From: Prevotella sp.
GTDB lineage: Bacteria > Bacteroidota > Bacteroidia > Bacteroidales > Bacteroidaceae
NCBI GenBank assembly: GCA_017483805.1
Contig: JAFUUL010000043.1
Span: 1-44,087 of the forward strand
Length of the DNA stretch: 44,087 nucleotides
Reading direction: 5' to 3'
Every line of letters begins with the position of its first letter. The stretch's first letter is position 1. The translations under genes and the position numbers were made by a program. Positions 1 to 44,087 of the stretch are shown here, one piece after another. Below the pieces are notes generated by a model, which searched no databases, was not told the DNA's origin, and saw only the letters and a list, made by a program, of their open reading frames with translations.

Positions 1-234
1 ACACCTTTGAAGGCTGGTTTTGCTCTACAAAACTCTTAGATTTCCCATTTTTTGCTATTGCACTTTTTTGTACCGTTCAATTTTGGTGGTATCGTATTTC
101 TGTCTGTGTTTCAGTTGTTTACAAAATACCAAAACACTTCCGCATGAATTCTTCACCGATTAAATTGGGTCAAAACAGACCGAAACAAACCTTAAATCAA
201 AGCGTGTAAAATGCTGTCATACAATCAACTCCGC
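1..234. other. left-edge non-coding stretch
   Basis: AT-rich sequence between the window edge and the stop codon of the glycerate kinase. I see no convincing ORF, RNA gene or terminator hairpin. It is the 3' flank of the kinase and may hold the upstream region of a gene outside the window. Confidence 0.4.
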
Positions 235-1299
235 TTAACCAACCTTATTCCATGTTCTAATGGTATCGGTGATATTTCGTGTGGCCACTTCCTTGCGCAT
301 GGCTTCTTCAAGAGAGATACCGACCGGATTAATACACTCGACATGAGCAAAGCCGGCCTTCTGGAGTTCTTCTTTGTTGCTGATGCGTCCGGCTATCAGA
401 CAGACGGGTACATCGCCTGACTGCTGCAGGATGCCCATGGGTAGTTTGCCCATCAGCGTCTGACGGTCAGCAGAGCCTTCGCCGGTGATGATGAGGTCGG
501 CATCCTTGACGATTTTACGGAAATGGATGGTGTCAAGTAATAACTCGATGCCAGGTCTGCATTCGGCATTTAGGTATTGCAGGAAAGCGTAGCCCAAACC
601 GCCGGCGGCACCGGCGCCCGCTGCCTCAGAACGGTCGTAACCGAAGTGTTTGGCAGAGACTTCCGCGAACTTATGTGCCCGCGCATCCAATTGTTGTAAC
701 ATATCCTTTGTTGCCCCTTTGACCTTTTGTGGCGCGAAAACAAAGGCTGCCCCATTCTCGCCACATAGCGGATTCTTGACATCGGAGGCTATCGTGAAGC
801 GGACATGCTTCAAGTCCTCGATGTCGTCCCAGGTGCCGTTCTTGGCAAATGTGTCTTTGAGTGCCCGAAGCATCCCAATGCCGGCGTCGCTGGTTGCACT
901 GCCACCAAGTCCGACAATGATGTGCTCAGCACCCCTGCGAACGGCATCTGCCACCAACTGACCTGTGCCGTAACTGGTGGCCACCATCGGATTCCGCTCT
1001 TCCTCAGTGAGCAACGTCAGTCCGCTGGCTTGTGCGATTTCTATCACGGCCAGTTTGTCCCGCAGCAGATACTTGCCAGCGACAGGCCGCATCAGCGGAT
1101 CTCGTACCGCCATCTCAACCAACTTCCCACCGATAGCCGCGTAGAAAGCCTCTAAGAAGCCCTCGCCGCCATCGCTGACGGGTACTTGCACTATCTCTGC
1201 ATCCGGCTGACTGCTCCTGATGCCCTCCGCTGCAGCCTGATTCGCCTCTTTGGAGGTCAGGCAACCCTTGAATGAGTCTATCGCAACGACTATCTTCAT
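235..1299 (-). CDS. glycerate kinase (GlxK/GarK family)
   Basis: A 354-residue protein of the type I glycerate kinase family, which phosphorylates D-glycerate with ATP in the cytoplasm to give phosphoglycerate for glycolysis. The N-terminus (MKIVVAIDSFKGCLTS) is the family's typical first strand and loop. The middle shows the Gly-rich signature GLGGSATSDAGIGML, and later residues DLIITGEGSAD match the substrate-binding region. Length is close to the usual 370-380 residues. It lies 134 nt downstream of trpA on the same strand. It has no role in tryptophan synthesis, so it may be read through from the trp operon or have its own promoter in the gap. Family assignment is secure; physiological role is inferred. 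Confidence 0.93.
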   Translation of the reverse strand: MKIVVAIDSFKGCLTSKEANQAAAEGIRSSQPDAEIVQVPVSDGGEGFLEAFYAAIGGKLVEMAVRDPLMRPVAGKYLLRDKLAVIEIAQASGLTLLTEEERNPMVATSYGTGQLVADAVRRGAEHIIVGLGGSATSDAGIGMLRALKDTFAKNGTWDDIEDLKHVRFTIASDVKNPLCGENGAAFVFAPQKVKGATKDMLQQLDARAHKFAEVSAKHFGYDRSEAAGAGAAGGLGYAFLQYLNAECRPGIELLLDTIHFRKIVKDADLIITGEGSADRQTLMGKLPMGILQQSGDVPVCLIAGRISNKEELQKAGFAHVECINPVGISLEEAMRKEVATRNITDTIRTWNKVG

Positions 1300-1373
1300 T
1301 TTTCTTGCTATTGCTATGTAGTATTTCCAACCGTGATATCCTGATGGCCATGAGGCACGAACACGAACTGCTT

Positions 1374-1420
1374 CCGTGGCGCATCTCGAAGGTGCAACCT
1401 TCGCTTAGATTCCAGGCACT
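1374..1420. repeat. intergenic hairpin between trpA and the kinase
   Basis: The 134-nt gap between trpA and the kinase contains a perfect 7-bp inverted repeat, CGAAGGT, with a 3-nt loop (about 1387-1403), embedded in a GC-richer stretch. There is no T-tract, so it does not look like an intrinsic terminator. It may be an intergenic repeat element or an mRNA-processing hairpin. Its loop and flanks do not match the hairpin family described elsewhere in this window. Confidence 0.45.
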
Positions 1421-1433
1421 TCGTTGAGAGATG

Positions 1434-2210
1434 TCAGTTGGCCAGGGCTTCGAAGAGGCGGTCGAGGGCGCGGTCGGCATCTTGCTCCTGGTCGAGCAGG
1501 GTGACGAACTTCGAGCCGATGATGGCACCGGCGGCGTTGGCCTGGGCCGATTCGAGGGTCTGGCGGTTGCTGATGCCGAAGCCGATCATGCGGGGATTGC
1601 GCAGGTTCATGGCGTTGATACGGCGGAAGTATGCCTGCTTCTGCTCGTCGAACGACTGTTGGGCACCTGTAGTGGCGGCAGAAGACACCATATAGATAAA
1701 GCCCTCGGTGTGCTCGTCGATGAAGCGGATGCGCTCTTCTGAGGTCTCGGGGGTGATGAGCATGATGACGCGCAGGTCGTAGCGGTCGGCCACGGGCTTG
1801 ATGTCCTCAAGGTAGTCCTTGAAGGGCAGGTCGGGGATGATCATGCCGCTGACGCCGGCTTCGACGCACGACTGGCAGAAGTGCTCGATGCCGTACTGCA
1901 TGATTGGATTCAGATATCCCATAAGGAGCAGTGGGATAGATACTTCCGTCTTGATGCTCTTGAGTTGATTGAAGAGCGTCTGAAGCGTCATGCCGTTCTT
2001 CAGAGACTTGGTGGCGGCATCCTGGATGACGGGGCCGTCGGCCATGGGGTCACTGAAGGGGATGCCCACTTCTATCATGTCGATGCCCCGCCGCTGAAGG
2101 GTCAGGATGACCTGGCCCGTGCTGTCGAGGGTGGGGGTGCCGGCACAGAAATAAAGTGACAGGAGTTTGCGGTCGCTGCTGTTGCTGAATAGTTGGGAGA
2201 TAGCGTTCAT
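1434..2210 (-). CDS. trpA: tryptophan synthase alpha subunit
   Basis: A 258-residue TIM-barrel enzyme that cleaves indole-3-glycerol phosphate to indole and glyceraldehyde-3-phosphate; indole is channelled to TrpB. The catalytic Glu region is seen in [20 protein letters not shown], which also has the Asp-bearing signature, followed by [13 protein letters not shown] and the phosphate-binding GFGISNRQT. Length is normal. Its ATG overlaps the trpF stop by 4 nt (ATGA), so translation is probably coupled. It is the last trp gene of the operon. Confidence 0.97.
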
Positions 2211-2983
2211 AGTTTACTTAAAAATTGCTTGATTTCGTCAATGTTTTTCATCCCTGGCTCGGTTTCGAAACGGCTGTTCAGGTCGATGCCCATGAACTGG
2301 GGATGATGGAATGATTTGATACGCTCGGCGTCTTCGGGGCCGATGCCGCCACTCAAGAGGAAGGGCTTGGAGCCTTGGTAGGCTGAAAGGACGCTCCAGT
2401 TGAACTGCTGGCCGCTGCCGCCGACGGAGGGGGACTGGGTGTCGAAGACGAAGGCGTCGACGCAGGATTCATAGGGGGCGGTGAGGGTTGCGATGGAGGT
2501 TGCGATGGAGGTTGCGATGGTATCGCAACATACGGAACTGGTGGTGTCGCAGCATACGGAACTGGTGGTGTCGCAGCATACGGAACTGGCGGTGTCGCAG
2601 CATACGGAACTGGCGGGGATGGAGAGGGCCTTCCAGATCTGGATGCCAGGATGGAGGTCTGGGTCGAGCGTGGCGCGCAGGTTGCGGATCATGGTGGGCG
2701 TCTCGTGGCCGTGCAACTGGATCACGTCGAGGCCGAAGTTGACCACGCGGGTGATGATGCTCTGGGGCATCTCGTCGACAAAGACGCCGACACGCTGGAA
2801 TGACGTATTGCGGGTGGAGTATTGAGAATTTGCGCGGTCGGGGATGATGCCGGCGTGGGTGGGGCGCATGGTGACATAGCGGGGCGACTTGTTCCAGAAG
2901 ATGAAACCGATGTAGTCGACGCCCAGTTCACTGACCTGGCGGATGTTCTCGCCGTCGCGCATGCCGCATACTTTTATCTTCAT
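2207..2983 (-). CDS. trpF: phosphoribosylanthranilate isomerase with a repeat insertion
   Basis: TrpF performs the Amadori rearrangement of phosphoribosylanthranilate. The N-terminal [14 protein letters not shown] carries the catalytic Cys, and [21 protein letters not shown] with [11 protein letters not shown] carry the acid and phosphate-binding regions. At 258 residues it is longer than the usual 205-220. The excess is one block after WKALSIPA: four copies of an eight-residue unit SSVCCDT(A/T/I) followed by [11 protein letters not shown]. Homology resumes at [10 protein letters not shown]. All flanking core motifs are intact, so the enzyme may be functional with a surface loop added. It overlaps trpC and trpA by 4 nt at each end. 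The insertion is encoded by the repeats at 2487-2610. Confidence 0.93.
2487..2610 (+). repeat. tandem repeats inside trpF
   Basis: On the + strand this holds two 12-nt units (GTTGCGATGGAG, 2487-2510), then a complete hairpin element (2511-2538), then three 24-nt units (2539-2562, 2563-2586, 2587-2610). Each 24-nt unit ends in GTCGCAGC plus ATACGGAAC, that is, a right arm and tail without a matching left arm. All unit lengths are multiples of three, so the trpF frame is kept. The left part looks like expansion of the hairpin's left arm and the right part like expansion of its right arm and tail. Confidence 0.9.
2511..2538 (+). repeat. hairpin repeat family 1, copy in trpF
   Basis: Left arm GTTGCGAT (2511-2518), loop GGT, perfectly complementary right arm (2522-2529), then tail ATACGGAAC (2530-2538). 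It lies antisense to trpF. Same architecture as the copies at 23538, 26962, 27949, 31024 and 43558. Confidence 0.88.
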
Positions 2984-3717
2984 ATCTTTGCTATAAAATC
3001 TTTGAGTGCCAGCCCGGGTTGAGGCTCCTTCATGAAGGTCTCTCCGATGAGGAAACCGCAGAAGCCGACACTCCTTAATTCGTTGATTACCTGCGGATTT
3101 GATATTCCGCTTTCACTTACTTTTACAGCCTCCTTTGGCAACCGCTCGGCCAGCCGGAAGGAGGTCTCGACATCGGTCACGAACGAGCCCAGGTGACGGT
3201 TGTTGATGCCGCAGAGGTCGGGCTCCAGTTCGGCATATTCCAGTTCGCGCTCGTCGTGCATCTCGAGGAGCACCTCGAGGCCAAGGTCGTGGGCCAGCGA
3301 CATGAGCGCACGACAGCGCTCCTTGGACAGGCAGGCGGCGATGAGCAGCACGGCGGAGGCACCACAGAGGGCGGCCTCGTAGACCTGCATCTCGTCGATG
3401 ACGAAGTTCTTGTAGAGGATGGGGATGGTCACGCCCGACTGCCGTGCCTCGATGATGAAGCGGTCGTGCCCACCGAAGTAGTGCTTGTCGGTGAGGATGC
3501 TCAGGGCGGCGGCTCCGTTCTGCTGGTAGGCAAGGGGAATCTGGTCGGGGCGGCCATCCTCCTTGATCCAGCCCTTGGAGGGCGAGCGGCGCTTGAACTC
3601 GGCAATGATGCCCGTGGGGCTGTCGAGCAGGGCCTGGCGCAGGGAGGGCTTTTTCTGCTTCATCCGCGCCAGTTCCTCGTGCTTGGTGGCGACTATTTGT
3701 TGTAGGATGTCGTTCAT
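2980..3717 (-). CDS. trpC: indole-3-glycerol phosphate synthase
   Basis: A 245-residue TIM-barrel enzyme closing the indole ring in the fourth step of tryptophan synthesis. Diagnostic motifs are IAEFKRRSPSKGWI (substrate-binding Glu and Lys), ALSILTDKHYFGG, ILYKNFVIDEMQVYEA (catalytic Lys), GINNRHLGSF and KVSESGISNPQ. Length is normal for a monofunctional TrpC. It sits 25 nt after trpD and overlaps trpF by 4 nt. Confidence 0.97.
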   Translation of the reverse strand: MNDILQQIVATKHEELARMKQKKPSLRQALLDSPTGIIAEFKRRSPSKGWIKEDGRPDQIPLAYQQNGAAALSILTDKHYFGGHDRFIIEARQSGVTIPILYKNFVIDEMQVYEAALCGASAVLLIAACLSKERCRALMSLAHDLGLEVLLEMHDERELEYAELEPDLCGINNRHLGSFVTDVETSFRLAERLPKEAVKVSESGISNPQVINELRSVGFCGFLIGETFMKEPQPGLALKDFIAKI

Positions 3718-3742
3718 TTTTCGTTATCTCGTTATCACGTTA

Positions 3743-4756
3743 TTACGAATTCAGTTCCACGAATTTCTTAAACGTGCGGAGGGCGGCACCGCTGTCGATG
3801 CTCTCGCGGGCGATGGCGATACACTCCTCAATGGACTTCTGACCGCGCTCGAGGACCTGGATGGCGAAGGCGGCGTTGGCCAACACGATGTTCTTCTGGG
3901 CGGGCAGGGCGCGGTTCTCCAGCACGGCGTCGAATATCTGCTTGGCCTCTTCCTCGGTGGCTCCGCCCCTGAGTTCCTCGGGCTTGGCGGGGCTAAAGCC
4001 CAGGTCGGCCGGTGAGAAGATGCGCTCATAGTTGTTGGTTGTCACCTTGAAGTCGCCCGTCAGCGAGATCTCATCGTAGCCGTCGATGGAGTTGACGATG
4101 CCGTAGTCGATGCCGATCTTCTGATAGACATTCGAGTAGAGGCGCATCTGGTCGAGGTTGGCCACGCCGAGCAACTGGCACTGCGGCTGCGAGGGGTTGA
4201 CGATGGGGCCGAGCAGATTGAAGAACGTGGGGAAGGGCAGGGCCTTGCGGATGGGGCCCACAAACTTCATGGCGCGGGCGAAGAGTTGGGCGTGCAGATA
4301 GACGATGCCCACCTCGTTGATGCAGCGGTTCAACTGGTCGATGTCGTCAGTGAACTTCACGCCGTGGTTGGCAATCACGTTGGAGGCGCCGCTGACCGAC
4401 GTGGCCGAGTAGTTGCCGTGCTTGGCCACCTTGTAGCCGGCGCCGGCGATGACGAAACATGACGTGGTGGAAATATTAAAGGTGTTCTTGCGGTCGCCGC
4501 CGGTGCCAACGACATCGATGTAGCGGTCGCAGTCGAGGGGCACAGGCACGCCGGTCTCCAGGATGCCGTCGCGGAAGCCCAGCAGTTCGTCGACGGTGAT
4601 GCCTCGCATCTGCAGGCCCGTCAGCAGGGCTGTGATTTGTTCGGTGGGATATTCGCTCTGGGTGATGCCCACCAGTATGTTCTTAGTCTCTTCACGAGAG
4701 AGTTCCTCGTGGTTCAGCATCCTGTTCAGGATGTCTTTCATTGTCTGTTGTGCCAT
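3743..4756 (-). CDS. trpD: anthranilate phosphoribosyltransferase
   Basis: A 337-residue enzyme transferring phosphoribose from PRPP to anthranilate. The Gly-rich PRPP site appears as DVVGTGGDRKNTFNIST, followed by KHGNYSATSVSGASNV and RPIRKALPFPTFFNLLGPIVNP-type residues of the anthranilate site. Length matches the stand-alone enzyme. An alternative start five codons downstream (MKDIL) is equally plausible; the first ATG is kept. Thirty-eight nt follow the trpG stop. Confidence 0.97.
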   Translation of the reverse strand: MAQQTMKDILNRMLNHEELSREETKNILVGITQSEYPTEQITALLTGLQMRGITVDELLGFRDGILETGVPVPLDCDRYIDVVGTGGDRKNTFNISTTSCFVIAGAGYKVAKHGNYSATSVSGASNVIANHGVKFTDDIDQLNRCINEVGIVYLHAQLFARAMKFVGPIRKALPFPTFFNLLGPIVNPSQPQCQLLGVANLDQMRLYSNVYQKIGIDYGIVNSIDGYDEISLTGDFKVTTNNYERIFSPADLGFSPAKPEELRGGATEEEAKQIFDAVLENRALPAQKNIVLANAAFAIQVLERGQKSIEECIAIARESIDSGAALRTFKKFVELNS

Positions 4757-4794
4757 ATTGATTTGTCTTTTTCAGTTTTCTGGATGATCAGGAT

Positions 4795-5358
4795 TTATAG
4801 GTAGAGCCAGTTCTGCAGCATCTTGCGGCCGTCGGGCGTGAGCACGCTCTCGGGGTGGAACTGGATGCCGCGCACGTTGAGCGTCTTGTGGCGCAGGGCC
4901 ATGATCTGGCCCTCGTCGCTCTCGGCAGTGATCTCAAGGCAGTCGGGGAAGCCTTCTTTCGATACGACCCACGAGTGGTAGCGGCCGACGGTGATGTCGG
5001 CGGGGATGCCAGAGAAGATGGGGTCGTCGCTCGTGATGTGGCAGGGCGTGGCCACGCCGTGGAACACGTCGCTCAGGTTCTCCAGGCGCCCACCGAAGGC
5101 CTCGCCGATGGCCTGATGGCCCAGGCAGACGCCGAGGATGGGCTTGCGTCCGGCATACTGGCGGATGACGTCGAGCAGAAGGCCTGCCTCTGAAGGAATG
5201 CCAGGGCCTGGCGAGAGGATGATTTTGTCGTAGGCCACAAGATCCTCGAGTTGGAACTGGTCGTTGCGGAGGACGGTGACCTGGGTGCCCAGTTCCTTCA
5301 CTAAATGACTCAGGTTGTAGGTGAATGAGTCGTAATTGTCGATGATGACTATTTTCAT
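4795..5358 (-). CDS. trpG: anthranilate synthase, glutamine amidotransferase subunit
   Basis: A 187-residue class I amidotransferase supplying ammonia to TrpE. It begins MKIVIIDNYDSFTYNL. The nucleophile Cys lies in PILGVCLGHQAIGEAFGG, and the His/Glu pair in IQFHPESVLT. The frame stays open upstream, but the true start is the ATG at 5358, where homology starts and which overlaps the trpE stop as ATGA. This implies coupled translation of the two subunits. Confidence 0.96.
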   Translation of the reverse strand: MKIVIIDNYDSFTYNLSHLVKELGTQVTVLRNDQFQLEDLVAYDKIILSPGPGIPSEAGLLLDVIRQYAGRKPILGVCLGHQAIGEAFGGRLENLSDVFHGVATPCHITSDDPIFSGIPADITVGRYHSWVVSKEGFPDCLEITAESDEGQIMALRHKTLNVRGIQFHPESVLTPDGRKMLQNWLYL

Positions 5359-6746
5359 AATTCTGCTGCGATGGTTATGGCGCGACGGAGGGCGCCCAGT
5401 TTGTTGTTCACTTCCTGTAGTTCGTAGTCCTCGTTGCTCTTGGCCACGATGCCGCCGCCGGCCTGGAACCACAGTTCGCCGTTGCGCGAGACGAAGGTGC
5501 GGATGGTGATGGCCTGATTGAGCGAGCGGTCGAAGCCGATGAAGCCGATGCAGCCGCCGTAGGCACCGCGGTTGTGCGGCTCGTACTCAGAGATGAGTTG
5601 CATGGCGCGCACCTTGGGGGCACCGGAGAGGGTGCCAGCGGGGAAGGTGTCGATAAAAGCCTTGATTAGATCGGCATCGGCATCGAGTTCGCCGGAGACG
5701 CGGCTGACCAGATGGACCACGTGGCTGTAGTACTGGATGTCCTTGTAGTACTCCACCTTCACGTTGTGGCAATTGCGCGAGAGGTCGTTGCGGGCCAAGT
5801 CAACCAGCATCACGTGCTCAGCGTTCTCCTTGGGGTCGTTGCGCAGGAACTCGGCAGCCCGTCTGTCGGCCTCGGCGTCGCCCGTGCGCTTCGTCGTGCC
5901 AGCGATGGGGTCGATGTAGGCGCGGCGGCCCTCTATCCGGCAGTGCGTCTCGGGCGAGGAGCCGAAGATGCGGAAGCCGCCGAAGTCGAAGTAGAAGAGG
6001 TAGGGCGAGGGGTTGATGCTGCGCAGGGCGCGGTAGAGTTTGAAGTCGTCGCCCTCGTAGCGCTGGATGAAGCGGCGGGAGAGCACGATCTGGAAGACAT
6101 CGCCACGCAGGCAGTGCTGGATGCCGCGGCGGATGTTGGCCTTGTGCTCCTCGTCGGTCAGCGTGGAGCGCACGTCGCCCACGGGCTGGAACTGGTAGGC
6201 CTGGACATTAGCGCGGTTCATGGCACGGAATATGTCGCCGATGGCACTGTCGTCGCCCAGCGACACAACGGTCAGTTGGTTGTTGAAATGGTCGAAGACA
6301 ATGATGTCGCGATAGAAAATGTAGAGCATGTCGGGGGCATCGTTCTTCTCTTGAGTCTCGTCCTTGACGGGGATATCCTCGAAGTAGCGGACGGCATTGA
6401 ACGACGTGTAACCATATAGTCCACAGTATTTTGCGTTGTCTCCGCTAATGCTGAACTTCGATAAAAACTCGTTGATCGCATGGTCGCTCCGATAGGTCTT
6501 GCTGACGGCATGGGTGGTCTTGGTGCCATCGGGATAATGGCAGATGGCCTCGCCGTGGGAGATGGCAACCGAGGCTATCGGGTTGATGCCAATGAACGAG
6601 CGCGAGTTGTTCTGGTCGTGGTAGTCGCTGCTCTCCATCAGCGCACTCTGAGGGTAGATGTCGCGCAGCCGCATATAGACACCCACCGGCGTGTAGAGGT
6701 CGGCCAGGATGGTGCGACTACTGGTGGTATAGTTAAAAGTTTCCAT
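5355..6746 (-). CDS. trpE: anthranilate synthase component I
   Basis: A 463-residue chorismate-using enzyme making anthranilate with TrpG. Motifs include GDVFQIVLSRRF, PSPYLFYFDF, GSSPETHCRIEGRRAYIDPIAGT, ENAEHVMLVDLARNDL and the C-terminal GTLSGAPKVRAMQLI and AGGGIVAKSNEDYE. The PSPY element is the region that contacts the feedback inhibitor tryptophan in characterised TrpE proteins. Its start overlaps the trpB stop by 14 nt. Confidence 0.97.
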   Translation of the reverse strand: METFNYTTSSRTILADLYTPVGVYMRLRDIYPQSALMESSDYHDQNNSRSFIGINPIASVAISHGEAICHYPDGTKTTHAVSKTYRSDHAINEFLSKFSISGDNAKYCGLYGYTSFNAVRYFEDIPVKDETQEKNDAPDMLYIFYRDIIVFDHFNNQLTVVSLGDDSAIGDIFRAMNRANVQAYQFQPVGDVRSTLTDEEHKANIRRGIQHCLRGDVFQIVLSRRFIQRYEGDDFKLYRALRSINPSPYLFYFDFGGFRIFGSSPETHCRIEGRRAYIDPIAGTTKRTGDAEADRRAAEFLRNDPKENAEHVMLVDLARNDLSRNCHNVKVEYYKDIQYYSHVVHLVSRVSGELDADADLIKAFIDTFPAGTLSGAPKVRAMQLISEYEPHNRGAYGGCIGFIGFDRSLNQAITIRTFVSRNGELWFQAGGGIVAKSNEDYELQEVNNKLGALRRAITIAAEL

Positions 6747-7935
6747 ATTCTCCTGCTAAGTCTTTGTTGTTCAGATAGGTTTCTACATCCTTGTCGCCAC
6801 GTCCGCTGACGGTGAGCACCACCACGTCGCTGGGCTGGAACGACATCTTGTCGAGGGCGGCGATGGCGTGGGCACTCTCCAGTGCGGGGATGATGCCCTC
6901 CAGGCGCGTCAGTTCGTAGGCAGCGCGGATGGCCTCGTCGTCGTTGACGCTGTAGACCGTGGCGCGATGCTGGGTGGCCAGATTGGCATGCATGGGGCCG
7001 ATGCCCGGATAGTCGAGACCGGCAGAGATGCTCTCGGCCTCGATGATCTGACCGTCGGGCGTTTGCATGACCAGCGTCTTCGAACCGTGGAGGATGCCCA
7101 GTCGGCCAGCATGGATGGTGGCTGCCGTATGGCCTGTGTCGGCTCCCTTGCCGCCAGCCTCGGCCAGCACGATTTTGACGCGAGTGTCGTCGATATAGTG
7201 GTAGATGGTGCCGGCGGCATTGCTGCCTCCGCCCACGCAGGCCATCAGGTAGTCGGGGTAGTCGCGCCCGATTTTCTCCTGCAGTTGGGCCTTAATCTCC
7301 TCGGAGATGATGCTCTGAAGGCGGGCCACCATGTCAGGGTAGGGGTGAGGGCCCACCGTGCTGCCTATGATATAGAAGGTGTCGCTGGGGTGGCAGCACC
7401 AGTCGCGGATGGCCTCGTTGGTGGCGTCCTTCAGCGTCCAGTTGCCCGTCTTCACCGGTCGTACCTCGGCGCCCAGCATCTTCATGCGCTCTACGTTGAC
7501 ATGCTGGCGCTCCACGTCGAGTGCCCCCTGATAGACCACACAGGGCATATCCATCAGCGCGCATACCGTGGCTGTGGCCACGCCGTGCTGGCCGGCGCCC
7601 GTCTCGGCGATGATGCGCTTCTTGCCCATCTTCTTGGCCAGCAGAATCTGGCCGATGGTGTTGTTGATCTTGTGGGCTCCTGTGTGGTTCAGGTCTTCGC
7701 GCTTCAGGTAAAGGCGACAGCCATACTTCTCGCTCATCCGCTTGGCCAGATAGAGTGGGGAGGGGCGGCCCACATAGTCGCGCAGCAACTCCATGTACTC
7801 CTGCTTGAACTCGTCAGACTCCAAGATGGGCAGATACTGCTCCTGCAGGTTCTTCACTGTGGCGTAGAGAATCTCAGGCACATAGGCGCCTCCAAACTCT
7901 CCGTAAAATCCTCGTTCGTCAACTAAATAACTCAT
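6733..7935 (-). CDS. trpB: tryptophan synthase beta subunit
   Basis: A 400-residue PLP enzyme joining indole and serine. The PLP lysine is in LNHTGAHKINN (around residue 90), and ETGAGQHGVATA and CVGGGSNAAG are the cofactor phosphate loops. The frame can be extended ten codons upstream, but homology begins at MSYLVDERGFYGEFGGAYVPE, so 7935 is preferred. It is the first structural gene of the operon, in the trpBEGDCFA order typical of Bacteroidetes, directly behind the attenuator. Confidence 0.96.
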   Translation of the reverse strand: MSYLVDERGFYGEFGGAYVPEILYATVKNLQEQYLPILESDEFKQEYMELLRDYVGRPSPLYLAKRMSEKYGCRLYLKREDLNHTGAHKINNTIGQILLAKKMGKKRIIAETGAGQHGVATATVCALMDMPCVVYQGALDVERQHVNVERMKMLGAEVRPVKTGNWTLKDATNEAIRDWCCHPSDTFYIIGSTVGPHPYPDMVARLQSIISEEIKAQLQEKIGRDYPDYLMACVGGGSNAAGTIYHYIDDTRVKIVLAEAGGKGADTGHTAATIHAGRLGILHGSKTLVMQTPDGQIIEAESISAGLDYPGIGPMHANLATQHRATVYSVNDDEAIRAAYELTRLEGIIPALESAHAIAALDKMSFQPSDVVVLTVSGRGDKDVETYLNNKDLAGEYGNF

Positions 7936-7960
7936 ATATTTTTTAATTTGTGTTGATACC

Positions 7961-7998
7961 TTCAAAAAGAAAAGACTCGCCGTGATTCCCGACGAGCC
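7961..7998 (-). terminator. trp attenuator hairpin
   Basis: In the leader RNA a 9-bp stem (GGCTCGTCG at 7998-7990 with CGGCGAGTC at 7982-7974, two G-U pairs) is followed by TTTTCTTTTT, an intrinsic terminator ahead of trpB. An upstream leader segment GCCGTG (8029-8024) is exactly complementary to CACGGC (7984-7979), overlapping the terminator's 3' arm, and could form an antiterminator. Together with the Trp-rich leader peptide this is a classical attenuation layout. Confidence 0.85.
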
Positions 7999-8046
7999 TT
8001 TCTATGTTTTCTGTTCCTACATACACGGCTTGCACCCTCACGACTT

Positions 8047-8094
8047 TTAGAATCTTGAGTTGCGCCACCACCATGCGTTGAACAATGTTTTCAT
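8047..8094 (-). CDS. trpL: trp operon leader peptide
   Basis: A 15-codon ORF reading MKTLFNAWWWRNSRF, with three consecutive Trp codons. It lies about 27 nt after the predicted transcription start and about 50 nt before the attenuator terminator. In attenuation systems, ribosome stalling at Trp codons under tryptophan starvation favours the antiterminator. Position, codon content and the downstream terminator together make this a confident call despite its size. Confidence 0.88.
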   Translation of the reverse strand: MKTLFNAWWWRNSRF

Positions 8095-8127
8095 ATTCTT
8101 TTTTCGCTTATTTGTTCGTTTCGGCTG

Positions 8128-8159
8128 CAAAAGTACGCATATTTCTTCTAATCTGCAAA
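8128..8159 (-). promoter_or_regulatory. trp operon promoter
   Basis: Leftward promoter with -33 TTTG (8159-8156), a 20-nt spacer and -7 TACTTTTG (8135-8128), an exact match to the Bacteroidetes pattern TTTG/TAnnTTTG. It faces away from the lipoprotein promoter and sits just upstream of the leader peptide. Confidence 0.85.
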
Positions 8160-8198
8160 CTTTTTGCAAACTTTTTTAGGGAAATCAAAACTTTTTTG

Positions 8199-8206
8199 TA
8201 ATTTTG
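8199..8206 (+). promoter_or_regulatory. lipoprotein gene -7 box
   Basis: TAATTTTG fits the Bacteroidetes -7 consensus TAnnTTTG; the -33 region is T-rich but not an exact TTTG. The start codon at 8225 lies about 19 nt downstream, giving a short leader. This also argues against the upstream in-frame ATG at 8204, which overlaps the box. Confidence 0.6.
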
Positions 8207-8224
8207 CACAAAATTAAAGAATAC

Positions 8225-8938
8225 ATGAAGAGAATTGCTTTGTTTATAGTGGCTATATGCCTGCTGACCGTTGCCGGATGTGGCGGACAAACAGCACCTG
8301 TCGTTCAGAACGAGGAAACCGATGGACAAGGGAGAGGCATCAGCGCACTGGTGTGCGAGGGTACAAATGATACGATACTGATATATCTGACGATGCCTTA
8401 TGATGGTTCTGACCCAGATACACTTAACGTGCTAAAGGCTTCGAAGAATCACCGCGTGTTCGGGCAGCCCAACGTAGGTGACAATGTGATAGTGGTGAGA
8501 AGCGAACAGGACTCGACGGTGGCCGATGTGGTCATTGTTACCGAAGACCTGATGGGCCGCTGGGGGTATGAGGCATTCCCGACGCTGCGCCTGCAGGCTG
8601 GGATGCCTGCCGATACGAGTCTGCTGCCTGACACCATCAAGCAGTTGCTGCAAGTGGCACGCGAATACAGCATTGACTTTAAGAAAGACCATTCGATGCT
8701 TGCCTTTGGCGGCGGTCGGAGGGCGATGGCAGAGGAGTCGCCGGTGGAATATCCCGCGATGAAGCGCTACACGGAGTGGAGAATCGTGGATGACCGGTTG
8801 CTGCTCTACGTCTCTGCCGTCGATTCTACTGGCGAAACCAATGTCGTCGGCGTTGATACCGCCCGTTTAGTCACACTCCTTTCTGATACGCTGGTGCTGG
8901 ATATTAACGGTGAAAAACAAGGATTCGGTAAAAAATGA
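8225..8938 (+). CDS. putative lipoprotein, function unknown
   Basis: A 237-residue protein starting MKRIALFIVAICLLTVAGC, a type II signal peptide with lipobox VAGC, so it is probably lipid-anchored in the envelope. An in-frame ATG seven codons upstream overlaps the promoter -7 box and was rejected. The mature part has beta-rich segments (VGDNVIVVRSEQDSTVADVVIV; WRIVDDRLLLYVSAVDSTGETNVVGVDT) and no recognised catalytic motif. It is transcribed divergently from the trp operon and followed by the outer-membrane protein gene, 84 nt away, so the two may be co-expressed. I do not recognise the family. Confidence 0.8.
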   Translation: MKRIALFIVAICLLTVAGCGGQTAPVVQNEETDGQGRGISALVCEGTNDTILIYLTMPYDGSDPDTLNVLKASKNHRVFGQPNVGDNVIVVRSEQDSTVADVVIVTEDLMGRWGYEAFPTLRLQAGMPADTSLLPDTIKQLLQVAREYSIDFKKDHSMLAFGGGRRAMAEESPVEYPAMKRYTEWRIVDDRLLLYVSAVDSTGETNVVGVDTARLVTLLSDTLVLDINGEKQGFGKK

Positions 8939-9022
8939 GTGTAGTAATTAAACTTTTATAGATCCTGTGCGTCATAGAGACATAACAACCAGAAAATTCT
9001 TTGATAACACAAGTAAACGACA

Positions 9023-12000
9023 ATGAAACGATTACTACTCTCGACGGCCGTGCTGTTTCTGACGGCCCTCTCCATCCAGGCACAGCGCACCTTCAGTGGT
9101 ACGGTTATCGATGACACTCAGAAGGAAGCCGTCATCCAGGCCACAGTTGCCTTGCTCAAGACCGACAGTACGCTGGTGGTCAATACCGCTACCAATCTGG
9201 ATGGTCAGTTTAAATTGACTGCCCCGCAGGACGGACGCTATCTGTTGAAAGTATCTTATCTGGGCTACAAGACTCTCTACAAGAACTTGACGATGGAAGG
9301 AAAGCCCGTCAATCTGGGACAACTGACCATCGAGGCCGATGCAATCCTGTTGAAGGGAGCCGAAGTGGTGAAGAATCAGGCCAAGGTGTACACCAAGGAC
9401 GACACCTTAATATATAATGCATCGGCCTATCGGGCTCCAGAGGGTTCGGTGGTTGAAGAGTTGGTCAAGAAACTGCCTGGTGCCGAGGTCAGCGACGATG
9501 GTACCATCAAGATCAATGGTAAGACGGTGCAGAAGATCAAGGTGGATGGTAAGGAGTTTATGACGGGCGACACAAAGACCGCCATCAAGAACCTGCCCAC
9601 CAGCATTGTGGACCGTATCAAGACCTACGACGAGAAGAGCGACCTGAGTCGTGTGACAGGTATTGATGACGGCAACGAGCAGATGGTGCTCGACTTCGGC
9701 CTGAAGAAGGGCATGAACCGTGGTATGTTTGCCAATATCGATGGTGGCGTGGGTACCAAGCACCGCTATTCTGGACGTGCCTTCGGTGCCATGATGAAGG
9801 ACGAGTGGCGCATCATGTCGTTCCTGAGCGGCAACAATACCAACGACATGGGCTTTGGTGGCGGTGGCGGCGGCGGACGCTTTGGCGGTGGCGGTCGCAA
9901 CGGCCTGCAGGCCTCGAAGATGGGGTCGGTGAACTTCAACTACGAGAAGACCAACCTGCTGAAATGGGATGGCTCTGTCCGCTGGAACCATGGTGATGGC
10001 GACGTGTGGAGCCGCAGTTCATCAGAGAATTTCGTCAGTCGGACTGGTTCGTTCGGCGAGTCGCTCAGCCAGAGTTACTCACGCAGTAACTCGTGGAACG
10101 CACAGATGCGACTGGAGTGGACACCCGACACACTGTGGAACATCAGTCTGCGCCCCAACTGGAGTTACGGCACCAACGACGGTACATCGGGTAGCCAGTC
10201 TGGTACGTTTAATCAAGATCCCTACGACTATGTGTCGTCCACAAACAACATCAAACAGATGGTGGAACAGATGTTGGGCATTGACTCGAGTTACGTAATG
10301 AATAGTTTTATCCGCAATGGACTGACCTATAGCGACACGAAACGTCTGGGCAGCACTTTGCAAATTAACCGCAAACTGGGTAGCGCTGGGCGCAATATCA
10401 CCCTGCAACTAGGGGGTAACTATAGCGAAGGTGACTCTCGCTCGATTTCGTCTAATCTTGTGAACCTGTGGCAGTATCTTTTCCAGAAATTGAACCCTGA
10501 TTCTGCAGTTTATCAAACTAACCGCTACAACCTTACACCTACCAAGAACTATGACTACAACGTACGACTGACCTATAGCGAACCCATCTTCAAGGCCATG
10601 TTCCTGCAGTTCAGTTACAACTTCCAGTATCGCTACACCAAGAGCGACCGTTCGACCTATGACTACAGTTGGTATAAAACCCCATTCGACCGGCTGAATA
10701 ATAACACGCCCAATGCTGCATTTGACTGGAGCGGTATCGAAAGTGACTATCGTGCTTGGGACAACTACTTTAGCGGTATACCCAACTACATGAGTTATAA
10801 AGACGACTTGCTGAGCCGATTCTCGCAGTACAAGAACTACATCCACACGGGTGAGGTCATGCTGCGCGTCATCCGTAAGGCCTACAACTTCAACGTGGGC
10901 GTACAGATTATTCCCCAGAACTCGGAGTTCACCTATCGCTATCTGACTACAGATACTGTCACCAAGCGAACGGTGGTGAACTGGAGTCCTACGGCCAACT
11001 TCCGTTGGAAACTGAGCGACCGAGGCAACATGCGCTTCGAGTATCGCGGCTCTACCGGTCAGCCATCGATGAGCGACCTGTTGCCCATCACCGACAACAG
11101 TGACCCGCTGAACATCACCAGTGGTAATCCTGGTCTGAAACCCTCGTTCACCCAGCGTTTTAGTTGGCGCTATAATGACTATTTCGAGCGTCATCAGCGT
11201 TTCGTCTTCGCCAACCTGAACTTCTCGACCACCAGTAACTCTGTGGCCAACATGGTGAAGTATGATCCCATAACGGGTGGACGCTCATCACGCCCAGAGA
11301 ACATCAATGGTAACTGGAACATCGGCGGCAACTTCACGTTCAACACTGCCCTCGACACTTTGGGCAACTACAACATCAATACCGGCACGGAGGTCAATTA
11401 CAGCAATAACGTGGGCTATATCGACCTGGAGCGCGATGGCAACGTCAGCAAGATGACCACCAAGCAGACCACCTTGTCGGAGCGCTTGGGTGCCAGTTAC
11501 CGCAACTCGTGGCTGGAGGTTGAACTCAACGGCGGCATTCGCTACAACTATGTGCACAATGCCCTGCAGCCCAATTCGAACTTGAGCACATGGGCTTTCA
11601 ACTATGGCTTTAACACCACGCTTCAGGCTCCATGGGGCATGCAGTTCACCACCAGCCTGAACATGTCGAGCCGTCGCGGTTATAGCGATGCGGCTGCCAA
11701 TACCAACGAACTGATCTGGAATGCGCAGATTTCGCAGAGTTTCCTGCAGGGCAAACCGCTGTCTGTGCGCCTCGAGTTCTACGACATACTGGGTCAGCAG
11801 TCGAACTTCTCGCGTGCTATCAGTGCTATGTCTCGTAATGACAACTGGTACAACTCCATCAACAGTTATGTGATGTTGCGTGTGAGTTACCGACTGAATC
11901 TCTTCGGTACGAAGGAGATGCGTCAGTCGATGCGTGGTGCCGGCGGAATGGGCGAAGGTCCTGGCAACCGCGGTAACCGTGGCACGCGCGGAGGTGGTGG

Positions 12001-12052
12001 CTTCGGCGGAGGTCGTGGCGGTGGCGGTTTCGGTGGCCCTGGACGCTTCTGA
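9023..12052 (+). CDS. outer-membrane beta-barrel protein with carboxypeptidase-regulatory domain
   Basis: A 1009-residue protein with a Sec signal peptide (MKRLLLSTAVLFLTALSIQAQ). Residues about 22-105 form a carboxypeptidase-regulatory-like Ig domain (FSGTVIDDTQKEAVIQATV, then DGRYLLKVSYLGYK). A plug-like segment follows (LIYNASAYRAPEGSVVEELVKKLPG and KINGKTVQKIKVDGKEF), then a long barrel rich in alternating aromatic and polar residues. It resembles the outer-membrane beta-barrel family related to TonB-dependent receptors, but no SusD partner is present, so the substrate cannot be inferred. Gly-rich loops occur near residue 280 and at the C-terminus (GRGGGGFGGPGRF). The GGGG run is unusual for a barrel terminus. 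Confidence 0.88.
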   Translation: MKRLLLSTAVLFLTALSIQAQRTFSGTVIDDTQKEAVIQATVALLKTDSTLVVNTATNLDGQFKLTAPQDGRYLLKVSYLGYKTLYKNLTMEGKPVNLGQLTIEADAILLKGAEVVKNQAKVYTKDDTLIYNASAYRAPEGSVVEELVKKLPGAEVSDDGTIKINGKTVQKIKVDGKEFMTGDTKTAIKNLPTSIVDRIKTYDEKSDLSRVTGIDDGNEQMVLDFGLKKGMNRGMFANIDGGVGTKHRYSGRAFGAMMKDEWRIMSFLSGNNTNDMGFGGGGGGGRFGGGGRNGLQASKMGSVNFNYEKTNLLKWDGSVRWNHGDGDVWSRSSSENFVSRTGSFGESLSQSYSRSNSWNAQMRLEWTPDTLWNISLRPNWSYGTNDGTSGSQSGTFNQDPYDYVSSTNNIKQMVEQMLGIDSSYVMNSFIRNGLTYSDTKRLGSTLQINRKLGSAGRNITLQLGGNYSEGDSRSISSNLVNLWQYLFQKLNPDSAVYQTNRYNLTPTKNYDYNVRLTYSEPIFKAMFLQFSYNFQYRYTKSDRSTYDYSWYKTPFDRLNNNTPNAAFDWSGIESDYRAWDNYFSGIPNYMSYKDDLLSRFSQYKNYIHTGEVMLRVIRKAYNFNVGVQIIPQNSEFTYRYLTTDTVTKRTVVNWSPTANFRWKLSDRGNMRFEYRGSTGQPSMSDLLPITDNSDPLNITSGNPGLKPSFTQRFSWRYNDYFERHQRFVFANLNFSTTSNSVANMVKYDPITGGRSSRPENINGNWNIGGNFTFNTALDTLGNYNINTGTEVNYSNNVGYIDLERDGNVSKMTTKQTTLSERLGASYRNSWLEVELNGGIRYNYVHNALQPNSNLSTWAFNYGFNTTLQAPWGMQFTTSLNMSSRRGYSDAAANTNELIWNAQISQSFLQGKPLSVRLEFYDILGQQSNFSRAISAMSRNDNWYNSINSYVMLRVSYRLNLFGTKEMRQSMRGAGGMGEGPGNRGNRGTRGGGGFGGGRGGGGFGGPGRF

Positions 12053-12083
12053 TTGGAATGATTTTTGAAACAAAATAATTGCT

Positions 12084-13724
12084 ATGAAACGACAGACAGT
12101 TCTTTTAACCATGCTCCTCGCCTTTTCGGCGGGGGCTTTGGCTTGTACAAACTTTATCGTGGGCAAGAAGGCCTCGGTAGATGGTTCCGTGATTTGCTCG
12201 TATAGTGCTGATAGTTACGGTATGTTCCAGGGCTTGGTGCACTATCCTGCTGCCAAACATCCCAAGGGCACCATGCGCAAGGTATACGACTGGGATACCA
12301 ATAAGTATGGCGGTGAAATACTGGAGGCAGAGGAAACTTACAATGTCATCGGCAACATCAACGAGTGGCAGTTGACCATCGGTGAGACCACTTTTGGCGG
12401 CCGCGAGGAAATGGTTGACACAACGGGTATCATTGACTACGGTTCGCTGATCTATATCACGCTGCAGCGTGCCAAGACAGCCCGCGAGGCCATCGACGTG
12501 ATGACTACTCTCGTGGAGCAGTATGGTTATAATTCTGAGGGGGAGACTTTCACCATTTGTGACCCCAACGAGGCCTGGATCATGGAGATGATGGGCTGTG
12601 CCAGCGATCGGAAGATAGAGAAGGGACGCACGGTCTGGGTGGCAGTCCGCATACCTGACGATATGATTTGCGGTCATGCCAACCAGAGCCGCATCACCAA
12701 GTTTGATATGAAGGATAAGGAGAACGTGCGCTATTCGAAGAACGTGGTCTCCTACGCCCGTAAGATGGGATGGTTCTCTGGTAAGGATGAAGATTTCTCC
12801 TATAATGCTGCCTATGCAGCCCCCGACTTCTCCGGTCGTCGTATCTGCGACGCCCGTGTATGGTCGTTCTTCAACCGCTATGCCGAGGGTATGGATAAGT
12901 ATATCCCCTGGGCTGAAGGAAAGGATGCAAATGCTGAACCTATGCCCCTGTGGGTGAAGCCCAGCAAGAAACTGAGCGTGGCTGATGTGCGTGAGGCTAT
13001 GCGTGACCATTTTGAGAACACACCCTTTGCACTTGACAGCGACATAGGTGGTGGCATCTGGGAGATGCCCTACAGGCCTACACCTCTTTATTTTAAAGTG
13101 GACGGCAAAGATTACTTCAACGAGCGTCCCGTGTCCACTCAGCAGGCAGGTTTTGTCTATGTGTCTCAGATGCGCTCCTGGCTGCCCCGTCAGGTGGGAG
13201 GCTGCTTCTGGTTTGCCAACGATGATGGCAATATGGTACCCTTCACGCCTGTCTATTGCTGTGCCACCGAGTCGCCTAAACCTTACAACACCCCAGGTGC
13301 TGATGACCTGACTTTCTCGATGGATAATGCTTTCTGGGTGCAGAACTGGGTGAGCAATATGGTCTATCCGCGCTACTCTTTGCTCTTCCCCAGTCTGAAG
13401 GAGGTGCGCGACTCGCTCGATAATTCATACATACGCCTTCAGAAGGAAGTGGAGGATAAGGCTCTGCTAATGGATGAGGCTGCCCGCACGCAATATCTTA
13501 CCGACTATACTGCAGAAAAGGCCGACCAGATGTTGGCCCGTTGGCAGAAACTGGCTTTCTATCTCATCGTGAAGTACAACGATATGACGGTGAAGCCCGA
13601 AAAGGATGGTCAGTTCACTCGCAATCGTTATGGCATGGGAGCAACGGTTAAGCGTCCCGGCTATTCGGAAAAATATGCCCGTGAACTCATTAAACAGACT
13701 GGCTCTAAGTTTGAAAAGCAGTAA
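12084..13724 (+). CDS. C69-family dipeptidase (PepD-like)
   Basis: A 546-residue N-terminal-nucleophile peptidase. The signal peptide ends ALA, and the next residue, Cys21, begins CTNFIVGKKASVDGSVICSYSADS, the C69 start in which the N-terminal Cys is the nucleophile. Other family features are NVIGNINEWQLTIGETTFGGRE and MEMMGC. The product is probably exported and cleaves dipeptides. A lipoprotein signal cannot be excluded because the Cys follows a lipobox-like ALA. It lies 31 nt after the outer-membrane protein gene, possibly co-transcribed. Confidence 0.92.
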   Translation: MKRQTVLLTMLLAFSAGALACTNFIVGKKASVDGSVICSYSADSYGMFQGLVHYPAAKHPKGTMRKVYDWDTNKYGGEILEAEETYNVIGNINEWQLTIGETTFGGREEMVDTTGIIDYGSLIYITLQRAKTAREAIDVMTTLVEQYGYNSEGETFTICDPNEAWIMEMMGCASDRKIEKGRTVWVAVRIPDDMICGHANQSRITKFDMKDKENVRYSKNVVSYARKMGWFSGKDEDFSYNAAYAAPDFSGRRICDARVWSFFNRYAEGMDKYIPWAEGKDANAEPMPLWVKPSKKLSVADVREAMRDHFENTPFALDSDIGGGIWEMPYRPTPLYFKVDGKDYFNERPVSTQQAGFVYVSQMRSWLPRQVGGCFWFANDDGNMVPFTPVYCCATESPKPYNTPGADDLTFSMDNAFWVQNWVSNMVYPRYSLLFPSLKEVRDSLDNSYIRLQKEVEDKALLMDEAARTQYLTDYTAEKADQMLARWQKLAFYLIVKYNDMTVKPEKDGQFTRNRYGMGATVKRPGYSEKYARELIKQTGSKFEKQ

Positions 13725-13740
13725 GGAAAGCAGGGAAAAA

Positions 13741-13793
13741 GCACTTTTTTTGAAAAAAGTCGAAAAAATATTTGGCGGTTTCGAAAAAAGTGC
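13741..13793 (+). terminator. AT-rich inverted repeats after the peptidase gene
   Basis: GCACTTTTTT (13741-13750) pairs with its complement at 13784-13793, and a nested ACTTTTTT repeat (13743-13760) forms a shorter hairpin. This may end the peptidase transcript. It overlaps the -33 region of the tRNA promoter. Confidence 0.5.
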
Positions 13794-13802
13794 TTACCTT
13801 TG
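13771..13802 (+). promoter_or_regulatory. tRNA-Arg promoter
   Basis: TTTG (13771-13774), a 20-nt spacer and TACCTTTG (13795-13802) match the Bacteroidetes promoter consensus. The tRNA begins about 54 nt downstream of the -7 box. Confidence 0.8.
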
Positions 13803-13855
13803 CACCCGCAAATCAGACATAAGGCCGCAAGACCTAAGATATGAGGAGCCAAGGA

Positions 13856-13929
13856 GGTTCCGTAGCTCAACTGAATAGAGCATCTGACTACGGATCAGAA
13901 GGTTGTGGGTTTGAATCCCGCCGGAATCA
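13856..13929 (+). tRNA. tRNA-Arg (anticodon ACG)
   Basis: A complete cloverleaf. Acceptor GGTTCCG pairs with CGGAATC, with discriminator A. The D-arm GCTC/GAGC, anticodon stem TCTGA/TCAGA with loop CTACGGA (anticodon ACG), and T-arm GTGGG with loop TTTGAAT are all present. CCA is not encoded. A tyrosine recombinase gene follows 250 nt downstream, so the 3' half of this tRNA is the likely integration site of the element to the right. Confidence 0.96.
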
Positions 13930-13937
13930 CGAAAAGA

Positions 13938-13972
13938 AAAGAGATGGTCGAAAGTTCATCTCTTTCTTTTTT
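13938..13972 (+). terminator. tRNA terminator
   Basis: A 9-bp stem AAAGAGATG (13938-13946) with its complement at 13957-13965, a 10-nt loop and a T-rich tail just after the tRNA. It separates the tRNA from the element's left end. Confidence 0.85.
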
Positions 13973-14055
13973 GCTTAGAAAGACTGGGAACGAGGTGGAA
14001 GTTCCTGTAAATCAGCAGATTATTTGTAAGTTTTACTCTTAAAAAAAAGAAGTGA

Positions 14056-14150
14056 CATTTGCTGTCATTTGTCGCAAATTGCTGTCATTTGTCGCTTCGG
14101 TGTTACCAAAGGTGGTTACTAGTAACACCTTGTAAAAGTGGAGGTAACAC
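14056..14150. promoter_or_regulatory. clustered direct and inverted repeats upstream of the integrase
   Basis: Two direct copies of TTGCTGTCATTTGTCGC (14059-14075 and 14079-14095) are followed by GGTGTTACC (14099-14107), the 12-bp palindrome GTTACTAGTAAC (about 14115-14126) and GGTAACAC (14143-14150). GGTAACAC recurs at 21315. A near copy of the first repeat, inverted, lies at 26686-26705. Clustered repeats beside an integrase suggest arm-type integrase or repressor sites; the function is inferred. Confidence 0.6.
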
Positions 14151-14179
14151 TTAGTGGTTAAAAAATGTAGAATTAACAA

Positions 14180-15352
14180 ATGATTACAATGATTATTCCG
14201 AATTTAACATTCGTTTATGACCGCAAGGGTCAGACGAGAGAGAAAGAACTGGGAGTGGTAGAACTGAGGATAGGTGCAGGCAAGAAGCGCAAGTACCTGT
14301 CGACTGGAATTTGGCTGAAGCCAAGGGAGTGGTCGAACGGGTCTGTGGTAGGTCGCAGGGACTGGAAAGAACTGAACGACCTGCTGCAGGCTTTGAAGAA
14401 GCGTGCTTCGGAGGTGGTAGTGAAGATGGTGGAGGAGGGTTCGCTGGAACTGGATGCCATCCCGCAGTTGGTCAAGGAGAGTGTCGTGCTGAGCAAGACC
14501 TTCGTGGAGTACTCAAAGGAGGTGGCGCAAAGGAGGTACAGGAAGATTGCTCCAGGTACCAGGGAACACTACGAATTGTTCTTTAGGTTCTTGGAGGGAT
14601 GGAAAGGCATAGTGTCGTTTGCCGATGTGACGGAGCGCAACATCGAGCGTATGGACGAGGAACTGGAGTGCAGGGGTCTGAAAGAGTGTACGAGGTGGAA
14701 CTACCACAAGATAATGAAGACCTTTGTGCTACAGGCGATAGAAGACGGGCTTATCAAAAAGAACCCGTACACGAGGCTGGACATCAGAAGAGGCAACGAG
14801 AGCGGACTGAAACGCTACCTGAGCCCTGCGGAGTTCCATCGGTTTGAGACCTGCGAGATTCCGATAGAGCGGCTGCGGAGGGTGAGGGATGTGTTTGTAT
14901 TCCAAACATACACGATGATGAGTTATGCGGACCTAGCAGCGTTCGACTACTGGCAGTGTGAGCGGATAGGCGGGCAGGTGGTCTACAAAGGTGCGAGACA
15001 GAAGAACGGGCAGGAGTTCACCATCGTGCTGCTGGAGCCTGCACTGGCCATCTTGCGGAGGTACAGGAATAGTCTTCCCATCATCAGTAACATCAAGTAC
15101 AATGAATATCTGAAGGCCGCAGTGACCTACGCAGGTATAGACAAGCGGGTGACCACGCACTGGGCAAGGCATACCGGTGCAACGATGCTGCTGAACGAGG
15201 GAAAGGTGCCCATCCACATCATCCAGCACATATTGGGCCACTCTACCATCAGAGAGACGGAGAAGACCTATGCGAAACTGATGGACGAGACGATCGTTGA
15301 GGAGATGTCGAAACTGCAGTCGGCATTAATGCCAATTAATACCGACCGATAA
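14180..15352 (+). CDS. tyrosine recombinase / integrase
   Basis: A 390-residue site-specific recombinase of the Bacteroidetes phage/ICE type. Residues 1-90 form an arm-DNA-binding region (LSTGIWLKPREWSNGSV). A SAM-like core-binding domain follows (FVEYSKEVAQRRY to YTRLDIRR), then the catalytic domain: Arg236 in RVRDVFVFQTYTMMSYADLA, H327-x-x-R330 in THWARHTGATMLLNEG, a His in QHILGHSTI and the nucleophile Tyr364 in EKTYAKL. All key residues are present, so it is probably active. Its place beside tRNA-Arg marks the left end of the mobile element. Confidence 0.94.
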   Translation: MITMIIPNLTFVYDRKGQTREKELGVVELRIGAGKKRKYLSTGIWLKPREWSNGSVVGRRDWKELNDLLQALKKRASEVVVKMVEEGSLELDAIPQLVKESVVLSKTFVEYSKEVAQRRYRKIAPGTREHYELFFRFLEGWKGIVSFADVTERNIERMDEELECRGLKECTRWNYHKIMKTFVLQAIEDGLIKKNPYTRLDIRRGNESGLKRYLSPAEFHRFETCEIPIERLRRVRDVFVFQTYTMMSYADLAAFDYWQCERIGGQVVYKGARQKNGQEFTIVLLEPALAILRRYRNSLPIISNIKYNEYLKAAVTYAGIDKRVTTHWARHTGATMLLNEGKVPIHIIQHILGHSTIRETEKTYAKLMDETIVEEMSKLQSALMPINTDR

Positions 15353-15379
15353 CTATTAATGCCGACCGACTGGAAACAA

Positions 15380-15413
15380 AAAAGGGAGCGCCTCAGATGA
15401 GACACTCCCTTTT
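15380..15413. terminator. bidirectional terminator
   Basis: AAAAGGGAG (15380-15388) pairs with its complement (15405-15413), giving a stem flanked by A and T runs that can serve both converging genes. It overlaps the last codons of the ribbon-helix-helix gene. Confidence 0.75.
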
Positions 15414-15617
15414 CAGTTTCTCCTTGACCGCGTGCTGGATGAAGTCGGAGCGGTTGGGGAAGTTTCGGTTGATGACTTCGAGGAAGTCCCTGCGCAGTTT
15501 GACAGTGATGGTCTGCGTGGGCACTTGGTCTTTCGGCTTTCTGCCTGCTCCCTCTCGGAAGCCGCCCTTTGGTTTTGGGGTTTTCTTTTCTTCTTCCATA
15601 ATGTTTGATTTGTTCAT
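15393..15617 (-). CDS. small ribbon-helix-helix-like DNA-binding protein
   Basis: A 74-residue basic protein. The N-terminal part is charged (MEEEKKTPKPKGGFREGAGRKPK). The C-terminal half has a strand TITVKLRRDFLEVI followed by helices NRSDFIQHAVKEKLKRE, the pattern of Arc/MetJ-type DNA-binding proteins and of MobC-like accessory proteins. It may control excision or the adjacent integrase. An alternative start is at MEEEK. It converges with the integrase gene on a shared terminator. Confidence 0.75.
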   Translation of the reverse strand: MNKSNIMEEEKKTPKPKGGFREGAGRKPKDQVPTQTITVKLRRDFLEVINRNFPNRSDFIQHAVKEKLKRECLI

Positions 15618-15700
15618 ACCTTATAATGTTATAACGTAATCAATTAAAATTTATTGCTTGGTTGTTCCAAAAGCGCTAAATTATGATTTGAAAATGGGAA

Positions 15701-15760
15701 ATCGGCGGCAAATCTTGGAAATGCTGCCGATGAGTTTGTTTCCGAAGTGGATTTCGGAAA
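15701..15760 (-). terminator. two tandem hairpins at the end of the early operon
   Basis: TTTCCGAA (15739-15746) pairs perfectly with 15753-15760 across a 6-nt loop, and ATCGGCGGCA (15701-15710) pairs with 15722-15731 (one G-U). In the leftward transcript they lie just after the small membrane peptide and before the ribbon-helix-helix gene. They could end or stabilise the early-operon mRNA. There is no long U-tract. Confidence 0.5.
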
Positions 15761-15765
15761 GATAA

Positions 15766-15828
15766 TCATCCCAAAAGTCCTATCAGAAATAGAATGATGA
15801 ATATAATGGTAGCAATCAGTCTCTTCAT
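15766..15828 (-). CDS. possible 20-residue hydrophobic peptide
   Basis: Starting at an ATG that overlaps the PcfJ stop (ATGA), this ORF encodes MKRLIATIIFIILFLIGLLG, almost entirely one transmembrane helix after two basic residues. The overlap favours translational coupling. Very short ORFs arise by chance, so this remains tentative. A 63-codon ORF in another frame of the same region is less protein-like. Confidence 0.4.
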   Translation of the reverse strand: MKRLIATIIFIILFLIGLLG

Positions 15829-16976
15829 ACGGCAATCTTCAATTTATGTTCCTCGTTACGTTTGCGAATCTCGGGAAGTCCCTGTTTCATCAGATGTACT
15901 ATCTGATTATGGTAGTTGGTCTGCTTATTCTGCAATCCTCTGCTCTGGACAATGCGATAGTCGGTCAAGTCAACCTCTATTGTCTCCATCCGTTTGCCAT
16001 CTACTTTTGCTGAAAGAATCAGCGAGTTGAGGCGATTGTAGTAACCGCCTACGCAATGATGCATTGCTTCGCCCTCTTCCTTGATACCCATAGCGGTCGG
16101 GATAATCTGAATAGACACCTTGCCTTTTGCAAACATCATATCAAAGAACTGCTCACGATATTTGCGGAAAGTAGGCTCAAAGGCTTCTGCCTGCTTCATT
16201 TCCTCGGCTATGCGCTCCAGTTCTACACGTTCGTTGCGCTTATCCATCCAGTGTTGGTGTGCATCCATGAGGTTTGCGGGGCAGATATAGTGAGGGTTGT
16301 TGGTGTCGAGACCTAAGAAGCGCAAATCATGAATCATGCGATACCATGTGTCAAACTCTTGATGGTCATCCCAATGGTAGCCGTGACGGAGAGCGACACG
16401 GACGGACTGCCACATGGAGTCATCCAAAGTGTAATACCCATGCATGAACTCATGCACAAGGCGGTACTGACGCACCTTGAAGAGAGTTTCAAGTCTGTTA
16501 TTTGTGAGAAGAGCCTTGCAAATTTTTGCAGGGTTGATACAATGTGTGGACGTGCGAAGTCCACGCTTCTTTAACTCGGGCAGGAGTGAGCGGATTTTGC
16601 AAGCAGTCCACCCTAACCGCCAAATGCCACCAAGATAGGAGTATTCGATATATGGTTTCTGTTTCCATATCCTCATATCAGAATCCTCTACCCATCCATC
16701 CACACGCATGTGACGTCTCTTGGCTCTAACGACCTGCTCACCATCGGCATTAATCCACACCTGCATAAACTCAAACAATCTCATGCGAGAAATATAGTAA
16801 TAGCGAATCACCTGCCATTCATGGCAACGCTCCATAACGAGGTAGTAACACAATCCCTTGTTGTGGAAGTTCTTGCGAAAATCGCCACGCATCCACTCCT
16901 CATCGGTAGAGCGGAGCAAAGGGAGGGTAGCGGAAAGTTCCGTCACCCTCTTGTTTAACTTGGTTATCTGTTTCAT
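15825..16976 (-). CDS. PcfJ-like protein
   Basis: A 383-residue protein with the PcfJ signature EGEAMHHCVGGYYNRLNSL and a following beta-rich segment (KRMETIEVDLTDYRIVQSRGLQNKQ). The family is named after a gene of the conjugative plasmid pCF10 and is widespread in Bacteroidetes mobile elements and phages; its biochemical role is not established. The frame is open 49 codons upstream, but that part overlaps PcfK in another frame and is basic and unstructured, so the ATG at 16976, 4 nt after the PcfK stop, is chosen. Confidence 0.85.
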   Translation of the reverse strand: MKQITKLNKRVTELSATLPLLRSTDEEWMRGDFRKNFHNKGLCYYLVMERCHEWQVIRYYYISRMRLFEFMQVWINADGEQVVRAKRRHMRVDGWVEDSDMRIWKQKPYIEYSYLGGIWRLGWTACKIRSLLPELKKRGLRTSTHCINPAKICKALLTNNRLETLFKVRQYRLVHEFMHGYYTLDDSMWQSVRVALRHGYHWDDHQEFDTWYRMIHDLRFLGLDTNNPHYICPANLMDAHQHWMDKRNERVELERIAEEMKQAEAFEPTFRKYREQFFDMMFAKGKVSIQIIPTAMGIKEEGEAMHHCVGGYYNRLNSLILSAKVDGKRMETIEVDLTDYRIVQSRGLQNKQTNYHNQIVHLMKQGLPEIRKRNEEHKLKIAV

Positions 16977-16980
16977 GATT

Positions 16981-17502
16981 TTATCCGAATAAATCCATTT
17001 GAACTGCTTCCTGCTTGGTCTCTTGCTTAGGCTCTTCACCATCATCGTTAGTGTCCGGCACAAGTACTGGAGTGGCAGGTTTCTTTTCTTTTGCCTTTGC
17101 AGCCTTTGCCCTGCGCTCTTCATCTTTCTTCTTCTGCTCGGCTATTACTTCGTTCTGATACTTGGTGATGGCTTCTTGGCGCATCTGCGCTTTCTCTTCA
17201 TCGGTGAATGATGTTGCGGACACGGAGAGCACCTTTACATTATTGAATGTGTTGCCGTCAATCTTCAAATCATCATCAAGGTAGTATTGCTCGGCAAGAG
17301 CAAAGATTTCATCGTCAGATGGGATGACGCATGCTGTGCCACCCTTTTTCTGCTCTTCGGTCACTTTCTCCAACATTTTGTATTGGATGAATAATACACA
17401 CTCATCGAGGTTCTTGTTGGGGTTCTCGAACTTTGTCTTAAACTCGGGGTCGCCAAATGCCTTGGCGGTCAGATACATCGAAATTGCTTGTCTGATTTCC
17501 AT
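16981..17502 (-). CDS. PcfK-like protein with C-terminal clamp-binding-like motif
   Basis: A 173-residue PcfK-family protein, always a neighbour of PcfJ. The N-terminal 90 residues are the folded part (FKTKFENPNKNLDECVLFI, ALAEQYYLDDDLKI). A long charged helix follows (KKKDEERRAKAAKAKEKK), then an acidic linker. The last six residues are QMDLFG, close to the bacterial sliding-clamp (DnaN) binding consensus QL[SD]LF. A terminal clamp motif suggests action at replication forks; this is inference from the motif. The gene lies 2 nt after the small zinc-ribbon gene and 4 nt before PcfJ. Confidence 0.83.
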   Translation of the reverse strand: MEIRQAISMYLTAKAFGDPEFKTKFENPNKNLDECVLFIQYKMLEKVTEEQKKGGTACVIPSDDEIFALAEQYYLDDDLKIDGNTFNNVKVLSVSATSFTDEEKAQMRQEAITKYQNEVIAEQKKKDEERRAKAAKAKEKKPATPVLVPDTNDDGEEPKQETKQEAVQMDLFG

Positions 17503-17504
17503 AA

Positions 17505-17645
17505 TTATTTGTTTTTGTAATGAAACATCTTTCTTCTAACTCTCTCTTGCAGGTCTTTATGCCATTGTAAACACTCTTGGCAGTAACCTCCAGTTTCTTT
17601 CCAATCCCAGTAAGGGACGAAAGTTCTACAATCCCTGCAAACCAT
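17505..17645 (-). CDS. 46-residue CxxC/CxxC zinc-ribbon-like protein
   Basis: An ORF beginning MVCRDCRTFVPYWDW and continuing GGYCQECLQWHKD, ending in a basic tail. Two CxxC pairs 15 residues apart suggest a zinc-binding knuckle. It starts directly after the upstream gene's stop and ends 2 nt before PcfK, as expected of an operon gene. Function unknown. Confidence 0.72.
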   Translation of the reverse strand: MVCRDCRTFVPYWDWKETGGYCQECLQWHKDLQERVRRKMFHYKNK

Positions 17646-17647
17646 AA

Positions 17648-17977
17648 TCAGAAATCCATGAATAGTTTAAACTCCTTTGAATAGAACGTAGCGACCAGTT
17701 CGGTGTTATCATCGTTGATGTCACAACGAACCATGATAGAATCGGTCTTGTTGTAGTGGGTGTGCTCCAAGATGTCTCGGAGCATCGTCATAGGTCCGTT
17801 GAACGGGAGGGCGAAGATGATTTGGTTGCCATCAACCTTGGCGGCAAGAATGGCATCGTGGAAGAATCCCATCTTTGAGGTGTCAGTGCCGTACATCTTG
17901 CGGCCATCGAAAATCTGCTTGAAGACATGGGTCACCTCGTCCATGTTTTCTACTGGTTGGAATTGATTGTAGTCCAT
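17648..17977 (-). CDS. hypothetical early phage protein
   Basis: A 109-residue acidic, apparently soluble protein (MDYNQFQPVENMDEVTHVF ... KEFKLFMDF). It alternates predicted strands and helices, with no signal peptide or membrane segment and no motif I recognise. It follows the preceding gene by 12 nt and ends at the start of the CxxC microprotein. Confidence 0.75.
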   Translation of the reverse strand: MDYNQFQPVENMDEVTHVFKQIFDGRKMYGTDTSKMGFFHDAILAAKVDGNQIIFALPFNGPMTMLRDILEHTHYNKTDSIMVRCDINDDNTELVATFYSKEFKLFMDF

Positions 17978-17989
17978 AGTGTTGTTGGT

Positions 17990-18268
17990 TTAATTTTTAC
18001 GTAAGAGATATAATGAATCGTAGTCCCACACGGGAAACACCTCCCGCATGGCATCGTAGTCGGCAAGTTCGTAGTCGCTGCCCCTGTAGAGATTGTCTGA
18101 ATCGCAGTCGGCAACCTCCAGTGCGTTGTATGCCACAAGGTTGGAGTTGTCGTTGATAGCAAAGGCGATGCCCGCCTGTTGAGCCTCGACATAGAGTTTC
18201 CACATATTGTCGATGATTTTGCCCTGTTCGTCCGTGAGTCGGATAAGTTTGTTGATGTCTTGTTTCAT
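17990..18268 (-). CDS. hypothetical early phage protein
   Basis: A 92-residue acidic protein: helical N-terminus (MKQDINKLIRLTDEQGKII) then an Asp/Tyr-rich segment (NLYRGSDYELADYDAMREVF). Rich in negative charge, so a DNA-mimic or inhibitor role is conceivable but unproven. Its start follows the stop of the 50-residue gene by 1 nt. Confidence 0.72.
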   Translation of the reverse strand: MKQDINKLIRLTDEQGKIIDNMWKLYVEAQQAGIAFAINDNSNLVAYNALEVADCDSDNLYRGSDYELADYDAMREVFPVWDYDSLYLLRKN

Positions 18269-18269
18269 G

Positions 18270-18422
18270 TTACTTCAGATGGATGTAATACTGGTCGAAA
18301 AGTCCGTTGGTGTGGTAAGCGTTTGTCACGACATAACGCTCATCGTAGAGGTAGGGCAAGACCTCCTCGTAACTGGAGGAGGTAGCCCAAAGTTGGTTCA
18401 TGAATTGTTCTTTTACGCTCAT
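18270..18422 (-). CDS. 50-residue hypothetical protein
   Basis: An ORF starting MSVKEQFMNQLWATSSSYEE and ending DQYYIHLK, rich in Tyr. Its stop is 1 nt before the next gene's start, a tight operon spacing that supports it as real. It follows the tRNA-like hairpin at 18461-18502. No recognised family. Confidence 0.65.
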   Translation of the reverse strand: MSVKEQFMNQLWATSSSYEEVLPYLYDERYVVTNAYHTNGLFDQYYIHLK

Positions 18423-18460
18423 ACCTAAAAAAAATTATGTAATTGAATTAATGTTTGTGT

Positions 18461-18502
18461 ACCCTGCGGAGGAAACGAACCTCCGCTAGCACCATGCAGG
18501 GT
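18461..18502 (-). ncRNA. tRNA-like minihelix 1
   Basis: In the leftward transcript a 7-bp outer stem ACCCTGC (18502-18496) with GCAGGGT (18467-18461) encloses an 11-nt bulge and a 5-bp stem GGAGG/CCTCC with 7-nt loop TTCGTTT. The 3' strands abut with no gap, as in a tRNA acceptor stem stacked on a T-arm. The first base of the acceptor-like strand is the last base of the stop codon of the 44-residue gene. No D-arm or anticodon arm exists, so it is not a tRNA. Confidence 0.5.
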
Positions 18503-18636
18503 TAGAACAGGTCGTACAGCCGGCAGACCCTCAGTTTCTGATGCTGAATGGCCACAGCCTTTCTGTAGTCGGGATATGCTTTCACTTGAAGCCTGTCCCA
18601 CAGGACATAAAGCCTGTATGCGGTGATACGTTTCAT
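18502..18636 (-). CDS. 44-residue basic hypothetical protein
   Basis: An ORF beginning MKRITAYRLYVLWDRLQ and ending KLRVCRLYDLF, strongly basic, probably helical. Its ATG overlaps the stop of the preceding gene (ATGA), supporting coupled translation. A longer ORF in another frame over the same region is a shadow. Function unknown; the charge would suit nucleic-acid binding. Confidence 0.65.
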   Translation of the reverse strand: MKRITAYRLYVLWDRLQVKAYPDYRKAVAIQHQKLRVCRLYDLF

Positions 18637-18983
18637 GAGAACAAAGCCTTAATGCCATCAAAGTCTCTCTTATTCCAAAGGTCGGCAATCTTGTCTTTCA
18701 TGCCCACCAAGTCAGCGTGAATGTTCTCCAGTTGCTTCTGATTCTTACGGGCCATCGGGATTAGGGTGACATTTATTCCGTCCTCAATAGGATTGAAACA
18801 CATCATCATTTCTTGCAGGCTGCCATTCTCTCTTGTGCATGGCTGAACATGGATATTAACTCCACTACCTTTCCAATAAGATGTGGTGAGGTGCAACTCG
18901 GTGAACGTCATGTCGTAGTTACTTGCGTAAGGCTCAATGGCCACAAAACTCTCTAAATAATCCTTTGTCATAATTGTATGCAC
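18633..18983 (-). CDS. hypothetical early phage protein
   Basis: A 116-residue protein (MTKDYLESFVAIEPYASNYD ... KRDFDGIKALFS) with a beta-rich N-terminal half and a helical C-terminus. The start may be the first Met or the fifth codon (MTKDY). No motif recognised. It ends with an ATGA overlap into the 44-residue gene. Confidence 0.72.
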   Translation of the reverse strand: MHTIMTKDYLESFVAIEPYASNYDMTFTELHLTTSYWKGSGVNIHVQPCTRENGSLQEMMMCFNPIEDGINVTLIPMARKNQKQLENIHADLVGMKDKIADLWNKRDFDGIKALFS

Positions 18984-19018
18984 TTAATCCGTGTCGTGCG
19001 CAACTTCTTTGTTAATAT

Positions 19019-19411
19019 TTAGTTGTTACAATGATACCACGCTTCGTTGAGCATGCTTGCAAGGGAGCAAAGACCGACAAAAGCACCATCCTCGGGGTCG
19101 TCAGTATAGAAAGGTTTATACTCGGTTCTGCTCACTCCCGTCTCTCCATCGTCATTCGTGACTGAAACGAAACCTTTGTACTTGTTGTTGATGGAATAAA
19201 TGTAGTCTTTCATGGGATGGCCTTTCTTAGTCAGATGTCCGTTACAGAAATCTCTGTGCATGAGCCTGCGGGCAATGGAGATAACTTCGCTCGCAATCTC
19301 TTCGTCTGTAAACTCATCGAGCATGTCTAAAGGCTCGTCATTGATGAACGTCACCAAATCAAGGTGCATCAGTTCTAAGTTTGTGTCAATTACTTCTGTG
19401 CTCATAATCAA
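19019..19411 (-). CDS. hypothetical early phage protein
   Basis: A 130-residue acidic protein (MSTEVIDTNLELMHLDLVTF ... LNEAWYHCNN) with a helical N-terminal half (EFTDEEIASEVISIARRLM). The true start is probably the third codon (MSTEV). No recognised motif. It follows the 61-residue gene by 5 nt. Confidence 0.72.
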   Translation of the reverse strand: MIMSTEVIDTNLELMHLDLVTFINDEPLDMLDEFTDEEIASEVISIARRLMHRDFCNGHLTKKGHPMKDYIYSINNKYKGFVSVTNDDGETGVSRTEYKPFYTDDPEDGAFVGLCSLASMLNEAWYHCNN

Positions 19412-19416
19412 TCCTC

Positions 19417-19602
19417 CTATAATTCAATAGACATTAAACTTCGATACTCACCTTTATCAAGGGAAATTAAGATGTCGCCTCCGTCTGTATAACTTTGGCA
19501 ATCTTTGTCCCATGATAGTTTGTCCCTTACTTCGTACACGATTGATGATAATACAGACCACTGGGAAAGTGTCAGTTCAACCGAAATCTTCTTGTTTGCC
19601 AT
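19417..19602 (-). CDS. 61-residue hypothetical protein
   Basis: A short protein (MANKKISVELTLSQWSVLSS ... YRSLMSIEL) with a strand-helix start resembling small regulatory proteins; LTLSQWSVLSSIVYEV is amphipathic. It lies downstream of the second tRNA-like hairpin. Function unknown. Confidence 0.68.
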   Translation of the reverse strand: MANKKISVELTLSQWSVLSSIVYEVRDKLSWDKDCQSYTDGGDILISLDKGEYRSLMSIEL

Positions 19603-19634
19603 AAGCGTATAATATTAAGTTAATGAATAATTGT

Positions 19635-19684
19635 GGGCAGGAGTAGGCTTGAACTACCCTGCACCGCCTTTAACGGATTTGCCC
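19635..19684 (-). ncRNA. tRNA-like minihelix 2
   Basis: In the leftward transcript GGGCA (19684-19680) pairs with TGCCC (19639-19635). Just inside the 3' strand is a 5-bp stem GGTAG/CTACT with the 7-nt loop TTCAAGC, a canonical T-loop sequence (TTCRANY). The 3' layout (5-7-5 arm then 7 nt, then ACA) is that of a tRNA 3' half, but only about 21 nt replace the D and anticodon arms. Two acceptor positions are mismatched. The 5' strand starts on the last base of the upstream gene's TAG stop. Confidence 0.5.
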
Positions 19685-19824
19685 TACTCGTAAACTCCAA
19701 ATCGTTCTACCTTGACGCCCTTGTAGTCGGCATACTTATACTCTCTCGCTGATTGTCTTGCCCTGAACTCGGACTTATATACGCCAAGTACGCCAGCATT
19801 GTAACTTACTACCCAAATATCCAT
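19684..19824 (-). CDS. 46-residue hypothetical protein
   Basis: An ORF starting MDIWVVSYNAGVLGVYKSEF, then RARQSAREYKYADYKGVKVE and a short tail. It has a strand-helix pattern, is basic, and has no Cys. Its start is 2 nt after the preceding stop. Its stop codon forms the 5' edge of tRNA-like minihelix 2. Confidence 0.66.
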   Translation of the reverse strand: MDIWVVSYNAGVLGVYKSEFRARQSAREYKYADYKGVKVERFGVYE

Positions 19825-19826
19825 GA

Positions 19827-20111
19827 TTACTTCTTGTTAAGTTGTTCCGTGACCTGCGGCAGATATTGCTTGTACTCACGACCGCTCTTCTTGCTCACTC
19901 TGACGATAAACGCCTTGCCGTTCTTTGACAGGTAGATGGGATATTCCTTGCCATCCTTTGCCTTGTAGGTCATGGCGGTAAGTGAATCGTTCTTCAAACT
20001 GACCTTGTCGCTCTTTACCTCGACAAAGGTGTTTCCCTCTCTCTTCACGTTCTGTGAAAAGATTGTGCCCACCATCAGGGCGAGCACAACCAGTGTTAAT
20101 AGTCTCTTCAT
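19827..20111 (-). CDS. small secreted protein
   Basis: A 94-residue protein with a clear signal peptide (MKRLLTLVVLALMVGTIFSQ) and a small basic mature domain (KVSLKNDSLTAMTYKAKDGK ... VTEQLNKK). The frame extends 23 codons upstream but overlaps the preceding gene, so the ATG at 20111 is chosen. An exported protein in an early phage operon could alter the envelope, for instance in superinfection exclusion; that is speculation. Confidence 0.75.
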   Translation of the reverse strand: MKRLLTLVVLALMVGTIFSQNVKREGNTFVEVKSDKVSLKNDSLTAMTYKAKDGKEYPIYLSKNGKAFIVRVSKKSGREYKQYLPQVTEQLNKK

Positions 20112-20115
20112 AATT

Positions 20116-20235
20116 TTAGTCCCAATTAACGAAATAATCTTCACTTGCATCAACCTTACGATAGGTATTAGCATACTCACTCTCCAATTCAGCGTCCGTA
20201 ATGGCCTGAATCTGTTCTAATGTTAACTTCTTCAT
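20116..20235 (-). CDS. 39-residue acidic hypothetical protein
   Basis: An ORF beginning MKKLTLEQIQAITDAELESE and ending SEDYFVNWD. Helical and acidic. It starts 25 nt after the previous stop and ends 4 nt before the secreted-protein start. Confidence 0.6.
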   Translation of the reverse strand: MKKLTLEQIQAITDAELESEYANTYRKVDASEDYFVNWD

Positions 20236-20260
20236 GTTTATTTCTCCTTATTATTAGTTA

Positions 20261-20416
20261 TCATACTCTATCTCCTATATATCCATTAACAAACACTAAT
20301 CTTGCGGCCTTTTTTGTCTGACACTCAACCACTACGCCGCTTTTTATGTGGCAAACGTAGTACTTTCCATCAATCATACTGATATGGCTGTCAATCACCT
20401 TTTTAATTCGACTCAT
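20261..20416 (-). CDS. 51-residue hypothetical protein
   Basis: An ORF beginning MSRIKKVIDSHISMIDGKYY, then VCHIKSGVVVECQTKKAARL. It is beta-rich and basic with two Cys and starts 5 nt after the preceding stop. No known family. Confidence 0.62.
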   Translation of the reverse strand: MSRIKKVIDSHISMIDGKYYVCHIKSGVVVECQTKKAARLVFVNGYIGDRV

Positions 20417-20421
20417 ATACC

Positions 20422-20559
20422 TTATATAATAATGTGTAATAACTTGATAACTTCTCTGTCACATGGGATAAACGTGCATTTACCCATGTTGTAAAGCCTA
20501 TAGGCAGCAGAGCGAAGAGAAATCTCCCCTCGCTCTACCTTTGTGCGTAAATCATTCAT
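20422..20559 (-). CDS. 45-residue hypothetical protein
   Basis: An ORF beginning MNDLRTKVERGEISLRSAAY, then RLYNMGKCTFIPCDREVIKL. Its ATG overlaps the stop of the preceding gene (ATGA). The segment ISLRSAAYRLYNMG looks like a small helix-turn-helix-type helix pair. Function unknown. Confidence 0.62.
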   Translation of the reverse strand: MNDLRTKVERGEISLRSAAYRLYNMGKCTFIPCDREVIKLLHIII

Positions 20560-20846
20560 AGTGCAAACGGACTACGTTCAATTGCGAAATAACCAAAATG
20601 ACGATTGATAGCCTTTGTGGTTCTTACCTGCGCATCCTCATCCTTGATGTCGGCCTTACTCAACTGCCACCATTCATCGTGAAACCAAGTCTTAAGAACA
20701 TCACTCCACTCGAAACGTGCTCTTGCATAACTGCAACCAGTATTCCAGTCGTGATAATACCAAATCTCGTTTTTGTTCCCGATAAAAAACTCCTTGCTTT
20801 GGAAAGATAACTTGCTTGCGTCTTTCCTCATGTTAAGTTTTCTCAT
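20556..20846 (-). CDS. hypothetical protein, first gene of the early operon
   Basis: A 96-residue protein from the ATG at 20846 (MRKLNMRKDASKLSFQSKEF ...). An upstream in-frame Met at 20870 is possible. Aromatic-rich core (EIWYYHDWNTGCSYARARFEW, KTWFHDEWWQL), predicted beta, no recognised motif. It is preceded by about 370 nt of non-coding sequence with hairpins. Confidence 0.72.
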   Translation of the reverse strand: MRKLNMRKDASKLSFQSKEFFIGNKNEIWYYHDWNTGCSYARARFEWSDVLKTWFHDEWWQLSKADIKDEDAQVRTTKAINRHFGYFAIERSPFAL

Positions 20847-20870
20847 ACCTCTAAATATTAAGTTAAACAA

Positions 20871-21228
20871 TTTGTTGTCATCTGCGTTTATAGACGGCTT
20901 TGAACTCTCACCTTATATATAATAGGCGGCCGCATTACAACAAAACTCATTGAACTGGCTCTTTATGGTGTTTCCTCAGCAATGCACTCGTTATCTCAAC
21001 CAATGGGAGTAATTTAACCAAAGCCAGTGTTGCAGCCTAATTGCACTTTCGTCTCGCTCTACTATGCAACCTCTCTGCCTGCGGATGCCGTATTGCATCC
21101 TTTCTCATCCTCTATGTAAGTCTGTCAAAGAATCGTTGCCCCTGCAACCTCGCTCAACCCTTTCGCTTCCGCTCCCCCTCGTTTGTCAAGTCCTTACTGC
21201 GGTGCATCCTCGGGGTGGGATTGCGATG
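20871..21228 (-). other. structured non-coding region upstream of the early operon
   Basis: About 350 nt without a convincing gene, noticeably richer in G+C than the AT-rich flank to its right. It contains perfect small hairpins: GGATGC (21083-21088) with 21095-21100, and GTTGC (21135-21139) with 21144-21148. In the leftward sense the motif GGATGC or GGTTGC recurs several times. A good leftward -7 box lies at its right edge. It may be a long 5' leader or a separate small RNA. A + strand ORF of 76 codons here is Cys-rich and unlike a phage protein, so I do not call it. Confidence 0.45.
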
Positions 21229-21236
21229 CAAAAATA
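21229..21236 (-). promoter_or_regulatory. candidate early-operon -7 box
   Basis: On the minus strand TATTTTTG matches TAnnTTTG; a -33 TTTG at the right spacing is not evident. It would start leftward transcription of the structured region and the small-gene operon. Confidence 0.5.
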
Positions 21237-21532
21237 ATACTTTCTTTGAAAAGGTGAGACGAAATCAATAAAAGTTTGCAGAAATTTAACTAAATCGGCT
21301 TGTTTTTAAGATTTGGTAACACAAAATCAACATGGTTTGAAAAATACGGACAAAATAATGGTGTCTCCCCTTATGGGTGATTTTGACTAAATTTCAGATA
21401 AATAAGCACTTGTAAAAACCTTACAAAAGTAAAACAATATAACAAGAATTTTTTCTTTCTAATCAACTCATCATCAAAATGTTAAATTATCAATAAGAAA
21501 AGTCTTTGGATAATTACAAATATGCAACTAAA
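21237..21532. other. AT-rich divergent control region
   Basis: Separates the leftward early operon from the rightward late genes. It holds one GGTAACAC (21315-21322), the motif also found upstream of the integrase, and a 6-bp inverted repeat TTGTAA/TTACAA near 21411-21427. No gene seen. Likely contains operators. Confidence 0.4.
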
Positions 21533-21753
21533 ATGGTACTGCATAAACCATCAGAAATGTGCAAGAATGAGTTGGCGAGAAAACTCGGAATACTTAACAA
21601 AGTTTTCTACCGAAAAAGGGCAGGGAAGAAAGCGGCCATTTAAAGGGAGAAATTAAGGTTTTTTGGGAATTTGAGAGGTTAGACACGGACAAGGTGTTTT
21701 CGTGGGAGGCTATATTTGCAGGCGAATCGCAGCAGGCATCGACTTACAAGTAG
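21533..21753 (+). pseudogene. possible frameshifted small gene
   Basis: An ORF of 36 codons (21533-21643; KNELARKLGILNKVFYRKR, a helix-turn-helix-like stretch) stops just where a second frame becomes protein-like and runs to a TAG at 21751 (KGEIKVFWEFERLDTDKVFS ...), but without its own start. Joined by a frameshift they would make about 75 residues. This could be a decayed gene, programmed frameshifting, or coincidence. Low certainty. Confidence 0.3.
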
Positions 21754-21883
21754 CGTTGAAGGGCTGTAAAAATGTCGTGATTATTCGCAAATATGCAGGA
21801 AATTGCAAGGATATGCGGGAAAAGGGCGATTTTAACACGTAGAACTACTATTATGCTAAATAGAACGAAATTTTAACACTTAT

Positions 21884-22639
21884 ATGATAGCAGTAGAGAG
21901 ACTGGCGCAGATGAGCGCAATAGGAGAGGTGGCAGGCTCTGGACGTGGTGCAGGCCACATGAGAGATGTGATCGCAGGCGGCACGATGATGGGCAGCAGG
22001 CCAAAGTTGTGGATTGTGAGTGCGCTGAGTGCGGCCGCAGGACTGGCAACCAGTCTTATAGGCGGCGCAAAGGCATCCCAAGCGGCAAAGCGGGCAGAGC
22101 GCAGGCAAAGAGAGCGTGAGGCAGAAGAGAATGCCGACTATCTTCGCAGACGCAACGAAGACTATGTGGACACGGCAGCAGGTCAGAACCTTGTCAGAAG
22201 GGCAAAAGACTATGCCCAACAGCAGTGGAAGAAGGCGGCAGGAGCGCAGGCCGTTGCAGGCGGCACGGATGCTGCAGCCCAGCAGGCCAAGGACGCAGGC
22301 AACAAGATGGTGGGCGACACCATTGCCGACATTGCCGCCACCGATGTGCAGAGGAAAGCAGCAGCAGACGCCACCCATCAGCAGGCGAGAAGCCAGTTTG
22401 CACAGATGGACATGCAGAGGGAGCAACAAAGAGCCCAAAACATCACAGATGCAGCAGGAGCGGCTTCCAATGCCATTATGACGGCAGCAGGAGCGGTAGA
22501 GCAGGCATCAGCGGGCAATACAAGCCTCGTAGGCGGTAATAATGGTGGCACACCCAAGTCTCCCTTTGATGGAGTTACGGGTCTTGGTGATGCCATCAAG
22601 GAGAGTGACGAGTGGGCACGGGAGCATGGGGTGTCATGA
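21884..22639 (+). CDS. phage internal / ejection-like protein
   Basis: A 251-residue Ala- and Gln-rich protein. After a hydrophobic stretch (WIVSALSAAAGLATSLIGGA) a long charged coiled coil follows (KRAERRQREREAEENADYLR, then NLVRRAKDYAQQQWKKAAGA) with Ala/Gly-rich segments (GTDAAAQQAKDAGNKMVGDTI). This composition is typical of internal virion or DNA-ejection proteins of short-tailed phages. It is the first rightward late gene. The first Met (MIAVERL) is kept, though a start at MSAIGE is possible. The assignment rests on composition and context. Confidence 0.65.
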   Translation: MIAVERLAQMSAIGEVAGSGRGAGHMRDVIAGGTMMGSRPKLWIVSALSAAAGLATSLIGGAKASQAAKRAERRQREREAEENADYLRRRNEDYVDTAAGQNLVRRAKDYAQQQWKKAAGAQAVAGGTDAAAQQAKDAGNKMVGDTIADIAATDVQRKAAADATHQQARSQFAQMDMQREQQRAQNITDAAGAASNAIMTAAGAVEQASAGNTSLVGGNNGGTPKSPFDGVTGLGDAIKESDEWAREHGVS

Positions 22640-22649
22640 AGGTGACCCA

Positions 22650-22760
22650 AGGGGGTGGGGGTGTTGACCACCCGAACGAGGTACAGCAGAAAAAGGCACA
22701 GACAGAAACCTTGTTGAGACCCCCCCCGGGGTACTTACCACCCGACGAAGTGACATGAGA
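22650..22760 (+). repeat. intergenic direct repeat and C-run
   Basis: Between the ejection-like and membrane-protein genes the segment ACCACCCGAACGAGGT (near 22667) recurs imperfectly as ACCACCCGACGAAGTGAC (near 22738), flanking a run of eight C followed by four G. No coding potential seen. Possibly a regulatory or processing site. Confidence 0.4.
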
Positions 22761-22808
22761 TAATGTTTTTGATTTGTTTTTTCATAAGTGATTTGTTTTA
22801 GGTTAGTA

Positions 22809-23402
22809 ATGTTTAAGTTATTATTAAGATTCTTAGCGAAGAAGGAAGTACTATTTCTACTATGTATAGTTTTAATGGTCGGCGGTTTTCTCTGTTGGGA
22901 TAACAGGGAAAGCCGCATTTTGAAGGAAGAAGTTCGTGATTTGCGTTTGCAGTTGGCCGCGAGTGAGCAGAAAGTTGACACTTTTCTGTTGCATGATTCT
23001 GTTTTTGTTTGGAAGGAGCGTGTTGTTGAGGTCGACAGGACGGACTACAAGAAGCAGTTGGCCGACAGGCAACTGATCAAGGACTTGGAGTTGCGTGTGA
23101 GTCAGGTGGAAAGTGAGAACAGGATGTTGCTTGCGACTCGGGACACCGTATATTTAAGGCCCGACGGAGAACCATCGGGAACGGTGGCTTACAGGGACAA
23201 GTGGGTTGATTTTTCCTTTGACATGAACGATTCCTCGTTGGTGTATGCCGTGAGAGATTCTTTGGTCACCCTTGTTGCAAGAGAATATAAGCACAAGTTT
23301 CTCTGGTGGAGGTGGGGCACGAAAGGTTATCAAGTATATATTGTGAACTTCAATCCCCATTCGAGGGTTTACTATAACAAGTACATTCGTGTAATGAAAT
23401 AG
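22809..23402 (+). CDS. membrane-anchored coiled-coil protein, Rz/spanin-like
   Basis: A 197-residue protein: one N-terminal transmembrane helix (KEVLFLLCIVLMVGGFLCW), then a periplasmic coiled coil (ILKEEVRDLRLQLAASEQKV ... LELRVSQVESENRML). A basic, aromatic C-terminal domain ends it (HKFLWWRWGTKGYQVYIVNF, NPHSRVYYNKYI). The topology matches i-spanins, and I recall this C-terminal pattern as common in Bacteroides phages (a DUF without assigned function). The ATG at 22809 is preferred over an upstream in-frame GTG. It precedes the rhomboid gene. Confidence 0.72.
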   Translation: MFKLLLRFLAKKEVLFLLCIVLMVGGFLCWDNRESRILKEEVRDLRLQLAASEQKVDTFLLHDSVFVWKERVVEVDRTDYKKQLADRQLIKDLELRVSQVESENRMLLATRDTVYLRPDGEPSGTVAYRDKWVDFSFDMNDSSLVYAVRDSLVTLVAREYKHKFLWWRWGTKGYQVYIVNFNPHSRVYYNKYIRVMK

Positions 23403-23455
23403 AAAGAAACTTAACATGTTTCTGAAACGTGTAAAGAAAACGCTGATTTTTTAAC

Positions 23456-23941
23456 ATGATGAAGTTTTCCTGGGCGAAGTTGATAGTGTCCGTAGTGCTG
23501 GTGGTGTGGTATTTTGCCATGCCGCAGTATAGTTTTGGTGGCTATGATATAGCCACATACGGAACAATTTGGGAACATCTGCTTTATCCTTTGAGTCATG
23601 CGAATGTGTGGCATTTAGGGGCGAATGTTGTTTGTTTGTGGATGATCACGTGCAGGCTTCATCTGTTGGGTTCCTATTTTGTGGCGGTGGGCTGTTCCTT
23701 TCTGCCCTGTTTTGTGAGTGAGGCGACTTTGGGGGTCAGTGGTGTGCTGTTTGCCATTGTCGGTATGAGTTGGGGTAGAGTAGGGCGATTTAAGGATATG
23801 ATTTGGAAGAACAAGTGGTTTCTTCTGATCCCGTTGTTTCTGCCCCATGTGAATGGGATGCTTCATTTGTATTGCCTGGTTGCGGGGTATTTGGTGGGGC
23901 GTTGCTTTGGTAAAGCAACATACAGGACGGATTGGGTATGA
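23456..23941 (+). CDS. small rhomboid-family intramembrane serine protease
   Basis: A 161-residue polytopic membrane protein with rhomboid landmarks: the HANVWHLGAN motif (HxxxHxxxN) in the second helix, catalytic Ser95 in LGVSGVLFA, and His131 in HVNGMLHLYCLVAG as partner. These proteases cleave within membranes. At about five to six helices it is near the minimal rhomboid size. A phage copy between a spanin-like gene and the terminase is unusual; it could process an envelope or virion protein. Its stop overlaps the terminase start (ATGA). A family-1 hairpin repeat lies in its early coding region, encoding GGYDIATYGT. Confidence 0.82.
   Translation: MMKFSWAKLIVSVVLVVWYFAMPQYSFGGYDIATYGTIWEHLLYPLSHANVWHLGANVVCLWMITCRLHLLGSYFVAVGCSFLPCFVSEATLGVSGVLFAIVGMSWGRVGRFKDMIWKNKWFLLIPLFLPHVNGMLHLYCLVAGYLVGRCFGKATYRTDWV
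23538..23565 (+). repeat. hairpin repeat family 1, copy in the rhomboid gene
   Basis: Left arm GTGGCTAT (23538-23545), loop GAT, perfect complement (23549-23556), tail ATACGGAAC (23557-23565). It begins at codon position 2, whereas the copies at 26962, 27949 and 31024 begin at position 1, so the conserved unit is the nucleotide sequence, not a peptide. Confidence 0.85.
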
Positions 23942-26124
23942 AGGAGAAGATGTTAGTTGTGAATGAAGATGTGAAGGCCCTGATAGCCGAGAACCACCGT
24001 CGGAGGCAGGAGATATTCGGGCCCTATGACCCTGTGACGGGCGTGGGGTGTTATGGCTTTGCCAAGGGCGAGCGTGTGCATGTCAATATCCCAGACTTTA
24101 CGATAGGCGATGATCTTATCACTGACATGTGGGTGCCGAAGGAAACCCTCGAGACCGTTATCTGGCACGAGGTGCTGAGGTTCGGGTCGATACAGAAGTA
24201 CGTAGAGCAGGGTATGGGCAGGGACTATGACGAAGACTACCACATGGATGTGATAGAAGCCCTGTTCCAGGCACGTTTCATCGATGACCCCGAGTTTGCG
24301 ATGTACATGACGGACAAGATTGTGCACAAGATTACGGGTGAGATGGTGCCGTTCAGGCTAAGATACGCCCAGAGAGTACTGTTTGCCGTCTTGGAGGGTA
24401 TGCGCAAGGCAGGTGTTCCTATTCGAGTCTGTCTGCTGAAGGCCCGCCAGTGGGGAGGAAGTACATTGGTGCAGATGTATATCAAGTGGATGCAGAACTA
24501 TAGGCATCCCAACGGCTGGAATGCCGCCGTGGTGACCCAGGTGGGCAGTGCTTCAAAGAAGATCAAGGCCATGTACCGCAAGAGTATCGAGAGCCAGCCC
24601 GGCTGGACGATGGGAATGCCCGGCGTGAAGTTCAAGATGAACCCCTACGACCAGTCAGACTCCGACTTCATCATCACCGACGGCCGCTTTGCCGTGAGGT
24701 CATCGACGCTGAGCGTGGCATCATTCGAGAACTACGAGAAACTGCGCTCTGATAACTACAAATGCCTGCACTATTCCGAGGTTGCCTTCTGGAAGCAGAC
24801 CCCCGAGCACGACCCCGAGGGCGTTTTGTCCGCAGCCTCTCAGAGTTTGATTGGCCTGCCCGACGAGATAGAAGTGTTTGAGTCTACAGGTATGGGTAAC
24901 AGCGGTTTCTTCTATGATTTGTGCCAAGACGCTATGAAAGAGAACACGACGAGTGCCTATCAGTTTCTGTTTGTGCCCTTCTTTATGATTGAGAACGACA
25001 TGGAGCCGAAGGGCGAGCAAGGCTTTACGGAGGAAGAAGAGATAGCCTTTGCCCTGTGGCTGTGGGAGAACAGAGACTATGACAAGTGCCCCGCCGGCTA
25101 CAGAGAGAGCGGCAAGTTCTTCTGGAAGATGTGGAAACTTGGCGCGTGCTTTGAAGCCATCAACTGGTACAGGAAGGAGAGGAACAAGCACAGAGACCAC
25201 GCCCATATGGCCACCGAGGCCCCTATAGATCCTGTGGAAGCATTCCGAAACTCCGGCAATGCCGTCTTCGACCCCTATTCGATAGACGATCTGAAGGAGA
25301 GTTGTCAGGCACCGAAGAGTCCTCTTTACTATGCCAACATCAACCTCCCTCCCTTTGAGCGCAGGAACAAGAACGTGTTTCTGAAAGCCGACATCAAGAA
25401 AAGGAGTGATAACCAAGGCGAGTTGAAGGTGTGGGCCGAGCCCAACAACCACATCTTCAAGGTGAAGAACAGGTACATCGTGAGCGTGGATATAGGCGGC
25501 AAGAGCGACACCGCCGACTACACCGTGATGACCGTGATAGACAACATGGGCCGTTGTCCTGAGGTGCAAGGAAGGCCAAGAGTCGTAGCAAGGTGGCGAG
25601 GCCACGTGAGACACGACGTGCTGGCATGGACTGCCGCCGCCCTTGCCCATTACTATGACGATGCCATACTGGTGATAGAAAGCAACACCGCCGACCGTGA
25701 GCGCGAGAACAACACCGAGGGCGATCACTTCGGCACTATTATCGAGGAGATAGCAGGCTACTATCCCAACCTGTATCAGCGCACCAAGGAGCCTGAGAGC
25801 GTGACCGACGGCATCAAGCCCATCTATGGTTTCCAGACTAACAAATTAACTAAAGGCTGGATTATCGACAACCTCATCGCGTGTGTGGATGACAAACTAT
25901 GGGAAGAGCCAGACGAAGAGATGTACAGGGAGTTGGGTTGGTACGAGCGCAGGGAAGACGGCACGATGGGCAACAAGCCAGGTTCGGGCAAACATGACGA
26001 TGTGCTGATGTCGACCGCCATCGGTTTGTGGATAGCGTTCAATGCTGCGGCCTATAGTCCGAGTTGGAGCAACGATGTTCCCAGGAGTCGCGAGAAGAGA
26101 CCTAGGACTGAGGCTGACTTCTAA
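23938..26124 (+). CDS. phage terminase large subunit
   Basis: A 728-residue DNA-packaging motor. The ATPase domain has the terminase-type Walker A KARQWGGST (168-176), Walker B ending with Glu281 (CLHYSEVAFW), and the coupling motif ESTGMG. The RNase-H-like nuclease shows Asp518 (YIVSVDIGGKSDTADYTVM), a middle acidic strand ILVIESNT, and D687-D688 in SGKHDDVLMS. The full set of catalytic residues suggests an active packaging enzyme. The start at 23938 is chosen over an in-frame TTG two codons earlier because it overlaps the rhomboid stop. It is larger than many TerL proteins because of an N-terminal extension of about 120 residues. Confidence 0.93.
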   Translation: MKEKMLVVNEDVKALIAENHRRRQEIFGPYDPVTGVGCYGFAKGERVHVNIPDFTIGDDLITDMWVPKETLETVIWHEVLRFGSIQKYVEQGMGRDYDEDYHMDVIEALFQARFIDDPEFAMYMTDKIVHKITGEMVPFRLRYAQRVLFAVLEGMRKAGVPIRVCLLKARQWGGSTLVQMYIKWMQNYRHPNGWNAAVVTQVGSASKKIKAMYRKSIESQPGWTMGMPGVKFKMNPYDQSDSDFIITDGRFAVRSSTLSVASFENYEKLRSDNYKCLHYSEVAFWKQTPEHDPEGVLSAASQSLIGLPDEIEVFESTGMGNSGFFYDLCQDAMKENTTSAYQFLFVPFFMIENDMEPKGEQGFTEEEEIAFALWLWENRDYDKCPAGYRESGKFFWKMWKLGACFEAINWYRKERNKHRDHAHMATEAPIDPVEAFRNSGNAVFDPYSIDDLKESCQAPKSPLYYANINLPPFERRNKNVFLKADIKKRSDNQGELKVWAEPNNHIFKVKNRYIVSVDIGGKSDTADYTVMTVIDNMGRCPEVQGRPRVVARWRGHVRHDVLAWTAAALAHYYDDAILVIESNTADRERENNTEGDHFGTIIEEIAGYYPNLYQRTKEPESVTDGIKPIYGFQTNKLTKGWIIDNLIACVDDKLWEEPDEEMYRELGWYERREDGTMGNKPGSGKHDDVLMSTAIGLWIAFNAAAYSPSWSNDVPRSREKRPRTEADF

Positions 26125-26617
26125 ACTTGGCCCTGTGCGCCTGTATTTCAGCGCGTCGTTTCTTCAGTTTCTCGTAGGCGCGGGCATTGGCAGGGTAGTA
26201 TGCACATTTCCCTTCGAGGTCGAGTTTTCCCGTCTTGATGAGCGAACGTATGGCGTGTAGCCGTTCGTGGCTGCAGAAGAACTCCGGTGCGGGAGAAATG
26301 ACGGCATATTGAACGATGAAGATAAGCGACTTTCCGACAAAGGCCCGTTTTTCAGACAGTTCTATTACCTTGTCGAAGAGCGAGTAGTACATACGCCTTT
26401 TGTTTGGTATCATCATGTTGACTCGCTCGAAGTCGCCCCTGATCATCGGTGCGAGCACCTGTGCCGCCTGTTTTGGGGAAACATAGTAGCGTGGGGCCGG
26501 CTGTTTGACTGCCTTTTTGTATGCTTCCTCTTGTGACCATGAGAGCATAGCAACGGAGTTGTAGGCCTTGATGAGATCATCCTGGAATTGTTTTGAGATG
26601 TCGTAGTCGTGCTTCAT
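26102..26617 (-). CDS. hypothetical protein, convergent with terminase
   Basis: A 171-residue basic, helical protein (MKHDYDISKQFQDDLIKAYN ... RRAEIQAHRAKFRSQPQS). Start at 26617, about 15 nt after a predicted transcription start; an in-frame Met upstream at 26692 lies beyond the promoter and was rejected. Its 3' end overlaps the terminase gene by 23 nt on the opposite strand. It has no motif I recognise. A lone leftward gene among late genes might be a lysogenic or regulatory gene. Confidence 0.72.
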   Translation of the reverse strand: MKHDYDISKQFQDDLIKAYNSVAMLSWSQEEAYKKAVKQPAPRYYVSPKQAAQVLAPMIRGDFERVNMMIPNKRRMYYSLFDKVIELSEKRAFVGKSLIFIVQYAVISPAPEFFCSHERLHAIRSLIKTGKLDLEGKCAYYPANARAYEKLKKRRAEIQAHRAKFRSQPQS

Positions 26618-26639
26618 GCCATTTATGGATTGGTTTGTG

Positions 26640-26671
26640 CAAAGGTAGGCAAAGGCATTGGTTTTTGCAAG
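26640..26671 (-). promoter_or_regulatory. promoter of the leftward gene
   Basis: On the minus strand TACCTTTG (26647-26640) matches the -7 consensus, with a near -33 CTTG (26671-26668) 20 nt upstream. Confidence 0.6.
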
Positions 26672-26685
26672 TGTTCGTGGGTTTG

Positions 26686-26705
26686 GCGACAAATGATAGC
26701 AAATG
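26686..26705 (-). repeat. inverted copy of the integrase-side 20-bp repeat
   Basis: GCGACAAATGATAGCAAATG differs at one position from the reverse complement of the sequence at 14056-14075. It lies in the divergent promoter region between the leftward gene and the coiled-coil gene, so it is likely a binding site for an element-encoded protein. Confidence 0.65.
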
Positions 26706-26758
26706 ATGGCTAATGTTTTTGTGATATTATAACATTTGGCGTAGGTTAAACACGGAGG

Positions 26759-26785
26759 ATAGTGTTTGGGTAAACACTATTTTTG
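26759..26785 (+). promoter_or_regulatory. operator-like palindrome over a -7 box
   Basis: ATAGTGTTT (26759-26767) and its perfect complement (26772-26780) flank GGGT. The right half runs into TATTTTTG (26778-26785), a -7 box for the rightward gene at 26809. A repressor site here would control the coiled-coil gene and the giant gene. Confidence 0.55.
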
Positions 26786-26808
26786 CCCGCAGAAATATCG
26801 ATATTTTT

Positions 26809-27741
26809 ATGGCTTATAATATTTTTGGTAACGACAAGCAGCAGAACTATCCTGGCACTCAACAACCGGAAGTATCAGTTGCTACACAGTCGCAACAGAC
26901 GGGAGGACAGGCCCAGCAGCAGGCCGGCGCTAATGCGCCTGGCACGGTGGCTGGAGAGGGGGTGGCTGTGGTACAGCCACAAACAGAACGTCCACAGAGG
27001 CGGGCGGTGGGTGCTGTTGATCCGACAAGTTCGACATCTGGCATGGATGCCGTCAGTTCGATGCTGACAACTCCGCAGCAGGAGGAGAAGATACGCAGGG
27101 CGAGCATTGCCAACCAGCGTATTATGGCCCTTGGCGATGCCTTGCGGCATGTGGGTAACATCTATCATACGGTGAACTATGCTCCGAGTCAGAAGTTCAA
27201 TTCGCCTGTGACGGAAGAGTATGAGCGTTATCAGAAGGGTAAGGCTGTGAGGGATGCCGCTAACTTGAAGTATTACACCTATCAGCAGCAGAAGGCCGCG
27301 CAGGATGCGCGGGCGAAGCAGTGGGAGACGGAGGCAAACTACCAGAACGAATCTTTGAAACTTCGCAGGGCTCAGCACGATCGATTGATGAAGGCTCAGG
27401 ATTTGGCTATCAGGAAAGAAGAGTTCTTGGAGGAATTGAAGAACAAGCAACTTGAACTTGATAGGATGGCCAAGGAGCACAAGATTACCATAGACCAGTA
27501 TAATGCCGAGTCAAGACGCTTACAGGCGCAGGCCGCCTATATGAGAGCCGAAAAATATGTGCCTGGAGGTGCTGGAGTTGGAGGTTACGAGACCATCACC
27601 GAGACCGAGAACCATTACGACGAAAACGGGCGTCGAACGGGCCAGACTACCAAACGGACACGCACGGGCTCCCATAAGGAGAACCCCTACGGCAATGACG
27701 GGAACAGCAATAACGATCACAGAAACAACCCATACGGATAA
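26809..27741 (+). CDS. coiled-coil late protein, probably virion-internal
   Basis: A 310-residue Gln-, Ala- and Asn-rich protein. The N-terminal 85 residues are low-complexity and contain both repeat families, translated GANAPGTVAG and VAVVQPQTERP. Residues about 85-250 form a long helical coiled coil (EEKIRRASIANQRIMALGDA, SLKLRRAQHDRLMKAQDLAI, KKEHKITIDQYNAES-like), and the C-terminus is Asn/Thr-rich. It lies just 3 nt before the giant gene and shares its linker repeats, implying joint expression and perhaps joint delivery into the host. No enzymatic motif seen. Confidence 0.72.
   Translation: MAYNIFGNDKQQNYPGTQQPEVSVATQSQQTGGQAQQQAGANAPGTVAGEGVAVVQPQTERPQRRAVGAVDPTSSTSGMDAVSSMLTTPQQEEKIRRASIANQRIMALGDALRHVGNIYHTVNYAPSQKFNSPVTEEYERYQKGKAVRDAANLKYYTYQQQKAAQDARAKQWETEANYQNESLKLRRAQHDRLMKAQDLAIRKEEFLEELKNKQLELDRMAKEHKITIDQYNAESRRLQAQAAYMRAEKYVPGGAGVGGYETITETENHYDENGRRTGQTTKRTRTGSHKENPYGNDGNSNNDHRNNPYG
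26926..26954 (+). repeat. hairpin repeat family 2, copy 1
   Basis: GGCGC, loop TAAT, perfect complement GCGCC, then T and GGCACGGTGGCTGG. Translated as GANAPGTVAG. Compare copies at 28012, 32131, 36460 and 40999. Confidence 0.7.
26962..26989 (+). repeat. hairpin repeat family 1, copy in the coiled-coil gene
   Basis: Left arm GTGGCTGT (26962-26969), loop GGT, perfect complement (26973-26980), tail AAACAGAAC (26981-26989). Relative to the copies in the giant gene, arm positions 2 and 3 differ on both sides of the stem, so pairing is preserved. Confidence 0.85.
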
Positions 27742-27744
27742 GAT

Positions 27745-30700
27745 ATGCCAAACTCATTAGAAAATCTTCATAGAAACCTGACCGCTGACGGATATAACCT
27801 TGGCAGTCTGGATGATTTCAAGGCCGCAATGGCGGACAGTACAAAGGCCAGCAATCTCCATAAGAACCTGTCGGCAGACGGGTATAACCTTGGTAGCCGC
27901 GATGACTTCTTCCGTGAGATAGGACTGGGAGGAGGCAGCGATACGAAGGCTGCTGTGGTACAGCAGCAAACGGAACGGCCTGCGGAGCAGGCGCAGGGGC
28001 AGACGGAGGCCGGTGCTGATGCGCCTGGCACGGTGGCTGGTGTGCCGAGAGTAGACCTTGGGCAGATGAAGAGGCAGTTCCGGGAGAGTGCGGGGCGGTT
28101 TATGCAAGACAAGACGGCTGGCGGCCCTCAGGGCGGTACGCCGTTGAGCAAGGAGGATAAGGCGCGGATGATGAGCCAGACAGATATGATGCTGGCGCAG
28201 CAGCAGGACTTGGGCCGTCATTTTGAGCAGCGTTGGGATGATGCGCAGGCGGCTGTTGGCAATATGAGTGCCGGCAGGAATGCGACTGGGAATGTTGGCG
28301 TCAATACCAACCTGAGAAAGGGCAGACAGAAGTTCAATGCCGAGACAGGCAGGTTTGAGGATACCTATGTGACCCAGTTGGGTAATGAGTACAGGAACCT
28401 GATGCAAGCAGAGGACGAGCAGGGTTACGTGGATGCCGTCCGTGAGCAGGAGCGGTATTTTGGTAATTTGAAGAGCCTGCTTGGCCCACTTGGTGATTTC
28501 GTGACTGACGAAGAGAAGAGTATCGATGAACGTCTGCAGGATGCCGCCAACGAGATTGCATGGATAGAGAACGAGATTAAGGCGCAGCCACGTGTTGATG
28601 TAGCCGCCCTCAAAAGAGAAGGTAAGTCGAAAGAAGAAATAGATGCTCTGCGCGAGAAGGTTAACCGGAACTCAATGTCGCTTGATGCCGCCTTGAATGA
28701 GGCCAAGAGAAGGCAAATAGCATTGGAGGCAGAACGAGACGATCGTGGTCAGAGTATGTTCTGGCGAGGTACTTGGGACACGCTACGTGATCCGTCGACA
28801 TACACCAACAATATGGCGGATCTGTCAGACCAGAAGGCTTTTGAGGGTATCAAGCGAGAGGTTGAGCAGGCCCAAAAAGAAGGTCGGCAGCCCCGACTTA
28901 CCAATGGCGAGAAGTTTTTGGTGCGCAACTACCTGATGAACCAGGAGGCCCAGCAGTTGAACGAGAACAGAGGCAGCATGTATGGGTATGGTCAGATGTT
29001 TGGTGCCAGTATACCCTTCATGGCAGAATTTGCCTTGACAGGCGGTTTTGCAGGCGTTGGCAAGGCAGGCACAAAACTTGGCACGAAGGCCGGCCTCCGC
29101 TATCTGAACAGCAGTATGGGCCGTTGGATGATGAAGAACATGGGTGCCATCCCAACCAAGGCCCTCCAATATTCACTGAAGGGTGCCGGCTGGGTAGGCG
29201 GTGCTGCGGCAGGTGGTGCTTTACAGAGCAATACCATCGGTATGGCGAAGACTATGGCAGACATAGAGAGCCGCTATATAGGTAATATGACCATCGGCAG
29301 TGACGGGCAGATAGCGTTCAAGGATGCCGAAGGTCTGGGCGAAGCCATCCTGAAAGGCGAGTTGACCAACATCGGTGAGAACGGCTCAGAACTATTGGGT
29401 GGCGGTTTTGACTTTCTGCCCAACATCCTTGGCAGAGTTATCAAACGCAGTGCCGTCGGTGCACCTCTGAGAAGGCTTGCCAGCAACAAGGCTTGGCGTG
29501 CCGGCAACAAGACCCTTGACTACCTGGGTGTGCAGGGTGTGTTTGGTGAGGGTATGGAAGAAGAAGCCAACAGTATGTTTAACGCCATCATCGGCGAGAG
29601 CAACTGGTTCAAAGATCCCAACGACCCGAGCAAACCAGCCTTCTTTGACGGCAAGGAACAGTTGGACACGTGGATCAGCGTTGGGCTAACGAGCATGATA
29701 CTCCGTGGCCCACAGATGGCTGGTAGCGGTTTCCAGAAAGCCCAGTATTACGGCTATAAGTACAATATGGGTATGAGCAATCGCCGTGCCAATAAACTTT
29801 TCGGTGCAGACCGATGGGCAGCGGTTCGCGAGCAGATAGACAACAGCAGCAACAAGACCCTTGGCCAGACGCTGAACGGCTACTTGAACGATGCCAGTCT
29901 CAGTCGCGAAGAGAAGCAGGCCATGATGATGTACGCCAACGACCTGGTTATGGTTCGCGGTTTCAATATGGCTACGATGCTTGCCAACGCCAACGGTGTG
30001 CAGGGGCGTGCCCGCACAGACCGCTTTAATGTTCGTGGCAACGTGATAGAGGAACTGGATGCCGAAGGCAACGTGATAGAGAGCCACGAGTACGAGGACA
30101 GAGACGAAATGAAAGCCGGTCTTTACGAACTGCAACAGAAGCGTGCCAATCAGGATATGCTCAGTGATATTGAGGCCGCCAAGGTTCGTCCTGACGGGTT
30201 CTACGATGCCTTTTTGGATGATTTTCTCAGTGGCGGTATGCCGAAAGAAGAACTGGAGGCGATGCTGCAGAAAGACCCAATGGAACGCAGTGACTGGGAG
30301 CAGGCGGTGGTAAATGCTTTTTCGAGCCGCCTTCATTCTATGGTCTATGACAACACCGAACTGCATGAGGAGCAGAGCACAGAGGATGGGCAGGATGTAG
30401 CCGACGAGATGGCTATAGACCTCGACGAGACCGATGGCAGTAAGGCGCAGGAGGTGGCGGCCGCTTTCAATACCGCCAAGCAGGCCCGCGAGCAGTTGTT
30501 TGCAGGCAACGAGGAACTGGCACAGGAAGTGCTCACGAGGGAAGTGCAGGGTGTTTCCCCGCAAGAGATACTTTCCTCGCTTGACACCTTCCGCGAAGAA
30601 GATGTTCAAGTGCTGATTGACTATTACAACCAGAAAGCCCGTATGGAAGGCATGATGAACAGGTTGGGCCAGCATGTGGAAGAAGAGGCCCGCAGAAGCA

Positions 30701-33700
30701 GGGAGAATCATACCTTCAAGGGCACCATCAACGGAAAACCGACACAGACTCATGTATATACTATTACGGACGGCACGAATGAGTATTACCTTGTGAGCGG
30801 AAATGTCGCCACCGATCCTGATACAGGCCAGATTACAGGGTCGGACTCCGGGCTTGTGATTGGCATGGACTCGGACGGCAGTTTCGTGTCGCTTGGTGAT
30901 GCCAGCGGGTATAGTGTGTTACCTCCTACACAGAGTCTTGACGAGTTTGAGGAGGCCGAGCGTGCAAGGCTCGGTGAACTGGTGACGGCTGCTGTTGACC
31001 CCGAAGGGGCGATGGGGCAGGAGGCTGCTGTGGTACAGCAGCAAACGGAACGACCAATGGTACAGGAGGGAGCGGGGCTTGATAATGCCGGCGGCGAGGC
31101 AGGCCAAGAGATGGCCGGAGGAAACAAACCGCAGGCGGCCGCTCCTTCCATTCCCGTGGATGAAAGTGGCGTGAAGCGGTATGAGCAAGGCGTGGCGATT
31201 GATGATGCTATAGCCGATATGGAGGCTGACGGCCTGGATGTGAATGCCGAGACCGACCTTGCCATCAGCGAGGCACAGGCCGAACTGGACAAGATTAAGG
31301 CACCGAAGACCCGTGCAGAGCGTGTGAAGAATGCGCAGCGCCAGCAGGAGTTGCAGGGAGCGATAGACTATTATACGCAGTTGAAGCAGCGTTATGGCGA
31401 GTTGCACCCGCCATATGTAGACCCGCGGCCTTATATCGACCGACTGAATGCCACCACCAGCAAGCGCAAGGCCGACGAGATAGTGAGCGAGGCTCTGCAG
31501 GCAGGCGTGAAGCCCGAAGAGATACAACCCGTACACACCCAGCGCGTGTCGGATATTATAGCCAAGGAAGAGGAAGACAGGAGAAAAGCCGAAGAAATCA
31601 CTGACTATGACCTGTCACTGATAGAGAAGCACAAGGGAACGCCCGAGGGCCGTGCCTATCTGCTTGACAGGAAGCGTGTGCCAAGTGCCGAGAAGCGCAG
31701 GAAGATAGCACAGTTGGTGTATGGTGAGTTGTTTGACGGCGACTTTGATGCCTGGCGTGACGAGCAGGAACTCATCTCGTTGTGGCTTGGTAAAGGTCGC
31801 GCCCTTGATCCAGATTCGTTCGGTCAGGAACTTGGCTGGGATATGGGTGTCGGTAAGGATGCCGCCAAGGTGAGCACGATGTTTACCGCCAGGAGAGACA
31901 ACGGCGGTGACGGCATGCTGTTCAACGACTTCGTACACATGGTGATGGAGGCCAGTGGCGGTCGCTATGATACCGAAGAGATACGCGATGCTGTTATAGC
32001 CATGTTCCAGGGTGCGCAAGAGAAGAGCGACCTGACGGAGTACCAACTTACCTCCCGTGTGGCCGAGGCCGAGCAGGCCTTGCGTGGGCGGGAAGAGATG
32101 GAGCAGGAGGCAAAGATTGACGAGACCGCCGATGCTGATGCATCGGGCACTGTGGCTGATGAAGATATGTTGCCGTTTGGCCCAGATATTGAAGGCGGAG
32201 AGCGGCCAGCCTTTCTCAGTGATGACGGTGTAGGCTACGACAGCCAAGGCAACCCCATTGATGCGGAAGGCAGACTTATATTGAACCCAGTCGACTCCAT
32301 TGACGAGATAACGGATGAAGATTTCGAGAGTCCGACCCGTAATATTCAGTTGCCTCAGTTGCCAGAAAACGTGCAGTCGGCAATAGGGACCAATGGCAAG
32401 CCGGTTGTTATCAAGAAGAGTGTATTTGAGAAGAACGGCACAACCCATGTAGAATTAGAGCCTGGAGACAGTAGGAGTATTCTCAAGTCAGCCCTTTATA
32501 ACCCCAATCTTGTTGGTCAGACACAGCCCATAACGCGACCCGATTACAAGGTAGCCATACAGACAGGCGACAAAAATGCCGTTGTCGTGCTCGATGTGTA
32601 TGCCGGCAAAGACAATGTAGAAATTGTCGGATGGCGCTATGTCAACGAAAAGGGTCTGGAGAAGATGAAAAGACAAGCAGAACGCGAGGGCGGGCAATTC
32701 CTCATACTTTCTCCCAGTGATGGGTCGGCAGCAGCCCTTTCTGCTCTTCCGTCCACGGACTTGTCTTCTGAGGGCAAAGATACGAAAAATACAGATACGA
32801 ACCAAGAAAAAGAGGAGAAAAAAGAAGAAATTAACACTTCCGACCCCTTGGAGGCCATAGAGCAGGCGGCAGAAAGTGTCCGTGAGAACAGGCAAACATC
32901 TGATTACGGCAAGGATAATAAGTTGGTGACGCAAGACAGGTATGAGGAACTGAAGAAGCGTATGAAGGCTAAACTGCTTGGGCAGTTGAACGCCGGTTTC
33001 GATCCAGAGATTCTTGCCATCGGCACAGAAATGGCCGTATTCCATATAGAGGCAGGAGCGCGAAAGTTTGGTGACTTTGCCCAGCGCATGATAGACGAGT
33101 TGGGTGATGCCATTCGTCCTTATCTGAAAGGCATCTATAATGGCGCGAGGGAGATGCCGGGTATGGAGGAATTGCGAAAGCAAATGACCTCGTATGAGGG
33201 TGTTTCGATGCAAGATGTGCAAAAGATTGCTAATACGGCAGACAATTCTGTTAACGAACACAAAGAGGAGAATGACGAAGCGGAAAATGTTGTATCTTTG
33301 CAGCAGGAAAGCCCGAGCGAGGGTGGTCGCCAGCCAAAATTGGCCGGCGAGGTGACGGCTGAGCACAAATCCGAGGATGCTGACAAGTACCGTGCTTTTT
33401 CTCAGTCTGTGGCTGACGATATGCTAGCAGCGATGGAGGCTGGCGAGAGGCCCTACAAGAGCATCAAGGATATTCGTGCAAAAGCAAAGGGTGTTGGTCT
33501 TGAAGTAGATGACGAAGGCCGTACTGACATACTCTTACAGGAGTTGGTGGAAGATGGGTTGGTGAGTGCCGCCCGCCAATACGTGAATGCCTATGTGATG
33601 CAGCAGGTGCTATCAGGCCGTACAGCCCAAGATGTGAGACAGAGCCGTGACCTCTTCAATGATATAGTGAAACTCTATCAGTTGCAGCCCTCTATCACCC

Positions 33701-36700
33701 AGCGCAGCAGTAACCGTATAAAGATGCAACAGTACTCAACACCTCTGCCGATGTCGTTTGTTGCTGATGTGTTTGCTTATAGCGACGGTATGAAAGACGT
33801 GCTGGAGCCTACAGCCGGAAACGGCATGATGGTGTTTGCGATTCCTGAGTCATCCGTACACGCCAACGAACTGGACGCAACGCGGCTTGACAATCTCAGG
33901 GCTCAGAAGTTCAAGAAGGTTACAGACCAAGATGCCACGGAGCCGTTTGAAGGCAACGAGCAGTATGATGCCGTGATAGCCAACCCGCCGTTTGGTGGAG
34001 CGGTCGCCAAGGAGTATGATGGCAAGATGATTCCTGGCTTGGCAGAGCAGATTGCACTCAATGCACTCTCGAAGATGAAAGACGATGGCAAGGCAGCCAT
34101 TATCATCGGTGGAAACATGGAGTATGCGCCCAATGGTGCCATCAAGAGCGACAAGGCCTTCTTTACCTATCTGTACGACCATTACAATGTGAAGGGCGTG
34201 ATAGATATGGATGGTAAGTTGTATAGCAGGCAGGGTACGACCTATCCCACGCGAATGATATTGATAGACGGTCGCAGGAGCGAAGAAGAGAGAGCACAGA
34301 CCAAGGTCTATCCTCCTGTCAAGGATAATGCCCCAAGAAAGGCTACTACCTTTGATGAACTATTCGATATTGCAGAAGAAATAAGAAACAATAATAATAA
34401 GACAAATGGAAACGAAGTATTACGCACCTCAGGGCCAGTTGTGGAGTCTAACACTGGCAACACACAGCGGCAATCTCAGGGAGAGCGACGTCGTGGAGAA
34501 TCTGATGCGAATGGCACTGATGGACAGTCAAGAAGTGCCAGACGCACAGGAGGCGAGCCAGCAGTTAGAGGAAATGAGCCAGGAGTCGTACAGCAACCTT
34601 CGGGCGTGGTGTCGAGACAGAATGGCACAGGAGGACTTTCAACTGTATCTCAACGACCATCCGCTACCGATCGGGGAGAAACTCGAACCGATAACGGACG
34701 AGGAAGCGATGTGGGAGGTACTGAACGAGTACAGCCTGCAAGACCTAGTAATAAGCAAACTGGACAGCAGCGCGACGAGAGAGTAGAGGAGAAGCGCGAA
34801 CTTACTTCTGACAAACTGCCGTATCGCCCACACAACGGAGCGTTCTCACTTGAATCTGTAGCCCCTGCCGCAATGGTTGAGGCTATGGATAACACCTTGA
34901 AGGAGATAGAGAGGGAGTTTGGTAATGTGGACGATTTTGTCACAACCGAACTCGGCTATGACTCTGCGGAGGAGATGCACAATGCCCTCGCTGCAGAGCA
35001 GGTGGATAGTGTCGCTATGGCTATCTGGAACATGAAGAAGGGTGAGGGCATGGTGATAGGCGACCAGACTGGCGTAGGCAAGGGCCGACAGATGGCCGCT
35101 TTGATACGTTGGGCCGTCAGACAGGGTAAAAAGCCCGTCTTTGTCACCAAAGATGCCGACCTGTTCTCTGATATTTACCGCGACTTGGTGGATATAGGAA
35201 GCGGAGATTTGAGGCCGTTTATTTTCAACTCAGGTGTTACGATAACTGATGCCAATGGTCGTGTCGTACACAAGTCGCTTAGTGACGCAACACAGAAGAA
35301 GGTGCTTGCAATGGATGAGTTGCCAGATGGTTTTGATTTTGCCATCCTGTCTTATCCACAGATGAACACCGGCGACAGAATTTCGCAAGAGGAATCCGGC
35401 AAGGAGGCCAAGGATCGTGGCGAACGCGGCAAGAAAGGCAAGGCCGTTAAAGCAGGCAGGCCCACGCCAAAGGCAGACTTCCTGCGTAAGATTTCGAAGG
35501 ACAACTACCTATTGATGGATGAGAGTCAGAATGCCGCAGGTAGTGGCAACACTGGCGCCTATTTCCAGAGCATTCTGAAAGATGCCAAGGCCGTCACATT
35601 TGCATCGGCCACCTTTGCCAAGCGTCCCGACACGATGCCTTTGTATGCCATTCGTACCGCTATCAGCAAAGCCAAGGTGAAGACCTGGGAGTTGATACAG
35701 ATGATCAGCAAAGGCGGTGTTACCTTGCAGGAGATTATGAGTCGCGCCATGACCAGTGCCGGTCAGATGGTGAGACGCGAGCGCGACATGAGCGATGTGC
35801 GTACCGACTGGAAGACCATTGATGCCCCCGAGACCTCGCAGAAGGCCCGCAGAGACTATGACAACGTGATGAGAGCCTTCAATGCTATCATTTCCTTCCA
35901 GGAGGACTATATAGCACCTGTTCTTGCCGCAAAGAGTGCAGAGTTCGCGAGCATGGCCAGCACCGTAACAGAACGTAGAGGTACGGAGAAAGCCGGTGTA
36001 GACAATCCACCATTTGTCAACAGGCTGTATAATTTCAGCAAGCAGTTGCTTCTGTCGCTGAAAGTAGACGCCGTGGTTGACGAGGTGGTTAAGGAGATAG
36101 AGGCAGGGCACAAGCCAGTCATCGCCCTGGAGAATACACTGGAGAGCGCACTGGACGAATACGCCGTAGGTGATACTATTGACGACCCCACGCTGTTTGG
36201 TAAGTTGAAGAAAGGACTTGACGCCTGTTTCCGTTACACCATCAAGAATGAGGATGGCGACGAGATGGGCGGTGTGCTGCAACCAGAAGAACTTGGCGAA
36301 GAAGGAGAGCGGGCGTATAACGAACTTGTAGACCTCATTCAGGAGTCCACACAGGGTATGTTCATCAGTCCGCTGGATGCTATCACGGAGAAACTGAAGG
36401 CCAGAGGGATAAAGGTTGGCGAGATTTCTGGCCGTAAGAGTCGGGCGGTGTTTGTTTCCGACGCTGACGCATCGGACACGGTGGCTGGGCATTATGAGGT
36501 GAGGAAGCGCGAGAATACCGATAGAAAGAAACTGGCTCGTGACTTCAACAGCGGAGATTTGGATGTGTTGATTATCAATAAGACCGGCTCTACTGGTATC
36601 TCGCTGCACGCTTCAAAGCGCTTTACCGACCAGCGTCCCAGAACGATGATTATGGCGCAGCCGTTGAGTGATATTAACGACTATATGCAGATGATTGGCC

Positions 36701-39700
36701 GTATTGACAGAACTGGACAGGTGCATCGAGGCTATTATATCAACCTTGGCTTGCCAGTACCTGCAGAGACTCGTTTCATGATGATGCTTGCCAACAAACT
36801 GAAATCGCTGAATGCCAATACCACCACCTCGCAGGAGAACAAGGATAACGAGGTGGATGCTCCCGACCTATTGAACAAGTACGGTGACCAGGTGATGATA
36901 GAATATCTGAGAGACAATCCCGATGTATATCGTAAGTTGGGTGAGTTCTTGAAGGACAGGTCAGAGCCAGGAGCCTCGACCGTTTCTGCAGCAAGGCTGG
37001 ACGAGTACAAAGCGAAGGAAGGTGACGCAAGACAGATAACAGGTCGTGTTGCCCTGCTGAGTGTAGACGAGCAGGACGACTTCTACGATGATGTGACCCG
37101 TCGCTATAATGAGTTGATCAAGTATCTGAACGACACCAATAGCAACGACTTGAAGATAACTGTCATGCCGTTGAGGGCACGGACGATAGACAGGCAGGTG
37201 TCTTCGGAGGGTACAGCGCCGGGAACCACCAATCCGTTTGCCGATAATGCCTACGTAGAGTGGGTGGAGATGGATATTCTCAAGAAGCCCATGAAGGCCG
37301 ATGAGGTAAGCAGGACTATTGAGCAGTTGAATCCAGAAGGCAGGGTGCAGCAGATTATCGCCACCGTGGAGCGCGAGACACAGGAGAAACTGGACAAGGA
37401 GCAGGAGCGTTACGAGGCAGCCAAAGCCAAGGCCGAGGAAGATATTAAGGCCAAGGCTGAGGCCATTAACGGTCAGCAGAAGCGCACGCCAGAACAGAAG
37501 AAGGAGGCTGTAGACAAGTATGCAACCGAGAAACGTCAGGCCCTTGAAGAAAGCCACCAAAAGATGGTGAACAAGATAGACGCCAACCATGAGCGCCTGA
37601 TGAAATACCTGCGTATGTTCAGCGTTGGCGACTCCGTTCTTGTGCCTGATGATTTGACCACCGACGCCTTCCTTGGCTCTGTGAACGGCATCTTCTGTGG
37701 ATTTAAGGCCAAGGACGAGAATGTCACCCAGTCGACCACCCTCGCCGTATTTGTCACCCTTGACGGCCGCAGAAAGATTGAGGTAAAGATTTCTGACTGG
37801 AACGCACTGGCCCGTATCAACAATATGACGCAGGAAAACTGGGATGCCGCTCAGGAGGTGACGCTATCCAACTGGGATAGTCAGATACCGACGAGCAGCC
37901 GTAAGCATGGCTATATCATGACGGGCAACATCTTGCAGGCCATATCAGACACCAACTTCCAGGGCCATCTGATTACCTTTACCGACAGCGAAGGCAACGT
38001 GAGAGACGGTTTGTTGATGCCCGACAAGTGGGAGCCAAGCCAGTTGAAGGGAGCCACGGTGCCTATCTCTCAGAGGAAAGAGAGAATCAAGAGTCTTCCG
38101 ATGAAGGACAAGGTCACCAGTGCTGACGGCCGTGTGACCATCACCCGCTATTGGGGCTACTACCATCTGGATGTTCCCAAGTCGAAGAAGCAGGGTGGTG
38201 AGTTCTACCTTGACAAGAGGTTGCTTGACTTGGTGAATGGCAACGACTTCTTTACAGCCAGCGGCAATATGCGCGGCACCGTGCCAAACGAGAACATTGA
38301 TGCCGTGCTTGACCGCCTGGGAGAAATGGGCGTGACGCTGCCGAGCGACAGGAAGGTGGAGTTCAACGAGACAATAGACACGGAAGACCCGATAGATGCC
38401 ATCCGTCAGGCTGCTAATGGTTGGAGAAGAAGCGTGAAAGAATCTGAAAGTTCGTTAAGCGAGTCCTCACAAGTGAATGAGTCTGAAAAGAAATCCGTAC
38501 CTTTGGAGCGCAGGACAATGAAGTCCTACACCGATAAAGATGGAAATTACCATACAGGAATTGAAGAAGAGATTGCCGGATTGGAATCCGACATCGCCCG
38601 AGCAGGAAGAGAAGATGCTGGAACTGATGAAAAAGTTTCAGAAGCACAGACTTCCTCCCGACCCGTTTCTGGACGAAGAGTAAACGAACTTCGCCGCGAG
38701 GCCGCCAAACTTCGTGCCGAGATAGCCCGTCGCAATCAGAAGAAGCAGGATTTACGTAAGAAGTACAACATCGACGAGAAAGGCAATATCTCTCTCGACG
38801 ATTTGACACGTATGTTCCGCGACCTTAATAGTAATAAGGTATTAGGCAAGTTGTTTGATAAGGTGTTTGACATTCTTAATACTCTTGGCACCAAGTTCCG
38901 ATTCTCTGATAACTTTGATGCTCTTACAGGTGGTGAGGCATTCGGTTACCTTAACGGAATATTCCTGAATTGGGATGTTTACACCCGAGATGTTCCAGAC
39001 CAGCAGAAAGCCAAGACCATTCTCCACGAAATGATCCATGGCGTGGCCTATCAGTTGTTGGACCGCTACGAAAACCAGTCTGTTCGCAAACTTTCTGCCG
39101 CACAGGAGAAGTTAGCCAAGGAAATCTTTGACATCTACGAAGCGGTTAAGAAAGCCAACCCCAAGGATAAGAAAGGAGGAAGTCCTTACGGCCTGACAAG
39201 TGCTCACGAAATGCTTTCGGAGATTGCAAATCCTGAGTTCCGAAATATTCTCGATAGCATACCATATCGTGAAGGTATGAGTGTATGGCAAAGACTGAAA
39301 GAGTGGCTGAAAGATGTTTTAGGTTCATTTGGCCTTGACATTAAAGGCAACACAGCCCTTAATAGTCTGGAGAAAGCCTTTGATGATGTTATCGACAATT
39401 ACGACGATACGGGCATCGGAGAGTATAGCGGTATTCTTTCAGAGGTAGAGCAAGATATAAGGAATGCCGGTTACAAGGGTGACATCATGGACTTGGTGGA
39501 AGAAAACTTCCTTGACGGTGGTGGCACTGCTTCACTTGTTGAGGATGAAGAACTAATCAAGAGACTGGAGTCGGAGCCCAAAATAAAGGTATATCGCGCC
39601 ATGCAATTGCAGGGTGGCAAATTATACCCACCAATGGCCGCCAAGGTAAACGGCAAGTGGCAAGACCCGCTGCCGCTTGGTGAGTGGTCGCAGGCAGACG

Positions 39701-42700
39701 AGCATCCAGAACTGGTTGATAAGAATGGCAAGTTTACGCTCGACAAGGGTAACGGCAAGACCGTAGCCGGTGTGGTGTATGCGCCATATATGCACGGCTC
39801 TACCACAATGCTTAACGACCAATTCAAGGAGGCGCAAGACCGTCCTGAGTTAGTTGTTGTTGAGGCCGAAATGCCAGAATCAGAACTGACAAGCGGTTAT
39901 CAGGCAGAGAAGAGTCCGAGAAGGACAGGCCGTTTGCCTTGGAAGGCAGGCACCATACAAGGTCAGTTGACGGGAACACGCGATGTTATCCTCTCCCGTT
40001 GGGTGAAGCCTATAAGGATCGTACCCGCTTCCGAGGTTGCACAGAGCATTAAGCAGATGATTGACGGACAGGTGGAAGTGATGCCTACCAATGTCGTTAC
40101 TCCCGAGCAGCGCGAGGAACTGGAGAAACTTGGCGTAAAGTTTGTGAAGACCAGCAACCAGGAAATCGTGCAGGAGGGTGAGCATAAGGGTGAGCAGTAT
40201 TCTGACGCCTACGGGAAAAAGGCGAAGCGGAAAGCCCGTCCGAGATCGGCCGTGCAAGGTAGAAAGAAGGCGGTTGACGGCGACCCGATACAAGCCATTA
40301 AGGATGCCGCCAGCAAGTGGGTCAGAGGTAAGGCAGACAGAGAGGGAATGACCCCCGAGGCACACTCTGCCAAGGCCGTATATAACGAGCGACTGAACAC
40401 TGTGGAGATGGTGTTTGCTGAGGCATATCAGGACGCTATGGTATCGCTGAAAACGGCTCAGAACGCTATCGCGCAGGATAAGGATATTCCCGACTCGCAG
40501 AATGCCTACATGGCAGAGAACCTGATGCACGGCAAGAACAAGAACGAGCAGGACTTGTATAATAAGATGTTCCGTGACCCGCTGATTGCCACCATCAACA
40601 AGATTATGAACGCAACGGGTATGAACTGGGGTGACGTAGACCGTTACGTCTACACCAAGTCAGGCTTGGAGCGAAACAGGGAGTTCTTCGTTAGAGACTG
40701 GCTCGCCAAGGAGATGGGCAAGACAACAGACGCTTCTGAACTGACCCGTCTTAAGCAGTTGTCGGATGACTGGCAAGACAAGAAAAATGCGGCCTACGAG
40801 GACCTGCAGGATGGCTTTATTAGTTTCGCAGAATATCTTGAAGAACTAGACAGATTCGTCCGCACGAACCTGGACAGTGGCTATGTGGCCGAGGATCATG
40901 ACTACTCAGGATTCAGAGCCATGTTTGGTGATGAAGAGGGTGAGTATGACGAGGCCGCTATCATCGAGGAACTGATGGAGCAGGAGGGTGCTATTGCCGA
41001 TGCTGACGCATCGGACACGGTGGCCACCCTTTGGGAGCAGATACGAGGTGCTACCCGCTACGGACTGGAGAGATACAGGGAGGCCGGTATGCGCAGCGAT
41101 GAGCAGATAGACCAGATAGAGAGTATGTTCCACTGGTATGTGCCTATGAGAGGGTTCAAGGAAGACAAGGGTGAGGATATGTACCAGTATTTCACGGCCA
41201 AGGGAACCTCCAAGAGTTATGTTGGAGGGCTGTTGAAACATGCCAAGGGTCGTGGTAGTGAGGCTAACTATCCTATCTCTACCATCTTTGCCATGACCTA
41301 TAAGGCTATCTCCGACTGCAATCAGAACATGGTGAACCAGAAACTCTACCGTCTGTGTCAGGCCAATCCGAACGACCTTATCGTGCTGAGTGACAGTTGG
41401 GCTGTGCTTAATGAGGCTACGGGAGAATGGGAGGAAGTCGCCCCCGAGATTGATGACGATATGAGCGAAGAGGAGATTCGCGAGGCTACGCTGGCTTGGG
41501 AAGAGAATATGCGGCAGATGGCATCTGCCGGGAATGCGAAGAAGATAACCGGCAGGGCACAGTTGGACTACAAGCCGATTGACAAGAAAAACAGGTCGGA
41601 GCATGTGGTAGAGGTGCGCATCAACGGTCAGCCGAAGCGCATGACCGTGGTCGGCAATCCCCGTATGGCGCAGGCTTTGAACGGGCAGTTGCGGTTTGAG
41701 AGGGGCAAAAACATCTTCTCGAAGTGGAACGCATCCATAAAGAATATGATGGCCTCGCTGTTTACGACCTATTCGCCCACGTTTGCTCTGAGAAACATGT
41801 TCCGCGACTGGACACACTTTCGCATGATGCTGGAGGTACGCGAGGGTCACGGCTATGCTGCACGGGCCAACAAGTACTATCGCCAGTCGTTGTTCAAGAT
41901 GGTTGGCTTGTTCAAGAAATATCGTGAGGGTACGCTTGACGAATCGAAGGAGATTGAGCGCGACTTCAAGGACTTTATGGATAACGGCGGCATCACAGGT
42001 TTTGTGTTCATGCAGAAGATAGATGATATCCAGAAGGAAATGGAGGATATCTATAAGAAGCAGAAAGCAGGAAAACACATTCGTCTGAACAACAACATAT
42101 GGGAGAAGATACTTGGTGCAGTAGAAGCAGTGAATGAGGGTATCGAGAACAATGCCCGCTTTGCCACCTACAGAACCTCACGTCACTATGCCGGCCGCAC
42201 CAAGGCACGCTCAGCCTACGATGCCAAGGAGATAACCGTGAACTTCAACCGCAAGGGTGCAGGCGGTAAGACCTATGGTTTCAAGAGTCAGAGCAAGGCC
42301 GTTGAGGATGCTGCAAAGGCATTCGGCGTGACGAGTCAGATTCTTGGTGAGGGTCGTATCTTCTTCAACGCAACGGTGCAGGCTATTGCCACCACGTTCA
42401 AGAACTTCCAGAACCAGGATGGCAGTCTGAACAAGAAGTATATAGCCAAATGGGCATCGATGTATGCTTTGCCTCCATTTATGTTTGGACTTGCCTTGCC
42501 GATGATTAACAAGGCGCTCGCAGCCGCTCTTGACGATGACGGCGATGATGATCCGTATGCAAACCTAGCAGAGTGGACGCGACGCAGAAACATCTGTATA
42601 TACATAGGTGGTGATAACTTCATTACTATCCCTGTAGGCCAGGAGTTGGCAGCATTCCTCTCGTTGGGTGACATTGTTGCCGGCAATACCTATGCTCCGG

Positions 42701-43551
42701 AGTTAAAGCCCGTAGACAGGAGTTGGGATGAGGAAATTGTCGGCGTGATGAATACTTTCTCGCCAGTGGATATTTCTACTAAGATAACCAAGGGTGGCCT
42801 GATGGAAGACCCGATAAGCGAGGTGGCAGGCAGAACCTTCTCGGTGCTGGCACCATTGGTGGCCGTTGAGCAGAATCTTGGTTGGACGGGCAGACCTATC
42901 TATAGAGAGGACAGATATCCCAACGACAAGTTTAAGCCCGAGTATCAGCAGGTGTATAGTGGTACGAATCCCGTATTGGTAGGCGCGTCGCAGTTGCTGT
43001 CAGAGGCCAGTGGAGGCAATGAACGCAAGAGGGGAGCAATAGAAATCAATCCCGCTATCGTTCAGTATCTATGGGAACAATACGCAGGTGGGCCAGGTAA
43101 GGTGTTCTCTAACACTATCTCCATCGGCAAGGATGCTAAGGACCTGCTTGTCAATGGCGAGGCCCCTGACTTCAACATCCGAAAGGTGGAAGGCATAAAG
43201 GCTTTTATTCAGCAGGGTGATGACCGCACGCAATACTATCGCGCTCAGACCAAATTCTGGAACTACTCAGACAAGGCCGACCAGTTTAGATATGAGCATG
43301 ACATTGCCAATCTGGAGAAGCAGGCCAAGACAGACCCCATGGCAAGAATAGAGTTGGAGGAACTGAAAAGGACTACCGACTATATTCGTATGGACATATT
43401 GCGTGAGGCTAACCGAGACAGCAAGAAAGAAGGCAAGGTGGGTCTTGACACGATGCGCAAGAATGCCAAGACGAGGGCCGAGAAGCGGGCGTACAACGAG
43501 GCTATGAAGGCGGTAGTGGACTTGCTGGATGAGGTTGGGGAGATGGAGTAG
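27745..43551 (+). CDS. giant polyvalent protein (methyltransferase, helicase, metallopeptidase-like, LPD-type modules)
   Basis: 5268 residues in one frame. In order: two tandem N-terminal repeats (LTADGYNLGSLDDF, LSADGYNLGSRDDF; 1-60). A Gly/Ala-rich, partly hydrophobic region, about 410-670, could contact membrane. Long coiled and acidic segments follow. A small beta/alpha module, about 1543-1660, precedes a helical module at 1732-1810. The N6-adenine methyltransferase has motif I LEPTAGNGM near 2020 and NPPFGG from 2080. The strawberry-notch-like helicase has Walker A GDQTGVGKGR (2439-2448), DESQ (2592-2595) and GRIDRTGQ (2985-2992). A zincin-like HEMIH lies at 3761-3765. An ADP-ribosyltransferase-like stretch has R3951, S4019 and E4040. 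The C-terminal part, about 4660-5100, looks like the LPD38 type. Phage P1 DarB also joins methyltransferase and helicase and enters the cell with the DNA to block restriction; an analogous role is inferred. Confidence 0.85.
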   Translation: MPNSLENLHRNLTADGYNLGSLDDFKAAMADSTKASNLHKNLSADGYNLGSRDDFFREIGLGGGSDTKAAVVQQQTERPAEQAQGQTEAGADAPGTVAGVPRVDLGQMKRQFRESAGRFMQDKTAGGPQGGTPLSKEDKARMMSQTDMMLAQQQDLGRHFEQRWDDAQAAVGNMSAGRNATGNVGVNTNLRKGRQKFNAETGRFEDTYVTQLGNEYRNLMQAEDEQGYVDAVREQERYFGNLKSLLGPLGDFVTDEEKSIDERLQDAANEIAWIENEIKAQPRVDVAALKREGKSKEEIDALREKVNRNSMSLDAALNEAKRRQIALEAERDDRGQSMFWRGTWDTLRDPSTYTNNMADLSDQKAFEGIKREVEQAQKEGRQPRLTNGEKFLVRNYLMNQEAQQLNENRGSMYGYGQMFGASIPFMAEFALTGGFAGVGKAGTKLGTKAGLRYLNSSMGRWMMKNMGAIPTKALQYSLKGAGWVGGAAAGGALQSNTIGMAKTMADIESRYIGNMTIGSDGQIAFKDAEGLGEAILKGELTNIGENGSELLGGGFDFLPNILGRVIKRSAVGAPLRRLASNKAWRAGNKTLDYLGVQGVFGEGMEEEANSMFNAIIGESNWFKDPNDPSKPAFFDGKEQLDTWISVGLTSMILRGPQMAGSGFQKAQYYGYKYNMGMSNRRANKLFGADRWAAVREQIDNSSNKTLGQTLNGYLNDASLSREEKQAMMMYANDLVMVRGFNMATMLANANGVQGRARTDRFNVRGNVIEELDAEGNVIESHEYEDRDEMKAGLYELQQKRANQDMLSDIEAAKVRPDGFYDAFLDDFLSGGMPKEELEAMLQKDPMERSDWEQAVVNAFSSRLHSMVYDNTELHEEQSTEDGQDVADEMAIDLDETDGSKAQEVAAAFNTAKQAREQLFAGNEELAQEVLTREVQGVSPQEILSSLDTFREEDVQVLIDYYNQKARMEGMMNRLGQHVEEEARRSRENHTFKGTINGKPTQTHVYTITDGTNEYYLVSGNVATDPDTGQITGSDSGLVIGMDSDGSFVSLGDASGYSVLPPTQSLDEFEEAERARLGELVTAAVDPEGAMGQEAAVVQQQTERPMVQEGAGLDNAGGEAGQEMAGGNKPQAAAPSIPVDESGVKRYEQGVAIDDAIADMEADGLDVNAETDLAISEAQAELDKIKAPKTRAERVKNAQRQQELQGAIDYYTQLKQRYGELHPPYVDPRPYIDRLNATTSKRKADEIVSEALQAGVKPEEIQPVHTQRVSDIIAKEEEDRRKAEEITDYDLSLIEKHKGTPEGRAYLLDRKRVPSAEKRRKIAQLVYGELFDGDFDAWRDEQELISLWLGKGRALDPDSFGQELGWDMGVGKDAAKVSTMFTARRDNGGDGMLFNDFVHMVMEASGGRYDTEEIRDAVIAMFQGAQEKSDLTEYQLTSRVAEAEQALRGREEMEQEAKIDETADADASGTVADEDMLPFGPDIEGGERPAFLSDDGVGYDSQGNPIDAEGRLILNPVDSIDEITDEDFESPTRNIQLPQLPENVQSAIGTNGKPVVIKKSVFEKNGTTHVELEPGDSRSILKSALYNPNLVGQTQPITRPDYKVAIQTGDKNAVVVLDVYAGKDNVEIVGWRYVNEKGLEKMKRQAEREGGQFLILSPSDGSAAALSALPSTDLSSEGKDTKNTDTNQEKEEKKEEINTSDPLEAIEQAAESVRENRQTSDYGKDNKLVTQDRYEELKKRMKAKLLGQLNAGFDPEILAIGTEMAVFHIEAGARKFGDFAQRMIDELGDAIRPYLKGIYNGAREMPGMEELRKQMTSYEGVSMQDVQKIANTADNSVNEHKEENDEAENVVSLQQESPSEGGRQPKLAGEVTAEHKSEDADKYRAFSQSVADDMLAAMEAGERPYKSIKDIRAKAKGVGLEVDDEGRTDILLQELVEDGLVSAARQYVNAYVMQQVLSGRTAQDVRQSRDLFNDIVKLYQLQPSITQRSSNRIKMQQYSTPLPMSFVADVFAYSDGMKDVLEPTAGNGMMVFAIPESSVHANELDATRLDNLRAQKFKKVTDQDATEPFEGNEQYDAVIANPPFGGAVAKEYDGKMIPGLAEQIALNALSKMKDDGKAAIIIGGNMEYAPNGAIKSDKAFFTYLYDHYNVKGVIDMDGKLYSRQGTTYPTRMILIDGRRSEEERAQTKVYPPVKDNAPRKATTFDELFDIAEEIRNNNNKTNGNEVLRTSGPVVESNTGNTQRQSQGERRRGESDANGTDGQSRSARRTGGEPAVRGNEPGVVQQPSGVVSRQNGTGGLSTVSQRPSATDRGETRTDNGRGSDVGGTERVQPARPSNKQTGQQRDERVEEKRELTSDKLPYRPHNGAFSLESVAPAAMVEAMDNTLKEIEREFGNVDDFVTTELGYDSAEEMHNALAAEQVDSVAMAIWNMKKGEGMVIGDQTGVGKGRQMAALIRWAVRQGKKPVFVTKDADLFSDIYRDLVDIGSGDLRPFIFNSGVTITDANGRVVHKSLSDATQKKVLAMDELPDGFDFAILSYPQMNTGDRISQEESGKEAKDRGERGKKGKAVKAGRPTPKADFLRKISKDNYLLMDESQNAAGSGNTGAYFQSILKDAKAVTFASATFAKRPDTMPLYAIRTAISKAKVKTWELIQMISKGGVTLQEIMSRAMTSAGQMVRRERDMSDVRTDWKTIDAPETSQKARRDYDNVMRAFNAIISFQEDYIAPVLAAKSAEFASMASTVTERRGTEKAGVDNPPFVNRLYNFSKQLLLSLKVDAVVDEVVKEIEAGHKPVIALENTLESALDEYAVGDTIDDPTLFGKLKKGLDACFRYTIKNEDGDEMGGVLQPEELGEEGERAYNELVDLIQESTQGMFISPLDAITEKLKARGIKVGEISGRKSRAVFVSDADASDTVAGHYEVRKRENTDRKKLARDFNSGDLDVLIINKTGSTGISLHASKRFTDQRPRTMIMAQPLSDINDYMQMIGRIDRTGQVHRGYYINLGLPVPAETRFMMMLANKLKSLNANTTTSQENKDNEVDAPDLLNKYGDQVMIEYLRDNPDVYRKLGEFLKDRSEPGASTVSAARLDEYKAKEGDARQITGRVALLSVDEQDDFYDDVTRRYNELIKYLNDTNSNDLKITVMPLRARTIDRQVSSEGTAPGTTNPFADNAYVEWVEMDILKKPMKADEVSRTIEQLNPEGRVQQIIATVERETQEKLDKEQERYEAAKAKAEEDIKAKAEAINGQQKRTPEQKKEAVDKYATEKRQALEESHQKMVNKIDANHERLMKYLRMFSVGDSVLVPDDLTTDAFLGSVNGIFCGFKAKDENVTQSTTLAVFVTLDGRRKIEVKISDWNALARINNMTQENWDAAQEVTLSNWDSQIPTSSRKHGYIMTGNILQAISDTNFQGHLITFTDSEGNVRDGLLMPDKWEPSQLKGATVPISQRKERIKSLPMKDKVTSADGRVTITRYWGYYHLDVPKSKKQGGEFYLDKRLLDLVNGNDFFTASGNMRGTVPNENIDAVLDRLGEMGVTLPSDRKVEFNETIDTEDPIDAIRQAANGWRRSVKESESSLSESSQVNESEKKSVPLERRTMKSYTDKDGNYHTGIEEEIAGLESDIARAGREDAGTDEKVSEAQTSSRPVSGRRVNELRREAAKLRAEIARRNQKKQDLRKKYNIDEKGNISLDDLTRMFRDLNSNKVLGKLFDKVFDILNTLGTKFRFSDNFDALTGGEAFGYLNGIFLNWDVYTRDVPDQQKAKTILHEMIHGVAYQLLDRYENQSVRKLSAAQEKLAKEIFDIYEAVKKANPKDKKGGSPYGLTSAHEMLSEIANPEFRNILDSIPYREGMSVWQRLKEWLKDVLGSFGLDIKGNTALNSLEKAFDDVIDNYDDTGIGEYSGILSEVEQDIRNAGYKGDIMDLVEENFLDGGGTASLVEDEELIKRLESEPKIKVYRAMQLQGGKLYPPMAAKVNGKWQDPLPLGEWSQADEHPELVDKNGKFTLDKGNGKTVAGVVYAPYMHGSTTMLNDQFKEAQDRPELVVVEAEMPESELTSGYQAEKSPRRTGRLPWKAGTIQGQLTGTRDVILSRWVKPIRIVPASEVAQSIKQMIDGQVEVMPTNVVTPEQREELEKLGVKFVKTSNQEIVQEGEHKGEQYSDAYGKKAKRKARPRSAVQGRKKAVDGDPIQAIKDAASKWVRGKADREGMTPEAHSAKAVYNERLNTVEMVFAEAYQDAMVSLKTAQNAIAQDKDIPDSQNAYMAENLMHGKNKNEQDLYNKMFRDPLIATINKIMNATGMNWGDVDRYVYTKSGLERNREFFVRDWLAKEMGKTTDASELTRLKQLSDDWQDKKNAAYEDLQDGFISFAEYLEELDRFVRTNLDSGYVAEDHDYSGFRAMFGDEEGEYDEAAIIEELMEQEGAIADADASDTVATLWEQIRGATRYGLERYREAGMRSDEQIDQIESMFHWYVPMRGFKEDKGEDMYQYFTAKGTSKSYVGGLLKHAKGRGSEANYPISTIFAMTYKAISDCNQNMVNQKLYRLCQANPNDLIVLSDSWAVLNEATGEWEEVAPEIDDDMSEEEIREATLAWEENMRQMASAGNAKKITGRAQLDYKPIDKKNRSEHVVEVRINGQPKRMTVVGNPRMAQALNGQLRFERGKNIFSKWNASIKNMMASLFTTYSPTFALRNMFRDWTHFRMMLEVREGHGYAARANKYYRQSLFKMVGLFKKYREGTLDESKEIERDFKDFMDNGGITGFVFMQKIDDIQKEMEDIYKKQKAGKHIRLNNNIWEKILGAVEAVNEGIENNARFATYRTSRHYAGRTKARSAYDAKEITVNFNRKGAGGKTYGFKSQSKAVEDAAKAFGVTSQILGEGRIFFNATVQAIATTFKNFQNQDGSLNKKYIAKWASMYALPPFMFGLALPMINKALAAALDDDGDDDPYANLAEWTRRRNICIYIGGDNFITIPVGQELAAFLSLGDIVAGNTYAPELKPVDRSWDEEIVGVMNTFSPVDISTKITKGGLMEDPISEVAGRTFSVLAPLVAVEQNLGWTGRPIYREDRYPNDKFKPEYQQVYSGTNPVLVGASQLLSEASGGNERKRGAIEINPAIVQYLWEQYAGGPGKVFSNTISIGKDAKDLLVNGEAPDFNIRKVEGIKAFIQQGDDRTQYYRAQTKFWNYSDKADQFRYEHDIANLEKQAKTDPMARIELEELKRTTDYIRMDILREANRDSKKEGKVGLDTMRKNAKTRAEKRAYNEAMKAVVDLLDEVGEME
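27949..27976 (+). repeat. hairpin repeat family 1, first copy in the giant gene
   Basis: Left arm GCTGCTGT (27949-27956), loop GGT, perfect complement (27960-27967), tail AAACGGAAC (27968-27976). Translated AAVVQQQTER, in a linker after the N-terminal repeats. Confidence 0.85.
28012..28040 (+). repeat. hairpin repeat family 2, copy 2
   Basis: GGTGC, loop TGAT, GCGCC (one G-U pair), then T and GGCACGGTGGCTGG. Translated GADAPGTVAG, about 35 nt after the family-1 copy; in the neighbouring gene the two elements occur in the opposite order. Confidence 0.65.
31024..31051 (+). repeat. hairpin repeat family 1, second copy in the giant gene
   Basis: Identical in arms, loop and tail to the copy at 27949, 3.1 kb downstream. 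Translated AAVVQQQTER in a Gly/Ala/Glu-rich linker. The flanking sequence is unrelated, so this is a discrete element, not part of a long duplication. Confidence 0.85.
32131..32158 (+). repeat. hairpin repeat family 2, copy 3
   Basis: GATGC, loop TGAT, perfect complement GCATC, then GGGCACTGTGGCTG. Translated DADASGTVAD. It lies in the acidic linker before the 1543-1660 module. Confidence 0.65.
34406..34786 (+). CDS. 126-residue ORF embedded in the +1 frame of the giant gene
   Basis: Starts with ATG at 34406 after an A-rich stretch typical of Bacteroidetes start regions. It reads METKYYAPQGQLWSLTLATH, then VVENLMRMALMDSQEVPDAQ, and ends SLQDLVISKLDSSATRE. Its composition is that of a normal folded, acidic, helical protein. 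The giant protein over the same bases is low-complexity (Gln/Arg/Gly/Thr/Ser linker) between the methyltransferase and the helicase. The contrast suggests that this frame is or was the primary coding frame and that the giant frame is overprinted. Function unknown. Confidence 0.6.
   Translation: METKYYAPQGQLWSLTLATHSGNLRESDVVENLMRMALMDSQEVPDAQEASQQLEEMSQESYSNLRAWCRDRMAQEDFQLYLNDHPLPIGEKLEPITDEEAMWEVLNEYSLQDLVISKLDSSATRE
36460..36488 (+). repeat. hairpin repeat family 2, copy 4
   Basis: GACGC, loop TGAC, GCATC (one C-A mismatch), then GGACACGGTGGCTGG. Translated DADASDTVAG, within the helicase region between the two recA-like parts. Confidence 0.6.
40999..41025 (+). repeat. hairpin repeat family 2, copy 5
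   Basis: GATGC, loop TGAC, perfect complement GCATC, then GGACACGGTGGCC. Translated DADASDTVAT, before the C-terminal region. Confidence 0.65.
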
Positions 43552-43557
43552 GTGGTG

Positions 43558-43585
43558 GTCGCTATAATATAGCGACAGACGGGAC
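43558..43585 (+). repeat. hairpin repeat family 1, intergenic copy
   Basis: Left arm GTCGCTAT (43558-43565), loop AAT, perfect complement (43569-43576), tail AGACGGGAC (43577-43585). It begins 7 nt after the giant gene's stop codon and is not translated, unlike the other element copies. Confidence 0.82.
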
Positions 43586-43594
43586 GGGAAGAGA

Positions 43595-43623
43595 AGAGGG
43601 CGTGCCGATTTGACACGCCCTCT
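43595..43623. terminator. bidirectional terminator
   Basis: AGAGGGCGTG (43595-43604) pairs perfectly with 43614-43623 across a 9-nt loop. It separates the giant gene from the convergent membrane-protein gene. The flanking T/A runs are short. Confidence 0.8.
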
Positions 43624-43644
43624 TTGTGGGGATTGTGCGGTGCT

Positions 43645-43911
43645 TTACGGCCATAGGTACATGGCTACCGCGATCAATGCCGTTCCTGCGGTGGCACCGA
43701 GGATGTCGGCCAGCCAGTCCTTCTCGTCGGCTCCCTTGTAACTATGCTCGTCGCGCAGTTCCTTGGCCATGCCTGCCACGAAAGCAGCCGCCCAGCCCGT
43801 GGCGAGGGCAAGTGGCTTCTCGGTGGTGAGCAGGAGGGTAAGGGGAGCCACCGTGAGGGCTGTCACAAGGCAGACGGCGAAGTGGAGTACTTTGTCTTTT
43901 GCTATCTTCAT
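43645..43911 (-). CDS. small phage membrane protein, YfiM/DUF2279-like
   Basis: An 88-residue protein with membrane segments at both ends (HFAVCLVTALTVAPLTLLL; ADILGATAGTALIAVAMYLW) and a central GWAAAFVAGMAKELRDEH. The pattern KDKVLHF...AGxAKExxD...DWLADxxG recalls a family of small phage and envelope proteins often found beside lysis genes. The function is not established; a holin or lysis-accessory role is inferred. Its start is 6 nt after the upstream partial gene's stop. Confidence 0.7.
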   Translation of the reverse strand: MKIAKDKVLHFAVCLVTALTVAPLTLLLTTEKPLALATGWAAAFVAGMAKELRDEHSYKGADEKDWLADILGATAGTALIAVAMYLWP

Positions 43912-43917
43912 GATTTT

Positions 43918-44087
43918 TCAATCTTCAATCTTCAATTCCTGCTCGTAGGGCGTGAAGTCGAACGACTCCTTGCGCCGGTTGCCCTCGTCGAGGCACTGCT
44001 GCCGCCACTGGGCACACTCCTTCCAGAAGGCGGCGAGTTCCTTGTCCGTGGCGAACTCGTGGTACACGGGCTCTCCCTCTGCCGTCT
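43918..44087 (-). CDS. partial phage protein (C-terminal part)
   Basis: An open frame running in from the right edge, ending at 43918. The visible residues (YHEFATDKELAAFWKECAQW, then RQQCLDEGNRRKESFDFTPY) are charged and helical. The start is outside the window. It forms an operon with the YfiM-like gene. Function unknown. Confidence 0.65.
   Translation of the reverse strand, partial: TAEGEPVYHEFATDKELAAFWKECAQWRQQCLDEGNRRKESFDFTPYEQELKIED

Follow-up and report, generated by a model that had tools for sequence, protein, structure and literature searches.

A translated palindromic repeat shared by Prevotella genes and phages, and a divergent RAYT transposase as its probable partner

RAYT enzymes and the REP palindromes that accompany them have been sorted into subclasses, of which 2.4 lies closest to the system considered here: in the part of the source available to us, its palindromes are described as lying in frame within the enzyme gene, between the HuH and Y motifs, with Bacteroidetes among the hosts, and Table 1 gives it the motifs NH[IFV]H, WQ and YIxNNP, a GT[AG]G foot and a core without later extension (PMC6006769). 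According to the same excerpt, subclass 2.6 and class 3 include atypical structures that lack GT[AG]G. Intragenic REPs have likewise been described, and those covered in the accessible portion of PMC3733652 include RPE-4 and RPE-6 of Rickettsia. Since both subclass 2.4 and intragenic REPs are published, at least in those portions of the two papers, a system of the kind reported below is already known, while REP dissemination is termed poorly understood in the available part of PMC8266576. Searches of open PMC text, including Prevotella with RAYT or REPIN and REPs with phage, returned no paper on the present repeat family among their top matches.

The repeat was noticed in the window, a 44,087-nt stretch of DNA from Prevotella sp. 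that forms contig C190 of its genome assembly. The original prediction listed six copies in it, each with an 8-bp stem, a 3-nt loop and a 9-nt tail; all six are present with this anatomy, and the list was too short, as two further copies begin at 23901 and 26878. The copies and their immediate context are:

2207-2983, minus strand: host trpF gene, which contains the copy at 2511.
2487..2510, plus strand: two tandem 12-nt left-arm units, GTTGCGATGGAG, adjoining that copy.
2511..2538, plus strand: full copy with stem GTTGCGAT, loop GGT and tail ATACGGAAC, within trpF, antisense and in frame.
2539..2610, plus strand: three tandem 24-nt partial units (3' stem half and tail), which prolong the trpF insert.
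23538..23565, plus strand: in-frame copy within the rhomboid-like ORF at 23456-23941, part of the integrated element, coding for the peptide GYDIATYGT.
23901..23928, plus strand: perfect copy, additional to the original six, at the C-terminal end of the same ORF (KATYRTDWV), with the tail variant ATACAGGAC.
26878..26905, plus strand: degenerate copy with 7 of 8 pairs (model match at E 2.1), also additional to the original six.
26962..26989, plus strand: copy inside the ORF 26809-27741.
27949..27976, plus strand: copy in frame in a 5268-aa polyvalent gene (27745-43551).
31024..31051, plus strand: copy with the same sequence, gene and phase as that at 27949.
43558..43585, plus strand: copy 7 nt past the stop of the 5268-aa gene.

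The copy at 2511 is part of a small tandem array, with left units at 2487-2510 and tail units at 2539-2610. The 5268-aa protein has LPD13, helicase, N6-methylase and LPD38 matches and belongs to a tRNA-adjacent integrated element, in which the tRNA adjoins an integrase and PcfJ/PcfK are also encoded; since its terminase match is only weak, this may be an integrated element of another kind than a phage.

The pattern GYNGCNNTRRTANNGCNNCANACGGAAC has 16 matches in the 3.63-Mb genome (199 contigs) and its reversed control has none, showing that the family is real. At the four stem pairs that the pattern leaves free, 61 of 64 cells are Watson-Crick, two are G-U and one is a mismatch (16 matches, 13 of them distinct), and the covariation, evaluated on 16 distinct copies, is lost when the partner columns are slid, which bears out the earlier claim of compensated stem changes. 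That stem positions 1, 4, 5 and 8 are fixed holds for the original six copies and for the 16 distinct copies, which were picked partly by that very pattern, and fails in some of the weaker copies. A covariance model gave at least 124 matches at E ≤ 10 in this genome, with two-tailed sites counted on both strands and 150 of 2332 candidates scored. The copies occur in two forms with a common stem, GTNGCNNT/ANNGCNAC. The one-tailed form often has a GRT loop together with the tail ANACGGAAC, and the two-tailed form carries an additional GTTCCGTNT on the left (called with up to three mismatches), yielding a palindrome of about 37 nt whose centre is often closed. Two-tailed copies make up 23 of the 53 classified host copies, versus none among the 36 copies that C99, C188 and C190, the phage-like contigs, carry. 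Tandem arrays occur in another genome, G009, with six copies at a 66-bp period and four at a 37-bp period (L057 on its contig C23; C8:35401-35539). When 30 relatives, the window's own genome included, were searched with the model, nine had a match at E ≤ 0.1, three of them weakly, and all nine belong to the window's genus. The exact pattern is present in at least 109 stretches of GTDB genomes; among the matches listed, the assignments are to Prevotella, Prevotellaceae, Bacteroidaceae or Bacteroidales, many of them from the rumen or other ruminant stomachs, and one is labelled Alphaproteobacteria.

Within the host chromosome the repeat is mostly a component of genes: 40 of the 53 classified copies are intragenic with respect to called genes, a set in which one copy is counted twice (L449 and L450 are one 3-kb stretch on two contigs) and which excludes opposite-strand duplicates and the copies at C129:88, C129:437, C120:26646, C28:37842 and C97:36936 (E 0.017). 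That 3-kb stretch, common to contigs C144 and C197, and the ends of the phage contigs C99 and C188, which are 96% alike over 220 bp, are a sign of duplicated or mixed assembly. The affected genes encode proteins that we take, from their sequences, to be TrpF, CarB, MnmG (two copies), a leucyl-tRNA-synthetase-like protein and a cobalamin-pathway protein (two copies), among others. Comparison of loci with and without the insertion yielded insert-free orthologues for trpF, carB and mnmG, in which the inserts are in frame and absent from most relatives. The trpF insert, of about 37 aa, is missing from all 21 relatives that aligned among the 29 supplied. Of 21 close CarB orthologues, one (L262) has a related insert, one (L258) has a different short insert at the same place and the remainder lack one. 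Neither of the two MnmG inserts recurs as such among 29 relatives aligned, though several of them have other insertions at those loops. In one relative (L251, from G035) the same MnmG loops hold a serine-rich repeat and other low-complexity inserts, which suggests further insert families. A comparison of 270 copies with the loci fetched for them gave 17 pairs with and without the insert; among those listed, for 10 copies, some alignments are loose and one case is a RAYT linker variant. The conclusion originally drawn from the placement of the copies, that a conserved peptide is excluded, is only half right, since many of the copies lie inside intact ORFs and are translated there, with a preference for a few frames. 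In L011 and L020/L073 the copies contribute, by our reading, to the coding of what resembles an N-terminal signal peptide in two proteins that look secreted.

The reading frames of these intragenic copies depart from chance. One-tailed copies in genes of the window's genome are antisense in 21 cases and sense in none, and two-tailed copies are antisense in 8 and sense in 11; in a set of 140 copies taken from other genomes, the one-tailed ones that lie in genes are antisense in 19 cases (15 of them in one frame) and sense in one, and two-tailed copies in 38 and 24, respectively. Overall, 40 of 41 one-tailed in-gene host copies are antisense, and the probability of at most one sense copy in 41 is about 2e-8 if two sense and three antisense frames are taken to be open. 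In genes oriented along with the fork the coding strand is a lagging-strand template, but the antisense excess is larger than replication direction alone should give.

The original prediction saw neither host nor phage specificity, a view that the distribution of the copies corrects. Contigs C99 and C188, the phage nature of which is apparent from head, tape-measure, portal, primase and integrase matches, and the window contig C190 carry the repeat at about 20-21 times the density of the remaining genome, where the counts are lower bounds, and 33 of their 36 copies have a single tail and a loop that begins with G, whereas host copies are mostly intragenic and often two-tailed. The difference in gene placement between host and phage copies has p 1e-5 after the window copies at 23538, 23901 and 26962, called intergenic by a crude gene caller yet lying in ORFs, are moved into ORFs; because of this caller the phage intergenic counts are soft, and only 14 of the 36 copies lie in no ORF of at least 100 aa on either strand. 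Among the viral contigs of IMG/VR, 39 stretches contain the pattern and none contains its reverse. In these stretches 88 matches were obtained at E ≤ 0.001, of which 87 have one tail and 77 are located outside called genes, with mixed loops (GAT or GGT in 47 of the 88). In the fetched parts of the 39 viral loci there is no RAYT match at E ≤ 1e-10.

The phage copies are strikingly polar. On C99 the plus strand carries 21 of 22 copies, several of them among minus-strand genes, and 19 of the 20 viral loci with two or more copies (L215, for example, has four) are uniform in strand, the exception being L209 with two copies on each. When related viral loci are joined, 13 of 13 clusters are uniform (p ~1e-10), or 12 of 13 (p 5e-8) if L209 represents its cluster, values that are optimistic because copies on one phage may share descent. 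Transcription bears no relation to the orientation of the copies, as the neighbouring genes of viral copies are both sense to the copy in 31 cases and both antisense in 26. A regulatory RNA hairpin, or an RNA-protein binding site in phage and host transcripts, would be compatible with the conserved hairpin and tail, with the covarying stem and with the many phage copies just outside called genes. Since it is the contig strand, rather than transcription, with which the phage copies agree, however, this option, one of those originally offered, loses ground; the one-tailed copies in host genes are antisense, an Rfam search of the window returned no match apart from one tRNA, and we consider an RNA element very improbable. 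A single strand per phage whatever the direction of the genes is, on the other hand, what single-strand-specific insertion predicts. The near-uniform strand and the roughly 21-fold density on the three phage-like contigs would also agree with a polar DNA signal of the phages, such as a packaging, segregation, recombination or priming hairpin, that has spilled into host genes. Such a signal would not be expected to interrupt host genes in frame, nor to sit at one site inside the RAYT genes described below and at their ends, nor to co-occur with a single RAYT branch, and it therefore appears a most unlikely origin of the family.

Contig C81 of the same genome encodes a divergent RAYT in a 409-aa RAYT-like gene that contains a two-tailed copy of the repeat. 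A 266-aa Y1 transposase on C106 had been the first candidate; the best repeat match in its locus scores 9.9 bits, and for that reason it was dropped in favour of the C81 enzyme. The C81 protein matches the NCBIfam model REP_Tyr_transpos at E 1.3e-6 and 28.4 bits, under the curated cut-off of 80, and a Pfam search assigned it no family, while the HUH and Y motifs (DHxH and YLxxNP) are invariant in 10 aligned RAYT proteins. Its homologues continue for about 150 conserved residues after the Y motif. This C-terminal domain, which in members of the alignment A5 (e.g. L319:2068-2544) has the motif GAVLVSPxISxGEK...ENGFTDLAKPGG..., found no convincing match in Pfam, PDB sequences or PHROGs. A DprA-like reading, suggested by motifs, is a lead only: DprA chains were matched at E 0.63-0.7, these matches were lost with a wider profile, and Pfam DNA_processg_A was matched by 1 of 16 members at E 0.089.

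The repeat is embedded in this enzyme branch in a regular manner. Among 22 close full-length RAYT genes, 21 (all but L382) have it in one and the same linker, where the palindromes are in frame and lie between the HuH and Y motifs, and 16 have a further copy at one or both gene ends (3' in 13 genes and 5' in 4, with one gene in both counts), in a set where two contigs stop within about 260 nt of the RAYT gene. Stems of at least 8 bp are present in 18 of the 22 linkers versus 1 of 181 windows of equal length elsewhere in those genes, and in 10 of 19 linkers versus 3 of 118 windows for 19 other RAYTs. In several RAYT genes the linker and 3'-end hairpins are matched variants, with GTCGCTGT at both places in L395 and the pair GTTGCGTT/ATTGCGTT in L391. 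The 3'-end repeat codes for the last RAYT residues (SVCC...) in L380, L381, L139 and L145.

Repeat and enzyme also co-occur among genomes. In a survey of 150 genomes of the genus, in which a genome was called repeat-positive at E ≤ 0.001 and up to 50 candidates were scored per genome, so that match counts are minima, 66 were repeat-positive. These include 21 of the 22 genomes whose RAYT is a close homologue of full length (59-71% identity, together with the window's genome) versus 45 of 128 others (Fisher p 6e-8), and 19 of 22 versus 29 of 128 (p 2e-8) if at least three matches are demanded, a threshold that copies within the RAYT gene alone seldom suffice to reach; the counted matches average 15.5 in the genomes with the full-length homologue. 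Four further genomes, in which the close homologue is only partial, are positive without exception. The association is specific to the branch, as no enrichment is seen where a genome's RAYTs are all of other kinds (24 of 46, p 0.12). Against the pairing, one genome, G106, has a close RAYT yet no repeat. A second pairing, with a different sequence, was found in G011, whose RAYT is 52% identical and has a linker hairpin of its own, CTTGCGCTTTGCAAGCGCAAG: at least 41 matches to the joined linker query were obtained there with 40 of 76 candidates scored, 40 of them besides the linker, all on the hairpin and one at the RAYT stop (L322, L349, L354-L376). By BLAST, the linkers of other RAYTs matched beyond themselves at one place in G014 (93%) and at two short places in G007, and those of C13 in the window's genome and of G016 gave no dispersed copies; since BLAST would miss short variable copies, the pairing is demonstrated for the C81 branch and G011 only. 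Different tandem coding repeats occupy the same linker in other RAYT paralogues (L345/L018 on C13, L323 and L343 in G014, L342 in G007).

These data also bear on a selfish palindrome in the manner of the Rickettsia palindromic elements, spread by an unknown mover and with the RAYT gene as one more target. In-frame palindromes inside unrelated genes would be typical of such an element, and a RAYT match at E ≤ 1e-30 is lacking in 17 of the 66 repeat-positive genomes (17 of the 78 genomes that lack one), among which two have 19 and 21 repeat matches, which counts against strict pairing; these cases may be explained by incomplete assemblies or by another RAYT. A chance target, however, would hardly be struck in the same linker in 21 of 22 genes and at the gene end in 16, and neither the branch-specific co-occurrence nor the independent pair in G011 would follow, so that we regard a RAYT-free palindrome as having little probability. 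All three alternatives, RNA regulator, phage polarity signal and selfish palindrome, rank below the RAYT explanation.

We therefore consider it highly likely that the repeat is the cognate palindrome of the divergent RAYT (TnpAREP), an HUH/Y1 single-strand DNA transposase, encoded on C81 of the same genome. Among the possibilities originally raised, that of a REP-like sequence mobilised by a transposase of Y1/RAYT type is favoured by the co-occurrence among genomes, the repeat in and beside the RAYT gene, the second RAYT-repeat pair and the insert-free loci. By analogy with IS200/IS605 and with E. coli TnpAREP in vitro, as presented in the available part of PMC8266576, the enzyme would bind the hairpin in single-stranded DNA through its fold and the GTTCCGTNT/ANACGGAAC foot, cut it and join it into exposed single strands. 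Mobilisation of this kind would take place above all during phage or chromosome replication, giving one polarity per replicon, and replication of phage DNA would account for both copy density and polarity. Copies that keep the frame would persist in coding sequence as translated loop insertions, and as they survive in genes, host genes would serve as the reservoir and phages as the carriers. A bolder version can be put forward only tentatively, and we hold it to be somewhat less probable than its negation: a new RAYT branch with a conserved C-terminal domain may spread translation-tolerant palindromes, with replicating phages both as its principal single-stranded target and as its means of passage from one Prevotella species to another, and the strand polarity in phages may record the direction of single-strand exposure.

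The system offers an enzyme-palindrome pair together with many phage sequences that are natural records of landing, and its strand bias tells single-strand insertion apart from models of RNA function. It also supplies a concrete candidate mover for in-frame palindromic inserts in housekeeping genes, a pattern otherwise best known from Rickettsia; in TrpF, CarB, MnmG and other proteins such inserts show up here as extended loops.

Set against the described systems, the repeat and its RAYT probably form a REPtron in the broad sense, with the HUH and Y motifs present (NCBIfam score below cut-off) and a cognate palindrome that occurs at the enzyme gene as well as scattered through the genome. Like REPtrons and subclass 2.4, as far as the accessible part of PMC6006769 describes them, it combines an HUH/Y1 enzyme with a palindrome that is found at the gene flanks, dispersed, and in frame inside the enzyme gene. 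Unlike subclass 2.4, from which the motifs published in that part set it apart, it has DH[FL]H and YLxxNP, no WQ at the presumed matching place, the foot GTTCCGTNT and, beyond the Y motif, some 150 conserved residues. The 5' GT[AG]G tetranucleotide that defines the foot of a canonical REP (PMC6006769) is absent from the copies examined, which have GTTCCGTNT (tail ANACGGAAC) instead, and the location of canonical REPs, mainly extragenic, differs from that of the host copies, most of which are in genes. In common with Rickettsia palindromic elements, the palindromes lie in frame in unrelated protein genes. Short palindromes in housekeeping genes, and REPs that supply stop codons, liken the family to the intragenic GTAG/CGTC REPs and to RPE-4 and RPE-6, whereas the REPs in the available portion of PMC3733652 are mostly intergenic and here 40 of 53 host copies are intragenic and a RAYT branch is linked to them. 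The strand-specific single-strand chemistry with palindrome recognition of IS200/IS605 (PMC8266576, available part) is the model that we apply, but the dispersed element here is gene-free, and no joint movement with the enzyme gene was observed. The TnpAREP/REP pairs of E. coli and S. maltophilia, in the same part of that review, share enzyme-palindrome co-evolution and, in one class, perfect palindromes, and differ in having the GTAG motif. Polarity here belongs to single phage copies and is independent of gene direction, unlike in the REPINs and REP arrays of Pseudomonas fluorescens as the accessible text of PMC3116915 presents them. What is of a known kind is therefore the REPtron and the intragenic REP, and what is new is a RAYT branch with an unmatched C-terminal domain, a foot other than GTAG, and a loading of phages with a defined polarity.
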